Shown here: positions 1 to 64,000 of the stretch, one piece after another | How the letters are laid out: each line of letters opens with the position of its first letter | Position numbering within the stretch: the stretch's first letter is position 1 | Assembly (NCBI GenBank): GCA_947494675.1 | Contig: CANLVP010000001.1 | Span: 62,001-126,000, forward strand | Direction of reading: 5' to 3' | DNA length: 64,000 nt | Source of the DNA: an uncultured Paracoccaceae bacterium | Lineage (GTDB): Bacteria > Pseudomonadota > Alphaproteobacteria > Rhodobacterales > Rhodobacteraceae | The notes under the pieces: model-generated | The model's database searches: none | Told to the model about the DNA's origin: nothing | The model's input: the letters and a program-made list of their open reading frames with translations, nothing else | Position numbers and translations under genes: made by a program

Positions 1-93
1 TTGCAAGACGACGCCATTGTCCGGGCAGTCGGGGTCCGGGACGGTGTCGAGCGTCAGGTCTTGGTTGAAGGCGTGGATCACGGCGGCGCGCAT
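1..93 (-). CDS. Zinc-type alcohol dehydrogenase, N-terminal fragment (runs off the window)
   Basis: Only the first 31 codons are inside the window. The peptide opens MRAAVIHAFNQDLTLDTVPD, which resembles the first beta strands of the GroES-like domain of medium-chain (zinc) alcohol dehydrogenases and quinone oxidoreductases. The ATG is at 93-91. Catalytic and cofactor residues lie outside the window, so substrate and even zinc dependence are unknown. It is divergent from the gene at 240, so 94-239 should hold both promoters. Confidence 0.6.
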   Translation of the reverse strand, partial: MRAAVIHAFNQDLTLDTVPDPDCPDNGVVLQ

Positions 94-239
94 GGGGTGG
101 CCTTTGCAAATGGGTTTCGCAAATTGGTAGGGGCGCGGGGGGCTGAAATCAAAAGAAATCCGCGCGGGCAGGTATGCGCGATCAACGCTAGCGCCATGCA
201 GCCCCCCCTGCTACCTTGCTGCAAAAGACTGAGGCGCAG

Positions 240-656
240 ATGACCCAAGACCTGCCAGAGTATTACTTTCGCATCCGTGAAAACGGCGCGGCTGTGTTCC
301 GCGTGGACACCGAAAACCGCCAGCGCCGGATTGAGCTGGATCAGGTGGCGATGGTCAACGTCAAAAACGGCGAGGTGAAGCCGCATGGCGATCATGTGCT
401 GACCGAAGCCGATATTGCCGCCATTCAGGACTGGTTGGACAAACGGGTGGCGCTGCTGGCACAGCGCGACATGGACGACATTCACCGGGCGGTGGATTAT
501 CTGAACCTGACGACCCATTGGGTGCAGTCCAAGGCGACGGATGACCAGTTGGAGGATGTCACGGACAGGCTTTTGCTTGCGATGCATGATCTGCGCACGC
601 TGCTGGTGCGCAAGAAATCCGAACGCCTGCTGGCAGATGACGACGCTGGCAGCTAG
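240..656 (+). CDS. Conserved hypothetical cytoplasmic protein (138 aa)
   Basis: I do not recognise the family. The protein has no signal peptide or membrane segment, is rich in charged residues, and its second half (from about residue 65) looks helical with regular Leu/Ile spacing (VDYLNL, LEDVTDRLLLAMHDLRTLLV). I chose the ATG at 240, preceded by GAGGCGCAG, over a TTG eight codons upstream because the upstream codons look non-coding. It converges on the MATE gene, and the two are separated by a long palindrome. Confidence 0.75.
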   Translation: MTQDLPEYYFRIRENGAAVFRVDTENRQRRIELDQVAMVNVKNGEVKPHGDHVLTEADIAAIQDWLDKRVALLAQRDMDDIHRAVDYLNLTTHWVQSKATDDQLEDVTDRLLLAMHDLRTLLVRKKSERLLADDDAGS

Positions 657-658
657 CG

Positions 659-681
659 AAAAATATTCGACGAATATTTTT
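659..681. terminator. Bidirectional terminator-like palindrome, ATTCG-N-CGAAT family
   Basis: A perfect 11-bp inverted repeat with a single-base centre: AAAAATATTCG, A, CGAATATTTTT. It starts 3 nt after the stop of the + strand gene and ends 6 nt before the stop of the convergent MATE gene, with A and T runs on the two sides. That position fits a bidirectional terminator. Related palindromes occur at 16350 and 62722. Confidence 0.6.
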
Positions 682-686
682 GGGCG

Positions 687-2051
687 CTAAGCGGCAGCCG
701 TCGCGATATGGCTTGAGCCGCGCCAGAACCGCCAGGACATCAGCACACCCGCCACGGTCAGCCCGACCACCAGCCCCAACCAAAGCCCCACAGGGCCCAT
801 GCCAAGGGTAAAGGCCAGCACATAGCTGCATGGCAGGCCGATGATCCAATAGCTGACCACCGCCATCACCATGGGCACCGCAGTATCCTGCACCCCGCGC
901 AAGAGGCCCAGCGCCATGACCTGCAGCGCATCCACGGCCTGAAAGAGCGCGGCCACGGCGACGAGGGCCACGCCAATGCGCAAGAGCGCATCGCGTTGTG
1001 GCTCATCCGGATCGATGAAGGCGCTGACCAGCACCTCTGGCAGGGTCAGGAAGATGATCACCGTAAAAACGACAAAGCCGCCTGACAGCGCGATGGCGGT
1101 CAGCCCGCCCCGGCGCAGGCCCGGTTCATCGCGGCGGCCCAGTGCACGGCCCGCCCGGATCGTGGCCGCCTGAGACAAGCCGATATGGACCATGAACATG
1201 ATGCTGGCCCATTGGATCGCGATGCCGTGGGCGGCCAGCTCCAGCGCGCCGATCCAGCCCATCATGACGGCGGAGGCGGCAAAAAGTCCGCCTTCGGCCA
1301 GTGACGTCAGGCCGATTGGCACGCCGAGTTTGAAGACGCGGGCCATGACCTCGGGGTCCGGGCGCAGGGCGTTGCGAAAGATCTCAAACGCGGGCAAACG
1401 GCGCAGGATATAGACCACCAGCACGATCACATTGGCGACCTGCACCAGCACAGAGGCGATGGCCGCGCCGCGCAGGCCCAGTTCGGGCGCACCGAAGTTG
1501 CCAAAGATCAGCAGGTAGTTGACCACAACATTCACAAGCGCCGCGAGGATCGTCGACCACAGGATGATCGCGGTGTGTTCCAGCCCCGCAAGGAAGGATT
1601 TGAACGCCATCACAATGAGCGCGGGCACCATACCGAGCACGGCGATATGCAGATAGTCTTGTGCGGCAGCGGCCACCACAGGCTCTTGCCCGATGGCGAG
1701 CATGATGCGTTCCGAAAAGATGAACGGGATCGACACAATGAGGCCGTAGAACACCGACAGCCAAACGGCCATGCGCGTGGCACGGCGGGCGGTCTGGATG
1801 TCGTCCGCCTCAGCCGCCGCCGCCACCAAGGGCGTCACGGCAAAGCCGAAGCCAGCGCCCACGATAAAGAGCACAAAGAACATGGTGCTGGCGATGGTGA
1901 CGGCGGCGAGTGCTGTCACATCATACCAGCCCAGCATGATCGTGTCGGTCATATGAATCGCGAATTGCGCCAGATTGGAGGCAATCAGCGGCAGGCCCAG
2001 TTTCAGGACGGCACGGGTGTGCTGGGGATATGTCTGGGCGGTGGGCTGCAT
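687..2051 (-). CDS. MATE family efflux transporter
   Basis: The 454-aa protein has about twelve hydrophobic segments spread over its length, in the two-bundle arrangement of NorM/DinF-type MATE exporters. Family members expel cationic drugs or metabolites in exchange for Na+ or H+ across the inner membrane. The N-terminal half includes the typical ...PLIASNLAQFAIHMTDTIML segment with an acidic residue in the first helices. Length is normal for the family. It follows the DUF1007-NicO pair on the same strand with a 38-nt gap. Substrate cannot be inferred. Confidence 0.93.
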   Translation of the reverse strand: MQPTAQTYPQHTRAVLKLGLPLIASNLAQFAIHMTDTIMLGWYDVTALAAVTIASTMFFVLFIVGAGFGFAVTPLVAAAAEADDIQTARRATRMAVWLSVFYGLIVSIPFIFSERIMLAIGQEPVVAAAAQDYLHIAVLGMVPALIVMAFKSFLAGLEHTAIILWSTILAALVNVVVNYLLIFGNFGAPELGLRGAAIASVLVQVANVIVLVVYILRRLPAFEIFRNALRPDPEVMARVFKLGVPIGLTSLAEGGLFAASAVMMGWIGALELAAHGIAIQWASIMFMVHIGLSQAATIRAGRALGRRDEPGLRRGGLTAIALSGGFVVFTVIIFLTLPEVLVSAFIDPDEPQRDALLRIGVALVAVAALFQAVDALQVMALGLLRGVQDTAVPMVMAVVSYWIIGLPCSYVLAFTLGMGPVGLWLGLVVGLTVAGVLMSWRFWRGSSHIATAAA

Positions 2052-2089
2052 GCCCTAGCCCTACGCCCGGTTGCGGCGCGGGTAAAGGG

Positions 2090-3009
2090 TCAGATCGCGC
2101 GGGCCAGAAGTTGCAGCGCGAGGGCCGTGACCAAGAGGCCCGCGAGCACCTCTGCCCCCGCCATCAGGCGGGCGGTGCCGCGCGACGAGGCGATCTGCGC
2201 CAGTGCGCTTTCGCGGAAGCCCACGGCGGCGAGGGCCACCAGCACGGTGATCGATGCCGTGCCCAACCCCATGACAATGGCGCCGATGATGCCCGCCCAG
2301 TCGATGCCCAGCCGCCATGTCAGGATCAGCAGGAACAGCGCCCCGGTGCAGGGGCGGATGGCAATTGATCCGATGACCACAAGCGCGTCGCGCAGGGATC
2401 GGACAGACGCGGCTTGGTCAAGGCTGGGGCCATGGGCGTGGCCGCAGGTCTCGCAATGGCCGTCGGTGTGGTCATGGTCGTGGTGATGGTGATCGTGGCT
2501 GTGTGCGGGGGGCGAAGCTGGCGCAGGACTTTGCGCAGCCCGCGCAGGAGCAGCCAGACACCGACCCCGGCGATCAGCGCATAGCTGAGCGGGGCCATGA
2601 CGTTATCGGCCAACCCCGTCATCTCGTCCCTGCCCCAGCCCAGCAGCCAGACGCCCGCATAGACCAAGATCACAGCCGTGAGCGCCTGCGCCACGGATGA
2701 TGCCAGCGCCAGCCCCGCAAGGCGGCCCGCAGGCACCCGCGCGCCAAGACCGTAACCGCCAATGACCAGCTTGCCGTGACCGGGACCCGCCGCATGCACA
2801 AACCCATAGGCAAAGCACAGCCCCCAAAGTGCGGCGAGCGCGCCCGGCTCGCCCGCCTTGAGGCTGCGCAGGGCGGTGGCCATGGCGTTTTGCACGTCGC
2901 GTTGGGTCGCGGCGGCCCAGCGGCTGACCTGATCGGCCCCGCCCATGCCCCAAAGCCAGACCGCCAGCGCGACCAGCAGGGCCAAGAGGATCAAAGCGGC
3001 GCGGCGCAT
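2090..3009 (-). pseudogene. NicO-family nickel/cobalt transporter, frameshifted at a G run
   Basis: The N-terminal part (from the ATG at 3009-3007) encodes a signal-anchor-like helix, the NicO motif region [18 protein letters not shown] and further membrane segments. Reading then enters a nonsense frame at the 2507-2512 G run (six G on the + strand, six C in the gene). The correct continuation is in another frame: a His-rich cytoplasmic loop ([17 protein letters not shown]), then [20 protein letters not shown] and three more membrane segments ending at 2090. One extra C would restore a protein of about 306 aa. Either a real indel or a homopolymer sequencing error would explain this. It overlaps the DUF1007 gene by 19 bp, the usual partner of RcnA/NicO-type metal permeases. 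Confidence 0.85.
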
Positions 3010-3641
3010 GTCACGGTAATCGTATCTGCAAATTCCACGCCGACTTCGGGGAATTCCTCATCCGGGCCCACGTCGGCGGCGGGACGGCCATAGAGCAACT
3101 CTTCCACCAGTGAATAGGCGCGGTCGAGGTCGGCGGGGATCACGGCAACCTCGCAATCATCGCGGCCCACGATCTTGATTGGTCCGGCCAGTTGGTAGGC
3201 GACATAGTAGAACGGGTCATAGACGCGGATGGTCAGCGGGGCATTGGGATCAGGGGGCGTGATGCCGCGTGCATGGGTTTCGCGCACGAGGCCGCCTTCA
3301 AACGTCATGGTGTGGTCCTGTTTCGGCGCGAGGGTCAGACGGGTGTCGCCCTGCATCACTTCAAGATCGCCCTGAAAGTCCGGTGGCCAAGCGGTGACGC
3401 TTTGGGCCAGAATATCAACCTCTGCCGGGGTGAGGTTCATGTCGCCGTCCAGATCGATCCCCAGATCGGCGGTGATCAGCAGCGAAAAGTAATCGTCATA
3501 GACCCACGCGAGGTGCACAACGGGCGTCGGACCGGTGAAATCCACCGTCACTTCGGCCCCCACAAAGATATGCGGATGCGCGGCACCGGGCAGCGGGGTC
3601 AGCGTCAGGGCCAAGGAAGTGAGCATCGTCATTGTGCGCAT
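2991..3641 (-). CDS. DUF1007 family periplasmic protein, NicO partner
   Basis: The 216-aa protein begins with a cleavable signal peptide ending around [11 protein letters not shown]. The mature N terminus starts with the HPHIFV motif typical of DUF1007 proteins, where the His residues probably bind metal. DUF1007 genes are commonly found next to NicO permeases, as here, and are thought to act as periplasmic metal-binding partners. The downstream NicO reading frame starts inside the last codons of this gene, indicating translational coupling. Specific metal unknown. Confidence 0.88.
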
Positions 3642-3728
3642 GTGTCAGCAGATAGGCCAGCGCGGCAGCACTGACAATGGACAGCGCGCCCGACCTACGG
3701 CAAGTTTATGCAAACGAAAGGGAGCGCG

Positions 3729-4376
3729 ATGTCAGACTTCGACAACCTGATCGGCGATGCACGGGGGTTTTTGACCCAATTGGCCGCCAACAACAGCCGC
3801 GACTGGTGGCAGGACAACAAGGCCACCTATGACAGCAAGTTAAAGGCCCCGGCGCTGACGCTGCTGGACCAGATGCAGCCCAAGCTTGCGGCGCTGTCAG
3901 GGCTGGAGGTCACGCCAAAGCTGTTTCGCCCCCATCGGGATGTGCGGTTTTCCAAGGACAAGACCCCCTACAACACGCATTTGCACATGATGTGGAGCCT
4001 TGCGACGGGCGCGCGGCAGGACATGGTGTTCTTCTTTGGGGTGGGCCTTGATTACGTGACCGCCGGTGCCGGCACGATGGGGTTTGACAAGCCGGTGCTG
4101 GTGGATTGGCGCAAGTTTGTGGACCTTGATACCGATCGGATCATGGGCGTTGTCACCGGGCTTGAGGGCAAGGGCGTGCAATTTCGCGAACCGGCGTTGA
4201 AGCGCGTGCCGCCGCCCTATGACAAGGACCATCCCGCGGAGCGGCTTTTGCGGATGAAAGGCGTGGTGGGCAGCGTCGCGTTACCGTCGGAAGGGCCGCT
4301 TGAGACGCAGTTGGAAGAGGCCTTTGCGCTGCTTTGGCCGCTCAATGAGATGTTGATCGGGGTGGCTGAGGCGTAG
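3729..4376 (+). CDS. DUF2461 (TIGR02453) family protein
   Basis: A 215-aa protein with the family hallmark of an early FLTQLAANNSRDWWQDNKATY stretch and LFRPHRDVRFSKDKTPYNTH (about residues 60-80). Function is unknown throughout the family. I place the start at 3729 because AAGGGAG precedes it; an ATG seven codons upstream lacks a ribosome site. The TAG stop is the first part of the palindromic repeat that follows. Confidence 0.88.
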   Translation: MSDFDNLIGDARGFLTQLAANNSRDWWQDNKATYDSKLKAPALTLLDQMQPKLAALSGLEVTPKLFRPHRDVRFSKDKTPYNTHLHMMWSLATGARQDMVFFFGVGLDYVTAGAGTMGFDKPVLVDWRKFVDLDTDRIMGVVTGLEGKGVQFREPALKRVPPPYDKDHPAERLLRMKGVVGSVALPSEGPLETQLEEAFALLWPLNEMLIGVAEA

Positions 4377-4398
4377 GGTGGGCGATGCGCCCACCTTT
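4377..4398 (+). terminator. Palindromic terminator of the GTAG/CTAC repeat family
   Basis: GGTGGGCG, 3-nt loop, CGCCCACC, then TTT. The stem starts immediately after the TAG stop of the DUF2461 gene, which belongs to the repeat's GTAG end. It works on paper as an intrinsic terminator for the + strand. Confidence 0.6.
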
Positions 4399-4407
4399 GC
4401 CCACGTT

Positions 4408-4430
4408 GCCGGTCTGAAGCCCGGCCTACG
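4408..4430 (-). repeat. Dispersed palindromic repeat copy (GCCGG...CCGGCCTACG)
   Basis: This 23-nt copy reads GCCGGTCTGAAG followed by CCCGGCCTACG. An identical copy is at 11849-11871 and close copies are at 11799 and 24085. Its CTA (4426-4428) is the TAG stop codon of the minus-strand gene 4426-4893, so the hairpin begins right at that gene's end. Confidence 0.7.
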
Positions 4431-4893
4431 CCAGACGGCGGGCGGCGCTGCCAAGAAGGCCACGGGAATAGACCTTGTGAAATGGCAAGAGCGCCGTGAA
4501 CAACCAGCCGAGCGGTGCGTCGGGTGCGGGCGGCGTCACGGCTGAGCCAAAGTAGAAACGTCCCGGCTGATGAAACAGCCACGAGCGCGTGCGGCCCGCC
4601 ACATCACAAAGCAGGATCTGATCATCGGTGCGATCCTCAACCCGCCAGGCGGCGTAGGTGTCGGCGCTGCCATTGGCGAGGGCCTCGACATCTGCATCGG
4701 TGCTGGCGTGGCCCGCAAACCCGAGGATCAGACGCTCTGCCCGAAAGAGCGGTGTGGTATAGAATGCGCGGATGCAGGCGGCCAGATCGGGGGCGGCCAC
4801 ATCAGCCACAAAGCAATCGGTATAGCAGTCGTCGCGCACAGCATAGCGCTGCAACAGTGCGTTGTCGGGAAGAGGAGCCAGTGTCAGGGTCAT
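4426..4893 (-). CDS. Hypothetical protein, weakly DUF2867-like
   Basis: A 155-aa soluble protein, last gene of a four-gene operon. The C-terminal stretch LFTALLPFHKVYSRGLLGSAA and the internal TDDQILLCDVAGRTRSWLF resemble DUF2867 proteins, but I am not certain. There are no obvious catalytic motifs. Its ATG overlaps the stop of the oxygenase gene (ATGA), so translation is coupled to it. Function unknown. Confidence 0.75.
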   Translation of the reverse strand: MTLTLAPLPDNALLQRYAVRDDCYTDCFVADVAAPDLAACIRAFYTTPLFRAERLILGFAGHASTDADVEALANGSADTYAAWRVEDRTDDQILLCDVAGRTRSWLFHQPGRFYFGSAVTPPAPDAPLGWLFTALLPFHKVYSRGLLGSAARRLA

Positions 4894-5813
4894 GTGCCAG
4901 TCGCCTTGAATTTTTCCATCAGGTAGGGGCCTGAACGCACCATACGCCCCCGTATGGATTCGTCAAGCGGAGCGATTTCGGCGTCCCAGTCGGGTTGATG
5001 GAAGAAGGCCAGCGATTGCCGGGCGGGCTGATCCGGGATTGCGAGAACCCGGTGCAGCGTGCTGACCCAGCGGTCGTTGGTCCAAAGCGCCATCAGGTCA
5101 CCGATATTGATCACAAAGGCCCCCGGCGGTGTAGGCACATCGACCCAGGTATCCCCCTGTTGGACCTGAAGGCCGCGGCGATCGGGTTGCGGCAAAAGGA
5201 TCGTCAGGCTGCCGTAGTCGGTATGCGCCCCGGCGCGCTGCTGATCCTTTTCCGCGGACGGCCCCGTGGCGTGGTAGTGCAGCGCGCGCAAGGCAGAGAT
5301 CGGGTTGCCGATGTAGGGCGCAAAGAAATCCGCGTCGCGCCCAAGGGCCACGGCAAAGACCTGCATGATCCGTGCGGCAAGGCGTTCCATCTCGGCATAA
5401 TAGGCCTCCCACGCGGGCCGAAATCCGGGCAGGTCGGGCCAAAGCGTCGACTGATAGCAGAATTTCAGCGCATCGGGGTTTGCATCAGCGGGGACACGTA
5501 AGGGCCCGCCGTTAAAGGATTCCTTGAGGTCGGGGGGTGTATCGTGGCCTTTGGATTTTGCGAGCGCTTCGGTGTTGGGGCCAAACCAGCCGTAGGGGTA
5601 GCCGGGATGGGGCGCGCTGACGCGGGCCTTGGTGGCGGCGTCCAGCGCAAAGAAATCTTGTGCGGCGGTCCAAACGTTGTCGATCACCGCTTGTGGGACG
5701 CCGTGGCCGGTGAGCACCAGAAAGCCGGTGTCGCGGCAGATGGCGTCGACTTCGGCGGCAGAGGCCGGGTCGGCGGCAAAGCGCGACAGGTCGTAGCTTG
5801 GAAAATCGGTCAA
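4890..5813 (-). CDS. Isopenicillin-N-synthase-like 2-oxoglutarate/Fe(II) oxygenase
   Basis: A 307-aa non-haem iron oxygenase. The N-terminal DIOX_N domain includes the DTGFLVLTGHGVP motif (about residues 29-41). The jelly-roll core carries the iron ligands HTD (in AGAHTDYGSLTILL) and a distal His (STLHRVL), and an R-x-S cosubstrate site (ARQSLAFF). These are the residues needed for activity. The start is a TTG overlapping the TGA of the upstream GFA gene; no in-frame ATG is nearby. Substrate unknown. Bacterial relatives hydroxylate or desaturate small molecules. Confidence 0.88.
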   Translation of the reverse strand: MTDFPSYDLSRFAADPASAAEVDAICRDTGFLVLTGHGVPQAVIDNVWTAAQDFFALDAATKARVSAPHPGYPYGWFGPNTEALAKSKGHDTPPDLKESFNGGPLRVPADANPDALKFCYQSTLWPDLPGFRPAWEAYYAEMERLAARIMQVFAVALGRDADFFAPYIGNPISALRALHYHATGPSAEKDQQRAGAHTDYGSLTILLPQPDRRGLQVQQGDTWVDVPTPPGAFVINIGDLMALWTNDRWVSTLHRVLAIPDQPARQSLAFFHQPDWDAEIAPLDESIRGRMVRSGPYLMEKFKATGT

Positions 5814-6190
5814 TCCATCACCTCCATCTCAGAGAGCGTCAACCAATCCGGGCGGCGGACGTCATAGACGGAAAGCGCGGGCGTCGGCAGGTCGGCGGGG
5901 GCAAGCGCGCCGCCGGGGATCATCACGCCGGGGATGTGGTCGTTGAGATACCAGACCGTTACGCCGCAGGTGGGGCAGAAGTGATAGGTGATCTGGCTGC
6001 CCTCGTCCCCGGTGCGGGTGAAGGATTTGGACCGGCCCTGCGTCGTGACCGCATCGGCGGCGAAACGGGTATTGAGCGAAAAGGCGGACCCGGTGCGCGT
6101 GCGGCAGGCGTGGCAGTGGCAGGCCACGGTGCGGATCGGGTCGGCGGTGGTCGTGGCGGTCAATTGGCCGCAGGCGCAGGTGGCGATCAT
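5810..6190 (-). CDS. GFA (glutathione-dependent formaldehyde-activating)/CENP-V fold protein
   Basis: The 126-aa protein carries the Cys clusters of the zinc-binding GFA fold: CACG near residue 5, CHCHACRTRTG (about 24-34) and FCPTCGVTVW (about 71-80). The founding member was described as promoting S-hydroxymethylglutathione formation; most homologues have no proven reaction. It overlaps both neighbours by 4 bp. It may handle a thiol or aldehyde produced in this operon, but that is inference. Confidence 0.87.
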   Translation of the reverse strand: MIATCACGQLTATTTADPIRTVACHCHACRTRTGSAFSLNTRFAADAVTTQGRSKSFTRTGDEGSQITYHFCPTCGVTVWYLNDHIPGVMIPGGALAPADLPTPALSVYDVRRPDWLTLSEMEVMD

Positions 6191-7071
6191 TCCAACACCT
6201 CGCGCCAGGAGTGTTTCGGGTCATAGCCCAGCAGATTGCGGGCCTTGGTGATGTCATAGAACGTCTCATCCGGTCCCATATCGCGGTTTTGCGGCACGCC
6301 TTGGTAGTGATCGGCGATGATCTGATCGGTAGAGACATTCACCGACATATCGGGGCTGGCGACGTTGAAGACCTGATAGCCAAGGCCATCGACCGCGAGG
6401 CAGCGGTCCACCATATGGCCCAGATCGCGGGCGTCGATATAGCCAAATATATTGCGGCGACGGCTGGCGGGATCATCCATGAAGGCAGGAAAATTCTCGG
6501 CGTATTCATGGGGTTCAATGACGTTGTTGATCCGCAGACCGTAGATGTCAAAGCCGGTACGCGCCTGAAAGGACCGGCCCGTCGCCTCATTGCAGACCTT
6601 GGACATCGCATAGCTGTCATGCGGCACGGTGGGATGGTCTTCGTTGACGGGGATGAAGGCGGGCTTGACCTCGCCATCCGCGAAACAGATGCCATAGGTG
6701 GTTTCAGAGCTGGCAAAGATGATCTTGCGGATGCCGAGTTTCACCGCCGCCTCAATCACGTTGTAGGTGGAGAGCGTGTTTTGGCGAAAACATTCGCCAT
6801 CGGTGCCGATCATGACGCGCGGGACGGCGGCGAAATGCACCACGGCGTCATAGCGCGGCACGCCGGTGCCCGCGTCCAATTCGTGGAAGTCTGTGAACTG
6901 CGACATGGCCCCGATGACCTGACCTGCATCGCAAAGATCGATCAAGAGCTCGGCGCAGGGCAGACCGGATGGCACTTGGTCAAGGTTCAGCACGTGGTGC
7001 CCCTGCCCCAGCAAATACGTGATCGCGTGCCGCCCGGCCTTGCCGCTGCCGCCTGTGAAGATAACGTTCAT
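6187..7071 (-). CDS. NAD(P)-dependent epimerase/dehydratase (extended SDR)
   Basis: A 294-aa extended short-chain dehydrogenase. It shows the Rossmann motif TGGSGKAG at residues 6-13, the SSETTYG catalytic-Ser region and DSYAMSKVCNE, which supplies the YxxxK pair. The family acts on nucleotide sugars or related substrates. I use the ATG at 7071-7069 because a strong GGAGG lies upstream and the longer frame is an artefact. It is the first gene of a four-gene coupled operon. Confidence 0.88.
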   Translation of the reverse strand: MNVIFTGGSGKAGRHAITYLLGQGHHVLNLDQVPSGLPCAELLIDLCDAGQVIGAMSQFTDFHELDAGTGVPRYDAVVHFAAVPRVMIGTDGECFRQNTLSTYNVIEAAVKLGIRKIIFASSETTYGICFADGEVKPAFIPVNEDHPTVPHDSYAMSKVCNEATGRSFQARTGFDIYGLRINNVIEPHEYAENFPAFMDDPASRRRNIFGYIDARDLGHMVDRCLAVDGLGYQVFNVASPDMSVNVSTDQIIADHYQGVPQNRDMGPDETFYDITKARNLLGYDPKHSWREVLE

Positions 7072-7171
7072 CTGGTCCTCCGCCCCTGTTTTGGGGTAGC
7101 CTAGCCCTGTCAGGCGCGCGTGCAAGCGCCCGATTGCTGGGACCGTTCTTCCGCAGACCGAGGAGACGAAG

Positions 7172-8458
7172 ATGAAAACCACCGCAACGCTAGGCCTTGT
7201 GGCGGCGCTGGCCGCAAGTGCTGCAGGGGCAGAAAACCGCATCGATACGATCCGTCCGGATGCACCTGAATTGGCCGGATACGGCGAGCTGCCTGTTGGC
7301 GTGACCACGCGGGTTTTCACCATGGCCGATCAGGTGGATATCGTGAACACCGGCGCAGAGGGCGAGATTGCCCGCGCCGACCGCGCCTTGACTGTCGAGA
7401 TTTGGTACCCCGCCCTGCCTAATACGGTGCCGGGCGGTCAATATGAAGCGGTGATCCGAGATGGCACCACGACCGTGCTGTTGGATGGTTACGCCACGCG
7501 CGGCGCTGTGCCTGCGACCGAGGGGTCTTATCCACTCGTGATCCTGAGCCATGGTTATCCGGGCAACCGCTGGTTGATGGGGTGGCTGGGCGAAAACCTT
7601 GCCTCTAAGGGTTACGTCGTGGCGAGCATCGACCACACCGATAGCACCTATTCCGATCAGGCGGCCTTTGGCTCGACACTTGTGAACCGGCCTTGGGACC
7701 AACGCTTTGTCATCGATCAGATGGCCGCGTTGGAGGATGGGATTGGCGCGATCACCGATGCGAATAACGCCGCTGTCGTGGGCTATTCCATGGGTGGCTA
7801 CGGCGCGCTGATTTATGCGGGGGCCGGTGTCACGCAGTTGGCGACGACGTTTGAATGGGGTGCCCCGCAGGGTCTGCTGGAACGCAATATGACTGGCACC
7901 GAGGAGCATATGAACCTCAAAGACCCGAGGGTGAAGGCCTTTGTCGCCTTTGGTCCCTGGGGCAATAACGCGGGGTTCTGGGATGCAAGCGGCCTGTCGC
8001 AAATCCACACGCCGCTGATGCTGATCGCGGGCGGGGTTGATGACGTGTCGGGCTATGACGCGATCCGCGGCATTTTCGATGGGGCCACGGGCGTGGACCG
8101 CCATTTGCTGACGTTTGAGGCCGCAAACCACAATGCGGGCGCGCCGATGCCCGCGCCTGCCGAAAGCTATGCGGTGAATGAGGACTTGGGCTGGGCCCCG
8201 TTTGAGCATTACGCCGACGCGGTCTGGGACAATACGCGGATGAACAACATCAGCGCGCATTTCGTGACCGCCTATCTTGATCTGCACCTCAAGGCGGATG
8301 CGGACAAGGCGGCCTACTTCGCACTGCAACCCAATGCGGCGGATGGTGTCTGGTCTGTCAATGAAGAAGGCGCATTCGGTGAAGAGCACACCTATTGGGC
8401 GGGCTTTCCGAACCGGACGGCGGCAGGTCTGCGATTTGAGACGAAGCTGGTGGAGTGA
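7172..8458 (+). CDS. Secreted alpha/beta hydrolase (PAF-acetylhydrolase/dienelactone-hydrolase type)
   Basis: A 428-aa protein with a signal peptide (about residues 1-20, ending AASAAGA). The nucleophile elbow GYSMGG sits near residue 210 and the oxyanion region ILSHGYPGNRW near residue 126. A probable catalytic Asp (AGGVDD) and His (AANHNAG) follow in order. It is probably a periplasmic esterase or lipase-like enzyme. GAGGAGACGAAG precedes the ATG. It is divergent from the epimerase operon and shares its 100-bp promoter region. Natural substrate unknown. Confidence 0.87.
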   Translation: MKTTATLGLVAALAASAAGAENRIDTIRPDAPELAGYGELPVGVTTRVFTMADQVDIVNTGAEGEIARADRALTVEIWYPALPNTVPGGQYEAVIRDGTTTVLLDGYATRGAVPATEGSYPLVILSHGYPGNRWLMGWLGENLASKGYVVASIDHTDSTYSDQAAFGSTLVNRPWDQRFVIDQMAALEDGIGAITDANNAAVVGYSMGGYGALIYAGAGVTQLATTFEWGAPQGLLERNMTGTEEHMNLKDPRVKAFVAFGPWGNNAGFWDASGLSQIHTPLMLIAGGVDDVSGYDAIRGIFDGATGVDRHLLTFEAANHNAGAPMPAPAESYAVNEDLGWAPFEHYADAVWDNTRMNNISAHFVTAYLDLHLKADADKAAYFALQPNAADGVWSVNEEGAFGEEHTYWAGFPNRTAAGLRFETKLVE

Positions 8459-8639
8459 TGCGGCACCTCACACACGGGCCGCATCATCACCAAACATGGA
8501 TACCAGCAAGTACACCAAAATTACTTTTTAAGAAGTGCGACCGCACCGAGGTGCGGCCGCGGTCGTCAACGACCTAAACAAAAACACTCGTCACCCTCAC
8601 TACGCCTATAGGTTTAGCTGACGTAGGGTTCACCCGCAC

Positions 8640-8660
8640 CCTGTCTGTTTAGACAGGTTT
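8640..8660 (+). terminator. Possible terminator hairpin downstream of the hydrolase gene
   Basis: A 7-bp perfect stem CCTGTCT/AGACAGG with a GTTT loop, followed by TTT. It lies 182 nt after the hydrolase stop, so it could end that transcript or a small RNA. Confidence 0.4.
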
Positions 8661-8857
8661 GGCAGGTTATTTATCAATGTTTGAAAACAGTTAGCGGGGT
8701 CGCCCCCTACTTTGTTTCGCCCCCGCCAACAGTGCCACAATCCGTCCCGAATCGGACACATTGTGCGTGGCGTGATTCCCGCCGTTTTTGGGCACGGTCC
8801 GAGGCAACTGTTAACCAAAAGGAGATCAGTATCGCGGATCACTGTTCGTCGCCCGAC

Positions 8858-8899
8858 GGGGGCGTGGCGCAGGCAATTCTGATTGCCCTGCCCCGCCCG
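8858..8899 (+). other. Long imperfect stem-loop in the parE leader
   Basis: GGGCG...CAGGCAAT on the left pairs with ATTGCCCTG...CGCCC on the right around a TCTG loop, with a few mismatches. It ends about 50 nt before the parE start. It could affect parE mRNA, or be the 3' hairpin of a short transcript. There is no T run directly after it. Confidence 0.35.
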
Positions 8900-8950
8900 C
8901 TCTGCGATGATACGACACGCCAATAAATCAAAGCAAAAAAGAGCAGCGCC

Positions 8951-10927
8951 ATGGCCGATCTACTGATGCCGGACGATGATGAGCCGAAGAAGAAACCAGC
9001 CTCGACCTATGATGCCTCCAGCATTCAGGTGTTGGAAGATATGGAACACGTCCGCCTGCGGCCGGGCATGTATATCGGCGGCAAGGATGATCGCGCGCTG
9101 CACCATATGGTGGCAGAGATCATCGACAACTCGATGGATGAGGCGGTTGCGGGCCACGCCAATTGGATCGAGGTTGAGCTGCATGAAAACGGCCATGTCA
9201 CCGTGCGTGACAATGGTCGGGGCATTCCGACCGATCCGCACCCCAAGGACCCGTCAAAATCCACACTTGAGATCGTGTTTTGCACGCTGAACGCGGGCGG
9301 CAAGTTTTCGGGCGATAGCTATCAGACATCGGGCGGTTTGCACGGTGTGGGCTCGTCCGTTGTCAACGCGCTGTCGGATCATTTGCGGGTTGAAGTGGCG
9401 CGCAACAAAGAAGTGCTCGCGATGGAATTTTCGCGCGGCATCCCGCAGACCAAGCTGGAAAAGGTGGGCGCGGCCCCCAACCGGCGCGGGACCACGGTGA
9501 CGTTTCATCCGGATGCGGAGATTTTCGGCTCGCTCAAGCTGAAGCCTGCGCGGCTGTTTAAGATGGCGCGGTCCAAGGCCTATCTATTCTCTGGCGTGGA
9601 AATCCGCTGGAAAACCGGGATTGATGATGGCGAGACCCCGAAAGAGGCGACGTTCAAGTTCCCCGGCGGGCTGTCGGATTACTTGAACGAGACGCTGGGC
9701 GGGGCCACGACCTATTCCGACAAGCCATTCGCGGGCAACGTCGACTTTACCGAGAAATTCGGCGTGCCGGGCAAGGTGGAATGGGCGATCAACTGGACGC
9801 CGTCGCGCGATGGCTTCATCCAGTCCTATTGTAACACCGTGCCCACGCCCGAGGGCGGCACCCATGAGATGGGGTTCTGGTCGGCGGTTCTGAAAGGCAT
9901 CAAGGCCTACGGCGAGCTGACCAACGTCAAAAAGGCCAGCATCATCACCCGCGACGATCTGATGGCGGGCGGCTGCGCGCTGGTGTCGTGTTTCATCCGC
10001 GAACCTGAGTTTGTGGGCCAGACCAAGGACCGGCTAGCGACGACAGAGGCGGGCCGCATGGTCGATGCCGCCGTGCGCGACCACTTTGACAACTGGCTGG
10101 CGGCGGATACCAAATCCGCAGGCGCGATCCTAGACTTTCTGGTGCTGCGGGCCGAAGAACGACTGCGCCGCCGTCAGGAGAAGGAAACCGCACGCAAGAG
10201 TGCCACGAAAAAGCTGCGCCTGCCCGGTAAGCTGACCGATTGTTCCAGCAAATCCCGCGAGGGGACGGAGCTCTTTATCGTGGAGGGCGACAGCGCGGGG
10301 GGGTCCGGCAAAGGCGCGCGCGACCGCAAGTTTCAGGCGCTGCTGCCGCTGCGCGGGAAAATCCTGAACGTGCTGGGCGCGGCCTCTTCAAAGCTGACGT
10401 CAAATGCCGAGATTTCCGATCTGTGCGAGGCCTTGGGCGTCGGTATGGGGGCAAAGTTCAATCTGGATGATCTGCGCTATGACAAGGTCATCATCATGAC
10501 CGATGCGGACGTGGACGGCGCGCATATCGCCTCGCTGCTGATGACGTTCTTCTTTACCCAGATGCGCCCGATGATCGATGCGGGGCACCTCTATCTCGCC
10601 TGCCCGCCGCTTTACCGGCTGACCCAAGGCGCGCGCCGCGTCTATGTGGCGGATGATGCCGAAAAGAACGCGATGATGGAGAAGGGACTGGGCGGTAAAG
10701 GTAAAATCGACGTGCAACGCTTTAAGGGTCTGGGCGAGATGGACGCGAAGGACCTCAAAGAAACGACGATGGACCCAAGCACGCGCAAACTGATCCGGGT
10801 ATCCGTTTCCGATGATGAGCCGGGCGAGACGGCTGATCTGGTGGAGCGGTTGATGGGCAAGAAGCCAGAACTGCGGTTCCAATACATTCAGGAAAACGCG
10901 CGGTTTGTGGAGGAGTTGGATGTTTAG
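8951..10927 (+). CDS. parE: DNA topoisomerase IV subunit B
   Basis: A 658-aa type IIA topoisomerase ATPase subunit that, with ParC, decatenates daughter chromosomes. GHKL motifs: EIIDN (56-60), DNGRGIP (87-93) and GGLHGVGSS (128-136). The TOPRIM domain has EGDSAGG near residue 444 and the DADVDG metal site near 517. The length and the absence of the GyrB C-terminal insertion favour ParE over GyrB. GAGCAG precedes the ATG. A DUF4145 gene begins 12 nt after the stop. Confidence 0.95.
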   Translation: MADLLMPDDDEPKKKPASTYDASSIQVLEDMEHVRLRPGMYIGGKDDRALHHMVAEIIDNSMDEAVAGHANWIEVELHENGHVTVRDNGRGIPTDPHPKDPSKSTLEIVFCTLNAGGKFSGDSYQTSGGLHGVGSSVVNALSDHLRVEVARNKEVLAMEFSRGIPQTKLEKVGAAPNRRGTTVTFHPDAEIFGSLKLKPARLFKMARSKAYLFSGVEIRWKTGIDDGETPKEATFKFPGGLSDYLNETLGGATTYSDKPFAGNVDFTEKFGVPGKVEWAINWTPSRDGFIQSYCNTVPTPEGGTHEMGFWSAVLKGIKAYGELTNVKKASIITRDDLMAGGCALVSCFIREPEFVGQTKDRLATTEAGRMVDAAVRDHFDNWLAADTKSAGAILDFLVLRAEERLRRRQEKETARKSATKKLRLPGKLTDCSSKSREGTELFIVEGDSAGGSGKGARDRKFQALLPLRGKILNVLGAASSKLTSNAEISDLCEALGVGMGAKFNLDDLRYDKVIIMTDADVDGAHIASLLMTFFFTQMRPMIDAGHLYLACPPLYRLTQGARRVYVADDAEKNAMMEKGLGGKGKIDVQRFKGLGEMDAKDLKETTMDPSTRKLIRVSVSDDEPGETADLVERLMGKKPELRFQYIQENARFVEELDV

Positions 10928-10939
10928 GGGGGCGCACAA

Positions 10940-11596
10940 ATGAGCACAGCAAACTTACTTCACGATTGCCCGCATTGTGGCGGCGTAAATTGTAGTTTCC
11001 TGCTTTTCTTTGCTCTTCCTTCGAAGCACAGCCGATATAGCTGGAGCACTTTGGCCGAATGTGGCGTTTGTAAAAACAGAGTCCTGATGGAACTCAAAGG
11101 ATCGAACGATAACTCGAATTCGGGTAACTCCCCAATTGAAATCTCAAAGAAAGCACCGCTAAGTGATCATTTTGACCTTACCGCCTTCTACCCGACACCG
11201 GAGCGGCCGGTGATAACTGATAGTCTTCCTGAAAATGTTGAGCGGACGCTGATCGAAGCAGAAGCGGCATATTCGGCAGGCCTCTATACCGCAGCGGCAT
11301 CTTGCTACCGAAAATCGATGGAGAGAGCGACAAAGGCGTTGTTACCCGATGCCAAAGGGATGCTGAATGCTCGCATTCGTCAAATCGAGAAAGACGGTTT
11401 ACTGCCAAGGGCGATGATTGAGCTTTTGGATCAGGTCAGAATTTTTGCCAATGAAGCTGTCCACGATGATGAGGTTGACCCAACCAAAGAAGACTGCGCC
11501 GGGGCGAGAGAATTCTGCCAGTTATTTCTGACTTATGCCTTCTCTCTCCCAGCAAAGATCGACGTTGCCAAGAAGAAGGCTACGGAACCCAGCTAG
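10940..11596 (+). CDS. Zinc-ribbon plus DUF4145 (HEPN-like) protein
   Basis: A 218-aa protein. The N terminus has a CPHCGG...CGVC zinc-ribbon pattern (about residues 10-49). The C-terminal half matches DUF4145, with AYSAGLYTAAASCYRKSMERA and RIFANEAVHDD. DUF4145 has a HEPN-like helical fold and is often found in restriction or defence contexts, though its role is unproven. The gene is visibly more AT-rich than its neighbours, suggesting recent acquisition. A GGGGGG ribosome site lies 12 nt after parE, so it may be cotranscribed with it. Confidence 0.82.
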   Translation: MSTANLLHDCPHCGGVNCSFLLFFALPSKHSRYSWSTLAECGVCKNRVLMELKGSNDNSNSGNSPIEISKKAPLSDHFDLTAFYPTPERPVITDSLPENVERTLIEAEAAYSAGLYTAAASCYRKSMERATKALLPDAKGMLNARIRQIEKDGLLPRAMIELLDQVRIFANEAVHDDEVDPTKEDCAGAREFCQLFLTYAFSLPAKIDVAKKKATEPS

Positions 11597-11597
11597 A

Positions 11598-11720
11598 GGC
11601 ATCGCCCGACCTGGTGGGCGTTTGCGACCTCTCTGCTTCATCTAACAGCTCCAGAATTTCAACCTTTCCGCCATTTGAAACGACGCAAAATCGCCCTCCG
11701 GGGGGAGGTCGGGCGATGCC
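11598..11720. repeat. 123-bp segment bounded by a perfect 15-bp inverted repeat
   Basis: GGCATCGCCCGACCT (11598-11612) is the exact reverse complement of 11706-11720. The interior has no gene. The left arm starts 2 nt after the stop of the DUF4145 gene. It could be a small non-autonomous element, or a very long-looped hairpin ending that transcript. No target-site duplication was seen. Confidence 0.5.
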
Positions 11721-11798
11721 CGGTGGTGCCGCCGGGCGGGATGGGTTGAGATGGTGCGCTTTGGTGTTGGTGGTGTTTTGGTTTGAACCGAAGCGTGT

Positions 11799-11821
11799 GC
11801 CGGGGTGAACCCCGGCCTACG
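11799..11821. repeat. Palindromic repeat copy (GCCGGGGTGAA...CCCCGGCCTACG)
   Basis: GCCGGGG, TGAA, CCCCGGC stem-loop followed by CTACG, a variant of the 4408 repeat. It lies in the gene-free spacer 11597-11892 with two more copies; the rest of that spacer holds nothing I can identify. Confidence 0.6.
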
Positions 11822-11848
11822 GGTGTGGGGATAGGTTAGGACAAGGTG

Positions 11849-11871
11849 GCCGGTCTGAAGCCCGGCCTACG
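11849..11871. repeat. Palindromic repeat copy, identical to 4408-4430
   Basis: Twenty-three nucleotides identical to the copy at 4408-4430, including the CTACG end. It lies 2 nt from the next copy, so three copies cluster within 100 bp here. Confidence 0.65.
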
Positions 11872-11872
11872 T

Positions 11873-11896
11873 GGTGCGTGTGAACACGCACCCTAC
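11873..11896 (-). terminator. Palindromic repeat/terminator at the stop of the endolysin-like gene
   Basis: GGTGCGTG, TGAA loop, CACGCACC, then CTAC. The CTA at 11893-11895 is the TAG stop codon of the minus-strand gene that starts at 12882, so the hairpin follows that gene directly. Confidence 0.6.
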
Positions 11897-12882
11897 CCGA
11901 CGCGGTCGTTTTGGAGGCCTTCGTTCAGGAGGGCGAGGACGTGGGCGGTGGCTTCGGCTTTGGTGATCGCGCCATCGGTGTTCGCGTCCAGACCCTTGTT
12001 GTATTTGTATTGCCGCGAGGGGTACTCAAACAGCACGTAGCTTTTCATCTTGCCCACAGCGCGGGGCCAGAGCACGGCCATGTAGAGGTCAAAGATATCG
12101 TTCAGGCGACCGTGATAGGGGCGGAAGTATTGCTCAACGATATCAAGCTGTTCTTCGGCGGTCATCGCCTTCAAAGCCTCGATTGAGGTGCCCATGCCCT
12201 CTGCCGTTCGTTTGGTGAACTGGATCAGCCCCACGGCCCCGGATAACGGGTTTTCGACGTCGGGCTTGAAGCTGCGCGCGCTTTCAAAGGCCATCACCGC
12301 CATCAGGTCATTGGGGTCGATCTGCAACCCGTTGCTGATGTTGATCACCTTGGCCTTGAAGCTGGGCGAGACCATGGCCCCCCATGCGATCTGCGGGTCC
12401 AAACCGGCCTCGGCCAGAATATTGCCGATCACGATGTCGATGGCGGATTTCGCCAGCGGGGTCACGTCCCACGGGTCGATATTGTCGTAGTGCTTCTTTT
12501 GGCTATTCACCGAAAGGTGCAGGTGCTTGGTATGCGGGTTGGAGCCGCGGTATTCCTGCGCGTCCCAGGCCTTAACCGTGGGTTTGTCGTAGGACCGCCA
12601 GATCTTCTTGTCCCAGATGATGTATTTGATCCGCTTGTCGCGGCTTTCGATCAGTGACTGCACGATCAGGTGGCAGTCACAGCCCTTGTCGGGATCATGG
12701 GTGATGTCAGCGGCAGAGACGACGCGGGACGGGCCGTCCTTGATCCACGGGTTATGGTCGCTTTGGCGCGATTGGTGGGCGGCGTCGCCCACCGTGCCAT
12801 CGGATCTTTTCGACCGGTCCGGTGCCAGATCGTTGATTTGCTGAATAAATTTCGTAAGCGAAGATGCCGCGCGCCAAGCCAT
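11893..12882 (-). CDS. Putative cell-wall hydrolase: M15-like peptidase, lytic transglycosylase, EF-hand
   Basis: A 329-aa protein with three parts. Residues 35-123 look like an M15/VanY-type zinc peptidase: SDHNPW with H43, AADI with D59 and PHTKHLHLSV with H120/H122. Residues 185-255 resemble a lysozyme-like transglycosylase with a candidate catalytic Glu at E200 (AFESA) and GLIQFT at 218-223. Residues 299-310 form a complete EF-hand loop, D-x-N-x-D-G-x-I-x-x-x-E. No signal peptide is visible, as for phage endolysins. GGGGGA precedes the ATG. No other phage genes are nearby. The domain calls rest on motifs only. Confidence 0.72.
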   Translation of the reverse strand: MAWRAASSLTKFIQQINDLAPDRSKRSDGTVGDAAHQSRQSDHNPWIKDGPSRVVSAADITHDPDKGCDCHLIVQSLIESRDKRIKYIIWDKKIWRSYDKPTVKAWDAQEYRGSNPHTKHLHLSVNSQKKHYDNIDPWDVTPLAKSAIDIVIGNILAEAGLDPQIAWGAMVSPSFKAKVINISNGLQIDPNDLMAVMAFESARSFKPDVENPLSGAVGLIQFTKRTAEGMGTSIEALKAMTAEEQLDIVEQYFRPYHGRLNDIFDLYMAVLWPRAVGKMKSYVLFEYPSRQYKYNKGLDANTDGAITKAEATAHVLALLNEGLQNDRVG

Positions 12883-12927
12883 GAATGTCCCCCGATCTAA
12901 ATGAGGGTAGCTTGGCGCAAGACAGGC

Positions 12928-12944
12928 CCTTACGTAAAGTAAGG
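12928..12944 (-). terminator. Short hairpin downstream of the DUF3047 gene
   Basis: CCTTAC, 5-nt loop, GTAAGG, ending 2 nt from the DUF3047 stop. It lies between two same-strand genes, so it could be a weak terminator or an RNA stabiliser. Confidence 0.35.
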
Positions 12945-12945
12945 A

Positions 12946-13578
12946 TTACCGGAGCGTCATATTACCGATGGCGGCACGGATCACGCTATCGGTGTCATCG
13001 CTGTCGCCGGATACGGCCATGCCGATCAGCGCACCCTTGGTGCCGCCAAAGGCGCGGGCGTAATCAGCGGCGAGGTCGACGCTTTCGCTATGCGACCCGG
13101 TGCTGGCCTGGCGCAAGGGGATCGTCACGCCGCCACGGCCATAGGGGGATTTGATCACCTGGCCGCGGCTATGGTTGCCGCCCCAAGCGTATTGGATCAC
13201 GCGGACGTCGTCGCGGCCCAGCAGGCTGCGGATGCCGGCACCGGCGAGCGAGGGCGCCACGGCCTCTGGCACAAAGACGAAATAGACGCTGATGTTGCGG
13301 TCGTCCCCGCCCTTGCGTGACAGGTCCGTGGGGGGCACGGATTGTTCCACGGTCCAGGCCCATGACGCGGCATTGGCACCCCATTCGCCCTGCGGCAGGC
13401 GGGTCCAAGCGATGCTGACCGACCCGTCAGAGACCATCGAAAGCGTGTTGCCAAAGTTGTAGTCATTGCTGGAAAACAACGACAATTTCTGTTCCTGCCA
13501 CCCGCTGGCAAAGCTGACGGGGCCAGCGGCAAGGGGGGTGGCAAGCAGGGCAAGGGCAAGGGTGGCATGTCGTAGCAT
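12946..13578 (-). CDS. DUF3047 family exported protein
   Basis: The 210-aa protein has an N-terminal signal peptide (about residues 1-18, ending ATPLAAG). The body fits DUF3047: SRKGGDDRNISVYFVF, VIQYAWGG, and the closing DYARAFG...IGMAVSGDSDDTDS. The domain is periplasmic with no proven function. It is transcribed away from the DUF1194 gene at 13684. Confidence 0.82.
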   Translation of the reverse strand: MLRHATLALALLATPLAAGPVSFASGWQEQKLSLFSSNDYNFGNTLSMVSDGSVSIAWTRLPQGEWGANAASWAWTVEQSVPPTDLSRKGGDDRNISVYFVFVPEAVAPSLAGAGIRSLLGRDDVRVIQYAWGGNHSRGQVIKSPYGRGGVTIPLRQASTGSHSESVDLAADYARAFGGTKGALIGMAVSGDSDDTDSVIRAAIGNMTLR

Positions 13579-13683
13579 CGTGTCTCTCCGGGGTTTGCTT
13601 TGACAGTCAGGTAGCAGATCGCGGAAAGGTTTCCTGCACCCTCACGCCCGCGTCACGCGATTGTCACGGGCTGAAACGAAGCT

Positions 13684-14397
13684 ATGTTCGTTGTCATGAG
13701 ATTTTTGATTGCGCTTTTGGTCTGGGCCTCTGCCGCGCAAGCCCAGGTGATTGAAACCTCGTTGGAGCTGGTTTTTCTGGCCGATGGGTCCGGGTCCATT
13801 GATGAAGAAGAGCTACAGTTCCAACGGCAGGGCTATGCCGATGCGATCCAAAGCGATGAGGTGTTAGCGGCGATTGCAGACACCGCTTATGGCCATATCG
13901 CAGTGGTCTATCTGGAATGGGCGACCAATCAGGCGGTTGTGGCAGATTGGACCTTGATCGACGGGCCAGAGGCGGCAGCAGAGTTTGCGGCCAAGCTGGC
14001 GGGGCCGCGACAGGTCTTTGGCCGCAATGCCATTGGGGCCGCACTGCTGGAAGGCCAGCGGCAGATCGACATCAACAATTTTGACGGCTTTCGCCATGTG
14101 ATCGACTTTTCTGGCGACAGTATCGGCAATTCCAGCGGGCCGCCGATTGATCTGGCACGGCAAGAGGTGCTGGATCAGGGCACGGTGATCAACGCGCTGC
14201 CAATCTTGCGGCCTGACAGTCTGCGCCGGGCGGGAGCCAATCTGGAAGCGGAATACGAGAGCCGGATCATTGGCGGCCCCGGTGCCTTTATGGTCACGGC
14301 CGAAAGCCGCGAAACCTTTGGCGCGGCGGTGCAGCGCAAGATGTTTCTGGAGATTTCGGGGCAAATGCCCGAGGTTGACTACGCCGCTGCAGAATAG
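13684..14397 (+). CDS. DUF1194 (von Willebrand factor A-like) exported protein
   Basis: A 237-aa protein with a signal peptide ending near AAQAQ. FLADGSGSID contains the DxSxS metal-ion-dependent adhesion motif of vWA domains, followed by the typical HVIDFSGDSIGN and GAFMVTAES segments. Probably periplasmic; partner unknown. The start may be the ATG at 13684 or the one at 13696. Neither has a clear ribosome site, and the later one gives a more typical signal peptide. Confidence 0.85.
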   Translation: MFVVMRFLIALLVWASAAQAQVIETSLELVFLADGSGSIDEEELQFQRQGYADAIQSDEVLAAIADTAYGHIAVVYLEWATNQAVVADWTLIDGPEAAAEFAAKLAGPRQVFGRNAIGAALLEGQRQIDINNFDGFRHVIDFSGDSIGNSSGPPIDLARQEVLDQGTVINALPILRPDSLRRAGANLEAEYESRIIGGPGAFMVTAESRETFGAAVQRKMFLEISGQMPEVDYAAAE

Positions 14398-14412
14398 CGG
14401 ACCGGGCCCCTA

Positions 14413-14799
14413 TCACTGCTGGATGCTTTCCACGTAATCCGTGAGCACCAAAAGCTTGGCCGGGATCGGCACAGGCACGCCGTTTTCATCGGTCATGACC
14501 AGCGGGCCAAGGTCGCCTGCACCAAATTCGGGCATCACATCGGCGCGGTGCGCGCCGCGATCCAGCCCGTCGATAAAGCTTGCCACGTATGACCGGTCAA
14601 AAACGCCGCCGTTGCGTTCGGCGATGCGTGTGAGGTCAGGTGGCGCGACGTCCAACCCAGCAGCAAGCGGGCCATCGCCCTGCCCTGAGGCCCCGTGGCA
14701 GGCGGCGCAATTGTCCGTGAAGGCCATCTGGCCATCCATCGGCGTCTCCGTAACGCAAGCTGATAATGCAAACAGCGGAAGGATCAGAATTTTGCGCAT
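14413..14799 (-). CDS. Class I c-type cytochrome, probable lipoprotein
   Basis: A 128-aa protein. The N terminus has a lipobox (LFALSAC), so it is likely lipid-anchored. One haem site CAACH is at about residues 31-35, and the probable distal Met is in DVMPEFG. It is a short electron carrier of unknown partner. I chose the ATG at 14799-14797 (preceded by GAGGAGAGCACC); the longer frame runs into the divergent gene. Confidence 0.85.
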   Translation of the reverse strand: MRKILILPLFALSACVTETPMDGQMAFTDNCAACHGASGQGDGPLAAGLDVAPPDLTRIAERNGGVFDRSYVASFIDGLDRGAHRADVMPEFGAGDLGPLVMTDENGVPVPIPAKLLVLTDYVESIQQ

Positions 14800-14902
14800 G
14801 GTGCTCTCCTCTTTTGGGGTCATCATGGCAGATGTTGGGCCCCCTGCCTTGATCCAGATCATGGGCTGCGTCAGGGTGCGCGTCAATAAGGGAGGGATCA
14901 TC

Positions 14903-15334
14903 ATGCATTACGCGGGCATCATGTTGCTGGCAGGCATTGGCGTGCCGATTTTGGCGGCGCTGAACGCGGCTTTGGGGCGGCTCATCGGGTCACCTGCGGT
15001 GGCGGCATCGGTTCTGTTTGCGGTGGCGCTGGTGGTCTCTGTCGTGGTGGCGCTGGTGACGGCCCCGGACGCGGTGTCGCGGTTGGGAATTGCGCCCAAG
15101 CACTTGTTTTTGGGCGGGGTCTTGGTGGCGTTTTACGTGCTGAGCATCACGTGGATTGCGCCCGTGATCGGCGTCGGCAATGCGGTGTTTTTCGTGCTGC
15201 TGGGGCAATTGATTGCGGCGGCGGCGATTGATCACTTTGGTCTGTTTTCGGCGCAAGTCTCGCCGCTGTCACTGACGCGAGCGGCGGGGATTGCATTGAT
15301 GGCGGTGGGGGTCTTTGTCACGCAGCGGGCCTAG
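14903..15334 (+). CDS. DMT-type small transporter (DUF606/YdcZ family)
   Basis: A 143-aa protein with five hydrophobic segments and the compact layout of DUF606 members, which are half-size relatives of EamA drug/metabolite transporters. GGAGGG precedes the ATG. The stop TAG shares its last base with the palindrome at 15334. Substrate unknown. Confidence 0.85.
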   Translation: MHYAGIMLLAGIGVPILAALNAALGRLIGSPAVAASVLFAVALVVSVVVALVTAPDAVSRLGIAPKHLFLGGVLVAFYVLSITWIAPVIGVGNAVFFVLLGQLIAAAAIDHFGLFSAQVSPLSLTRAAGIALMAVGVFVTQRA

Positions 15335-15356
15335 GTGGGCAGATTGCCCACCCTAC
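15334..15356. terminator. Bidirectional palindromic terminator of the CTAC repeat family
   Basis: GGTGGGCA, GAT loop, TGCCCACC, then CTAC, between two convergent genes. The CTA at 15353-15355 is the TAG stop codon of the minus-strand dehydrogenase. Confidence 0.65.
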
Positions 15357-16327
15357 CCCAGTGCGGTGATCCGATCCCAAACCGCGTCCGGCACATCGAC
15401 CAGCGCCATGGGTGTGCGTTGTGATCCGGGCAAACGGGCGCCGGGTTGGTCTGCCACGGCACCAGCCAGTCGTGCGACGCGGGCAGCCCAATGGTCAGTA
15501 TGGGTGCCGGGGTCGATCAGGATATAGAATTGACCAAGGTCGTGGGGCGGCCCCTCGCCGACCTTGAGGCCCGCCACGTCAACGGAATTGACCGACCCGG
15601 TGAGGGCGGCGGCCATCACCTCTGCCATGACGCCAAAACCAAAGCCTTTGGCCCCGCCCAAGGGCAGGATCGCGCCTTTGAGCGCCGCCGCGGGGTCGGT
15701 GGTGGGTTGGCCGTTTTCATCGACGCACCAGCCGGTTGGGATTTGTGTACCGGCGGCTTTCGCCTCTTTGATCGCGCCCAAGGCTGCGGCAGAGGTGGAG
15801 CTGTCGAAATGCAGCGCCATTGCGCCGCCGCCCGGCACCGAAAGCGCGATGGGGTTGGTGCCAAGCACTGGTGTCGCGCCGCCCGGCGGGGCCACCACCG
15901 GCGAGGCATTGGTAAAGCCAAGCCCCACAAGCCCCGCTGCCGCGATCTGCGCGGTGAAGTAGCCCAAAGAAGTGCAGGTGTGGCTATGGGCGATGGCAAG
16001 GCTGGCGATGCCGTTTTGCCGGGCCGCAGCGATGGCGGCGTCCAGACCAGCGGCAAAGGCGGGCTGGGCAAAGCCTTTGGCGGCATCTACGGTGACGGCC
16101 CCCGGACGTGGTTGGTTGACCTGTGGGGTGGCTTGGCCATCGACCCTGCCGGTCCCAAGGGCGGCGCAATAACTTTCGACATAGGACAGACCGCAGATCG
16201 TGTTGCCATGTGCCTCACTATCAGCGGTGGCCGCCGCCACATGGGTTGCGACATGATCAGACGCGCCATGGGCAACAAGAGCGGCATGGGTGGCGGCGTG
16301 GATGTCGGCGGGGGCAATCTTGGGCAT
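15353..16327 (-). CDS. Ldh2 family NAD(P)-dependent oxidoreductase
   Basis: A 324-aa member of the malate/L-lactate/sulfolactate/piperideine-2-carboxylate dehydrogenase superfamily, unrelated to classical LDH. Family marks are the early DSEAHGN (about 36-42), SHTCTSLGYF near residue 115, PVLGTNPIALSVPG, and GGAKGFGFGVMAEVMAAALTG near 225-245. Members reduce 2-oxo acids or cyclic imines in the cytoplasm. The exact substrate cannot be told from motifs. Confidence 0.87.
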   Translation of the reverse strand: MPKIAPADIHAATHAALVAHGASDHVATHVAAATADSEAHGNTICGLSYVESYCAALGTGRVDGQATPQVNQPRPGAVTVDAAKGFAQPAFAAGLDAAIAAARQNGIASLAIAHSHTCTSLGYFTAQIAAAGLVGLGFTNASPVVAPPGGATPVLGTNPIALSVPGGGAMALHFDSSTSAAALGAIKEAKAAGTQIPTGWCVDENGQPTTDPAAALKGAILPLGGAKGFGFGVMAEVMAAALTGSVNSVDVAGLKVGEGPPHDLGQFYILIDPGTHTDHWAARVARLAGAVADQPGARLPGSQRTPMALVDVPDAVWDRITALG

Positions 16328-16349
16328 CTTTGGGTCCTTTGGGCGGTGG

Positions 16350-16370
16350 CGATTATTCGGCGAATAATCG
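16350..16370 (-). terminator. Palindrome downstream of lolD, ATTCG-N-CGAAT family
   Basis: CGATTATTCG, G, CGAATAATCG: a perfect 10-bp inverted repeat starting 5 nt after the lolD stop. It is the reverse complement of the copy at 62722-62742. It is a probable terminator of the lolC-lolD operon, although the T run is short. Confidence 0.5.
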
Positions 16371-16375
16371 TGGCT

Positions 16376-17050
16376 TTAGCTCAGACGTCCGTCTACCAGA
16401 TGCACGGTGCGGTCCATGCGGGCGGCGAGTTCAAGGTTGTGGGTCGCAATAACAGCCGACAGGCCGGTGCCGCGCACAAGCTCCATCAGCGCGTCAAACA
16501 CACGGTCCGACGTGGCGGGGTCAAGGTTGCCTGTGGGTTCATCCGCCAGCAAAAGGCTGGGCGCATTGGCCAAGGCGCGGCAAAAGGCGACGCGCTGTTG
16601 TTCGCCCCCCGACAGGGCCGCCGGGCGATGATCGGCGCGGGGTTTGACGCCGACGCGGTCCAGCAGATCGAGCGCGTGGGCCTCTGCCTTGGCTGCGTCC
16701 ACGCCGTTGGCGAGCTGCGGCAGCACGATGTTTTCCAGCGCCGTGAATTCCGGCAGCAGGTGGTGGAATTGGTAGATGAACCCCACATCGCCGCGTCGCA
16801 CAGCAGTGCGTTTGCGGTCTGACAGCTTAGTCATATCGGTGCCGTTGATCGCCACCTGCCCCGCATCCGGCGTATCCAAGAGCCCCGCGATATGCAGCAG
16901 CGTCGATTTGCCTGCGCCAGAGGGGGCGACAAGGGCCACGACCTCGCCCGCGCCAACGGTCAGATCAGCGCCTTGCAGCACTGTGACCTCGGATGGTTTG
17001 CCGTGGTTGTAGCCTTTGGTGAGGCCCGTGAGGGTCAGAACATCACTCAT
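16376..17050 (-). CDS. lolD: Lipoprotein-releasing ABC transporter ATPase LolD
   Basis: A 224-aa ABC ATPase that powers release of outer-membrane lipoproteins from the inner membrane to LolA. Walker A is APSGAGKST (about residues 43-51), the signature is [11 protein letters not shown] and Walker B is [12 protein letters not shown]. The LolD/MacB-like DKRKTAVRR...[18 protein letters not shown] stretch favours LolD. The start at 17050 overlaps the permease gene by 8 bp. Confidence 0.92.
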
Positions 17051-18326
17051 AACGCAGCGCCTCAACCGGGTTCATGCGGGCGGCACGTCGGGCCGGAAAG
17101 ATCGTCACGATCCACGACAGCCCCAGCGCCAGCGCCACGGATTTGAGCACATCGCGCAGGTGCAATTCGGCAGGCAGCGCATAGATGCCCCGGATTGAGG
17201 GGTCCCAGACATCGCCGCCGGACATGTAGTTCACAAAACTGAAGATCGGGTCGATATAAAGCGCGAAGAGACAGCCAAGGATCACTCCAAAGAGCGTCCC
17301 CGCCGTGCCGATGCCTGCGCCACAGATAAAGAAGATGCGCAAGATCGACCCTTCGGACAGGCCCATGGTGCGCAAGATGCCGATGTCGCGACCCTTGTTT
17401 TTGACCAGCATGATCAGGCCCGAAATGATGTTCATCGAGGCGATGAGCACAAGGATCGACAGGATCACGAACATCACATTGTCCTCAATCGAGAGGGCGC
17501 GCAAAAACGCGCCCGCGCTGTCGCGCCATGTCCAGACGAGGGTGCCCTGCCCGCTGGCATCAAAGATCGCTGGCACCATCTCATCCACCGCATCGGGATC
17601 GGCGAGCATGACTTCGATCTCATCCGCCACGCCGTCGCGGTTAAAGAACACCTGCGCCTCGGCCAGTGGCATGTAGACCCGCGTGCGGTCGATATCAAAG
17701 CGACCGGCGGTGAAGATATAGGTCACGTCATAGGCGTTGGTGCGGGGGCTGGTACCCATCGCGGTGCGCACGCCGTTGGGCGAGATGATCCTGACGCGGT
17801 CGCCCACGGTCACGCCCAATTCGCGCGCGACGCCAGAGCCCATGGCGATGCCTTGGGCAAAGTTGGCGATGTCACCCTGACTGTCTTGCGGGTTGGCGAT
17901 GCGGGGGATGGTCAGCAGATCCTCTGGCGTGATGCCGTAGACGTCGGCGGCGGTGTTTTGCTGGCCGCGATTGGCAAGCACCTGCCCGCGCACCAGAGGG
18001 GCCGCGCGGGTCACGCCGGGGACGGCCAAAAGATCGGCGGACAATTGTTCATAATCAGTGATCAGGCGGCTGACCTGCGTGGTGCCTGCGATAGCGGTTT
18101 GTTTGTAGACCGTCACATGCGCGTTGGAGCCAAGGATCGTGTCCACAAATTCGGCGCGAAAGCCCGACCGCACCGCCAAGGTCACGATCAGCGCAAAGAC
18201 CGCGAGGGTGACGCCGATCAGGCTGATCCATGTCATGACGGACACGCCGCCTTCGGCGCGTTTGGCGCGGATATAGCGCCAGGCGATCATCCACTCGAAT
18301 TTCGCGAAGGGGGCTGTGCTGGCCAT
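17043..18326 (-). CDS. lolC: Lipoprotein-releasing ABC transporter permease LolC/LolE
   Basis: A 427-aa permease with one N-terminal membrane helix (about residues 25-48), a large periplasmic domain and three C-terminal helices (FtsX fold). The N-terminal [21 protein letters not shown] and the GSNAHVTVY segment are typical of LolC/E. Alphaproteobacteria often have one such gene, which would serve as a homodimer. I prefer the ATG at 18326 (AAAGGCAGC upstream) to one ten codons earlier. Confidence 0.92.
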
Positions 18327-18412
18327 TTGCTGCCTTTTGTCTGCTCGCGCGGACATTGGGCGATGCAGGCGCGAGGGTCAATGTGGCAAGGTGATTTTCG
18401 GCCCCGATCGGC

Positions 18413-19660
18413 CTAGTGGAGTGCGGCCCCGCACGCCTTTTGTCGGGCGGCGAGGAAGCTGCGTTCCTGCGCGTTTTGCGTAAGCGCGATGGCGCGGTCA
18501 TAGGCGGCATGCGCGGCGGCGGTATCACCGGCGCGGGCCGACAGATCGGCAAGCGCCGCGTGGTAGGGTTGGTAGCTGTCCATCTGCGCGTCATGGGCCT
18601 GCCGCAACAGCGCCAAGCCTGCGGCGGGGTCTTGGGCGTAAGACACGGCAATCGCGTGATTGATCTGCACCACCGGGTTGGGTTGCAACCTGAAAAGCAG
18701 CCCGTAAAGCCCTGAAATATCGTGCCAATCGGTGCTTTCCCAATCGGGCGCATTGGCATGGGCGGCAGAGATCGCCGCTTGCAGTTGATAGGGTCCGATT
18801 TGCTGCCGGGCCAAGGCCTGCTGCAGGATTCCGGTCCCTTCGGTGATGGCCGCGCGGTTCCAAAGCGCGCGATCCTGCGCCTCAAGCGCCACCATATGGC
18901 CATCTGCACCGGTGCGTGCGGCGCGGCGGCTGTCGTGCAGGATCATAAGTGCCAAAAGACCCGCGACCTCAGCCTCTTCCGGCATCAGGGACAACACGGT
19001 GCGGGCAAGGCTGATCGCCTCGGCGGTCAGATCAGGCCGCGTGAGGTCGTCACCAGTGCTGGCGGCGTAACCTTCGTTAAAGATCAGGTAGATCACTTGC
19101 AGCACCGCGTCGCGCCGTTCGGGCAGCACATCGCGGTCGGGGATCACATAGGGAATACCCGCGCCCCTGATCTTGCGTTTGGCGCGCACAAGCCGCTGCG
19201 CCATCGTCTCGGGCTTGGTGACAAAGGCATGAGCAATCTCATCTGTGGTCAGCCCACCCAGCGTGCGCAGGGTCAGCGCCACCTGCACCTGCCGGTCAAG
19301 CGCCGGATGGCAACAGGTAAAGATCATCTCGAGCCGTTTGTCGGGTATCACCTGATCCTCGATCGGTTGGTTGGCGAGATCTGCCAGATGCGACAGCTCT
19401 GCTGCGTGGGCATTGTGGGTGGCGGTGCGGCGGATGCGGTCGATGGCCTTGCGCCGCGCGGCGGTGATCAGCCAAGCGTCGGGCGCGTGCGGCAGCCCGT
19501 TGCGCGCCCAGTGATGCAGAGCCGACACGACCGCGTCTTGCAGCGCGTCTTCGGCCAGTTGGATGTCGCCAAGCGTCTTGGTCAGCGACGCCAGAATGCG
19601 CCCCCACTCCTGCCGCGCGATCCGCGCAATGGCATCCTGCGTGACAGAAGGGGGCGTCAT
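18413..19660 (-). CDS. ECF42-type RNA polymerase sigma factor with C-terminal TPR-like extension
   Basis: A 415-aa sigma factor, much longer than ordinary ECF factors. Region 2 occupies about residues 10-80 ([26 protein letters not shown]) and region 4 about 110-170. The remaining C-terminal half is helical and TPR-like (DUF6596). This architecture and the adjacent DGPF gene define group ECF42, where the extension is needed for activity and no anti-sigma factor is known. The start lies 4 nt after the DGPF stop. Confidence 0.9.
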
Positions 19661-19664
19661 GCGG

Positions 19665-20018
19665 TCAGCTGTCCCAGACAATAAGGGGGCGCACTTCGAT
19701 CCGGCCATAGGTGGCGGTGGGGATCATGGCGGCGCATTTCAGTGCCTCGTCGAGATCGGCACATTCGAGCAGGTAATAGCCACCCAGCTGTTCCTTGGTT
19801 TCGGCAAAGGGGCCGTCCATGGTTTCGGTCTTGCCACCGCGAATACTGACGGTCGTGGCGGTGGACACGTCTTGCAGGGCGTCACCGGCGACGAACTTCC
19901 CCTCGTCTTTCATCTTGGTGGTGAAGTCCTGGTAGCCCTGCATAAAGGGGCCAAATTCGGGTGATCCGGGCTGTGGGCCAGTTCCTTCGGCGGAATAGAT
20001 CAGGCACATGAATTGCAT
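19665..20018 (-). CDS. YCII-related DGPF domain protein, ECF42 partner
   Basis: A 117-aa YCII-fold protein containing the [18 protein letters not shown] motif (about residues 71-88) that names the DGPF family. Such genes are usual targets and neighbours of ECF42 sigma factors. The enzymatic role is unknown. AAGGAG precedes the ATG at 20018-20016. It is the first gene of a two-gene operon with the sigma factor. Confidence 0.9.
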
Positions 20019-20129
20019 TTCGTTTCTCCTTGTCAGCAGGCGCACAACGCGTGCGCCTTACATACCAGACGCACGGGGATTGCTGAAATCGACAGTAGGG
20101 CGAAATTTTTTTTGAAAAAAGTTTCAGGG

Positions 20130-20828
20130 CTACCAGTGATTGCCGTCTGAGCGCCATTGCGCGGGGTCCTGCCCCTTGGTGCCAGCCGCCGCCCACAGCA
20201 GCCCACGGCGCAGCATTTCATGTGCCGGCCCTGTGTCGATCACATCCGCATGATGGCCCAAGGCGTTGTAATAGACGCGCCCGTGGCCCCACTGCCGTGT
20301 CCAGGCGACGGGCATATCAACCGCGCCATTGGGGCTGTGATACCAGGTCACCACATCGGTGCGTGTGGTGGCGAGTACTGTGTTGGCGGGGTCGGTGTGC
20401 AGGTAATATTGCTCTGTCTCCACCTCAAAATCCGGGATACCCGCGACCAAGGGATCATCAGATGCAATCTGCACCCGGTGTTTCACGCCGTCACCGCCGG
20501 GGTGCGCGACCCAATTGGCGCCGGTCATGAATTGCCACAGCGGCATATCGCGGAACGCGTCGCACATGCCGCCGTGACAGCCCGCAAGGCCGGTGCCGCG
20601 GGCCACGGCCTCTGACACATTGGTGGCGGCTTCGCGGGTGGTCTGGCTCATGGTCCAGACCGGCACGATCAGGTCGAGGGTTTGCAGGTAGTCAGGGTCG
20701 TCAAAGGCGTCGAGCGTATCGGTCACGGTCACCTCGCCACCTGCCTCCTTGAGGATATCGCGAAAGATCACGGCGACTTTGTCGGGTTCATGGCCGTCCC
20801 AGCCACCCCAAGTGATCAAGGCTTTCAT
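20130..20828 (-). CDS. ThuA-like protein (glutamine-amidotransferase fold)
   Basis: A 232-aa ThuA family member. Typical features are the start KALITWGGWDGHEP, the turn GTGLAGCHGGMCDAFRD and the end RVYYNALGHHADV. ThuA-like proteins are linked to trehalose/disaccharide use in rhizobia but their reaction is not settled. GGAAGGAG precedes the ATG, which overlaps the DUF2937 stop by 4 bp. An A/T-rich tract follows the gene (20105-20125). Sugar genes are absent nearby, so a trehalose role is not supported here. Confidence 0.85.
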   Translation of the reverse strand: MKALITWGGWDGHEPDKVAVIFRDILKEAGGEVTVTDTLDAFDDPDYLQTLDLIVPVWTMSQTTREAATNVSEAVARGTGLAGCHGGMCDAFRDMPLWQFMTGANWVAHPGGDGVKHRVQIASDDPLVAGIPDFEVETEQYYLHTDPANTVLATTRTDVVTWYHSPNGAVDMPVAWTRQWGHGRVYYNALGHHADVIDTGPAHEMLRRGLLWAAAGTKGQDPAQWRSDGNHW

Positions 20829-21397
20829 CGGCGCACTCCTTCCAGTTTGCGGATCGGCGGTTGTGCCGAAGATGTGGGGCGTTGCAGGGCGGGTTCTTGC
20901 CGGGGTGCGGGGCCGCGTCTGCGGCGGAATGGAGCGGTGATGAGTGCCAGAAGTGCGGCGATCCCGGCCCAGCCGGTGACAAAGCCCGCCCCTGCCGTGA
21001 CCGCGCCCGGCGTTGACAGCGGCAGCGCCGGTTCGAAGTCCGCCCAAGCGGCGGCCAGTGTTGCGGGGTCGGCCATGCGCTGCGGCATGGCGATCCGCTC
21101 CATTGGGGTGGCCGCGCGCAGGGCGGTCAGGTTGTCTGAGAGCCGCGCGTGGCGGGCGAAAGTCTCGCGCATGTCTGTCGCGCGGGCGTCGAGAAAGCTG
21201 GTGCCAGTGAGTTGGGTCAGCGCCTCTTCCCGGCCTAACCCCGCCTCTAAGGCAGAGGCGTCAAAGTCCATTACCACAACGGTCAGCGCATCGACCTGCC
21301 CCGCAAGGCGTTGCAGATATTGCTGGCTGAACGATGGGTATTGGGACAGCACAGCGGCCCCGGCAAGGCCACCAGCGAGGGTCAAAGCACGGCGCAT
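20825..21397 (-). CDS. DUF2937 family membrane protein
   Basis: A 190-aa protein with an N-terminal helix (about 5-20), the family motif SFSQQYLQRLAGQVDAL (about 22-38) and a second membrane segment near 138-158, followed by a basic tail (RRRRGP). DUF2937 has no known function. It sits between peroxiredoxin and ThuA-like genes, touching both (1-bp and 4-bp overlaps), so all three are probably translated together. Confidence 0.82.
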   Translation of the reverse strand: MRRALTLAGGLAGAAVLSQYPSFSQQYLQRLAGQVDALTVVVMDFDASALEAGLGREEALTQLTGTSFLDARATDMRETFARHARLSDNLTALRAATPMERIAMPQRMADPATLAAAWADFEPALPLSTPGAVTAGAGFVTGWAGIAALLALITAPFRRRRGPAPRQEPALQRPTSSAQPPIRKLEGVRR

Positions 21398-21957
21398 CAG
21401 ATGCCCCCCTTGATCTGGTCAGCGACCCAGGCCGCGTCCGTATCGGGCGGGAAAACAGGATAGTTGACGCAGGCGATGACACCGTCCTTTGCGATTATTG
21501 TGAGGCGTTTGAGCATGTCACGCCCTTCAACCTGCAACGTCGGCAGATCGAGGGCCTTGGCGAGGGTTAGGCCCGCATCCGACAAAAGCGGATAGGGCAG
21601 ATGCAAACGGTCCGCCGCCTCTTTCTGATCATCCGTCGTCTGGGTCGAGATGCCATAGATATGCGCGACACCAAGTGCAGTGAGGTCGGCGTAAAGGTCG
21701 CGATAGGCGCAAGTTTGCGGCGTGCAGCCGCGCGCGCCTGCGATCTGGTCCCAACCGTCGGGCAAGGCGCGGTCGGGCCGCCCGGTCATGGGATAGCAAA
21801 ACAGCACGGCAAGACCGGACAAGTCACCAAGCGCCACCGCTGCCCCATCCGTCGCCGTCAAGGACACCTCTGGCAGGCGCCTGCCAACCAGATGCGCGGC
21901 CCTACCATCGTCGGCGGGGGCCGGAATTGTGGACCAATCCACGTCGGTTAGGGACAT
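21397..21957 (-). CDS. Peroxiredoxin (AhpC/TSA, thioredoxin fold)
   Basis: A 186-aa protein of the redoxin superfamily. It has LPEVSLTATDGAAVALGDLSG and the strand AVLFCYPMTGRPDRALPDGWDQI, where the Cys-containing region is unlike the standard PxxxTxxC. CTPQTCAYRD (about residues 76-85) supplies the likely redox Cys pair. Probably a peroxide- or disulfide-handling enzyme. I use the ATG at 21957 (GAGGCACGAC upstream). First gene of an operon with DUF2937 and ThuA. Confidence 0.82.
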   Translation of the reverse strand: MSLTDVDWSTIPAPADDGRAAHLVGRRLPEVSLTATDGAAVALGDLSGLAVLFCYPMTGRPDRALPDGWDQIAGARGCTPQTCAYRDLYADLTALGVAHIYGISTQTTDDQKEAADRLHLPYPLLSDAGLTLAKALDLPTLQVEGRDMLKRLTIIAKDGVIACVNYPVFPPDTDAAWVADQIKGGI

Positions 21958-22028
21958 GTCGTGCCTCATGTCTTTTTGTTTTGCCAAAGCATAGGCCAAG
22001 CGGTGCATCAGGTCTATCTGGCAAAAGC

Positions 22029-22092
22029 CGTGTCTGGTTTATTTGACACTGGGTAAAATGAAACATACATATAGTCCAACGAACCAGACACG
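22029..22092 (+). promoter_or_regulatory. Promoter flanked by a perfect 11-bp inverted repeat
   Basis: CGTGTCTGGTT (22029-22039) is repeated inverted as AACCAGACACG (22082-22092). A consensus -35 TTGACA (22043-22048) and, 17 nt on, TACATA (22066-22071) lie between the arms. The gene at 22115 follows. The layout suggests an operator embracing the promoter, possibly read by the XRE protein encoded two genes down or by a DNA loop-forming dimer. Confidence 0.55.
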
Positions 22093-22114
22093 ACGATTCG
22101 CAAAGGAAAGCGCT

Positions 22115-22564
22115 ATGGCCTTCGAGGAACGCAACACTTGGACCTATTTGGTGATCAGCCTGATCGTCATGCTGATCTTTGGCACGCGCATCTATGACGC
22201 GACCGTCATGGGCCTGTTTGACGGGCCAGACGGGTTGCAAACATGGGCGCGGCGGGTGCTGACCTATATCCCGATTGCGATTGTGATGGTGATTGCGGGT
22301 GTGATCCTCGCCAATATCATTTACGGCATCTTCACGGGGGGCGACGATCTGACGATGAAAGAAGATGAGCGTGATCGCCATATCGGCCTGCGCGGGATGC
22401 GCGTCACTGGCGCGGTCTTTTCCACCGGATGGATCATCGCGGTGATCTTGCTGGCCATCGGATATTCGGCGCTTCAGGCGCTCAATCTGATGCTGATTGC
22501 GGCGTGGTTTTCGGATGTGGCGGGCAATCTGGTGAAGCTCTTTTTCTACCGGCGCGGCTACTGA
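22115..22564 (+). CDS. Integral membrane protein paired with an XRE regulator
   Basis: A 149-aa protein with four predicted membrane helices (about residues 10-28, 48-70, 100-118 and 122-140) and a charged cytoplasmic loop, MKEDERDRHIGLRG. Membrane proteins of this shape are often encoded just before a small YozG-like XRE repressor. Function unknown. AAAGGAAAG precedes the ATG; an upstream in-frame start would lie within the promoter. Confidence 0.82.
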   Translation: MAFEERNTWTYLVISLIVMLIFGTRIYDATVMGLFDGPDGLQTWARRVLTYIPIAIVMVIAGVILANIIYGIFTGGDDLTMKEDERDRHIGLRGMRVTGAVFSTGWIIAVILLAIGYSALQALNLMLIAAWFSDVAGNLVKLFFYRRGY

Positions 22565-22785
22565 TGGGCGCGCCACCGATCAGCAATACGATCCGGCGAC
22601 TGCGCTTTGAAACCGGAGAAATGACGCAAAAGGCGCTGGCCGAAGCGGTGGGCGTCACCCGTCAGACCATTGTGGCGATTGAGAACGCGAAATATTCGCC
22701 GACGCTGGAATTGGCGTTCAAGATCGCCAAGGCTTTTGACAAGCCGCTAGAGGATGTTTTTCAATACGACGCGCCTGAAGAATAG
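22564..22785 (+). CDS. Small XRE-family transcriptional regulator (YozG-like)
   Basis: A 73-aa protein that is almost entirely one helix-turn-helix: MTQKALAEAVGVTRQTIVAI (about residues 20-39), followed by NAKYSPTLELAFKIAKAF. Its start overlaps the stop of the membrane-protein gene (TGATG), so the two are coupled. Likely a local repressor; the inverted repeat at 22029-22092 is the obvious candidate target. Confidence 0.9.
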   Translation: MGAPPISNTIRRLRFETGEMTQKALAEAVGVTRQTIVAIENAKYSPTLELAFKIAKAFDKPLEDVFQYDAPEE

Positions 22786-22817
22786 CGTCTAACCTACAGA
22801 TAGATAAGGAATTTCAC

Positions 22818-23462
22818 ATGGGACGTCGTTCTATGAACAAGATAGTTGTGCCTGCTACCCTGCTCTTTTTGACAGCGATTCCGACCATCATGGCCGCTGT
22901 GCGTGTGGTGCAAATTCCGGCCGGGACCACCCCCGCTGATGTGGCCTATTTGATGACCCTGCCGCTGCCCTATTGGCTGCATGCAGCGGCAGGTGTTGCC
23001 TTTGGCATTATCGGGCCGTTGCAGTTTGGGCGCGTGCTGGCGGGGCGCTTTGGCTGGCTGCACAAGGCATTGGGCCGCGTCTTTGTCGTCGCCGGTGCCG
23101 TGCTGGGGCTGTCGGGGTTGCGGTTGCTGCTGGCCTTCCATGGATCGTCCACGTGGCTGCTGGACGCGGCACGGATCACTGGCGGCATCGCCCTGTTGAT
23201 CGCGCTGGCCCTTGCCATCCGCGCGATCCAGGACCGCGATGTGCCGAGCCACCGCGCTTGGATGATCCGGGCCTATGCCATTGGGGTCGGCCAGTCGCTG
23301 ATCGCCTTTATCCTGTTCCCGATTTACCTGATCACCGGTGAACCACCTGTCGGCCTGTTGTCGGACCTGACGGTCGTGATCTCTTGGGCGATTTCCATCT
23401 GGCTGGGTGAATATGCGATCCGTCGCGCCGCGCGCCCCGCCCCCATGCCGCAACACGCTTGA
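22818..23462 (+). CDS. DUF2306 family membrane protein
   Basis: A 214-aa protein with about six membrane helices. The H-x-G and HRAWMIRAYA (about 145-154) segments are typical of DUF2306. AAGGAATTTCAC precedes the ATG. Function unknown. Its TGA overlaps the sequence just before the methyltransferase start, so they are probably cotranscribed. Confidence 0.82.
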   Translation: MGRRSMNKIVVPATLLFLTAIPTIMAAVRVVQIPAGTTPADVAYLMTLPLPYWLHAAAGVAFGIIGPLQFGRVLAGRFGWLHKALGRVFVVAGAVLGLSGLRLLLAFHGSSTWLLDAARITGGIALLIALALAIRAIQDRDVPSHRAWMIRAYAIGVGQSLIAFILFPIYLITGEPPVGLLSDLTVVISWAISIWLGEYAIRRAARPAPMPQHA

Positions 23463-23476
23463 GCAAAGGAAAAATC

Positions 23477-24094
23477 ATGTCACGCGCAACATTCTGGAAC
23501 GTAATTGCCAAGAAATACGCCCGCGATCCGGTGGCGGACGTGCCGAGCTACGAGAAAAAGCTGGCGATGACCCAAGCGCTGCTGCGCCCCGAGATGCAGC
23601 TGCTTGAGGTTGGCTGCGGCACCGGGACAACCGCGCTTTACCATGCGCCCAAGGTCGCGCGGATCGACGCCATCGATTTTTCCAAAGCGATGATCGGGAT
23701 TGCCCGCGACAAGGCCACAGATCAGGGGATCAGCAATGTCGATTTCCGCGTGGCGAGCTTGGCCGATCTACCCAAGACGCCGCTGTACGATATGGCCTTG
23801 GGACTGTCGCTGCTGCATTTGCTGGATGATCCGACGGCTGGCTTGGCGGCCCTAGCGGGACAGGTGAAACCGGGCGGCTATGTCGTCACCTCAACCGTAT
23901 GCATGGGCGATATGACGGGTCTGGCGCCCAAGATCGTGCCGTGGATTGGCAAGCTGGGGTTGATCCCCAAGGTGGCACTGGTCACGCGGGATCAGTTGAT
24001 CGCGGCGCATAAGGCCGCAGGGCTGGCTGTGGTCGAAGAGTTTCGACCCCGCCCCGATGCCTCGGTCTTTTTGATCGCGCAGACGCCGGTCTGA
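23477..24094 (+). CDS. Class I SAM-dependent methyltransferase
   Basis: A 205-aa methyltransferase with motif I LLEVGCGTGTTAL (about 41-53), the acidic ribose-binding end of strand 2 (IDAIDFS) and a GLSLLHLLDD motif IV region. The substrate is unknown; the layout is close to UbiE/small-molecule enzymes. AAAGGAAAAATC precedes the ATG. It converges on proS, 8 nt away, with a shared palindromic repeat. Confidence 0.87.
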   Translation: MSRATFWNVIAKKYARDPVADVPSYEKKLAMTQALLRPEMQLLEVGCGTGTTALYHAPKVARIDAIDFSKAMIGIARDKATDQGISNVDFRVASLADLPKTPLYDMALGLSLLHLLDDPTAGLAALAGQVKPGGYVVTSTVCMGDMTGLAPKIVPWIGKLGLIPKVALVTRDQLIAAHKAAGLAVVEEFRPRPDASVFLIAQTPV

Positions 24095-24107
24095 AGTCCG
24101 GCCTACA
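24085..24107 (-). repeat. Palindromic repeat copy at the proS stop
   Basis: GCCGGTCTGAAG then TCCGGCCTACA, differing at two positions from the 4408 copy. The CTA at 24103-24105 is the TAG stop of proS. The other end of the repeat lies inside the last codons of the methyltransferase gene. Confidence 0.6.
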
Positions 24108-25440
24108 GGCCCGCGTAGATATCCACGATCCGGGCCACGGCATCGGCGGGCGACATCTCTTCGCTCTCGCCGGTGCGGCGGGAGGTGAGTTCGACAACGC
24201 CGTTCTTGAGGCCGCGCGGACCCACGGTGATCCGCCAGGGCAGGCCGATCATGTCCATGGTGCCAAACTTGGCCCCTGCCCGTTCGTCGCGGTCATCATA
24301 AAGCGGTTCAAGCCCGGCCTTGGTCAGCTGCGCATAAAGGTCTTCGCATGCCGCATCGCAGGCGTCATCGCCCGACCGCATGTTCAGAATACCGCAGTGG
24401 AACGGCGTCACGCCTTCGGGCCAGATGATGCCTTTGTCGTCGTGGCTCGCCTCGATGATCGCACCCAAGAGGCGGGACACGCCAATGCCGTGGGACCCCA
24501 TGTGGATCGGCGTTTGTCCGCCTTTGCCATCGTCGACGGTGGCGCCCAAGGGTTCGGAATATGTGGTGCCGAAGTAGAAGATTTGTCCCACTTCGATGCC
24601 ACGGGCCACGCGGCGGCGCTCCTCTGGCACGGCATTGAACAGGTCTTCTTCGTGGGTCTCGTCGGTGCGGGCATAGAGCGAGGTGAACTCATCCATGATC
24701 GACTGGCATTGCGCCTTGTCGTCAAAATTCACGTCACGCTGACCCAGCGAGATGTCGGTGACGGCGCTGTCATAGAAGACCTCTGACTCACCGGTGTCGG
24801 CGAGCACGAGGAATTCATGGGTGTAGTCGCCGCCAATCGGGCCGCTATCCGCACGCATCGGGATCGCCTGCAGGCCCATGCGTTCGTAGGTGCGCAGGTA
24901 GGTCACCAGATGGCGGTTGTAGGCGTGCAGCGCGTCCTCTTTGGTGAGGTCAAAGTTATAGCCATCCTTCATCAGGAATTCACGGCCCCGCATGACGCCG
25001 AAACGCGGGCGGACTTCATCGCGGAACTTCCACTGGATCTGGTAGAGCGTCAGCGGCAAGTCCTTGTAAGACTTCACATAAGACCGGAAGGTATCAGTGA
25101 ACATCTCCTCAGCCGTCGGCGAAAACAGCATGTCCCGGTCGTGCCGGTCCTTCATGCGCAGCATCTCTTCGCCGTAGCCGTCATAACGGCCGCTTTCGCG
25201 CCACAGGTCCGCCGATTGGATCGTGGGCATCAGCATGGCGATATGGCCGGCCTTGGCCTGCTCTTCGTGCACAATGTTTTCCAGCTTGCGCAGCACCTTA
25301 AAGCCCAGCGGCAACCAGCTGTAGATGCCCGCGCTGGATTGTTTGATCATGCCCGCTTGCAGCATGTAGCGGTGGCTGACGATCTGCGCCTCGCGCGGGG
25401 TTTCTTTGAGGACGGGCAGGAAGTAGCGGGACAGGCGCAT
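24103..25440 (-). CDS. proS: Prolyl-tRNA synthetase
   Basis: A 445-aa class II synthetase that charges tRNA-Pro. Motif 2 is in [21 protein letters not shown] (about residues 138-158) and motif 3 in [14 protein letters not shown]; the C-terminal anticodon-binding domain starts near residue 350. The protein is the short alphaproteobacterial form that lacks the editing insertion of the E. coli enzyme, so proofreading of Ala-tRNA-Pro would need a free-standing ProXp-type protein elsewhere. Confidence 0.95.
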
Positions 25441-25511
25441 GAGCGAGAGACCTTGAGCAAAATGTTGAAACTCAGGCTTAGGCCAAAGGTCAGCCCTTCA
25501 CAAGATCACCT

Positions 25512-25868
25512 TTAGGGGCGGATTGTGCTGCCGGGTCTTGGGCGATCAAAGCCCCAGCCGCCCACGGGCGTGTCCATCAAACCGGCAAAGACCAGCGGCA
25601 CGTCCACCGCCAGCGCGCCAGTGCGCAAACGTGGTGGCCGTGGTGGTGTGGGGCGGTCAATGCCCCAGCCGCCCGTCGGGGTGCCAAACACGCCTGTCAA
25701 AAGCAGCTGATCGTCTGGCGTGGTCGCGCGTGGTGCAATGGGTTTGGGTGGGAACTTGCCATCATCAAATACAAAACCGCCGGTTGGCGTCTGGAGGACA
25801 CCGGCGATGGCGGGGGTGGCTGTAACACTTAGGATCAGCGCCGCGTGGCGCAGGTGGGAAATGAACAT
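25512..25868 (-). CDS. Exported hypothetical protein with three TPxGG repeats
   Basis: A 118-aa protein with a signal peptide (about 1-22, ending TPAIAG). The mature part holds three units: LQTPTGGFVFDD, VFGTPTGGWGIDRP and LMDTPVGGWGFDRP, separated by proline-rich linkers. I do not recognise the family. It could be a small envelope protein with a repeated ligand- or wall-binding motif. Confidence 0.72.
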   Translation of the reverse strand: MFISHLRHAALILSVTATPAIAGVLQTPTGGFVFDDGKFPPKPIAPRATTPDDQLLLTGVFGTPTGGWGIDRPTPPRPPRLRTGALAVDVPLVFAGLMDTPVGGWGFDRPRPGSTIRP

Positions 25869-26053
25869 GTCAAAAGGCCTTTGGTTTAATCCATCTAGAA
25901 TAGCACAGGTGCGCGTTTACGCAAAATCGGCGGGCTTGGATCAAACATGTCGGGCGGCTGACAGCTGCGTGAGGGATGTGACCCGAAGCCGCGACGCGCC
26001 CGTAATCCCTTCATCAAGCAACAAGGCTTGGCCACCACTTAGGGAGACACCAC

Positions 26054-26557
26054 ATGATCCGTCAAACAATCCTCGCCGCCGTTTTGGGCACTGCCGCGAC
26101 AGCCGCATCCGCAAACACAATCGTTGATATTGCCGCCGCTGATGAACGCTTCAGCACGCTGGTTGCCGCCGTGACCGCCGCCGGTCTGGCCGAAACGCTG
26201 TCAGGCCCCGGCCCCTTTACCGTTTATGCGCCCGTGAACGACGCTTTTGCCGCCCTGCCCGCAGGCACGGTTGAGACGCTGTTGCAGCCCGAAAACAAGG
26301 AACAGCTGACCAATGTGCTGCTTTATCACGTGGATGACCGCAAACTGACGTCCGACCAATTCGCGGCGGGTGCCAATTACTATAAGCCAATCCTTGCCAC
26401 CGAGCGTCTGTGCATCACCAGCCATTCCGGCGTGACGATTGCCGATGGCACGGGCGAGACTGCCAATGTGGTTATCGCCAACATTGAGGCCGACAACGGC
26501 GTGATCCATGTGATCGACAAAGTGCTGCTGCCCGGCACCCGCCCGGCCTGCCACTAA
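26054..26557 (+). CDS. Fasciclin domain exported protein
   Basis: A 167-aa protein with a signal peptide (about 1-21) and a single FAS1 domain. Conserved segments are FTVYAPVNDAFAALP (H1-type box) and the terminal VIHVIDKVLLP. FAS1 proteins act in surface adhesion or as small periplasmic proteins. AGGGAGACACCAC precedes the ATG. Its stop overlaps the stop of the convergent acetyltransferase gene. Confidence 0.92.
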   Translation: MIRQTILAAVLGTAATAASANTIVDIAAADERFSTLVAAVTAAGLAETLSGPGPFTVYAPVNDAFAALPAGTVETLLQPENKEQLTNVLLYHVDDRKLTSDQFAAGANYYKPILATERLCITSHSGVTIADGTGETANVVIANIEADNGVIHVIDKVLLPGTRPACH

Positions 26558-27009
26558 TCCCGTTTGGCCCTTGCCGTCAGTGATGTGGCGGCAAGGGTTA
26601 GTTCATAACCAACATCGTTTTCACGTGTCACCGTAAAGCCGAGTGCCTTGTGCAGCGAAAGCGACGCGTGATTGCCGCGATAGACATTGCTGACCAAACT
26701 TGTGATCCGCTCCGCCGCAATGAGGCGCTGCATTTTGCGCAGCAAGGCACGCGGCACACCAAGGCCGCGCGACCCCGGTGCGATAGCCAAACCGGTCACA
26801 AACCATGCGCCGTCCTGCATTGGTTGCAGTCTGACATAGCCGCGCAGGGACCGCGCATCATAGACCGTCAGCGTGGTCGACATCGCTTCACCGGCCAAAA
26901 GCGCGGCGCGGTGTTGTTTCGGATCAAGGGGCTTTGGCACACCATTGCGCCAGTCCTGCAAGGTCGCCAGATCAAGCGCCAAGATATCGTCGAGCGTCTG
27001 GTCTGCCAT
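26554..27009 (-). CDS. GNAT family N-acetyltransferase
   Basis: A 151-aa protein with the acetyl-CoA binding motif A in GLAIAPGSRGLGVPRALL (about residues 72-89) and the motif B Asn-rich stretch NVYRGNHASLSLHKALGF. Substrate unknown. It lies 60 nt downstream of the VOC gene on the same strand, possibly in one transcript. Confidence 0.85.
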   Translation of the reverse strand: MADQTLDDILALDLATLQDWRNGVPKPLDPKQHRAALLAGEAMSTTLTVYDARSLRGYVRLQPMQDGAWFVTGLAIAPGSRGLGVPRALLRKMQRLIAAERITSLVSNVYRGNHASLSLHKALGFTVTRENDVGYELTLAATSLTARAKRD

Positions 27010-27069
27010 GGTCGCTGCCTCATCATCAGACCGGTAAATTGGCAGCGACCCAGCGCTCGCGCAAGGCGA

Positions 27070-27444
27070 CTAGGCCCCGGTCAGATCCTGCGCCAACATC
27101 ATCGCATTGCCATCAGGATCGTAGAAGGTGGCGGTGGCGACCATGCCTTCGACCACGTCTGTGGGGCCATCGAATTTGACGCCAGCACCCTCAAGCGCGG
27201 TGCGCCCGACCTCAATATCCGCAATCCCAAAGACTGGCACCGCATTGCCCGGCACCGGCTTTGTGTGCTCGCCCATGCCAAGGGTCACGCCGGGGGTCAT
27301 GGTGGTCAGCTCTGACCAGCCCGCCTCATCCGCGTGATAGACCAGTTCGAACCCCAGTTTTTCGGTGTACCAGTCGGCACTTGCATGGCGGTCGCTGACC
27401 GAGATTGCAAAGGTGATCGTGTTTTCAAGCGTGACGATGGGCAT
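27070..27444 (-). CDS. VOC (glyoxalase/dioxygenase fold) family protein
   Basis: A 124-aa single-module VOC protein. It has two beta-alpha-beta-beta-beta units with the ATFYDPDGNAMMLAQDL end that usually bears the metal-binding Glu (here replaced by Met/Leu-rich sequence, so metal binding is uncertain). AGGAAAGCC precedes the ATG. It is divergent from an HxlR regulator with only 42 bp between, a common regulator-target pair. Confidence 0.85.
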   Translation of the reverse strand: MPIVTLENTITFAISVSDRHASADWYTEKLGFELVYHADEAGWSELTTMTPGVTLGMGEHTKPVPGNAVPVFGIADIEVGRTALEGAGVKFDGPTDVVEGMVATATFYDPDGNAMMLAQDLTGA

Positions 27445-27486
27445 TTTGGCTTTCCTAATTAATCCAATTTATATATACTATACTTT
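27445..27486. promoter_or_regulatory. AT-rich divergent promoter between VOC and HxlR genes
   Basis: The 42-bp spacer is strongly AT-rich and contains overlapping TATA-type hexamers, including TATACT at 27474-27479, 7 nt before the HxlR ATG, and TATAC direct repeats. No ribosome site for the HxlR gene fits, which suggests a leaderless mRNA. HxlR proteins usually bind such short palindromic AT-rich spacers. Confidence 0.45.
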
Positions 27487-28017
27487 ATGGACATTGAGCT
27501 ACTTGTCAAGGTGACGGAACGGGCGTGGTGTTTGCCGATTGTGGCACTGATGCACGATGGCACGCCGGGGCGTCAGGCCCCGCTTTTGGCCAAGTCGGGG
27601 GCGGGGCGGACGGCCTTTGCCCAAAGCCTCGCCCATCTGATCGAGATTGGTCTGGTCGAACGCAACCCCGGACACGGCCACCCGCTGCGGCCTGAATTCC
27701 GGCTGACCCCGCGTGGCGTGGCCTTTGGACCGACGGCGGCCCGGATCATGGCATGTGGTGCTGCGGACGAGAGCGGGTTGATCCGGCGTGCCTGGACGGT
27801 GCCAGTACTGACGGTCATTCACCAGCCCCGGCAGTTTTCGCAGATCAGGCGCAGTCTGGGGCGGATCACCGATCGCGCCCTGTCGCAAAGCCTGCGCCGG
27901 ATGGAGGATCAGCGCTGGCTGACCCGCCATGTGGACCCTTCTGCCTACCCGCCCCGCCCGCTTTATCAGGCGGCGAACCTTGGCCGCGACATCGCGGAGG
28001 CGGCGCAACCGGGCTGA
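27487..28017 (+). CDS. HxlR-family winged-helix regulator, duplicated domain
   Basis: A 176-aa protein. Residues 12-85 and 98-170 each look like an HxlR winged helix: RAWCLPIVALMHDG...FAQSLAHLIEIGLVERN, then RAWTVPVLTVIHQP...ALSQSLRRMEDQRWLTRH. Most HxlR proteins have one such unit and act as dimers, so this looks like a covalent dimer. No conserved redox Cys is visible. No Shine-Dalgarno sequence precedes the ATG. Confidence 0.82.
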   Translation: MDIELLVKVTERAWCLPIVALMHDGTPGRQAPLLAKSGAGRTAFAQSLAHLIEIGLVERNPGHGHPLRPEFRLTPRGVAFGPTAARIMACGAADESGLIRRAWTVPVLTVIHQPRQFSQIRRSLGRITDRALSQSLRRMEDQRWLTRHVDPSAYPPRPLYQAANLGRDIAEAAQPG

Positions 28018-28056
28018 TCCCTTGTGTCTGGCACCTTTGGGCGGCAGATTGCAGCG

Positions 28057-28887
28057 ATGAAAACAGAGATTGTGCTGCATGACATCGCCACCAGTGAAGA
28101 AGCGGTGGTCTACGCCGCAACGGCCCATATCGAAGCGCCAAACTGGTCACCCTGTGGCGGGTTTCTGGTGGTCAACGCCGGTGGGCAGGTCTTTCGCATC
28201 GATCTGGATGCGCCCAACCAACTGCATCTGATTGACACCGGCCCGATCAAGAGCTGCAACAATGATCATGGGATTTCGCCCGATGGGCACAGCCTGATGA
28301 TCTCTGATAGTCCGGGGCGCGGCACATCGGTAATCTATCATCTGCCGATCACCGGCGGCACGCCGCAGCGGGTCACGCCGCTCGCGCCGAGCTATTGGCA
28401 CGGCTGGTCACCTGATGGAGCGCGGATAGCCTATGTCGGGCGGCGGGATGGCATTTTTCATATATGCACCAGCGCCTTGGACGGCACAGATGAAGTGATT
28501 CTGACCCGAGGTCCCGGCCACCGCGATGGCCCTGATTATAGCCCCGATGGCGCATGGATCTGGTTCAACTCGGACCATCACGGGCAAGGCGCCGATCTGT
28601 GGCGGATGCGGACAGATGGCAGCGACCTGCAACAGATGACGGATGACACACGGGTCAATTGGTTTCCGCATCCCAGCCCGGATGGCGAAACGGTGCTTTA
28701 CCTCGCCTACCCCGCAGGCACAACGGGCCATCCCGCTGATCTGCCGGTGGAACTGCGCCTGATGGATGCGCAGGGCGGCAATATCCGCACCATTGCCGCC
28801 TTTAACGGTGGGCAAGGCAGTATCAACGTGCCGTGTTGGCATCCCGGTGGCCGACGTTTTGCCTATGCGCGCTATCCCAAATCCTAG
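28057..28887 (+). CDS. TolB-like beta-propeller protein (PD40 repeats)
   Basis: A 276-aa protein with repeated PD40 blades recognised by SPDG/SPCG turns (PNWSPCGGFLVV, HGISPDGHSLMI, HGWSPDGARIAYV, PDYSPDGAWIWFNS, PHPSPDGETVLYL). Unlike TolB it has no signal peptide, so it is cytoplasmic. A GTG 11 codons upstream is an alternative start. Members of this type are often annotated as Tol-Pal-like but their role is unknown. It follows the HxlR gene closely. Confidence 0.8.
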   Translation: MKTEIVLHDIATSEEAVVYAATAHIEAPNWSPCGGFLVVNAGGQVFRIDLDAPNQLHLIDTGPIKSCNNDHGISPDGHSLMISDSPGRGTSVIYHLPITGGTPQRVTPLAPSYWHGWSPDGARIAYVGRRDGIFHICTSALDGTDEVILTRGPGHRDGPDYSPDGAWIWFNSDHHGQGADLWRMRTDGSDLQQMTDDTRVNWFPHPSPDGETVLYLAYPAGTTGHPADLPVELRLMDAQGGNIRTIAAFNGGQGSINVPCWHPGGRRFAYARYPKS

Positions 28888-28951
28888 CCGCCTCTTGCAC
28901 AGCGGCCTTCGCTGCCGCATCTAAGAGACAGCGATAAAAGAGGACCCCGCC

Positions 28952-30073
28952 ATGGCATTGCCGATCAAAGACCAAGCCCGATATTGGGGCATCGCCTCTG
29001 TCGTGGTGATTGCGATCCTGTGGTTTCTGGGCGATGTGATCCTGCCCTTTGTGCTGGGCGGCGCGATTGCCTACTGCCTTGATCCGATTGCGGACCGACT
29101 GGAAAAGCTGGGGCTATCGCGGGGCATATCGGTGGCCGTCATCACGGTTTTCGCGCTGTTGCTGTTCATCGTGCTGGTCCTGCTGATCATCCCAACGCTT
29201 GTCACCCAAGCCACAGCGCTTGTGGCGGCGGCCCCGGAATACCTGACGAAATTGCGTGACTGGCTGATTGAACGCTTCCCAGAGTTGATGGTCGAGGACA
29301 GCGCGATCCGCCTGCAGCTCAACAATATCGCGGCGTCATTGCAAAGCCGGGGTGGTGAGCTTCTCAGCACCGTTTTGTCGTCATTCTCTGGCGTGCTGAA
29401 CATCGTTGTGTTGTTCCTGATTGTGCCCGTTGTGGGGGTCTATCTACTGGTGGATTGGGACAATATGATCGCCCGGCTTGATGCGCTGCTGCCGCGTGAC
29501 CACGCACCGGTGATCCGTGATCTGGCCCGGCAAATGGACGCCACATTGGCGAGCTTTATTCGCGGTCAGGGCACGGTTTGTCTGATCCTTGGCGTGTTCT
29601 ATGCCACCGCTTTGATGATCGCGGGACTGAACTTTGGCATCGTGATCGGGGCGGTGGCGGGCCTTGTGACGTTTATCCCTTACGTAGGCGCCATCGTTGG
29701 CGGTGCGCTGGCTGTGGGCGTTGCGATTTTCCAGACCTGGACCGGGTCGGCGGCGGACGTGGCCGCCGGGGTTGAAGGGGCGTCAACAGGCATCAACTGG
29801 CTTTATGTCCTTGGCATCTATCTGATTTTCCAAGCCGGGCAATTCGTCGAAGGCAATATCCTGACGCCCAAACTCGTCGGCACCTCGGTCGGACTGCACC
29901 CTGTCTGGCTGCTGCTGTCGCTGTCGGTCTTTGGGGCGCTGTTTGGCTTTGTGGGCCTATTGGTCGCGGTGCCGCTGGCGGCGATGATCGGTGTGCTGGT
30001 GCGCTTTGCCATCAGCCAGTACGAAGACAGCACGCTCTATAAGGGGCAAGCGGGCAAGGACCCCGATGCCTGA
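28952..30073 (+). CDS. AI-2E family transporter (PerM-like)
   Basis: A 373-aa membrane protein with seven to eight helices and the family's conserved GLNFGIVIGAVAGLVTFIPYVGAIVGG-type region (about residues 227-253), followed by QFVEGNILTPKLVG. Members export AI-2-like or other small molecules, or exchange ions. The C-terminal codons overlap hdaA by 8 bp, so the two are coupled. Confidence 0.9.
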   Translation: MALPIKDQARYWGIASVVVIAILWFLGDVILPFVLGGAIAYCLDPIADRLEKLGLSRGISVAVITVFALLLFIVLVLLIIPTLVTQATALVAAAPEYLTKLRDWLIERFPELMVEDSAIRLQLNNIAASLQSRGGELLSTVLSSFSGVLNIVVLFLIVPVVGVYLLVDWDNMIARLDALLPRDHAPVIRDLARQMDATLASFIRGQGTVCLILGVFYATALMIAGLNFGIVIGAVAGLVTFIPYVGAIVGGALAVGVAIFQTWTGSAADVAAGVEGASTGINWLYVLGIYLIFQAGQFVEGNILTPKLVGTSVGLHPVWLLLSLSVFGALFGFVGLLVAVPLAAMIGVLVRFAISQYEDSTLYKGQAGKDPDA

Positions 30074-30731
30074 ACAACTGATCTTTGACTGGCCCACGGG
30101 CGTGGCCCTTGGGCCCGCTGATTTCTTTGTGTCCGCCGCCAACGCCCAAGCCTTTGCGATGATTGAAACCCCCGAAAGCTGGCCCGAGGGCAAGCTGAGT
30201 CTGGTGGGGCCTGCGGGCGCTGGCAAAAGCCATCTGGGTCGGGTCTTTGCAGCTGCGACGGGTGCGCAGATCGTGAGCGCTTCAGCGCTGCGCGACGCGC
30301 AGGCGGAGACCCCCATGGTCGTCGAGGATGTGGACACCCTGCCCCGCGCAGCCGAAGAGACCCTGTTTCACCTGCACAACAACCTCAAAGCTGCGCGCTT
30401 GCCGCTGCTTTTGACGGCCCAGACGCCGCCGAGCCGGTGGGATATCGCCCTGCCCGACCTTGCCAGCCGGATGCAGGCCACGACGCCCGTGGCGATCAGC
30501 GACCCAGATGATGCGCTGCTACAGGCGTTGATCATGAAGCTCTTCGCCGACCGCCAGATCATGCCGCCACCCAGCGTGGTCGACTATCTGAGCCTGCGGA
30601 TTGAACGGTCTTATGCCGCCGCCAGCGACATCGTGACCCGGCTGGACACAGAGGCCCTGCGCCGCAAAAAGCCGATCACCCGCAAGCTGGCCGCTGATCT
30701 GCTGGACAAAGCCCCCCCTGACGCGGGATAA
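30066..30731 (+). CDS. hdaA: HdaA, DnaA-like regulator of replication initiation
   Basis: A 221-aa DnaA-related AAA+ protein. The P-loop is GPAGAGKSH (about residues 47-55), Walker B is MVVEDVDTLP, and the C-terminal lid helices include RIERSYAAASDIVTRLD. It lacks the DnaA N terminus and DNA-binding domain, as expected for Hda proteins. These act with the sliding clamp to convert DnaA-ATP to DnaA-ADP and prevent over-initiation. The order perM-hdaA-ppk is common in Rhodobacterales. Confidence 0.88.
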   Translation: MPEQLIFDWPTGVALGPADFFVSAANAQAFAMIETPESWPEGKLSLVGPAGAGKSHLGRVFAAATGAQIVSASALRDAQAETPMVVEDVDTLPRAAEETLFHLHNNLKAARLPLLLTAQTPPSRWDIALPDLASRMQATTPVAISDPDDALLQALIMKLFADRQIMPPPSVVDYLSLRIERSYAAASDIVTRLDTEALRRKKPITRKLAADLLDKAPPDAG

Positions 30732-30748
30732 TGTCATGAAACTGCAAT
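30731..30748 (+). promoter_or_regulatory. Candidate PhoB box upstream of ppk
   Basis: ATGTCAT, 4 nt, CTGCAAT matches 11 of 14 positions of the two PhoB half-sites (CTGTCAT, 4 nt, CTGTCAY). It lies 23 nt before the chosen ppk ATG and overlaps the hdaA stop and a small hairpin (ACTGCAA/TTGCAGT, 30741-30758). A site this close to the gene would work only with a nearby -10 that I cannot identify clearly. Confidence 0.35.
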
Positions 30749-30770
30749 GGTTTGCAGTGATGAAAGCCCG

Positions 30771-32936
30771 ATGATGCAAGCAGACTTCCTCAAGGGGGCG
30801 CCGCCCGCCGCCGTTGATCTTGATATCGATGTGACGACCCCGGAACGCTACGTGAACCGGGAACTCAGCTGGCTGTTCTTCAACTGGCGCGTGCTGGAAG
30901 AGGCGGAAAACCCCCGTGTGCCGCTGCTGGAACGGCTGCGGTTTCTGTCGATCTCGGCCACGAACCTTGACGAATTCTATACCGTGCGCGTCGCGGGCCT
31001 GCGCGAGTTGGCGCATGAGGGCAACACGACGCCGGGCCTTGATGGCCGCACCCCGCTGGAACAACTGGCGCTGATCGATGTGAATGCCCGTGCGCTGCTG
31101 GCCCGGCAACAAGACGTATTCCGCACGCTCGCCGCTGAGATGGCGCAGGCGGGTATCCAGATCATGCGGCGCGAGGATCTGACGGAAGATGACTTTGCCT
31201 ATCTGGACGATGTCTTTCTGGATCAGGTGTTTCCGGTCCTGTCACCTCTGGCAATTGACCCCGCCCACCCGTTTCCGTTTCTGCCCAACGAAGGCTTTGC
31301 GTTGGCGCTGCAGCTAGAACGCACCAAGGACAAGCTGCCGCTGCGCGCGCTTTTGCCTGTTCCCGGCCAGATTGATCGCTTTGTCCGCCTGAAAGGTGAC
31401 ACCGCGCGGTTCTTGCCGCTGGAAGAGCTGCTGCTGCTTTACGTCGGGCGGCTTTACCCCGGCCACAAGGTCAAAGGGCAATGTGCGTTCAAGGTGCTGC
31501 GCGACAGCGATCTTGAGGTGGAGGACGAAGCCGAAGACCTCGTGCGGGAGTTTGAAACCGCGCTGAAACGCCGCCGCAGGGGCGAAGTTGTGCGCCTGAA
31601 AATCAGTGCCGACGCCCCCGCCGGGCTATGCAAGATGATCATGCAGGAATTGCGCGTGACCGTTGACGAAGTGGTCGAGGTGGACGGGCTGATCGGCATC
31701 GCTGATCTGAGCGAGCTGGTGCTGGACGACCGCCCTGACCTGCTTTGGCCGCCTTTCACCCCGCGCGTGCCGGAACGGGTGCAGGACTTTGAAGGCGATA
31801 TGTTCGCCGCGATCCGCCAGAAAGACATGCTGCTGCATCACCCGTATGAGACCTTTGACATGGTTATCCGGTTTCTGGCGCAAGCTGCCCATGACCCCGA
31901 TGTGGTCGCGATCAAACAGACGCTTTATCGCACGTCTAAACGCTCGCCCATTGTTGAGGCGCTCTGCGAGGCGGCCGAAGACGGCAAATCGGTTACGGCG
32001 CTGGTGGAGCTGAAGGCCCGCTTTGACGAGGCCGCCAATATTCGCCAGTCCCGGCGGCTGGAACGGGCGGGCGCGCATGTGGTTTACGGGTTTCTGAACT
32101 ACAAGACCCACGCCAAGATCAGCACCGTGGTCCGGCGCGAAGGCGACAAGCTTGTGACCTATACACATTATGGCACCGGCAATTACCACCCGATTACGGC
32201 GCGGGTTTACACCGACCTGAGCTTCTTCACCTGTGACGCCAAGCTGGGCCGCGATGCTACCAAGGTGTTCAACTATCTGTCGGGCTACGCCCAGCCGGAT
32301 GCGCTTGAAAACCTTGCCATCGCGCCGCTGAACCTGAAATCGACGCTGCTGGAACGTATCGCCGAAGAGGCTGCGAATGCCGCCAATGGCAAGCCTGCGG
32401 TGATCTGGGCCAAGATGAATTCGCTGATCGAAGAAGACGTGATCGACGCGCTTTATGCCGCCTCTCAGGCCGGGGTGAAGATCGATCTTGTGATCCGTGG
32501 CATCTGCGGGCTGCGCCCCGGCGTGAAGGGGCTGTCCGAGAATATCCGGGTGAAATCCATCGTCGGGCGGTTTCTGGAACACAGTCGCATCGTTTGCTTT
32601 GGCAATGGCCACCAGCTGCCCAGCAAAAAGGCCAAGGTCTATATCTCTTCCGCCGATTGGATGGGCCGCAACCTGAACCGCCGGGTGGAAACGCTGATCG
32701 AGATCAAGAACGCCACCGTAAAAGCCCAGATCGTCAGCCAGATCATGGCCGCCAATATGGCCGATGTGGCCCAAAGCTGGATGATGAAGGCTGACGGCAC
32801 CTTTGAACGCGCGGTGGTGCCAGAGGGGGCGTTTGCCTTTAACTGCCACCGCTTCTTTATGGAAAACCCATCGCTGTCCGGGCGCGGGTCTGCCGGGGCA
32901 TCAGACGTGCCAAAACTGACCCATACCGAGGATTGA
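30771..32936 (+). CDS. ppk: Polyphosphate kinase 1
   Basis: A 721-aa PPK1 that makes polyphosphate from ATP. It has the N-terminal ERYVNRELSWLFFNWRVLEEA motif, YGTGNYHPITARVYTD (about 462-477) with the autophosphorylated His, and FLEHSRIVCFG near residue 602. Length is normal. I take the ATG at 30771; an ATG at 30747 adds eight unlikely codons. The exopolyphosphatase gene follows. Confidence 0.94.
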   Translation: MMQADFLKGAPPAAVDLDIDVTTPERYVNRELSWLFFNWRVLEEAENPRVPLLERLRFLSISATNLDEFYTVRVAGLRELAHEGNTTPGLDGRTPLEQLALIDVNARALLARQQDVFRTLAAEMAQAGIQIMRREDLTEDDFAYLDDVFLDQVFPVLSPLAIDPAHPFPFLPNEGFALALQLERTKDKLPLRALLPVPGQIDRFVRLKGDTARFLPLEELLLLYVGRLYPGHKVKGQCAFKVLRDSDLEVEDEAEDLVREFETALKRRRRGEVVRLKISADAPAGLCKMIMQELRVTVDEVVEVDGLIGIADLSELVLDDRPDLLWPPFTPRVPERVQDFEGDMFAAIRQKDMLLHHPYETFDMVIRFLAQAAHDPDVVAIKQTLYRTSKRSPIVEALCEAAEDGKSVTALVELKARFDEAANIRQSRRLERAGAHVVYGFLNYKTHAKISTVVRREGDKLVTYTHYGTGNYHPITARVYTDLSFFTCDAKLGRDATKVFNYLSGYAQPDALENLAIAPLNLKSTLLERIAEEAANAANGKPAVIWAKMNSLIEEDVIDALYAASQAGVKIDLVIRGICGLRPGVKGLSENIRVKSIVGRFLEHSRIVCFGNGHQLPSKKAKVYISSADWMGRNLNRRVETLIEIKNATVKAQIVSQIMAANMADVAQSWMMKADGTFERAVVPEGAFAFNCHRFFMENPSLSGRGSAGASDVPKLTHTED

Positions 32937-33006
32937 CGCAGCGGCGAACGGATTGACGCCCCTGCCCCCATCGGCCAAAGTTGGCGTAAGACGCGCCGGG
33001 GGACAG

Positions 33007-34569
33007 ATGCCAGATACCAACGACACTGTGCCCATCGATTGGGGCCCTTTTGGACGTCCGCTGTTTGACGATCCATCCAGCCGCAAGCTCAGCCGGGTTG
33101 GCGTGATTGATGTGGGCTCAAACTCTGTCCGTTTGGTAGTGTTTGATGGCGCGGCGCGGAGCCCGGCGTATTTCTACAATGAAAAGATCATGGCCTCGTT
33201 GGGGGCCGGTCTGTCGGAAACCGGCAGGCTGAACCCTGAGGGGCGGGTGCGCGCGTTGAACGCGATCCGCCGGTTTGCCGCCCTTGCCGATGGCATGGGG
33301 ATCACGCCGCTGACGGCGGTGGCCACGGCTGCGGTGCGCGAGGCCAGCGATGGTCTGGATTTCCGCGAAGAGGTAGAACGCGAGACCGGCATCAAGCTGT
33401 GGATCATCGACGGCGAGGAAGAAGCGCGGCTGTCTGCCCAAGGCGTGCTGCTGGGCTGGCCCGGGTCCTACGGGCTGGTCTGCGACATTGGCGGGTCAAG
33501 CATGGAACTTGCCGATCTGGCCGATGGCCGCGTCGGGCGGCGCGTAACCTCCCCCTTGGGGCCGCTGAAACTGCGCGAGATCAAGGGCGGCAAGAAGGCG
33601 GTGAAGGCCCATATCAAGCAGGTCATTGCCAAGCTGCATGACCAAATGGGCAACACCACGGGCAAGCGGCTGTTTTTGGTGGGTGGCTCGTGGCGTGCCA
33701 TCGCCCGTGTCGATATGGAACGACGCGGCTATCCGCTGACCGTCCTGCACGAATACCGGATGACCGCGCGCCGGATCGGCAATACTGCAACCTTTATCAA
33801 CGACAGCGACCTGACCGAGCTGCGCAACCGTTGCAGCATCTCGGAATCGCGGATGTCGCTGGTGCCGCTGGCGTCATTGGTCCTCAAGGAACTGGTGCGC
33901 ACTTTCAAGCCTAAGGATGTCACCGTGTCGTCCTATGGGATCCGCGAAGGGATGCTGTATGAGCAGATGCCGCAGGCCCTGCGTGAACGCGATCCGCTGA
34001 TCGAGGCTTGTCGTTTTGCCGAAAACAAGGACGCACGGAACCCCGGTTTTGGCCGCAAGCTTTATCATTTTGTCATGCCGCTGTTTCCGCGCGCGGGCTG
34101 GCAACGCAAACGGATCATCCGCGCCGCCTGTCTGCTGCATGACGTCTCTTGGCGCGGCCACCCTGATTACCGGCATGAGGTGGCGTTTGACAACGTCACA
34201 CGTGCCAATCTGGGCGGGTTGAAGCACGCCGAACGGGTGATGCTGGGGCTGGCATTGATGACCCGCTACACCAACAAGAACTTTGGTTCGCACTTGGACC
34301 CGCTGTTTGACCTGCTGAGCACCGATCAGCGGCGCGAGGCGGAAATACTGGGCAAGGCCATGCGCTTTGGCGCGATGCTGTGGCTAGCGGGCGATCAGCC
34401 GCCCGGTGAAATCCGCTGGAAGCCGAAATCGCGCGAGCTGAAACTGGTGCTGGAGCCTGCCGCGAAACCGCTTTTTGGTGAGGTCGCGCAATCGCGGCTC
34501 AACTCGCTGGCCTCGGTATTGGATGCCACGGTTGAGGTAAAATACAAACGCCGCAAGCCTGCGCCCTAA
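33007..34569 (+). CDS. ppx: Exopolyphosphatase (Ppx/GppA)
   Basis: A 520-aa member of the ASKHA superfamily that removes terminal phosphate from polyphosphate (or pppGpp). Motifs: GVIDVGSNSVRLVVFDG (about 30-46), AVATAAVREASDG, and CDIGGSSMELADL for the second phosphate loop. The extended C-terminal HD-like region (LLHDVSWRGHPDYRHE) is usual for this group. GGGGGACAG precedes the ATG; an earlier start lacks a ribosome site. The ppk-ppx pair sets polyphosphate levels. Confidence 0.92.
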   Translation: MPDTNDTVPIDWGPFGRPLFDDPSSRKLSRVGVIDVGSNSVRLVVFDGAARSPAYFYNEKIMASLGAGLSETGRLNPEGRVRALNAIRRFAALADGMGITPLTAVATAAVREASDGLDFREEVERETGIKLWIIDGEEEARLSAQGVLLGWPGSYGLVCDIGGSSMELADLADGRVGRRVTSPLGPLKLREIKGGKKAVKAHIKQVIAKLHDQMGNTTGKRLFLVGGSWRAIARVDMERRGYPLTVLHEYRMTARRIGNTATFINDSDLTELRNRCSISESRMSLVPLASLVLKELVRTFKPKDVTVSSYGIREGMLYEQMPQALRERDPLIEACRFAENKDARNPGFGRKLYHFVMPLFPRAGWQRKRIIRAACLLHDVSWRGHPDYRHEVAFDNVTRANLGGLKHAERVMLGLALMTRYTNKNFGSHLDPLFDLLSTDQRREAEILGKAMRFGAMLWLAGDQPPGEIRWKPKSRELKLVLEPAAKPLFGEVAQSRLNSLASVLDATVEVKYKRRKPAP

Positions 34570-34916
34570 AGCTCAATCTCTGCGCCCGGCTCAAACTCCG
34601 GTGCTTCGGCACGGCGGCGGATGATGATGTCACCGTTTGGCAGGATCTCGGGCGGGTCGTAATTGCGGATATCGTCGATCTGGTTCATCAGCTCGGCCAG
34701 CGCCGGGCCCATTTCATCGGCCAGCAGCTTCATCGCGGGTCCTACCTCTTCGGCGAAATCCTCAAGCTCTTTCAACGCCGGTTCCATCTCGGTCATCAGG
34801 CCGCGCAGCAAGAGCTTTGCGCCTTCTTCCATCAGGTCAAAGCCTTCTTCGGTCTCTTGGGCCACCGCAGGCGCGGCGGACAAGGACAAGGCGAGTGCAA
34901 GTGCGATATGTTTCAT
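34566..34916 (-). CDS. Small acidic exported protein
   Basis: A 116-aa protein with a signal peptide (about 1-19, AAPAVAQ). The mature part is a long acidic helix with a heptad-like pattern (EEGAKLLLRGLMTEMEPALKE...DEMGPALAELMNQI). No ATP-binding motif is visible, so labels calling it an AAA+ ATPase would be unsupported. Its stop overlaps the stop of ppx. Confidence 0.75.
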   Translation of the reverse strand: MKHIALALALSLSAAPAVAQETEEGFDLMEEGAKLLLRGLMTEMEPALKELEDFAEEVGPAMKLLADEMGPALAELMNQIDDIRNYDPPEILPNGDIIIRRRAEAPEFEPGAEIEL

Positions 34917-34973
34917 GGGGCCAATATAGGCCCTTCCGATCCGTTCCCAAAGGGGAGAGTGACGCGCGCGGCC

Positions 34974-35975
34974 TTAATCCGCCAGATCGACCACAACGGG
35001 GAAGTGGTCAGAGGCGGTCAACAGCGCCTCGCGCAGCGCGGTATCGGCATAGCATTCAGGGTGATCAAACGGGTGCCAGATTTGCCAGCGCGGGGCCGCG
35101 CCACGCAGGTTGGGCGAGACCATGATGTAGTCCAAAAGCGCCGACAAATAGGGCTGGCCCTTTTTCTTGAAGCGCGCGGTGCTGGGCATGGCACCGATGC
35201 GGCGGCCCAGCGCCATGCGGGCGTGCGGGTCGTATAACTTGGTCTGCGTCCCCTCGCCCAGCACGATCTCAACCCCTGACCGCCCAAACAGCTTTTCGTA
35301 TTCGTCGAGACCCGGCCCGTCGTTGAAATCGCCCATGACCATGACCCGCGCGTCTGCCGCGAGCAGCTGATCCACGCGCTTGCGCAGCCAGATGCACTGG
35401 GCCAATTGCTTGCGCCGGTTGGCAATTGAAATCCGCATCGCCTCGGCATCATTGGCGGCACCGTGCGGCGCTTTGGACTTGGCATGCACGCCGATCAGGT
35501 TCAGCACATGCCCGCCATAGGTCAGTTCCGCCTCAAGCGGCGGCTTGGACCATGTGATGCCTTCAGGTGCGGCATCCACGTCCAGATCAAAGGGCATTTC
35601 CCCATCAAAACGGGGGTTTGCGGGGCCGTCTTCAAGTGGCTTGTGCACGGCTTTGAATTTTTTGGCGTCATAAAGCAGCACAATTTCCTGCTGCGTATGA
35701 TTGGGAAAGCCGATCAGCGCCGTATCCGCGCGCAAACCAAAGGTCTCGGCAAATGTCTCAAGCGCAACCTTACCATCGCGATGCGGTGAGGTGTCAGGCG
35801 CCTCGATCACCATGACCGCATCAGCGTCCAGCGCCTGAAACACATGGCCCAAAGCGGCGGTCTGGGCCGCCTTGGTCACGTCCCAGCGGGATGACCAGCT
35901 GTCGTCATTGATCAATGCGCCGTCGTCGTCAAAAAGCCTGTTGAACCATTCCACGTTATAGGTGGCGATCCTCAT
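34974..35975 (-). CDS. Endonuclease/exonuclease/phosphatase family protein
   Basis: A 333-aa DNase I-fold enzyme. Motifs follow the family order: IATYNVEWFN (metal Asn, residues 2-11), VMVIEAPD, VMVMGDFNDGPG near 213-224, and the catalytic SDHFPVVVDL near the C terminus. It is cytoplasmic, with no signal peptide. Substrate (DNA, lipid or phosphomonoester) unknown. The ATG overlaps the stop of the TerB/J-domain gene (ATGA). Confidence 0.88.
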   Translation of the reverse strand: MRIATYNVEWFNRLFDDDGALINDDSWSSRWDVTKAAQTAALGHVFQALDADAVMVIEAPDTSPHRDGKVALETFAETFGLRADTALIGFPNHTQQEIVLLYDAKKFKAVHKPLEDGPANPRFDGEMPFDLDVDAAPEGITWSKPPLEAELTYGGHVLNLIGVHAKSKAPHGAANDAEAMRISIANRRKQLAQCIWLRKRVDQLLAADARVMVMGDFNDGPGLDEYEKLFGRSGVEIVLGEGTQTKLYDPHARMALGRRIGAMPSTARFKKKGQPYLSALLDYIMVSPNLRGAAPRWQIWHPFDHPECYADTALREALLTASDHFPVVVDLAD

Positions 35976-36652
35976 GAGGCGCGTTCCCGCACCTGTTCCC
36001 AAGCACGGTTGACGGCGACCATGCGCTTTTCAGCCAGCTTCACCGCCTCTTCCGGCACGCCACGGGCAATCATCCGATCCGGGTGGGTGTCGCGGACCGC
36101 AGCACGCCAGGCCGCGCGGATCGTGTCCATATCGGCATCAGGAGAGACACCCAGCACGTCAAATGGGTCGCGTTCGGCGTCGGGGACAAATTGCGCCCTG
36201 ATCCGGCTGAACCGCGCCTCGTCAAAGCCGAATATCTCGGACACGCGGTGCAGGAATTCATCCTCACCGGGGTGGTATTCGCCATCGGCCATTGCGATGT
36301 GAAAAAGCCCCTCCATCAAATCGCAGAGCGTCCGGTCACCGGGTTCGTACATGTTGCGAATGCGGATGGCGTAGTCTTCGAACCCCGCCACATCGGTGCG
36401 AGCGAGGTTAAAGACACGCGCGGCGTTGGGTTCTTCTTGCGGCGGGATGTGGAACACCTCGCGAAAGGCTGTCACCTCATCGCGGGTCACATGGCCATCG
36501 GCCTTGGCCATCTTTGCGCCCAGCGCAATCACAGCGATGGTAAAGGCCACCGTGCGATCCGGCGAGGTGCGGAGTTTTTCAAAGACAGCCGTCAGCCCCT
36601 CGCCCGTTGCAAGGGCGGCGATGGCGTCAGCGATACGGGACCAAATCGACAT
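35972..36652 (-). CDS. TerB plus DnaJ-domain protein (DjlA-like, soluble)
   Basis: A 226-aa protein. The N-terminal TerB-like domain (about 30-145) has paired acidic repeats MAKADGHVTRDEVTAF and MADGEYHPGEDEFLH. The C-terminal J domain (about 160-224) has the HPD motif in RDTHPDRMIARG that stimulates Hsp70. Like DjlA, but without a membrane anchor. It is coupled to the nuclease gene. Confidence 0.9.
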   Translation of the reverse strand: MSIWSRIADAIAALATGEGLTAVFEKLRTSPDRTVAFTIAVIALGAKMAKADGHVTRDEVTAFREVFHIPPQEEPNAARVFNLARTDVAGFEDYAIRIRNMYEPGDRTLCDLMEGLFHIAMADGEYHPGEDEFLHRVSEIFGFDEARFSRIRAQFVPDAERDPFDVLGVSPDADMDTIRAAWRAAVRDTHPDRMIARGVPEEAVKLAEKRMVAVNRAWEQVRERAS

Positions 36653-36661
36653 GAGGGTAGC

Positions 36662-37141
36662 CTAAAGCATCTTTTGCATAAGAATAAGATCGATCCAGCG
36701 ATCGAACTTGCGGCCTACCTGCGGCAGGCGGCCAACGACCTCAAACCCCAAGCGGCGATGAAAGGCAACCGCATCCGGGTTGGCCGCTGAGATACCGCCG
36801 ATCATGGTGTGGAATTCGGCGGCTTTTGCGTGGGTGCAAATTGCGTCCAGCAAGGCGCGGCCTGCGCCCTGCCCACGTGCAGCCGGGGAAAGCACCACCG
36901 TATGTTCGCAAGTGTGGCGATAGCCGACACCGCCCCGAAACGCGCCGTAAAGCGCAAAGCCTGCGATGTTTGCATCGTTGCCTTCAAAGACGACAAAGCC
37001 GTCGCCCCTTTTTTGGATCATGGCCGCGACGTCGTCAGGGGTCTTCTCAATACTGTTGAAGGTCATCAACGTTTCGCGGATTTCGGGGTTCCAGATGGCG
37101 CAGATGGCATCCGCATCGCGCACCGTGGCGGGCCGGATCAT
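36662..37141 (-). CDS. GNAT acetyltransferase, phosphinothricin-acetyltransferase type
   Basis: A 159-aa protein close to the Pat/MddA group: IRPATVRDADAICAIWNPEI at the start, EHTVVLSPAARGQGAGRALL (acetyl-CoA motif A, about 77-96), and VAFHRRLGFEVVGRLPQVGRKF. Members acetylate methionine sulfone/sulfoximine or phosphinothricin-like amino acids. The ATG overlaps the VOC gene stop (ATGA). Confidence 0.87.
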   Translation of the reverse strand: MIRPATVRDADAICAIWNPEIRETLMTFNSIEKTPDDVAAMIQKRGDGFVVFEGNDANIAGFALYGAFRGGVGYRHTCEHTVVLSPAARGQGAGRALLDAICTHAKAAEFHTMIGGISAANPDAVAFHRRLGFEVVGRLPQVGRKFDRWIDLILMQKML

Positions 37142-37731
37142 GACAGCACCTTTTCCCCATCAGGCCCGTCGAACACAGCGCGAAAGCCCTTGTCGCCGGT
37201 CACAAAGACAACACGCGGGTCAGCCACCGGAACGATGTCGCGCAAAAGATCAGCGGCGGGGTGGCACACCTCAAACCGGCGCAGGCGCAGCCCGCAATCG
37301 GGCAGCCGCGACGCGGGGTGCTGCGTGCCGGGGGCCCATTGCAACAACGTGGGAAAGGCCCCATCAAAGGGCAGCCCACCATCATCGGGCACGGTAATCT
37401 GCCAGCTGAGGTCGCCACGTGTCAGGGCATGTGCGGGCCCCGTGACGCTTGTGTGCGGGGCAAAATCATCCGTGCGGCAGATCCAATTGCTGAGCCGCGG
37501 CAACCCGGTGAAGCGGTCCAAACCAAACCACGTGGGCCGGACGCGCGTCGCGGCGGGATCAAGGGCAATCACCTCAAGGTAGAGATCGCCCAGACCCAGC
37601 AGCGTGTTGTGGGTGCCATAGCGTTCGTGCTGTCCGCCGGGTTGCAGATCAACGCCCAAAGCGGCGGCAACCTTGGCCGTGCCTTCGTTCAGATCGGTGC
37701 ATGCCACCGCGATGTGATCAAATTCAAACAT
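37138..37731 (-). CDS. VOC family protein (Glyoxalase_3 type)
   Basis: A 197-aa protein beginning FEFDHIAVACTDLNEGTA, a typical first VOC strand-helix, then HNTLLGLGDLYLEVIALDP with the usual metal-ligand Glu. The longer arrangement fits the Glyoxalase_3-like subgroup. Substrate unknown. GAGGGGGCCAG precedes the ATG. Translationally coupled to the acetyltransferase. Confidence 0.84.
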   Translation of the reverse strand: MFEFDHIAVACTDLNEGTAKVAAALGVDLQPGGQHERYGTHNTLLGLGDLYLEVIALDPAATRVRPTWFGLDRFTGLPRLSNWICRTDDFAPHTSVTGPAHALTRGDLSWQITVPDDGGLPFDGAFPTLLQWAPGTQHPASRLPDCGLRLRRFEVCHPAADLLRDIVPVADPRVVFVTGDKGFRAVFDGPDGEKVLS

Positions 37732-37814
37732 CTGGCCCCCTCTCGCCCGCTGGCGATAACTGACGCCCGTTCGCGCCGCGATACAACCCCCAATGCCCCG
37801 CAAACACACCAAAG

Positions 37815-37836
37815 CCGGGCAGTCGTAACTGCCCGG
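37815..37836 (-). terminator. Terminator of the RTX protein gene
   Basis: CCGGGCAGT, 4-nt loop, ACTGCCCGG: a perfect 9-bp stem 30 nt past the stop of the minus-strand RTX gene. It is followed by CTTTGG in that direction. Confidence 0.65.
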
Positions 37837-37866
37837 CCCGGTCTGGCTGACCCCGAGGGGGAAAGA

Positions 37867-39885
37867 TCAGAACCAGAAGTCGTCTGCGGTAAAGTCAGAG
37901 GCGTTTTGATCTTCAACCCGGATGCTTGCATCGGCGTAGCTGATTTTTACGTCGTTACCGACTTGGCGGATGTTCAGATCATCAAAGCTTTCAGCACCTT
38001 CCAGAATGCGGATCACATCGATGTCCTGCTGATAGTCGGTGATGCGGTCGTCGCCGGTGTTGTCGCTGAACACGAAGATGTCCGCGCCAGCACCGCCAGA
38101 TACAACATCATCGTTCTTACCGCCAACGATCCGGTCTGCGCCCCTGCCGCCGGCCAATTGGTCGGCACCATTGCCGCCCAGCAGAACATCGCGACCGTCG
38201 CCACCGCGCAGGTCATCGCGACCATTGTTGCCAAAGACCACATCTTCGCCCTTGTTGCCGAACATCTTGTCGGCACCAGCCTTGCCCCACATGCGGTCGT
38301 CGCCACCAAAGCCCGACATCTTGTCGGCGCGGGCAGTGCCCGTCAGTTCTTCGTCGGCACCACGGCTGCGGCCTGCAGCGTTGTTGGCGTGCACGATGGT
38401 GTCGATGTCGCGGGTGCCAAAGGCGACTTTGTGACCTGACTGTACCGTCATCTGATCAAGGTTGAATTCCGCGTTCTCGATCCGCTCAGCCACACCGTCG
38501 TTGCGCAGCTTGAAGCTGACTGTGATGGTGTCGGGGCCGTTTTCAGTGAACTTCGCAACACCGCTAAAGTCGGTGCCCTTTGCGAAGTCGGCAGCCTTCA
38601 GGCCATTGCTCAGGTCAAGTGACCACTTCACGTTGACCTTTGCATCATCCCCTATGCGGGCAATGGTGTAGGTCATCACATTGCCTTCGGCGGCGTCCTT
38701 TTCGCCATGGGCAAAGATCATCGCATCCACAGGCACCCGCGCATCGGCGACACCATAGCTGCCGATGGCCAGCAGGCCGTCTTCGCCCGCCTCGCCGTTG
38801 GTCCCGCGACCGCCACGGCTACCATAATCGCCGGCCTCTGCACTGCCTGCGGCAAAGCCGCCGCCAGCTGAGCCAATCAGACCGGTGTAGCCGCCAAATC
38901 CGGCTATTCCATAGGAACCAGCGGAGGCTGCTGAATGATCATCCTCGCCATAGTTGCCATCGACAAAGCGGGTCTGAAAATCAACGCTGCCGTAGTTCAG
39001 GATGCCGGTTGAGGCCGTGCCACCGTTGCCACCGTCGCCCGAACGACCGCCCGTGCCACCATCACCAGCGTCACCGCCGTCTTTGGCACCCGAGATGCCA
39101 AACAGGCCGTCACCACCCTGCCCGCCGTTACCGCCGTAGCCGCCATAGCCGCCAAGACCGCCATTTCCACCTTCGCCCGCAACGCTCAGGTTGTCGGCCC
39201 CAAAGGCACTGTCTTTCCAAGTCAGTGAGCCGTAGTTCAGGATCACTGCCGCATCGCCGCCGTCGCCACCGGTTCCGCCTGTGCCACCAGCACCCCCTTT
39301 GCCGCCATCACCGCCATCGAGCGCCTTGATCGGGTCAAAGACCGTGCCTGCTGAATCGCGACCATCGCCGCCGAATGAACCCCTTGAACCAAGACCGCCA
39401 TAGCCGCCGGTCTGACCGGCCGCGGCATAGGCGGCGTTGTCGTCCAGCTCAACCCGGTCCAGCACCAGTTGACCTGCGTTATAGATTGAACCGGCGGCAT
39501 TTGCCCCGTCATATCCATCTTCGCGGACGGCTGCGTTTTCGTCCGGGTCTTCCTGTTTGCTATAGCCATCCTCCAGCTTGAGCGCCTCAAGCGTCAGCTT
39601 GGCGGTTTCCTTGACGGTAAAATGCGCGCTGACATCGCTGCCGCTGATCGTGACGTCCGCAATGCCGTCGCCATCGGTGTCACCATTGATAATGACCTTC
39701 TGGTTGCTGATCGTGAATACGTCGGGGTTGTTTGCGTCGATAAAGACTTTGTTGATCCCCTCTTTGAAGGTGATCGTATCTGTGCCCACGGTGCGTTCCG
39801 CGATTGCGATTGCTTCACGCAGGGATGTAACGCCGTCATTTGCGTCCACGACGTCGTTAACTGTGTCCACCTTGATGTTAGCCAT
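37867..39885 (-). CDS. RTX calcium-binding protein with beta-helix rungs and PGRS-like Gly inserts
   Basis: A 672-aa acidic protein. Residues 1-105 hold a CSLREA-like start (GVTSLREAIAIAE) and a beta-helix. Rungs of the N-x-G type (IYNAGQLVLDRV at 134, ILNYGSLTWKDS at 215, ILNYGSVDFQT at 295) are separated by Gly-rich stretches of GG-x repeats (157-211 and 236-292) resembling mycobacterial PGRS. Residues 387-500 resemble a Calx-beta-like domain. Residues 513-605 contain RTX nonapeptides (GGDGRDVLLGGNGADQLAGG). The C terminus DFTADDFWF fits a type I secretion signal, and no N-terminal signal is present. No ABC exporter is nearby. GGAAGGACC precedes the ATG. Confidence 0.87.
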   Translation of the reverse strand: MANIKVDTVNDVVDANDGVTSLREAIAIAERTVGTDTITFKEGINKVFIDANNPDVFTISNQKVIINGDTDGDGIADVTISGSDVSAHFTVKETAKLTLEALKLEDGYSKQEDPDENAAVREDGYDGANAAGSIYNAGQLVLDRVELDDNAAYAAAGQTGGYGGLGSRGSFGGDGRDSAGTVFDPIKALDGGDGGKGGAGGTGGTGGDGGDAAVILNYGSLTWKDSAFGADNLSVAGEGGNGGLGGYGGYGGNGGQGGDGLFGISGAKDGGDAGDGGTGGRSGDGGNGGTASTGILNYGSVDFQTRFVDGNYGEDDHSAASAGSYGIAGFGGYTGLIGSAGGGFAAGSAEAGDYGSRGGRGTNGEAGEDGLLAIGSYGVADARVPVDAMIFAHGEKDAAEGNVMTYTIARIGDDAKVNVKWSLDLSNGLKAADFAKGTDFSGVAKFTENGPDTITVSFKLRNDGVAERIENAEFNLDQMTVQSGHKVAFGTRDIDTIVHANNAAGRSRGADEELTGTARADKMSGFGGDDRMWGKAGADKMFGNKGEDVVFGNNGRDDLRGGDGRDVLLGGNGADQLAGGRGADRIVGGKNDDVVSGGAGADIFVFSDNTGDDRITDYQQDIDVIRILEGAESFDDLNIRQVGNDVKISYADASIRVEDQNASDFTADDFWF

Positions 39886-40033
39886 TGTTCCGGTCCTTCC
39901 AAATTGATCTACAACCAATTTAGGGAAGAATGACGCCTTTGCTGGCGTGTCGGATTCAATACGTTAACCTCGAAAAATGGGTTTAATCCCTTGTTATTAA
40001 ATAATTATATACACCGCGCGACCGCTTGAGGCC

Positions 40034-40402
40034 TTAACCCGCGACCTGTTCCCAAAGTTCAATCGGGTTGCCTTCGGGGTCGTGGACCCATGCAAAACGG
40101 CCCACATCGTCGATGGCGTGATGGTTGGATGACGCAATGCCAGCCGCCTCAAGGCGCGCGAGAATGGCGTCCAGATCATCAACGCGAAAGTTCAGCATAA
40201 AGCTGCGGTCGGTCGGAACATAGCGGGCGTCGTCGTCAAAGGGCGCAAAGATGCAGGGACCGGCAGCGGTCTTCCATTCCGGGTCAGCAGATGTGTCGAG
40301 CCCCAGCGGGATCCCAAAGTGGGTCTTGTACCAATCGGCCAGCCCTGCAGCATCCTTGGCCCGAAAGAAGAATCCACCAATCCCATTGATCCGTCCGGCC
40401 AT
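40034..40402 (-). CDS. VOC (glyoxalase-like) family protein
   Basis: A 122-aa protein with the VOC pattern GFFFRAKDAAGLADWY...HFGIPLG and the terminal FAWVHDPEGNPIELWEQV, whose Glu is a likely metal ligand. Substrate unknown. It sits alone between the RTX gene and methylmalonyl-CoA mutase. It is not close enough to the epimerase-type VOC (Mce) to assign it to the propionate pathway, though that possibility is worth checking. Confidence 0.83.
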   Translation of the reverse strand: MAGRINGIGGFFFRAKDAAGLADWYKTHFGIPLGLDTSADPEWKTAAGPCIFAPFDDDARYVPTDRSFMLNFRVDDLDAILARLEAAGIASSNHHAIDDVGRFAWVHDPEGNPIELWEQVAG

Positions 40403-40466
40403 ATCAAACCCCGCTCGTTGCGAGGGATATTATCGCACGATTAGGTGGCCCACGCCAAACGAAGGT

Positions 40467-42590
<2,124 letters not shown>

Positions 42591-42689
42591 GGCGCTTCTC
42601 CGATGATTTGTGGACGGATCACGAAAAACTGTGCGCCGCCGGTGCGACACCCCTTAGCTTTTGCGATAATCCGGCCTATATCTTTGCTT

Positions 42690-43148
42690 ATGAAGTCAAA
42701 ACTTGCTGCACTGATGTTGCTTTTGCCGCTGCCTGCCGCCGCGCAGGATGCCCCCGACGCCCTCACCGCGTGGGAGGCTGACCATACAATCGTGTTTGAA
42801 GCGGGCGACATCACGCTGGACCAGTTCAAATGGCTGGCACGGCCACTGGTGGTGTTTGGCGAAAGCCCGAATGACCCGCAGTTTCTGGCGCAGATGGACC
42901 TGATCAATGACCGCCTGGATGATCTGGCCGAGCGCGATGTGATCGTCATCACTGATACCGATCCGGCAGCACGCTCTGCCCTGCGCACGCGGTTGCGGCC
43001 ACGGGCGTTCATGCTGGCGCTTGTAGGCAAGGATGGGCAGGTAAAACTGCGCAAGCCCAGCCCATGGGACGTGCGGGAATTGTCACGTTCCATCGACAAG
43101 ATGCCGCTGCGCCAGCAGGAAATCGAAGATCGCCGCTTGGGCGGATAA
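42690..43148 (+). CDS. DUF4174 exported protein
   Basis: A 152-aa protein with a signal peptide (about 1-19, LPAAAQD). The body matches DUF4174: FKWLARPLVVFGESPNDPQF, then a VIVITDTDP strand and the ending KPSPWDVRELSRSIDKMPLRQ...R. A thioredoxin-like fold without the Cys pair is suggested for this family; function unknown. It is divergent from the mutase gene. Confidence 0.85.
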   Translation: MKSKLAALMLLLPLPAAAQDAPDALTAWEADHTIVFEAGDITLDQFKWLARPLVVFGESPNDPQFLAQMDLINDRLDDLAERDVIVITDTDPAARSALRTRLRPRAFMLALVGKDGQVKLRKPSPWDVRELSRSIDKMPLRQQEIEDRRLGG

Positions 43149-43158
43149 CCCACCCCGG

Positions 43159-43542
43159 TCATTCGCCCAAATCCTGTGTCCGTGCCGCCCCGCGCACGCT
43201 GCCATAGGCGCAGCCGAGGATCACCAAAAGTGCCAGTATCAGCACCAGACCAATCGGGACGGCCATAAAGGTGATGATCCGCCCGACAAAATAAAGCGTG
43301 CCGTAGACCACCAATGCGCCAAAGATAAAGGTGCGGATCGGCTCTAGCAGCGCGCCAAGGGCCCGCGCCACCAACCAGAACACCACGACACCGATCATCG
43401 GCACCGTGACGGCGGCGTAAGGCACGCCGCCCTCGACCGTGATCGGTGCGCCATCCAGCATCACGACCATCGCAGCCCCTGCCACGACCAGGGCGGCAGC
43501 AAACGCAACGGCAGTGACGATGATCTGGCGCGACAGGGTCAT
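43159..43542 (-). CDS. Small integral membrane protein coupled to pccA
   Basis: A 127-aa protein with four predicted membrane helices (about 7-28, 42-60, 70-88, 90-112) and no recognised domain. Its ATG overlaps the pccA stop (ATGA), so it is expressed with propionyl-CoA carboxylase. Function unknown; a transport or anchoring role for the pathway is only a guess. Confidence 0.75.
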   Translation of the reverse strand: MTLSRQIIVTAVAFAAALVVAGAAMVVMLDGAPITVEGGVPYAAVTVPMIGVVVFWLVARALGALLEPIRTFIFGALVVYGTLYFVGRIITFMAVPIGLVLILALLVILGCAYGSVRGAARTQDLGE

Positions 43543-45545
43543 GACGGGGCCTCAAATTCCATGATGATGTCATCCACCGCAAGGCTGTCGCCCGCGCTAG
43601 CGTTGATCTTGGACACCACGCCCTTGCGTTCGGCCCGCAGGATGTTTTCCATCTTCATCGCCTCAACCGTGCAAAGCGCTTGGCCCTCTTGCACCTCTTG
43701 CCCCGCTTCCACGTCGATTTTGACGATCAGACCGGGCATCGGACAGAGCAGCATCTTCGAGGTGTCGGGCGGCAGTTTTTCCGGCATCAGCCGCGCCAGT
43801 TTCGCCTGAAGTGGCGTGCGCACATGCACCTTAAGGTCCGCGCCGCGATAGCGCACCCGGAATCCGCCAGAGATTTTGCCGACCTTCATCACCAAAGGCG
43901 TGCCATCCACCATCAACCGCGCCAGCGGCTGTCCCGGTGTCCAATCGCTTTCCACCCGGAACGTGTCATCGCCGATTGCAATCGTCGCCCCGTCACGGTC
44001 AGCAGCAGTTGTCACGTCAAAGCTCTCGCCTTGCAGCGCCACGTTCCAATCCGACCCCACTTTGCGTTCGTGATTGTCCATGCGACCCGACACACGGGTG
44101 CGCCGGATTTCGGCCACCCGGTGCATCGCGGCGGTCGCAGTAGCGATCCGTTGCAGGATGCCGCGTTCCAGCGTAACACCTTCAAATCCTTCGGGATATT
44201 CCTCTTCGATAAAGGCCGTCGTCATATTGCCAGAAGTGAACTTTTCGTGGTCATAGACGGCGGCCAGAAACGGTAGATTGTGGCCAATGCCCTCAACTTC
44301 GAACCCGTCCAGCGCCAGCCGCATTTCCTCGATCGCCGCTGCCCGGTCGGGCGCCCAAGTGCAGAGCTTTGCGATCATCGGGTCGTAGTACATGCTGATC
44401 TCGCCGCCCTCAAAGACGCCGGTGTCATTGCGCACAGCACGGGTTTTTGTGGCCTCTTCGATGGGCGGGCGATAGCGCGTCAGCCGCCCAATTGATGGCA
44501 GGAACCCGCGATAAGGGTCTTCTGCATAAAGACGGCTTTCCATCGCCCAGCCGTTGATTTTGAGGTCCGATTGCTGCATCGGCAGCGCCTCACCGGCGGC
44601 GACACGGATCATCTGTTCGACCAGATCAACGCCGGTGATCAGCTCTGTTACCGGGTGTTCAACCTGCAGGCGGGTGTTCATCTCAAGGAAATAGAAATTC
44701 CGGTCGCCATCGACGATAAATTCCACCGTGCCCGCGCTGGTATAGCCGACGGCCTGCGCCAAGGCGACGGATTGTTCGCCCATGGCTTTACGGGTGGCCT
44801 CGTCCAGAAACGGGCTGGGGGCTTCTTCAATGACCTTTTGGTTGCGGCGCTGGATGGAGCACTCGCGCTCATGCAGATAAACCGCATTGCCGTGGCTGTC
44901 GGCGAGGACCTGAATTTCAATGTGGCGCGGCTGGGTGACGAATTTCTCAATGAAAATCCTGTCGTCGCCAAAGGAATTCGCCGCCTCGTTCTTTGAACTT
45001 TGAAACCCCTCGCGCGCTTCCTGATCGTTCCACGCGATCCGCATCCCCTTGCCACCGCCGCCAGCAGAGGCCTTGAGCATCACGGGATAGCCGATCTCAT
45101 TCGAAATTTTCACCGCCTCGTCAGCATCTTCGATCAGCCCCATGTAGCCGGGCACCGTGCTGACCTTGGCTTCTTGCGCGATTTTCTTGGAGGTGATCTT
45201 GTCCCCCATCTTTTCGATGGCACCCTTGGGTGGCCCGATAAAGGCCACGCCTTCGGCCTCAAGCGCCTCGGCGAACTTGCTATTTTCACTCAGAAATCCG
45301 TAGCCGGGATGCACCGCCTCTGCGCCGGTCTGGCGGATTGCGTCCATCACCTTGTCAATCACGATGTAGGATTGGTTGGCGGGGGCCGGGCCAATGTGCA
45401 CCGCTTCATCCGCCATCTTGACGTGCAGCGCGTTACGGTCGGCGTCGGAATAGATCGCAACTGTCTGGATGCCCATCTTGCGGGCGGTCTTGATCACGCG
45501 GCACGCAATTTCGCCGCGGTTGGCGATCAGGATTTTCTTAAACAT
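43539..45545 (-). CDS. pccA: Propionyl-CoA carboxylase alpha (biotin) subunit
   Basis: A 668-aa subunit. Biotin carboxylase occupies about residues 1-448 (KKILIANRGEIACRVIKTA, ASAGGGGKGMRI, EMNTRLQVEHPVTE). The BT linker follows, and the biotinyl domain carries VEAMKMENIL near residue 632. It carboxylates biotin with ATP and bicarbonate. The ATG at 45545 follows a strong terminator hairpin, so its promoter lies at or after 45570. pccB is 2.8 kb away, on the same strand. Confidence 0.95.
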   Translation of the reverse strand: MFKKILIANRGEIACRVIKTARKMGIQTVAIYSDADRNALHVKMADEAVHIGPAPANQSYIVIDKVMDAIRQTGAEAVHPGYGFLSENSKFAEALEAEGVAFIGPPKGAIEKMGDKITSKKIAQEAKVSTVPGYMGLIEDADEAVKISNEIGYPVMLKASAGGGGKGMRIAWNDQEAREGFQSSKNEAANSFGDDRIFIEKFVTQPRHIEIQVLADSHGNAVYLHERECSIQRRNQKVIEEAPSPFLDEATRKAMGEQSVALAQAVGYTSAGTVEFIVDGDRNFYFLEMNTRLQVEHPVTELITGVDLVEQMIRVAAGEALPMQQSDLKINGWAMESRLYAEDPYRGFLPSIGRLTRYRPPIEEATKTRAVRNDTGVFEGGEISMYYDPMIAKLCTWAPDRAAAIEEMRLALDGFEVEGIGHNLPFLAAVYDHEKFTSGNMTTAFIEEEYPEGFEGVTLERGILQRIATATAAMHRVAEIRRTRVSGRMDNHERKVGSDWNVALQGESFDVTTAADRDGATIAIGDDTFRVESDWTPGQPLARLMVDGTPLVMKVGKISGGFRVRYRGADLKVHVRTPLQAKLARLMPEKLPPDTSKMLLCPMPGLIVKIDVEAGQEVQEGQALCTVEAMKMENILRAERKGVVSKINASAGDSLAVDDIIMEFEAPS

Positions 45546-45569
45546 GAGGCTGGTCCTTTGAACGCAAAA

Positions 45570-45598
45570 CCGCCGCCGGGGGCAAACCCCGGCGGCGG
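45570..45598 (-). terminator. Strong terminator between a lipoprotein gene and pccA
   Basis: A perfect 12-bp GC stem (CCGCCGCCGGGG/CCCCGGCGGCGG) with a 5-nt loop, followed on the minus strand by TTTTGCG. It ends the transcript of the small lipoprotein gene before pccA begins. Confidence 0.75.
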
Positions 45599-45634
45599 CA
45601 TGTGGTGATGTCGGTGGCGCGGACGCGCGCGGTC

Positions 45635-45823
45635 TTAGCTGCCCGGGGTAGAGCAGTTGCCGCTTGCATCGCAAACAACGGGGACAGCGACGGGCGCTGC
45701 TTCCATTGCCGGTGCGGCGACGCCTGTTGGGGCCATGACGGGTGCTGGCGCCTCAACGGGGCCAGCACAAGCGGCGACGCCAAGAACGGCGAGAATGGGA
45801 AGTGATTTGATGAAGTTGCGCAT
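45635..45823 (-). CDS. Small Ala/Pro-rich lipoprotein
   Basis: A 62-aa protein. A lipobox (VLGVAAC) at about residues 12-18 is followed by an Ala/Pro/Val-rich mature region and a Cys pair (VCDASGNC). A short surface or periplasmic lipoprotein of unknown role. The ATG at 45823 is chosen because the lipobox follows at the normal distance. Confidence 0.7.
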   Translation of the reverse strand: MRNFIKSLPILAVLGVAACAGPVEAPAPVMAPTGVAAPAMEAAPVAVPVVCDASGNCSTPGS

Positions 45824-45961
45824 AAATGGGCCCCCTGATGGTGTTTCAATAAGGCCGATACTCGCCGCGTGGCAGGCCCTGCGCAAGCCCTGATGCGGTT
45901 TGGGGTGTGGATCAGGCGAAAGTCGCCCCTCGCCTGATCCGAATTGCGTGACCCTAAGGTC

Positions 45962-46156
45962 TTAGAGGTCGTTGGCCAATGCGCCGCCGACTGCGCCGAC
46001 AAGCGCGCCCGTGGTGCAATCGCCGCTGATCGCTTCACCGGCCAAGCAGCCGACGCCAGCGCCGACAACCGCGCGCTCACCATCGGTGTTGATGCCCGCA
46101 CAGGCGCTAAGCGTAAGTGCGGCCGCCGCAGCGATAAGGAATTTTGTGTTAAACAT
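45962..46156 (-). CDS. Small glycine-zipper-like lipoprotein
   Basis: A 64-aa protein with a lipobox (TLSAC, Cys near residue 19) and a Gly/Ala-rich helix (AVVGAGVGCLAGEAI...GALVGAVGGAL) resembling glycine-zipper segments of outer-membrane lipoproteins. Such proteins are common in Rhodobacterales. Function unknown. Confidence 0.75.
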   Translation of the reverse strand: MFNTKFLIAAAAALTLSACAGINTDGERAVVGAGVGCLAGEAISGDCTTGALVGAVGGALANDL

Positions 46157-46499
46157 GGGATACTGCCTTTGTTGATTTTGTTAACAACGGCAGAATCAAC
46201 GCATTTTCCGCCCGCATCAAGCATAAAACGCACCGCATAGCGTTTTGCCGCCGACAGATAGGCCTGCCGCCAAAAAGGGTTTGCCGGCCTGCTCTGGGAC
46301 AGAACAGACCGGCAAGGGGAAGGGTAACGGTGTTGACAATGTGCAGACTTGCGCTTGCTGGAACACCCGTCTGCAATTTGACGATGGCACGTTGTTGGCG
46401 CTGCCGCATAGCATTCTGGCTTCGCACCACCGGTTTGCGCGATTTCCCGCCGAGATTGCATCCCCTGTGGCGCATTCCCGCGCATTTTATGCCCAAAAC
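46157..46499. other. Gene-free spacer with a terminator-like hairpin
   Basis: 343 bp with no credible gene; open frames here lack ribosome sites and family features. The only structure seen is the inverted repeat at 46281-46315. Confidence 0.4.
46281..46315 (-). terminator. Probable terminator in the 46.2-46.5 kb spacer
   Basis: TTGCCGGCCTG pairs with CAGACCGGCAA (10 of 11) around a 13-nt loop, followed on the minus strand by ACCCTTTTTGG. It would end transcription of the gene at 46500-46844. Confidence 0.5.
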
Positions 46500-46844
46500 T
46501 CATGCAAACACCTCGGGAAAGGTGACGCGGGCCACGTCCTCATTGATCTGCAAGAGCGCGTCGTAACTGGCTGGATCAAAAGGATCTTCTGCAGGCACGA
46601 CCTCACGCTCAAAGAGCCAGTTGAGCCGCCCCGCATCCAGATTGCCACGCACAAAGGGCTGATCGCCGAACTGCTCCCACAGCGCCGCCATAAAGCCCGC
46701 GTCTGCGCGTTTGTCCGCAGGCCGCCGGTCTGGGAAACGCTCGCGCGCGGCCAATTTGGTGGCCCCATCCTTGTGGGCGCGCCGAATGGTAAATTGAAAG
46801 TCAGTGCCGGGCAGCCGCCCCGGAAAACCGCGGTGCTTTTCCAT
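46500..46844 (-). CDS. Hypothetical protein (114 aa)
   Basis: The C-terminal two thirds read like a real soluble protein (FMAALWEQFGDQPFVRGNLD, LNWLFEREVVPAEDPFDPAS). No domain or signal peptide is recognised. The N-terminal 40 residues are Arg-rich and could reflect a later start. A terminator-like hairpin lies downstream. Confidence 0.6.
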   Translation of the reverse strand: MEKHRGFPGRLPGTDFQFTIRRAHKDGATKLAARERFPDRRPADKRADAGFMAALWEQFGDQPFVRGNLDAGRLNWLFEREVVPAEDPFDPASYDALLQINEDVARVTFPEVFA

Positions 46845-46865
46845 CAGACAGCACCCCGCTTGGGG

Positions 46866-46982
46866 TTACTGGCTTGATACGTCCAACTGGGTCGCGGCGT
46901 TGCTCGCCTGCCCTTGTGATCCGCTGATCGCCACAAGGGCCATAAGCCCCGCGAACGCAAACGCTTTGATGCCGTTTGACAT
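46866..46982 (-). CDS. Candidate 38-aa small exported or membrane peptide
   Basis: ATG at 46982-46980, TAA at 46868-46866. The peptide starts MSNGIKAFAFAGLMALVAIS, a signal-peptide-like helix, and ends in a short polar tail rich in Ala/Asn/Gln/Ser. The ribosome site is weak (GGGCGG). It precedes the hypothetical gene at 46844 by 21 nt on the same strand. Too short to classify. The rest of 46845-47163 holds nothing else I can identify. Confidence 0.4.
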   Translation of the reverse strand: MSNGIKAFAFAGLMALVAISGSQGQASNAATQLDVSSQ

Positions 46983-47163
46983 GATGAACCGCCCGGATTG
47001 TGCACGCTGCTTGCCGGATTTTCCGTGTCTCGCTGCGTGGAATTGCCTCTGCCAACGGGTGTAGCGGCAAATGGCGGCTGCGCATACGGAGATATGGCGA
47101 AAACATGGCGCTGTGGTGCCCCTGCATCACCGCAGGTTCGGGCCGCAACATATTGCGTGTGCA

Positions 47164-47550
47164 TCAAAATTCCTCCCAAGCGCAGGTGCCGTCTTTGATC
47201 TGATAAGGTTGAAAGAACTGCGTGACACTGTCGTCATAGATGCCAAATTCGGTCTCTTGGCTGCTGACAGAGATCACAACCGACTGCCCCGTCCAGTCGT
47301 TCGCGGCCAAGGACGGCACGACGACCTGTTCGCAGATGAACTGCAAATCATCGACCAAATCGCCAAAGGTTCGCCCTTCCCCGCTGGGGTCAATCGCGGC
47401 ACTGACAAAGCGAAACCGCGCCACCTGTTCAGGCTCATCTTCCAGCCGCACATCATAAAGCGTCATCGGCACGCCAGAGGGCACCGCGACCTCCTGGGCA
47501 GACGCGAAACTTGCCAAACCTACGCAAATCGCTGCCAGCGCAACCTTCAT
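47164..47550 (-). CDS. DUF6497-like exported protein
   Basis: A 128-aa protein with a signal peptide (about 1-18, ASFASAQ). The mature part, VPSGVPMTLYDVRLEDEP...ARFRFV, and the ending FFQPYQIKDGTCAWEEF resemble a Rhodobacterales family I believe is DUF6497; function unknown. Its ATG overlaps the stop of the gene upstream (ATGA), placing it third in a pccB-led operon. Confidence 0.75.
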   Translation of the reverse strand: MKVALAAICVGLASFASAQEVAVPSGVPMTLYDVRLEDEPEQVARFRFVSAAIDPSGEGRTFGDLVDDLQFICEQVVVPSLAANDWTGQSVVISVSSQETEFGIYDDSVTQFFQPYQIKDGTCAWEEF

Positions 47551-48314
47551 GCTGTCACCTGCCTTCCGGCGCCGCATTGGCCACCGACAACGGGAAAGAC
47601 CCAAGACGTCCAGGCATGGGCAGACAGAAAGAGGAATGATCTCGCACGTAAATTCTTGATCTGGATGTGTTCAACACCCGTTGTGTCGAGCCTGGCCAAA
47701 ATTTTCGGATAGCGGTCTTCTAGGATTGACTGACAGGCCGCAAGGAAAGGAAAGGAATGACCATCATTGGGCTTTTCAAGCTCATTTCTCGCGAATGTGG
47801 CGACCACCATTCCAGGGTCCTCAACATCCAGCCCCATCAAATCCCAATAGGTAATGGGAAATGGCTGCGCCAAGTATTCGAATTGCAGGTCATTGCGCGC
47901 GGGACACGCGCCTGACCGCACGGGCACTGGAAAAAATTCCTCAAATTCATCGTCGCCACCAGAAGGCGTTGTGTATTTGAAACCAAATTCGATCCGAAAA
48001 ACATCGTCCGGAATTAAGTCACCATCACCGAACTTATGCAGGTTCGTCAGGGTCTCGCCGCACAATGCGTGAAATAGCTCAACAAAATTGAAGTGGTTAG
48101 ATTGCCGACCAAGATCGAGCACACGTACCGTTGTCCGCAGGACCTGTTGATCAAGCTGATTGCGGATCTCTGTATCGATAGCTGCAAACGTCATGCCACG
48201 CGCCTGCAGTTTTGCATCCATCACAGTCACCTCTGGCCGCATGACCCACCAGAACGCCGCCGCACCAACAACCACAAGGCCGATGCAAGAAAGTATGATC
48301 TTTCGTGGCATCAT
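47547..48314 (-). CDS. Membrane-anchored hypothetical protein coupled to pccB
   Basis: A protein of about 255 aa with a single N-terminal membrane helix (about residues 7-23, [16 protein letters not shown]) and a large outer domain with an acidic middle ([14 protein letters not shown]). No known domain. Composition is more AT-rich than pccB. The ATG overlaps the pccB stop, and its own stop overlaps the DUF6497-like gene (ATGA twice), so all three are translated together. Function unknown. Confidence 0.72.
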
Positions 48315-49837
48315 AGCGGAATATTGTCGTGCTTTTTCCACGGGTTCTGCACCGACTTGCCGCGCAGGGACGCGAAGGCGCGGCACACCCGTTTGCGGGT
48401 GGAATGGGGCATGATCACCTCGTCGATGAACCCTTTTTCAGCGGCCACGAACGGATTGGCAAAGCGGTCTTCGTATTCTTCCGTCAGCGTCGCGATTTCT
48501 TCGGCGGATTTGCCGCGGTGGATGATCTCGGTCGCACCTTTGGCCCCCATCACCGCAATCTCGGCCGTGGGCCAGGCATAGTTGAAATCGCCACGCAAAT
48601 GCTTGGAGGCCATCACGTCATACGCCCCGCCATAGGCCTTGCGCGTGATGACGGTCACCTTGGGCACTGTCGCCTCGCCATAAGCAAACAGCAGCTTCGC
48701 CCCGTGTTTGATCACGCCGCCGTATTCCTGCGACGTCCCCGGCAGGAACCCCGGCACATCGACAAGCGTCAGGATCGGGATTTCAAAGGCATCGCAGAAC
48801 CGCACGAACCGCGCCGCCTTGCGGCTGCTGTCGATATCCAGACAGCCCGCGAGCACCATCGGCTGGTTCGCCACGACACCCACCGTCGCCCCCTCCAACC
48901 GGATGAAACCCGTCAGGATGTTCTTGGCAAAATCCTCCTGAATTTCAAAGAAATCGCCCTCATCCCCCAACTTGGTGATCAGTTCCTTCATGTCGTATGG
49001 CGTGTTGGCGTTGTCGGGAATCAGCGTATCAAGGCTGTCCTCGATCCGGCCCGGATCATCAAAGAACGGGCGCACGGGCGGTTTGCTGCGATTGTTCAGC
49101 GGCAGCAGATCCACCAGCCGTCGCACTTCGGCCAAGGCCTCAACGTCGTTGTCAAAGGCACCGTCGGCAACAGATGACTTCTTGGTATGGGTGCCAGCAC
49201 CGCCCAGTTCTTCGGCAGTGACCACCTCGTTCGTGACGGTTTTCACCACATCCGGCCCGGTGACAAACATGTAAGAGCTGTCTTTGACCATAAAGATAAA
49301 GTCGGTCATCGCAGGGCTATAGACTGCCCCGCCCGCGCATGGCCCCATAATCACGCTGATCTGCGGTACCACACCAGAGGCCATGATATTGCGCTGGAAC
49401 ACCTCGGCGTATCCGGCGAGAGAGGCGACGCCCTCTTGGATGCGCGCGCCCCCAGAATCGTTCAACCCGATGACCGGCGCGCCGTTCTGCATCGCCATGT
49501 CCATGATTTTGCAAATCTTTTGGGCGTGCGTCTCTGACAGCGACCCACCAAAGACCGTGAAGTCCTGCGAGAAAACATAGACCATGCGTCCGTTGATGGT
49601 GCCCCAGCCTGTGACCACGCCGTCACCGGGCGGGCGATCATCCTGCATGCCAAAATCGGTGCAACGATGGGCGACAAAGGTGTCGAATTCCTCAAAACTG
49701 CCCTCGTCCAACAGTAGCGATATCCGTTCCCGCGCGGTCAGCTTGCCTTTGCCGTGCTGCGCATCGATGCGGCGCTGGCCGCCACCCATACGCGCAACAT
49801 CGCGACGATCTTGCAGTTCTTGCAGGATATCTTTCAT
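48311..49837 (-). CDS. pccB: Propionyl-CoA carboxylase beta subunit
   Basis: A 508-aa carboxyltransferase that moves CO2 from biotin to propionyl-CoA. Two crotonase-like halves are visible: [34 protein letters not shown] and [16 protein letters not shown] in the first; [19 protein letters not shown] and [16 protein letters not shown] in the second. GGGAGGTCC precedes the ATG. Octamer sites for a PccR-like regulator lie 60-120 nt upstream. Confidence 0.95.
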
Positions 49838-49898
49838 GTGATGGACCTCCCTGAGATTTGCGCCATCATAGGCCCAGTTGGGCGAAGGTGAAGCGGGA

Positions 49899-49955
49899 TT
49901 GCGCAAATTTGCAAAGTCGCCCCGGCACGCGCCCGCAAATCTGCAATTCTGCAAA
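49899..49955 (-). promoter_or_regulatory. Candidate PccR operator upstream of pccB
   Basis: TTTGCAAA (49908-49915, perfect), TTGCGCAA (49899-49906), TCTGCAAT (49940-49947) and TCTGCAAA (49948-49955) cluster between pccB and the divergent MFS gene. In Rhodobacter sphaeroides PccR binds two TTTGCAAA octamers 4 nt apart upstream of pccB. Here the spacing differs, so binding is likely but not certain. Confidence 0.65.
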
Positions 49956-50033
49956 GTCTTGCGCATTCCCGCACAGCCCACCCGACCAAAACAGCGGGTA
50001 GACGTTCCGCCGCGCGCCTATTACGCCTGAGGC

Positions 50034-51251
50034 ATGAATATCGCCCCGACTGTGCGCTTTCTTGACCGCGCCACACCCCCACATATCGCGACCCTGATCC
50101 TGCTGGCAGGCGTGTCGGCGCTGAACATGTCGATCTTTTTGCCGTCGCTGAACCTGATGGCGCTGGATTTCGGCACCGACTACGCCACGATCCAGTTTGC
50201 GGTGTCAGGCTATTTGGCCGCGACGGCGGTGCTGCAAATCGTGATCGGGCCGCTGTCGGACCGGTTTGGGCGGCGCAGCGTGGTGCTCGGCGCGCTTGTG
50301 ATCTTTGTACTGGCCTCAATCGGCGCATTTCTGGCCCCCACGATCATCATCTTTTTGATATTCCGCATCCTGCAAGCAGCCGTGGCGACCGGATTGGTGC
50401 TGTCGCGCGCCATCGTCCGGGATATGGTGCCGCAGGAGCAAGCCGCCTCGATGATCGGCTATGTCACCATGGGCATGGCGCTGGTGCCGATGTTTGGCCC
50501 GATGATCGGCGGCGTTTTGGATGAGGCATTCGGCTGGCGCGCCACTCTCGCCTTTTTGGCGCTCGCCGGCACTGGCGTGCTGACGCTCTGCTACTTTGAT
50601 CTGGGCGAGACGCTGAAGGCTGGCGGCTTGGGCTTTCGCGAGCAGGTCAAAGGCTATCCGGTATTGCTCACGTCACCCCGATTCTGGGGCTATTCGCTGG
50701 CTGCCGCTTTCGGCTCTGGCGCGTTCTTTGCCTATCTGGGCGGCGCACCGTTTGTCGCCAACGGCCTCTTTGGCCTGTCGCCCATGTGGACCGGTTTTGC
50801 CCTTGGCGCCCCTGCCGCGGGCTATGCCTTTGGTAACTTTCTCTCGGGCCGATTTACCGTGCGCCTTGGCGTCAATCGCATGGCGCTGATGGGATCAATC
50901 GTCACGCTTGTGGGCCTCGGGCTGTCGCTTCTACTGGCGCTCGCGGGGTTCGGCACCCCTTGGGTGTTCTTTGGTTTCTGCACCGTCTTTGGCGTGGGCA
51001 ACGGCATGCTTTTGCCCGGCACCATGGCCGGGTCCATGTCGGTCCGCCCACAATTGGCGGGGACCGCGTCGGGGCTTTCGGGCGCGCTCATGATTGGTGG
51101 CGGGGCGGCTCTTTCGCAACTGGCAGGCATCGTGTTGGAAGGCCAATCAAGCCCGATCCCCCTGCAAATCCTGATGTTTAGCTGTGGCGTTTGCTCAACC
51201 CTTGCCGTCATCTATGTGATTTTCCGAGGCCGCCAGGTCGCCCCCGCTTGA
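50034..51251 (+). CDS. MFS exporter, Bcr/CflA type
   Basis: A 405-aa transporter with twelve helices. SDRFGRRSVVLGALVIF after helix 2 is the classic MFS motif A, and LSRAIVRDMVP in helix 4-5 is typical of drug:H+ antiporters (14-TMS-free, Bcr/CflA group). The substrate is unknown, but its place between pccB and the acyl-CoA-sensing regulator suggests control by propionyl-CoA, perhaps exporting an acid. Confidence 0.88.
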   Translation: MNIAPTVRFLDRATPPHIATLILLAGVSALNMSIFLPSLNLMALDFGTDYATIQFAVSGYLAATAVLQIVIGPLSDRFGRRSVVLGALVIFVLASIGAFLAPTIIIFLIFRILQAAVATGLVLSRAIVRDMVPQEQAASMIGYVTMGMALVPMFGPMIGGVLDEAFGWRATLAFLALAGTGVLTLCYFDLGETLKAGGLGFREQVKGYPVLLTSPRFWGYSLAAAFGSGAFFAYLGGAPFVANGLFGLSPMWTGFALGAPAAGYAFGNFLSGRFTVRLGVNRMALMGSIVTLVGLGLSLLLALAGFGTPWVFFGFCTVFGVGNGMLLPGTMAGSMSVRPQLAGTASGLSGALMIGGGAALSQLAGIVLEGQSSPIPLQILMFSCGVCSTLAVIYVIFRGRQVAPA

Positions 51252-51252
51252 T

Positions 51253-51281
51253 TTTGCGAAGCCGCAAAGGCACTTTGCAAA
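51253..51281 (+). promoter_or_regulatory. Candidate autoregulatory PccR operator
   Basis: TTTGCGAA (51253-51260, 7 of 8) and TTTGCAAA (51274-51281, perfect), with a GCAAA half-site between. The sites lie 22-50 nt before the regulator's own ATG, where bound protein would block transcription or initiation. Confidence 0.55.
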
Positions 51282-51302
51282 GACAGCAGCGAAGGGGCGC
51301 AA

Positions 51303-52703
51303 ATGGCCATTCAAAAACTCTATGCCGGGGCAAAGCTGCGTGAACTGCGCGGGCGGCTGGAACTGACGCAAAAGCAATTCGCCGAACGGCTGGGCGTGTC
51401 GCTGCCCTATCTCAACCAGATGGAAAACAACAACCGGCCCGTCAGCACCGCCGTGGTGCTGGGGCTCGCGCAGGAATTCGGCTTTGACGTGACAGAGCTG
51501 CAATCGGGGGATGAAGCGCGGCTGGTGAGCGATATGCGCGAGGCGCTGGCCGATCCCGTCTTTACCGGCCCTGCCCCCGCACTTGCAGATTTGCGACTTG
51601 CGGCCACCAATGCGCCCAGCCTCACCCGCGCCTTTCTGGACCTGCATGCGGCCTACCGCCAGACCCACGAACGCCTTGCATCCTTGGACGAAGCATTGGG
51701 GCGCGAGGATGCCCGCCTGCGGCCCAGCCCATGGGAAGAGGTGCGCGACTTCTTTCACTATTGCGACAACTACATCGACAGCGTGGACCGCGCCGCCGAG
51801 CATTTCGCCAACACGGTTCCGGGCGACCAAACCGTCGCGCAAGCCGCCATCGCCGCCCTGAACCGCGCAGGCATCACCACCACATTCACCGACGATCCCA
51901 CGATCCGTCGCTTTGATCCGGACGCGCGGACCCTGACGCTCAGCCGCAATGCCAGCCCCGCTACACAAAGCTTTCAGGTGCTCATGCAACTCGCCCTGAC
52001 GCAGCATGAACCACTGCTGGACGCCACGCTGGATTTCGCCCGCTTTGCCTCGCCAGAGGCGCGGGACATCGCCAAGGTCGGCCTTGCCAATTACTTCGCG
52101 GGCGCGTCCCTGCTGCCCTACACCGCGTTTTTGCAAGCCGCCCAAGACACCCGCCACGATCTGGAACGGCTCGCCACGCAATTCGGGGCATCCATCGAAC
52201 AGATCGCCCACCGCCTGTCCACGTTGCAGCGCCCCGGGGCCAAGGGCATCCCGTTCTTCTTTGTGCGTGTCGATCAGGCGGGCACAATCACTAAGCGCCA
52301 CTCTGCCACGACACTGCAATTCGCGCGGTACGGCGGGGCTTGCCCGCTCTGGAACGTGCACGCCGCCTTTGAGACCCCGCGCCAGTTTCTGCGGCAACTG
52401 GCCGAGACGCCGGACGGGGTGCGCTACATCTGCCTCGCTCGTGACGTCAGCAAACCCGGCGGCGGTTTTGGTGCGCCCACCCGGCGTTATGCAATTGGAT
52501 TGGGGTGCGAGGTCAAACACGCCCCCGCCCTGATTTATGCCGACCACATGCTGACCGACAGCCCGCAAGCCTATGAGCCCATTGGGATTTCCTGCCGCAT
52601 CTGCGAACGACGCAATTGCCATCAACGATCTGTCCCGCCGCTGGAACGGCAGCTTCGGGTCGATCCCAACATGCGCGACGTGCTGCCCTATCAGGTGGAT
52701 TAA
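51303..52703 (+). CDS. pccR: Short-chain fatty acyl-CoA regulator (ScfR family, PccR-like)
   Basis: A 466-aa regulator. The N-terminal XRE helix-turn-helix (about residues 10-65) contains QKQFAERLGVSLPYLNQMENN. A long middle region follows. The C-terminal sensor-type part has a Cys-containing motif, PIGISCRICERRNCHQRSVPP, near 425-445. This matches ScfR/PccR and RamB-like proteins, which sense short-chain acyl-CoAs and control pccB, isocitrate lyase and similar genes. Genomic context with pccB supports PccR. Confidence 0.87.
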   Translation: MAIQKLYAGAKLRELRGRLELTQKQFAERLGVSLPYLNQMENNNRPVSTAVVLGLAQEFGFDVTELQSGDEARLVSDMREALADPVFTGPAPALADLRLAATNAPSLTRAFLDLHAAYRQTHERLASLDEALGREDARLRPSPWEEVRDFFHYCDNYIDSVDRAAEHFANTVPGDQTVAQAAIAALNRAGITTTFTDDPTIRRFDPDARTLTLSRNASPATQSFQVLMQLALTQHEPLLDATLDFARFASPEARDIAKVGLANYFAGASLLPYTAFLQAAQDTRHDLERLATQFGASIEQIAHRLSTLQRPGAKGIPFFFVRVDQAGTITKRHSATTLQFARYGGACPLWNVHAAFETPRQFLRQLAETPDGVRYICLARDVSKPGGGFGAPTRRYAIGLGCEVKHAPALIYADHMLTDSPQAYEPIGISCRICERRNCHQRSVPPLERQLRVDPNMRDVLPYQVD

Positions 52704-53341
52704 CGTCGCGCAGGCCGCCAGCCAGCAGCTTGCGCGTCAGCTAGTGAACAGAACCAACGCTCGCCCCGCGCGGTGTTGATCCGCGTCTTGGCATAGCTGT
52801 GATCACCGGGGCTGTGCACGATCCGCCCTGCGTCACTGATGTTCCCCTTCAGATGGCAATCGCCCGTCGCAAGCTCCACATCGCGGTCCCGGTAAGCGGC
52901 TGGGTTCTGCATTGTGCCGGACCAAAACCCGACACCTGCCGCCCGCGCCTGACGCTCATAGGCCAAGTAATCCACGCTGTATTTCTGGTAGGCCGTGGCA
53001 TAGCCGCTGGCGACCAAAACCGCGCCAAGATCGCGCCCATCCACAAAGCATTTCGCTACCAGCCGCTGATACCTGTCCCGCTCGTGCCCTTCGCAAACGA
53101 CTGGGGCGCTGCCGATCAGTTGCGCCATGGCCCGCGTCGCCACATCGCCGCAGGCAAAAGCCACGCGTTCGGCGGTCAAACATGTCTGGTCATGTTCCGG
53201 CGTATCGATCCCGTGAATGCGCACCGCTTGCCCCGCCACGCGCAGCGTATCGCCATCCACGACCGTCGCCGGGCCGCGCAGCACCTCTGCCACAGCCGGG
53301 GAGGTCACCATAAGTAAACAAATCATTAACATACGCCACAT
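52700..53341 (-). CDS. Secreted thermonuclease-like (SNase) nuclease
   Basis: A 213-aa protein with a signal peptide (about 1-18). The SNase fold has VVDGDTLRVAGQAVRIHGID (about 26-45, with metal Asp), ERDRYQRLVAKCF with catalytic Arg, and GYATAYQKYS. An extra C-terminal domain with Cys (GDCHLKGNIS...ERWFCSLADAQAAGWRPA) follows. It probably degrades nucleic acids outside the cytoplasm. The stop overlaps the pccR stop. Confidence 0.87.
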   Translation of the reverse strand: MWRMLMICLLMVTSPAVAEVLRGPATVVDGDTLRVAGQAVRIHGIDTPEHDQTCLTAERVAFACGDVATRAMAQLIGSAPVVCEGHERDRYQRLVAKCFVDGRDLGAVLVASGYATAYQKYSVDYLAYERQARAAGVGFWSGTMQNPAAYRDRDVELATGDCHLKGNISDAGRIVHSPGDHSYAKTRINTARGERWFCSLADAQAAGWRPARR

Positions 53342-53404
53342 CCCGTTAACCTATGGGCGGGGCGAGGCCTCCTCAAGGCGGGACTGTGGAAAAACAGAGA
53401 GTGG

Positions 53405-55063
53405 TTAACGCTGGCTATTTTGCCAGTCGAGGTGAATCCACGGGGCGTCATTGGCAGGCGGCAGCATGTCGCGGCCAAGGATATGATCCGCGGCCTTTTC
53501 CCCCACCATGATCGAGGGCGCGTTCAGGTTTCCGTTGGTGATGCGCGGAAAGATTGAGCTGTCCGCGACGCGCAAACCCTCAACCCCGATCACCCGCGCC
53601 TGCGGGTCCACGACCGCCATCGGGTCATCAGCGCGGCCCATCTTGCAGGTGCCGCAGGGGTGATAGGCGCTTTCCACATGGTCGCGGATGAAAGCGTCCA
53701 GATCAGCGTCGCTTTGCACCGCCTCACCGGGCTGGATCTCGTGACCGCGATAGGGGGCAAAAGCCTCTTGCGCGAAAATCTCGCGTGTGAGGCGAATGGC
53801 CTTGCGGAAGTCGGCCCAGTCGCTGGGGTCGGACATATAGTTGAACAGGATTTTTGGGGCCGCATTTGGGTCGGATGATTGCAAGGTGACCGCCCCGCGC
53901 GACACGGAACGCATGGGGCCGACATGCGCCTGATAGCCATGCCCTTCGGCAGCAACCTGCCCGTCATAGCGCACGGCGATGGGTAAGAAATGGTATTGAA
54001 TATCAGGGTATTGCACGCCTTTCTTTGAGCGAATGAACCCCGCACTTTCAAACTGGTTTGACGCACCAAGACCGGTCTTGGTGAAGAGCCATTGCGCACC
54101 GATCAGCGCCTTGCCCCAAAGATTCCAATGCTTGAAGAGCGACACCGGTTTGATCGCGGCTTGTTGGATATAGAGCTCTAGGTGGTCTTGCAGGTTTTGC
54201 CCCACACCGGGCCGGTCAGCGACCACATCGATGCCATGTTCCGCCAGATGCGCCGCCGGGCCAATGCCAGAGTGCATCAGCAGCTTGGGTGAGTTGATCG
54301 CGGATGCGGCGATAATCACTTCCGCGCCTGCCGTTATGACCTCTGTCTTGCCGCCGCGCAGCACTTCGACTCCCACGGCGCGGCCATCCTTGATGACCAC
54401 ACGCTGTGCGAGGGCGCGCACCAGATTGCAGTTGTCCCGCTTCAGCGCGGGCCGCAAATAGGCGTTTGCCGCCGACCAGCGCCGCCCCTTCCAGATCGTC
54501 GCATCAAAGGGGCCGAACCCTTCTTGCTGGTGGCCATTATAGTCACCCGTCACCGGATAGCCCGCCTGTTTGCCCGCCTTCACAAAGGCGCGGGTCAGGG
54601 GATTGGCGCGGGTGCCACGCGTGATATGCAGCGGGCCCTTTTTGCCGCGCCATGCGGGGTCGCCGCCATGGCCGCCGCTGTGCCAATGCTCCATCCGTTT
54701 GAAGTAGGGCAGCACGTCAGCATAGCTCCACCCTTCGGCCCCGCTGTCGCGCCAATGGTCGTAATCCAGCGCATGGCCGCGCACATAGATCATGCCGTTG
54801 ATCGAGGATGAGCCGCCGATCACCTTGCCGCGCGGTACCACCAGACGGCGACCACCCAGATGCGGTTCAGGCTCTGACTGCAGGCCCCAATCGTAGGCCT
54901 TCATATTCATCGGATAGGACAGCGCCGCTGGCATCTGAATGAACGGCCCGCCGTCCCAGCCGCCGTGTTCGATCACCAGCACTTCCTTGCCCGCCTCGGC
55001 CAAGCGATAGGCGATTGCGCAACCCGCGCTGCCAGCCCCGACGATGACGTATTCCGCTTGCAT
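53405..55063 (-). CDS. betA: Choline dehydrogenase
   Basis: A 552-aa FAD-dependent GMC oxidoreductase that oxidises choline to betaine aldehyde. The FAD Rossmann motif is [16 protein letters not shown] (about 5-20), GMC signature 1 is [20 protein letters not shown], and the catalytic region is [13 protein letters not shown] near residue 475. [17 protein letters not shown] near the C terminus is the second GMC signature. It is the last gene of the bet operon, only 1 nt after a small membrane-protein gene. Confidence 0.93.
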
Positions 55064-55064
55064 A

Positions 55065-55280
55065 TCAGGCGCTCAGATAGCCGCCGACGAGCGACACAAA
55101 TGCGCCCACATGGACGACCATGATGGCACGGTCTTTCCACATGACGCCAACCGCGAACCAAAGCACAATCCCCACCACAAAGGCGTAGATGTTCCATGGC
55201 GTGACCCCAAGACCGGTCAGCCCATAGCCCACAAGCTGGATCGCCGTGGCAATCCATTTGACCAGATCAACGCGGCTCAA
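55065..55280 (-). CDS. Small membrane protein in the bet operon (DUF6552-like)
   Basis: A 71-aa protein with two predicted membrane helices (about 9-46 broken by a turn, and 55-70). I recall a Rhodobacterales family DUF6552 of this type but am not certain. The TTG start overlaps the betB stop (TTGA), and betA begins 1 nt after the stop, so it is coupled to both. A role with membrane-bound choline dehydrogenase, such as anchoring or quinone access, is plausible but untested. Confidence 0.75.
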
Positions 55281-56731
55281 AACGGCGCCTCAACGTCGTT
55301 CATCGCCACATAGACGCCCTTCATTTCGGAATAATGGTCGATGGCAAGTTTCGAGTTCTCGCGCCCGACACCGGACATTTTCGATCCGCCAAAAGGTGCC
55401 TCAACTGGGGCGAGGTTATGGGTGTTGATGTAGCATGTCCCCGCCTCAAACCCTGCTGCCATGCGGTGCGCCCGTGCGAGGTCTTTGGTAAACACCGACG
55501 CCGCCAGCCCGAATGGCGTGTCATTGGCGCGGGCCAAAGCCTCTGCCTCGGTGTCGAAATCAAGCACCGACAGGACAGGGCCAAAAATCTCATCCGTGGC
55601 GATGGTCATCGTGTCGGTGACATTGGCAAAGACCGTAGGTTCGATAAAGAACCCCGAACCGTCCACCGCCTTACCGCCCGTGACCAAATGGGCGCCTTCG
55701 GCGACGCCTTTTTCAATGAAGCCCAGCACGATCTCGCGTTGCTGGTCGCTGACCATGGGGCCGAAATTCGTGGTGGGGTCCTGCGGATCGCCCATCACAA
55801 CGCCCTTCAGGCGTTCGGTCATGCGCGCCAGAAAGGCGTCCTTGATGCCCTTTTGCACGAACACCCGCGTGCCGTTGGAACAGACCTGACCCGAGGAATA
55901 GAAGTTGCCAAGGATCGCGCCGGAAACTGCGTTCTCAAGGTCGGCGTCGTCAAAGATCACAATCGGGGATTTGCCGCCCAGCTCCATTGTCACATGGCGC
56001 AGGCCGGATGCGGCAGCGCTGTAGACCTTTTGCCCCGTGGGCACCGATCCGGTCAGCGACACCTTGGCCACCCGTGGGTCATTCACCAGCGCCGCCCCAA
56101 CCGCACCCATGCCCTGCACAACGTTGTATGTGCCCGGTGGTGCGCCCGCCTCATGCAGGATTTCCGCGACTTTCAGCGCGCAAAGCGGCGTCGTTTCCGA
56201 CGGCTTAAAGATCATCGCATTACCGCAGGCGAGCGCTGGCGCGCCCTTCCAGCTTGCGATTTGGGTCGGGTAATTCCATGCGCCGATGCCCACGCAGACA
56301 CCCAAGGGCTCGCGCCGCGTATAGACAAAATCGCCGCCCGCCAGCGGGATATGTTCGCCCGTCAGTGCACCTGCAAGCCCGCCGAAATACTCAAAGCTAT
56401 CCGCCCCCGATGTGGCGTCGGCGACAGAGGTTTCCTGATAAGGCTTGCCCGTGTCATAAGTTTCCAGCACCGACAGATCGTGGTTGCGCTCGCGCATGAT
56501 GTCTGCGGCACGCCGCAGCACCCGGCCACGTTCGGTGCCGGTCCAGCTGGCCCATTCCTTTTGCGCACGCGTTGCGGCTGAAACGGCGCGCTCAACAATC
56601 GCAGGGGTCGCCGCATGGACGCGCGCGATCGCATCGCCCGTGAAAGGATAGATCACGTCGATCACCGCGCCGTCCGTGTCTTCGACGTATTGGCCATCGA
56701 TAAAGTGGCTGGCTTTGGGTTGTATTTGCAT
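55277..56731 (-). CDS. betB: Betaine aldehyde dehydrogenase
   Basis: A 484-aa NAD(P)-dependent aldehyde dehydrogenase that makes glycine betaine. The catalytic Glu lies in MELGGKSP (about 245-252) and the catalytic Cys in [16 protein letters not shown] near residue 280. The substrate end [12 protein letters not shown] is usual for BetB. GGAGGCGCC, part of a dispersed repeat, precedes the ATG. Confidence 0.95.
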
Positions 56732-56742
56732 CTGGCTGGCGC

Positions 56743-56774
56743 CTCCGGCGGGGATATTTTTGGATCAAAGAAAG
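56743..56774 (-). repeat. Dispersed 32-nt element in the betC-betB spacer
   Basis: Reads CTCCGGCGGGGATATTTTTG then GATCAAAGAAAG on the + strand. A second copy with 26 of 32 matches lies inverted at 61761-61792. Here the element fills most of the spacer between betC and betB, and its Cs form the GGAGG ribosome site of betB in the other direction. Confidence 0.55.
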
Positions 56775-56776
56775 AC

Positions 56777-58285
56777 TTATTCGCCACGTGGGAACCGCTG
56801 GTTTTCTTCCAGCACGTTCAGGTCCATGTGGTTGCGCATGTAGCGTTCGGACGCCTTTTGCAGCGGCTGGTAATCCCATGGGAAATAGCTGCCGTTGCGC
56901 AGCGCCTCATAGACGACCCAACGGCCCGCTTGCGACTGGCGCACATCGGCGTCAAAGCGCGCGAGGTCCCAGCGCCTTTCGGCCTTGGCGCGGAGTTGGG
57001 TGCGCGTGCCTTGATGGGCGGGCACTTCGGCAAGGTTGGTCAGTTCTTGCGGGTCAGCTTCCATGTCGAACAGCTGGTCGGGATCAAGGCTGCACATATT
57101 GAATTTCCACTTGCCATAGCGGAGCGATACGACCGGCGCATAGGACCCCTCGGCGGCATATTCCATCGCCACAGGCGTATCGCGGCTGCCACCCTGCCCC
57201 AGCGGTTTCAGGCTTTCGCCGTCTGTCCAGGGGGCCACCTCTGACATGTCCACGCCCGCCAGATCGCAGAGCGTCGGGCAAACGTCGATATTGCTGACCG
57301 GCGTGGTCACCAGCCCCGGGGCCATATCGGCGTCAGCGATCATCAGCGGCACGCGGGCGGAGCCATCAAAGAAGGACATTTTGAACCACAGCCCACGTTC
57401 CCCCAGCATATCGCCATGGTCGCTGACGAACATGATCGTGGCCTCTTGTCGGGTGTCTTCCAGCACCTGCAAAATCTCGCCCACCTTGTCGTCAAGGTAG
57501 CTTATATTGGCGAAATAGGCGCGGCGGGCGCGTTTGATCTGATCTTCGGTGATCGTGAAATTCTCATGATCATTGGCATCAAGGATACGTTTGGAATGGG
57601 CGTCCTGATCTGCATACGGGATCGGGCCGACTTGCGGCATCAGGTGATCGCAATCGGCGTACAGGTCCCAGTATTTCTGCCGCGCCACATAAGGATCATG
57701 GGGATGCGTAAAGCTGACCGTCAGGCACCATGGCCGCGCATCATGACCGCGCGCGAGGTCATAGATTTTGCGGGTCGCGTGATAGGCAACCTCATCATCG
57801 TATTCCACCTGATTGGTGATCTCGGCCACGCCTGCGCCAGTGACCGAGCCCATGTTATGATACCACCAATCGATCCGCTCGCCGGGCTTGCGATAGTCCG
57901 GCGTCCAGCCGAAATCGGGCGGGTAGATGTCGGTGGTCAGGCGTTCCTCAAACCCGTGCAATTGGTCAGGACCGACAAAATGCATCTTGCCCGACAGACA
58001 AGTCTGATAGCCCGCGCGGCGCAGGTGATGCGCATAAGTGGGAATGGATGACGCGAATTCAGCGGCATTGTCGTAGACGCCCGTGCGGCTGGGCAATTGA
58101 CCCGACATGAATGACGCCCGTCCCGGCGCACAGAGCGGCGAGGCGGTATAGGCGCTTTGAAACCGGGTGGACCGCGCCGCAAGCGCCTTCAAGTGCGGGG
58201 CATGCAGCCAGTCAGCGGGGCCATCGGGAAAGAGCGTGCCGTTCAGCTGATCGACCATGATGATCAGAATGTTGCGCTGGGTCAT
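56777..58285 (-). CDS. betC: Choline-sulfatase
   Basis: A 502-aa type I sulfatase that hydrolyses choline-O-sulfate to choline. The formylglycine motif CAPGR is at residues 52-56, and the metal Asp of NILIIMVDQLNG lies near the start. FVSDHGDMLGERGLWFKM (about 285-302) carries further metal ligands. It lacks a signal peptide, as expected for cytoplasmic BetC. The ATG overlaps the betI stop (ATGA). It feeds betA and betB downstream. Confidence 0.93.
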   Translation of the reverse strand: MTQRNILIIMVDQLNGTLFPDGPADWLHAPHLKALAARSTRFQSAYTASPLCAPGRASFMSGQLPSRTGVYDNAAEFASSIPTYAHHLRRAGYQTCLSGKMHFVGPDQLHGFEERLTTDIYPPDFGWTPDYRKPGERIDWWYHNMGSVTGAGVAEITNQVEYDDEVAYHATRKIYDLARGHDARPWCLTVSFTHPHDPYVARQKYWDLYADCDHLMPQVGPIPYADQDAHSKRILDANDHENFTITEDQIKRARRAYFANISYLDDKVGEILQVLEDTRQEATIMFVSDHGDMLGERGLWFKMSFFDGSARVPLMIADADMAPGLVTTPVSNIDVCPTLCDLAGVDMSEVAPWTDGESLKPLGQGGSRDTPVAMEYAAEGSYAPVVSLRYGKWKFNMCSLDPDQLFDMEADPQELTNLAEVPAHQGTRTQLRAKAERRWDLARFDADVRQSQAGRWVVYEALRNGSYFPWDYQPLQKASERYMRNHMDLNVLEENQRFPRGE

Positions 58286-58848
58286 GCCGCACCTGCGGTC
58301 AGATTACCCAGCATCTTCAAGACCTTCCCGCGCGCATCGCTATCAGGTTTGGCCAATGCTGCGCGAATATAGTACCCGTCAATTAGCGCCGCCAGCACAT
58401 CTGCCGCCTCTTGCGGATCATCCACTTGCCCCCGCAACGCATGGGTCAGATTGGACCGCAACCGCCGCTGATACAGCACCAAAAGCCGCAAGGCCTCTGG
58501 GTTGGTTTGCGCCTGCACATAGAACGTCATCCAGGCGCTGACGGTGGCGGGGGCAAAGCAGCTCTCGGCGAAACAGGCATCAACAATCGCCTCTGCGCGG
58601 GCATCGGGGCGGGCTTTCAGTGCCTGCACAACCTCTTTGCCAAAATCACGCAAAATCTGCCGCATCGCGGCCACGAAAATCTGATCCTTGCCGCCAAAAT
58701 AATGATGCGCCAGCGCCGACGACATCCCTGCCCGCTTGGCGATTTTGCTGACGCTCACGTCCAAGGACCCCGCATCACCGACCTCGGCAATCGTGGCTTT
58801 TACAAGTGCGGCGCGGCGTATAGGCTCCATCCCAAGCTTGGGCATCAT
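58282..58848 (-). CDS. betI: TetR-family repressor BetI
   Basis: A 188-aa repressor. The N-terminal helix-turn-helix contains VSKIAKRAGMSSALAHHYFGGKDQIF (written about residues 32-57), and the C-terminal part binds the effector, choline. The start is one of two adjacent ATGs (58848 or 58845). It heads the betICBA operon and lies 39 nt from a perfect palindrome (58887-58906) that is its likely operator; choline should relieve repression. Confidence 0.9.
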   Translation of the reverse strand: MMPKLGMEPIRRAALVKATIAEVGDAGSLDVSVSKIAKRAGMSSALAHHYFGGKDQIFVAAMRQILRDFGKEVVQALKARPDARAEAIVDACFAESCFAPATVSAWMTFYVQAQTNPEALRLLVLYQRRLRSNLTHALRGQVDDPQEAADVLAALIDGYYIRAALAKPDSDARGKVLKMLGNLTAGAA

Positions 58849-58886
58849 TATGATCTTTCTGTTTGCCTTGGCAGGATATTTGGTTT

Positions 58887-58906
58887 TTGATTGACCCGTC
58901 AATCAA
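58887..58906. promoter_or_regulatory. BetI operator palindrome between betI and choX
   Basis: TTGATTGAC, CC, GTCAATCAA: a perfect 9-bp inverted repeat with a 2-nt centre. The half-site is like known BetI sites in other proteobacteria. It lies 39 nt before betI and 28 nt before choX, so it can control both divergent operons. TTGAC within the arms could double as a -35 element. Confidence 0.75.
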
Positions 58907-58934
58907 TAAAAACCGCCAACCTGGGAGAAGAAGA

Positions 58935-59864
58935 ATGAACCTCAAGAACACCCTGTCCGTGCTGGCCATCTGCGCCGCTGCACCTGCCTTCGCCGACTGC
59001 GACAGCATCACGTTCTCGGACGTGGGCTGGACCGACATCACCGCCACCACGGCGGCCACAACTGTCGTGCTGGAAGCGCTGGGATATGAGACCGAGATCA
59101 AGGTTTTGTCGGTGCCCGTGACCTACATCAGCCTTGCCGAAGGCGACGTTGACGTCTTCCTTGGCAACTGGATGCCCACGATGGAGGCCGACATCGCCCC
59201 CTACCGCGAGGCTGGCACCGTCGACACCGTTCGCGCCAACCTTGAAGGTGCGAAATACACGCTGGCCGTCAACAAAGCCGCCGCCGATATGGGCATCGCC
59301 AATTTTGCCGATCTCGCAGGCAAGGCTGACGCGCTGGAGGCTAAAATCTACGGGATTGAGCCCGGCAACGACGGCAACCGCCTCATCATGGATATGATCG
59401 CCGACAACGCCTTTGGTCTGGGCGACGCGGACTTTGAGGTCGTCGAAAGCTCTGAACAGGGCATGCTGGCCCAAGTGGACCGCGCCTCTGGCCGTGATGA
59501 GCCCATCGTCTTTTTGGGCTGGGAACCACACCCCATGAACGCCAACTTTGAGATGTCCTATCTGGAAGGCGGCGACGATTGGTTCGGCCCTAACCTTGGG
59601 GGTGCGACCGTCTTCACCAACACCACCGCTGGCTTCGCTGACAGCTGCCCGAACGTCGGCGCATTGCTGAACAACCTCGAATTCTCCCTCGCGATGGAGA
59701 ATGAGATCATGGGCGCGATCCTCAACGACGGCACCGACCCTGCCGATGCCGCATCTGCATGGCTTTCTGCCAACCCTGATGCCTTTATGGGCTGGCTGGA
59801 TGGCGTGACCACCAAAGACGGCGGCGACGCAGTCGAAGCGGTCAAAGCCAAACTGGCAATGTAA
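58935..59864 (+). CDS. choX: Choline-binding periplasmic protein
   Basis: A 309-aa solute-binding protein with a signal peptide (about 1-21, APAFAD). Features of the OpuAC/ChoX fold are FSDVGWTDITATTAATTVVLE, VPVTYISLAEGDVDVFLGNW (about 76-95) with the aromatic cage Trp, and FLGWEPHPMN near residue 196. GGGAGAAGAAG precedes the ATG. It feeds choline to the ChoWV transporter. Confidence 0.9.
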   Translation: MNLKNTLSVLAICAAAPAFADCDSITFSDVGWTDITATTAATTVVLEALGYETEIKVLSVPVTYISLAEGDVDVFLGNWMPTMEADIAPYREAGTVDTVRANLEGAKYTLAVNKAAADMGIANFADLAGKADALEAKIYGIEPGNDGNRLIMDMIADNAFGLGDADFEVVESSEQGMLAQVDRASGRDEPIVFLGWEPHPMNANFEMSYLEGGDDWFGPNLGGATVFTNTTAGFADSCPNVGALLNNLEFSLAMENEIMGAILNDGTDPADAASAWLSANPDAFMGWLDGVTTKDGGDAVEAVKAKLAM

Positions 59865-59871
59865 GCAAAAC

Positions 59872-59901
59872 GGGGCGGTCCCATCACGGGGCCGCCCCTT
59901 T
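59872..59901 (+). other. Hairpin between choX and choW (partial terminator/attenuator)
   Basis: GGGGCGG pairs with CCGCCCC, with inner CCC/GGG pairing, followed by TTT. Such hairpins after the binding-protein gene of ABC operons usually lower expression of the permease and stabilise the upstream mRNA. Confidence 0.55.
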
Positions 59902-59919
59902 GACCAAAGGGGGGTAACG

Positions 59920-60750
59920 ATGGATTGGCTGACCGAAAACAAGATCCCCATTGGCAAATGGGCCAAGTCGATTTTTGACTGGCTTAACAATAACTTCGCC
60001 TTCTTCTTTGATGCGCTCTCCGACGCGATGGAGGCGTTGATCGACGGCATCCTCTGGGTGCTGGAGACCCCGCATCCCTTCGTCATTATCGCCGCCTTTG
60101 CCGCCCTCACATTTGCCCTGCAACGCAGCTGGAAAACACCGCTGCTGATCGTGCTGGGCTTCCTCTTCATCCTCAATCAGGACTACTGGGAAGAAACGAT
60201 GCAGTCGCTGACCCTCGTGCTCTCGGCCTGCGTGGTCTGCATGGGCGTGGGCGTGCCCATCGGCATTGCCGCCGCCCACCGCCCGCGACTTTATCGCGCG
60301 ATGGTGCCGGTGCTGGACCTGATGCAAACGCTGCCCACCTTCGTCTACCTGATCCCGGCCATCGTCTTTTTCGGCATCGGCATGGTGCCGGGTCTGATCG
60401 CCACGGTGATCTTTGTACTCCCCGCCCCGATCCGACTGACCTACCTTGGCGTGTCTTCCACCCCCACCCCACTGATCGAGGCAGCCGAGGCCTTTGGCGC
60501 CACCAAACGGCAACTTTTGTGGAAGGTCGAGCTTCCCTCTGCCCTGCCGCAGATCATGGCCGGGCTGAACCAGACGATCATGCTCTCGCTCTCGATGGTG
60601 GTCATCGCCGCCCTTGTCGGCGCATCAGGCCTTGGCGTTCCGGTCATCCGGGCGCTGAACACGGTCAACACATCGCTGGGGTTTGAAAGCGGATTTGTCA
60701 TCGTCGTGGTGGCCATCATGCTGGACCGTATGCTGAGGGTCTCGAAATGA
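59920..60750 (+). CDS. choW: Choline ABC transporter permease
   Basis: A 276-aa permease with about six helices. The EAA-like loop EAAEAFGATKRQLLWKVELPSALPQIMAGLN (in parts, about 187-217) docks the ATPase. VPIGIAAAHRPRLYRAM is typical of the ProW/ChoW group. GGGGGTAACG precedes the ATG. The choV ATG overlaps its stop (ATGA). Confidence 0.92.
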   Translation: MDWLTENKIPIGKWAKSIFDWLNNNFAFFFDALSDAMEALIDGILWVLETPHPFVIIAAFAALTFALQRSWKTPLLIVLGFLFILNQDYWEETMQSLTLVLSACVVCMGVGVPIGIAAAHRPRLYRAMVPVLDLMQTLPTFVYLIPAIVFFGIGMVPGLIATVIFVLPAPIRLTYLGVSSTPTPLIEAAEAFGATKRQLLWKVELPSALPQIMAGLNQTIMLSLSMVVIAALVGASGLGVPVIRALNTVNTSLGFESGFVIVVVAIMLDRMLRVSK

Positions 60751-61757
60751 GCGCAGTTGAATTTGATAACGTTTCCATCGTCTTTGGCGACAACCCCGCC
60801 GCCGCCCTGCCCTTGATGGACGAAGGGCAAGAGCGCCCCGACATCCAAAACACCTGCGGCCAGATCCTGGGCGTGCACAACTGCTCGCTCACCGTGGAAG
60901 AAGGCGAGATCCTCGTGCTGATGGGGTTGTCCGGTTCTGGCAAATCCACGCTTCTGCGTGCCGTCAACGGATTGAATCCGGTGATCCGGGGAGAGGTGCG
61001 GATCCACGACGGCGATTGGTCCTGCGCGGTCGGCACCGCCAATGCCCGCGACCTGCGCCGCGTGCGCCAGCAATGCGTCTCAATGGTGTTCCAGCAATTC
61101 GGCCTGCTGCCATGGCGGACCGTGCGCGACAACGTGGGCCTTGGGCTTGAACTCGGCGGCATGGCCCCCGCCGCCCGCCGCAAACGCGTGGATGAGGAAT
61201 TGGCGCTTGTGGGCCTCGCCGACCGCGCCGAAGCGCTGGTGGGTGAACTGTCCGGCGGCATGCAACAACGCGTCGGCCTCGCCCGCGCCTTTGCGACCGA
61301 CGCCCCGATCCTGCTGATGGATGAACCCTTTTCAGCCCTCGACCCGCTGATCCGCACGCGGCTACAAGACGAACTGCTGGAATTGCAGGAACAGCGCGGC
61401 CGCACGATCATCTTCGTCAGCCATGACCTTGATGAGGCGTTCAAAATCGGCAATCGCATCGCCATCATGGAAGGCGGCCGCATCGTGCAGGCCGGCACCC
61501 CGCGCGAGATTTTCACCAAACCCGCTAATGACTACGTCGCCGACTTCGTGACCCATATGAACCCGCTGGGCGTGCTGACCGCCCGCGACGTGATGATCCC
61601 CCTAGGCCTGAACGCAACGGGCCAGGACATCGACGTTGAAACCCCGGTGAAGGACATCATCGCGCAAATCACTGATCAGCCGCTTTTTGTCACGGAAAAC
61701 GGCACCCCCATCGGCCAGATCAACCAAGCCTCTTTGCTTAAACGTCTGGCTGGCTAG
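60747..61757 (+). CDS. choV: Choline ABC transporter ATPase
   Basis: A 336-aa ATPase. Walker A is GLSGSGKST (about 59-67), the signature LSGGMQQRVGLARAF, Walker B ILLMDEPFSALD, and the H-loop VSHDLDEA. A C-terminal extension of about 70 residues resembles a shortened CBS-type regulatory region. Its last 20 bp overlap the convergent EamA transporter gene. Confidence 0.93.
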   Translation: MSAVEFDNVSIVFGDNPAAALPLMDEGQERPDIQNTCGQILGVHNCSLTVEEGEILVLMGLSGSGKSTLLRAVNGLNPVIRGEVRIHDGDWSCAVGTANARDLRRVRQQCVSMVFQQFGLLPWRTVRDNVGLGLELGGMAPAARRKRVDEELALVGLADRAEALVGELSGGMQQRVGLARAFATDAPILLMDEPFSALDPLIRTRLQDELLELQEQRGRTIIFVSHDLDEAFKIGNRIAIMEGGRIVQAGTPREIFTKPANDYVADFVTHMNPLGVLTARDVMIPLGLNATGQDIDVETPVKDIIAQITDQPLFVTENGTPIGQINQASLLKRLAG

Positions 61758-62673
61758 GGGCTTTCTTTGGAATAGAAATATCTCCGCCGGAGACTCCCGC
61801 AGCTGCCGCCAGCGCCTTCGCGCGGGCTTCGCGCCAGGTGATGAAACTGAGGGCGGCCATAATCAAAAAGCCACCAAAGATCACCCAGCCATCCACCGCC
61901 TCGCCAAAGGCAAACCAGCCCAACAGCACCGCCCATACCAGTTGCAGGAACGACACCGGTTGCGTCACGGTCAGCGGCGCTGCGGCAAAGGCCAATGTCA
62001 TGGTGTAATGCCCTGCGGTGGCAAAGCAGGCGACCAGAAACAGCCAGCCAAGGCTGACGGCAGAGACCGGGACCCAGACCGCCCAGGCAAAGGGCGCAAG
62101 ACCAATCGTTACCGTGATCGACAACATGCCCACAACAACGGCGGCGTTCACCTCGCCCGATAATTGCTTGGCCGTCAGATAGCCCACGGCAAACAGCGCC
62201 GCGGTGCCAAGCATCGCGATATGGCCCAGATCAACCTCGCGCATACCGGGCCGCAGAATGATCAGCGCACCGATCAAGGCCACACAAACCGCCGCCAGGC
62301 GGCGCGGCGGCAGCGCCTCGCCCAGAAACAGCGCCGCCCCGATACTGATGTAAACCGGGGAAAGGTAATTCATCGCCGTCACCTCGGCCAGCGGGATGCG
62401 GGCCATGGCAAAGAACCACAAGATGACAGCGAAAGTATGCGCCACCCCGCGCACCAGGAACCATTTCACCTGCCTGTGGGTCAGATGCGCCGCCAGAATG
62501 GGGCGGATCATCGGGATCAGGAATACCAAGCCCAGCACGTAACGCAGAAACGCCGATTGCGCCGCAGGCACCGCATCGCCCAGGTGCTTTACGATGGCCG
62601 TCACGCAGACGAACATGACGCCCGTCAGGGCCATCCACAAAATTCCGGCAATGGGGCGAGAGGGCGCTGTCAT
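61738..62673 (-). CDS. EamA-type DMT transporter
   Basis: A 311-aa protein with ten helices in two EamA repeats (GILWMALTGVMFVCVTAIV..., then AMLGTAALFAVGYLTAKQL). Likely exports a metabolite. The C-terminal residues GGDISIPKKAP are encoded by a dispersed 32-nt repeat, and the last 20 bp overlap choV, so the reading frame has been extended into the repeat and the neighbour's 3' end. Confidence 0.87.
   Translation of the reverse strand: MTAPSRPIAGILWMALTGVMFVCVTAIVKHLGDAVPAAQSAFLRYVLGLVFLIPMIRPILAAHLTHRQVKWFLVRGVAHTFAVILWFFAMARIPLAEVTAMNYLSPVYISIGAALFLGEALPPRRLAAVCVALIGALIILRPGMREVDLGHIAMLGTAALFAVGYLTAKQLSGEVNAAVVVGMLSITVTIGLAPFAWAVWVPVSAVSLGWLFLVACFATAGHYTMTLAFAAAPLTVTQPVSFLQLVWAVLLGWFAFGEAVDGWVIFGGFLIMAALSFITWREARAKALAAAAGVSGGDISIPKKAPSQPDV
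61761..61792 (-). repeat. Second copy of the 32-nt element, inside a coding 3' end
   Basis: The reverse complement reads CTCCGGCGGAGATATTTCTA then TTCCAAAGAAAG, matching the 56743 copy at 26 of 32 positions. It lies just after the choV stop and within the last codons of the EamA transporter gene. Confidence 0.55.
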
Positions 62674-62721
62674 ACCAGCACACTCTGCCCGGCACAGGCG
62701 AAACGCAAGCCGCGATAGCCC

Positions 62722-62742
62722 CGATTATTCGCCGAATAATCG
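62722..62742 (-). terminator. Palindrome downstream of yebC, ATTCG-N-CGAAT family
   Basis: CGATTATTCG, C, CGAATAATCG: a perfect 10-bp inverted repeat starting 9 nt after the yebC stop, identical as reverse complement to 16350-16370. Probable terminator for yebC before the EamA gene. Confidence 0.5.
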
Positions 62743-62751
62743 CAGCCCAGC

Positions 62752-63501
62752 TTAACTGTTGGCGAAAGCGTCCATCACCTCGTCCGAGGCTTCAAAGTTG
62801 GTGGTCACGGTCTGCACGTCGTCGTCTTCTTCCAGCGTGTCCACCAGCTTCATCAGCTTGGTCAACCCTTCCAGATCAAGCTCTGTTGACAGGTTCGGCT
62901 TCCAGATCAGCTTGGTGCTTTCGCTTTCACCCAGTTCCGCCTCAAGCGCATTGGACACTTCGTTCAGGTCCGTATCGGCACAGATGATCACATGCGCGCC
63001 TTCGTCGGACTGCACATCCTCGGCCCCCGCCTCAATCGCGGCCATCATCACGGTGTCTTCGTCGCCCACATCCGCCGGGTAGACGATCTGCCCCTTACGG
63101 TCGAACATGAAGCCAACAGACCCGGTTTCACCCAGATTGCCGCCGTTCTTGGAAAAGGTGGACCGTACGGTGGACGCGGTGCGGTTCTTGTTGTCGGTCA
63201 TCGCCTCAACGATCACGGCCACACCATTGGGGCCATAGCCCTCATAGCGGATTTCATCATAGTTCTCCGCGTCGCCACCGGTGGCCTTGTTGATCGCCCG
63301 TTCAATCACGTCCTTAGGGACCGAGACCGATTTTGCCTCTTTCACCGCAAGGCGCAAACGCGGGTTCTTGTCGGGATCAGGGTCGCCCATTTTGGCGGCC
63401 ACGGTGATCTCTTTCGACATCTTGGAAAACACCTTGGCGCGCAGCTTGTCCTGACGCCCCTTGCGGTGCTGAATATTTGCCCATTTGGAGTGGCCGGCCA
63501 T
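62752..63501 (-). CDS. yebC: YebC/PmpR-family protein
   Basis: A 249-aa protein of the TACO1/YebC family. The start [19 protein letters not shown] and [22 protein letters not shown]-type middle segment (about 94-113) are invariant features. Members act as transcriptional regulators or, per recent work on relatives, help ribosomes at difficult sequences such as polyproline. GAGGATCACGAC precedes the ATG; a longer frame is unlikely. Confidence 0.95.
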
Positions 63502-63767
63502 GTCGTGATCCTCATCTGCGGGTTTGACGCCTCTTACGCCAAATCGGCCCATACGTTCAAGCGGTGCGTGCGTCAGAGGTTACCTGCGGTTTGCGTGACG
63601 CGCCGTCGACAGCCAAGGATATCATCCGCGATGCTGACCCGGCTTTCGTTTGCCGCGCCACATGGATCACGACGCGCGTTTCATCACATCTTCCACATTT
63701 GCCATAATTTTGCCCCGTTTATGTGCGATTTCTACCTTGTTCGGTGGGGCCGATAAGAGAGAATGTG

Positions 63768-63932
63768 ATGACAGACTGGGACAACAAAGACCTCAATAGT
63801 GAATACAACAAGTGGGCAAACTGGACCATTAATCCACCGCGCCCCGCGACACCTTGGCTCAAATATTCCTCTGCGATTGCATTTTGTTTGACCGCCAGCA
63901 TTCAAGCGATTGGGACTGTCCCGTTCATCTGA
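63768..63932 (+). CDS. Small hypothetical protein with a C-terminal hydrophobic tail
   Basis: A 54-aa protein beginning MTDWDNKDLNSEYNKWANW and ending in a hydrophobic stretch (about 37-54). AGAGAG lies upstream of the ATG. The DNA is AT-richer than neighbouring genes. No family recognised. Nothing else is seen in 63502-63767 or 63933-64000. Confidence 0.5.
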   Translation: MTDWDNKDLNSEYNKWANWTINPPRPATPWLKYSSAIAFCLTASIQAIGTVPFI

Positions 63933-64000
63933 AGAGTGTCGCATTTATTGCCACGTTGATGCGTTTGGCCCTCACAACGGCCAAATAAACGGGATCACAA

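Follow-up and report, generated by a model that had tools for sequence, protein, structure and literature searches.

The window, that is, the whole stretch of 64,000 nucleotides analysed here, contains seven short hairpin repeats, all of which (7/7) carry an unpaired GTAG at one end of the palindrome. For each copy we give the strand on which its sequence reads GTAG. The first copy, at 4373-4395 (+ strand, GGTGGGC stem), ends the DUF2461 gene at 3708-4376 (+), the TAG of its tag at 4374-4376 being the stop codon. The second, at 4408-4429 (- strand, GCCGG stem), does the same for a convergent gene of 155 aa at 4426-4893 (-), which stops with TAG at 4426-4428. Two copies on the - strand, at 11799-11820 (GCCGGGG stem) and 11849-11870 (GCCGG stem), end no gene and are also present in the relatives G001 and G002. 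The copy at 11873-11896 (- strand, GGTGCGTG stem) has its TAG at 11893-11895, the stop of an SLT-domain gene at 11893-12882 (-). At 15334-15356 (- strand, GGTGGGC stem), TAG 15353-15355 is the stop of an Ldh_2 gene (15353-16327, -), and at 24085-24106 (- strand, GCCGG stem), TAG 24103-24105 is the stop of a class II tRNA-synthetase gene (24103-25440, -). These hairpins and the five TAG stops had been described in an initial annotation; all were found to be present and the stops correct, with hairpin ends off by at most 1 nt. Two stops of converging genes had been missed there. A YdcZ-like gene at 14441-15334 (+) stops with TAG 15332-15334 and has base 15334 in common with the repeat, and a methyltransferase gene at 23459-24094 (+), converging on 24085, stops with TGA 24092-24094 in the loop of the repeat.

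The window hairpins belong to a known class, the GTAG-tagged repetitive extragenic palindromes (REPs). The initial annotation had described a TAG junction that stays fixed while the stems vary; this is real, and the junction is the GTAG tag of the known REP superfamily. The palindromes are 21-24 bp in size and fall into three stem families. Genome-wide, we found 67 unique dispersed copies (48 GGGTG-type and 19 GCCGG-type), a count that comes from two patterns and leaves out degenerate variants such as L009 and L010; GTAG was built into the patterns, so the tag is not an independent test for these copies. One identical 23-mer is common to 25 of the 67. The GGGTG-type pattern gave 50 matches versus 0 with the reversed-pattern control, a 22-mer with up to 3 mismatches gave 15 versus 0, and the loose GCCGG pattern gave 19 versus 10. 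The window had no match in Rfam. Copies were mostly located 3' of genes, with 40 head-side and 36 tail-side stops near the 67 REPs. Opposed pairs, 31-59 bp apart, also occur in this genome (C1:43643/43702, 717919/717952, 740542/740573 and 850168/850205; C3:338930/338964).

Since the fixed GTAG letters contain a stop codon, a REP at a gene end can double as the stop. We found that in 20 of the 67 genome copies, an ORF of at least 130 aa terminates exactly at the TAG within the tag. ORFs that are open into the repeat head were in the TAG frame in 21/28 cases at a minimum of 100 codons (p 8e-6 versus an expectation of 1/3), 20/22 at 130 (p 3e-8), 17/19 at 150 (p 6e-7) and 14/16 at 200 (p 1e-5). 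The head-side stops of ORFs of at least 130 aa (n=40), counted over a span that starts 60 nt ahead of the head and ends 30 nt beyond the tail, comprised 20 at the tag position, 19 upstream (-1 to -57) and a single stop at +32. The tail-side stops (n=36) showed no comparable peak. An in-frame bias was also seen in other genomes among ORFs of at least 120 codons entering a GTAGG hairpin (11/15, a small sample: 6/6 in the G001-G004 stretches, 3/4 in L119-L122 and 2/5 in 75 other named loci; G005 and L127 were left out).

We then compared the stops with those of relatives free of the repeat. Of 21 stop-type sites examined, 8 had no comparable relative and 2 had no relative free of a REP or its remnant. 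At the 11 comparable sites, the shift between the relative's stop and the REP TAG was 0 at 8, +3 at 2 (both read by eye) and +12 at 1. The comparison shows the place of the stop to be the inherited feature at 8/11 comparable sites, with the REP set on top of it. Two sites lie outside the 11. At C1:628118, G001 has TAA and a decayed repeat, and the script gave a shift of +6 in a Gly-rich stretch; read by eye, the true shift is probably 0. At C1:717952, G004 was the only relative placed and has the REP. Counterparts of C2:165208 and C2:307357 guessed from synteny gave no match.

The codon at the shared position varied among sites. REP-free relatives have TAG at C1:66373 (window 4373; G003 and G005, with TGA in G001/G002), C3:751643 (G003) and C1:73873 (window 11873), where G003 reads GTAG at this codon and G001, G002 and G004 have the REP. 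They have TGA at C1:66408 (window 4408; G003 and G001/G002, with TAA in G004 and TAG in G005), C1:622462 (named relatives), C1:921209 (G003), C1:821220 and C1:43643 (both G001/G002), C3:726255 (G001, G002 and G004) and C1:86085 (window 24085; G005, while G001-G004 have the REP or a decayed REP). The relatives thus stop with TAG in some places and with TGA in others, which means that a REP either occupies an existing TAG or brings one, depending on the site. The suggestion that the repeat supplies the stop is borne out by TGA in REP-free relatives at C3:726255, C1:821220 and C1:622462 and fails where TAG was already there; TAG without a REP rules out that the REP always supplies the stop. The comparison with relatives lacking the repeat, which the initial annotation had proposed, accordingly returned both a different stop codon (TGA) and an unchanged TAG, depending on the site. 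Several REP-free relatives may represent loss or decay rather than sites that were never occupied.

One explanation of the overlap is that a transposase inserts the REP on the 3' side of a (C/G)TAG that is already there; the repeat then supplies nothing. The single clean empty-site contrast, in which loss in G001/G002 is possible, fits this model: at C1:77334 (window 15334), the repeat is absent from G001 and G002, whose sequence is GGCCTAGGCC, with TAG as the stop of both genes, and in the window genome the hairpin has a TAG on either side. In the closer mates G003 and G004, this site holds hairpins that resemble REPs and seem to have decayed. The same-codon TAG at C1:66373, C1:73873 and C3:751643 also agrees with a TAG target, and GTAG occupies the place of the guide in IS200/IS605 elements. 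However, TAG makes up 28-33% of stops in the genus (18/54 window genes; 283/1009 in G001-G005), so some TAG in REP-free relatives is expected anyway, and a TAG that was there beforehand cannot be the only cause, given the TGA in REP-free relatives at C3:726255, C1:821220, C1:622462, C1:921209, C1:86085 and C1:66408. We consider this model unlikely. The earlier idea that the repeat inserts at stop codons holds in part, in that the same codon is used at 8/11 sites and CTAG is found without the repeat at 15334 in two relatives. The other empty-site comparisons involve decay or local rearrangement, and for REPs that do not lie at stops the empty sites were too disturbed to yield a target motif.

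A second explanation is that a stop followed by a hairpin is selected at many genes, for 3'-end stability or termination, and that REPs are the handiest source of hairpins. The site upstream of rpsP, at the stop of the chorismate mutase gene, has the appearance of one such case. Nine named relatives keep a TGA with a hairpin there, and the stems show compensating changes (both-side changes at 4/7 pairs, in hand-picked stems without a tree-based control). At the same codon, three REP-bearing clades have instead TAG and a REP, with three stem types, on a tree from a single gene and a quick method that leaves 6/20 inner branches open. For 15/18 sequences, no more than 26 of 500 plain shuffles folded as strongly; folding was weak in L128 (139 of 500), L132 (80) and L117 (47). 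Similarly, at L057 and L061 one intergenic place holds different REP-like hairpins in different relatives.

Outside such sites, the evidence argues against a selected module. We scanned for perfect-stem hairpins of at least 6 bp behind stops, a control that is blind to the 5-bp GCCGG stems, in the window (53 stops), the G001-G005 stretches (1009 stops) and 79 named loci (1181 stops). There was no peak at TGA or TAA stops, apart from hairpins at -3 for 4 of the 662 TGA stops in the named loci. These four are unverified singly, and the rpsP hairpins begin at that position. TAG stops of G001-G005 showed a small hairpin peak at 0 (6/283), in which the displayed examples were mostly REPs. Non-REP hairpins are thus not clustered at stops, and a general stop-hairpin module was rejected. 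In addition, the folding that follows the stop in REP-free relatives is weak at C1:77334 and C1:73873 (-2.2 to -7.2 kcal/mol); at C1:66373 it is irregular without being weak (-9.9 and -13.1 kcal/mol). A T tract (at least 5 T in the next 9 nt) follows 6/67 REPs in the head direction and 4/67 in the tail direction, so classical termination is not their usual role. Selection of a stop-plus-hairpin at many genes is therefore quite improbable, and the combined stop-terminator of the initial annotation is not supported in general, with the rpsP site resembling one. The genome-wide overlap of REPs with stops (20/67) goes beyond that of non-REP hairpins. That ordinary hairpins in 3' intergenic DNA coincide with stops by chance is extremely improbable: REPs generally lie near gene ends and TAG is a common stop (18/54 window genes), but chance is contradicted by the genome-wide counts of frame (20/22) and position (20/40 head-side stops at one position, with no tail-side or non-REP peak).

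We are confident of the overall account, in which GTAG-tagged REPs sit on inherited gene ends and the tag's in-frame TAG serves as the stop. The REPs are short, non-coding, probably non-autonomous mobile palindromes with an invariant unpaired 5' GTAG tag. A head-first copy at a gene's 3' end with its tag in frame provides the stop and places a hairpin directly behind it in the mRNA, an arrangement visible in the sequence itself. Where REP-free relatives stop with TGA, the simplest view would be that the REP brought the TAG. The sharp overlap most likely reflects a mixture of spread to gene 3' ends, perhaps favouring TAG-containing or hairpin-bearing places via the GTAG guide, and subsequent retention of copies whose TAG would preserve the protein end. 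Random placement with in-frame retention alone predicts more shifted stops than the 3/11 found. More tentatively, REPs might exchange into existing gene ends and replace the stop together with any hairpin there, turning a TGA-hairpin into a TAG-REP with the protein end unshifted, as possibly happened at rpsP in several lineages, each with its own REP family. If so, the spread of REPs would be one driver of stop-codon switching. With 20/67 copies acting as exact stops and mates lacking some copies, the genus offers before-and-after views of single sites. This suggests a possible route for a change of stop codon from TGA to TAG together with a hairpin behind it, which may bear on mRNA 3' ends and translation termination. 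By analogy with E. coli REPs, the host may be affected through protection of mRNA 3' ends, through attenuation or through slower translation, and not through classical Rho-independent termination.

Like Rho-independent terminators, the REPs are G+C-rich hairpins at gene 3' ends; unlike them, they rarely have a T tract and are scattered through the genome in near-identical copies that share one tag. A study cited in PMC12306157 reports that translation is reduced by E. coli REPs located no more than 15 nt from a stop. These also form a hairpin directly behind the stop, but here the stop belongs to the repeat. A literature search with an exact phrase returned no paper, one on ribosome stalling had nothing on REPs among the papers listed, and a search with Rhodobacteraceae found nothing on GTAG REPs, an unrelated genome paper aside. 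GTAG is described as a recognition motif of TnpA-REP (Nunvar et al. 2010, PMC2817692; PMC8266576), and these REP/RAYT systems share with ours the GTAG motif and a similar repeat of Haemophilus influenzae, GTAGGGTGGGCTTcAGCCCACC. In contrast to the usual REP/RAYT systems, a Y1 transposase was not found here: PF01797, the single model used, matched 0/6 genus genomes and 10/61 genomes searched, so the mobiliser is unseen here. A cognate RAYT is usual in REP genomes and not defining, as it is reported missing in some REP species (PMC3733652). The closest parallel is the GTAG REPs of Di Nocera et al. (2013, PMC3733652), which likewise have an unpaired GTAG at one end, a palindrome of 20-40 bp, many copies, opposed dimers and locations at gene 3' ends, both unidirectional and convergent, and whose termini "often provide" a TAG stop. 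The host differs, being an uncultured Rhodobacteraceae genus, and the main text of that paper does not include Rhodobacter or Ruegeria. The overlap of REPs with stops is therefore already in print. The new element is the view of how REPs, whose dissemination has been called poorly understood (PMC8266576), settle on existing gene ends.

The window contains seven short hairpins with GTAG on one strand immediately ahead of the stem, referred to here as repetitive extragenic palindromes (REPs), whose tag end is the head and whose other end is the tail. The TAG was the exact gene stop in five of the seven: those of a DUF2461 gene (4373-4395), a gene of 155 aa that matches no Pfam family (4408-4429), an SLT-domain gene (11873-11896), an Ldh_2 gene (15334-15356), and a class II tRNA synthetase gene (24085-24106). 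The REPs at 11799-11820 and 11849-11870 supplied no gene stop. At 15334, a TAG also closes the opposite gene and has one base in common with the repeat. At 24085-24106, the loop holds a TGA that is the stop of a convergent methyltransferase gene, so that a single 22-bp REP terminates two convergent genes. Upstream of the three-REP cluster, the gene at 10940-11596 matches DUF4145 and, under the curated cut-off, HEPN.

Two pattern searches of the 3.92-Mb genome that includes the window (G000) gave 50 matches (48 after dropping two nested ones) and 19 matches; after the flanks were fetched, 67 unique REP copies were obtained, degenerate variants excluded. For ORFs of at least 130 aa, 20 of the 67 copies contribute the TAG stop, although ORF calling was mechanical and some of the 20 (e.g., a 139-aa ORF at locus L048) may not be genes. 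Among the 22 ORFs of this length that are open into the repeat head, 20 used the TAG frame (p = 3e-8 versus one third), and minimum lengths of 100, 150, and 200 codons gave 21/28, 17/19, and 14/16. From 60 nt ahead of the head to 30 nt beyond the tail, 40 stops of ORFs of at least 130 aa were found on the head side: half of them (20) at the tag position, one at +32, and the other 19 upstream. The 36 tail-side stops showed no comparable peak. Three tail-side genes have a TGA stop inside the repeat (L008, L014, and L038); at the latter two, genes entering the REP tail-first stop at the internal TGA, as at 24085 in the window. As a control, perfect-stem hairpins of at least 6 bp behind stops in relatives gave no peak at TGA or TAA stops and a small one, mostly REPs, at TAG stops. 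The initial annotation had named, as grounds for refutation, a genome-wide overlap with stops no greater than that of 3' intergenic hairpins; the in-frame excess and the control answer this test.

The GTAG tag provides an in-frame stop where the inherited stop lies, and the hairpin follows it directly. We examined 21 stop-type sites; 13 could be located in one or more of five genus mates (G001-G005), and for 11 of the 13 some relative shows no recognisable REP at the stop. At 8 of these 11, one or more such relatives stop on the same codon. The REP-free stop was 3 nt later at two sites, read by eye (C1:821220 and C3:726255, named by contig of the window genome), and 12 nt later at one (C1:43643). 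Without a REP, the stop was TAG at C1:66373 (G003, G005), C1:73873 (G003), C3:751643 (G003), C1:77334 (G001/G002), and C1:66408 (G005, where the alignment stopped 147 nt short). It was TGA at C1:66408 (G003, G001/G002), C1:86085 (G005), C1:622462 (named relatives), C1:921209 (G003), C1:821220 and C1:43643 (G001/G002), C3:726255 (G001, G002, G004), C1:77334 (G005, at +3), and C1:66373 (G001/G002, with a different REP just downstream). At C1:921209, G005 has TAG 12 nt later. TAA, with other hairpins or remnants nearby, was found at C1:66408 (G004), C3:751643 (G001, G002), and C1:622462 (G001). The share of TAG among all stops is 18 of 54 in the window itself and 283 of 1009 across the genus mates, so REP-free relatives do not clearly exceed this background in their use of TAG.

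The sole clean contrast was C1:77334, where G001/G002 read GGCCTAGGCC, two convergent genes with overlapping TAGs, and in the window genome a TAG stands on either side of the hairpin. G003 and G004 carry decayed REP-like hairpins there, so the repeat was possibly lost in G001/G002. At C3:726255, TGA is the stop in three mates including G004, the closest mate in two of the comparisons, and a REP and TAG with local rearrangement are present in the window genome. At loci L057 and L061 of the window genome, compared with G001/G002 (L214, L221, L217, L218), the REPs or hairpins in a given intergenic place differ in stem family between relatives, as if one had been replaced by another.

A site ahead of rpsP (L028, 1501-1523), which follows a chorismate mutase gene (CM_2), was readable in 19 of 80 named loci. 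In nine Rhodobacteraceae genomes (L115, L117, L118, L124, L128-L131, L133), TGA is directly followed by a hairpin, and the stop codon forms the stem base, with TGA pairing with TCA or a near match. The sequence of this hairpin varies while pairing is maintained, with compensating, two-sided change in four of seven pairs in at least one genome, for stems picked by us. On the same codon, five loci have GTAG hairpins and two have GTAA hairpins; genus mate G001 has TAA and a hairpin, and any notable fold is lacking in two Octadecabacter. For G001 and L118, the automatic call erred and the right stop came from other comparisons. At this site, the window genome carries a member of a set of six identical copies. 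The genomes of L119, L121, L120, and L122 are REP-rich (55, 61, 47, and 47 matches versus 3, 4, 8, and 12 in reversed-pattern controls, strands and nested matches counted separately). Among the matches listed, which include none from L119, known by its count only, the rpsP hairpin sequence recurs elsewhere in the same genome for L120, L121, and L122. The L132 genome has 2 matches versus 10 in the control, and its hairpin is therefore unlikely to be a REP; L123 has 11 versus 5 and L125 3 versus 3, and the TGA genomes tested have 8 versus 10 (L115) and 15 versus 7 (L117). On a quick one-gene tree, the three stop states require at least seven changes. Three REP clades, each with its own stem type, hold this stop; TGA lineages L115 and L117 separate the window genome from the other two, which are neighbouring branches. 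The tree does not decide between separate gains and one gain with later replacement and reversal.

Random insertion, with only in-frame copies surviving, would predict a spread of ancestral stop positions; the zero shift at 8 of 11 sites speaks against this and favours some targeting or replacement. REPs most likely arrived at gene 3' ends via a transposase since lost or undetected, and copies would have been retained where TAG kept the protein end unchanged, perhaps assisted by a mobiliser preference for TAG or existing hairpins. The Y1 transposase (PF01797) was present in 10 of 61 genomes searched and had no match in G000 or in any of the five genus mates. The genus is an uncultured one of the Rhodobacteraceae, close to Loktanella and Yoonia. 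GGGTG-type matches, nested ones included, numbered 50 in G000 versus 9, 10, 8, 20, and 1 in G001-G005. The copy seen most often in the window genome, the 23-mer GTAGGGTGGGCAATCTGCCCACC, also occurs without change in Vannielia litorea (L167), a member of another genus.

A T tract lies behind 6 of 67 copies in the head direction, which rules out classical intrinsic termination as the usual role. In the mRNA, the REPs probably serve to protect the 3' end, to cause attenuation, or to slow translation, in keeping with what is reported on E. coli REPs near stops in the part of PMC12306157 available.

In the portions of the REP literature searched, we found no earlier account of the stop position being conserved, of existing TAGs occurring alongside imported ones, or of the rpsP exchange. 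The overlap of REPs with stops is real, strong, and mostly known. As far as the accessible text of Di Nocera et al. 2013 (PMC3733652) goes, the repeats match the GTAG-tagged REPs described there in tag, size, copy number, stem families, opposed pairs, and 3' location, and the stop-supplying role was already published; the core of the finding is therefore not new. TnpA-REP transposases recognise the tag together with the hairpin, according to the excerpted PMC8266576, and it is the GTAG tag that keeps the junction constant across stem types.
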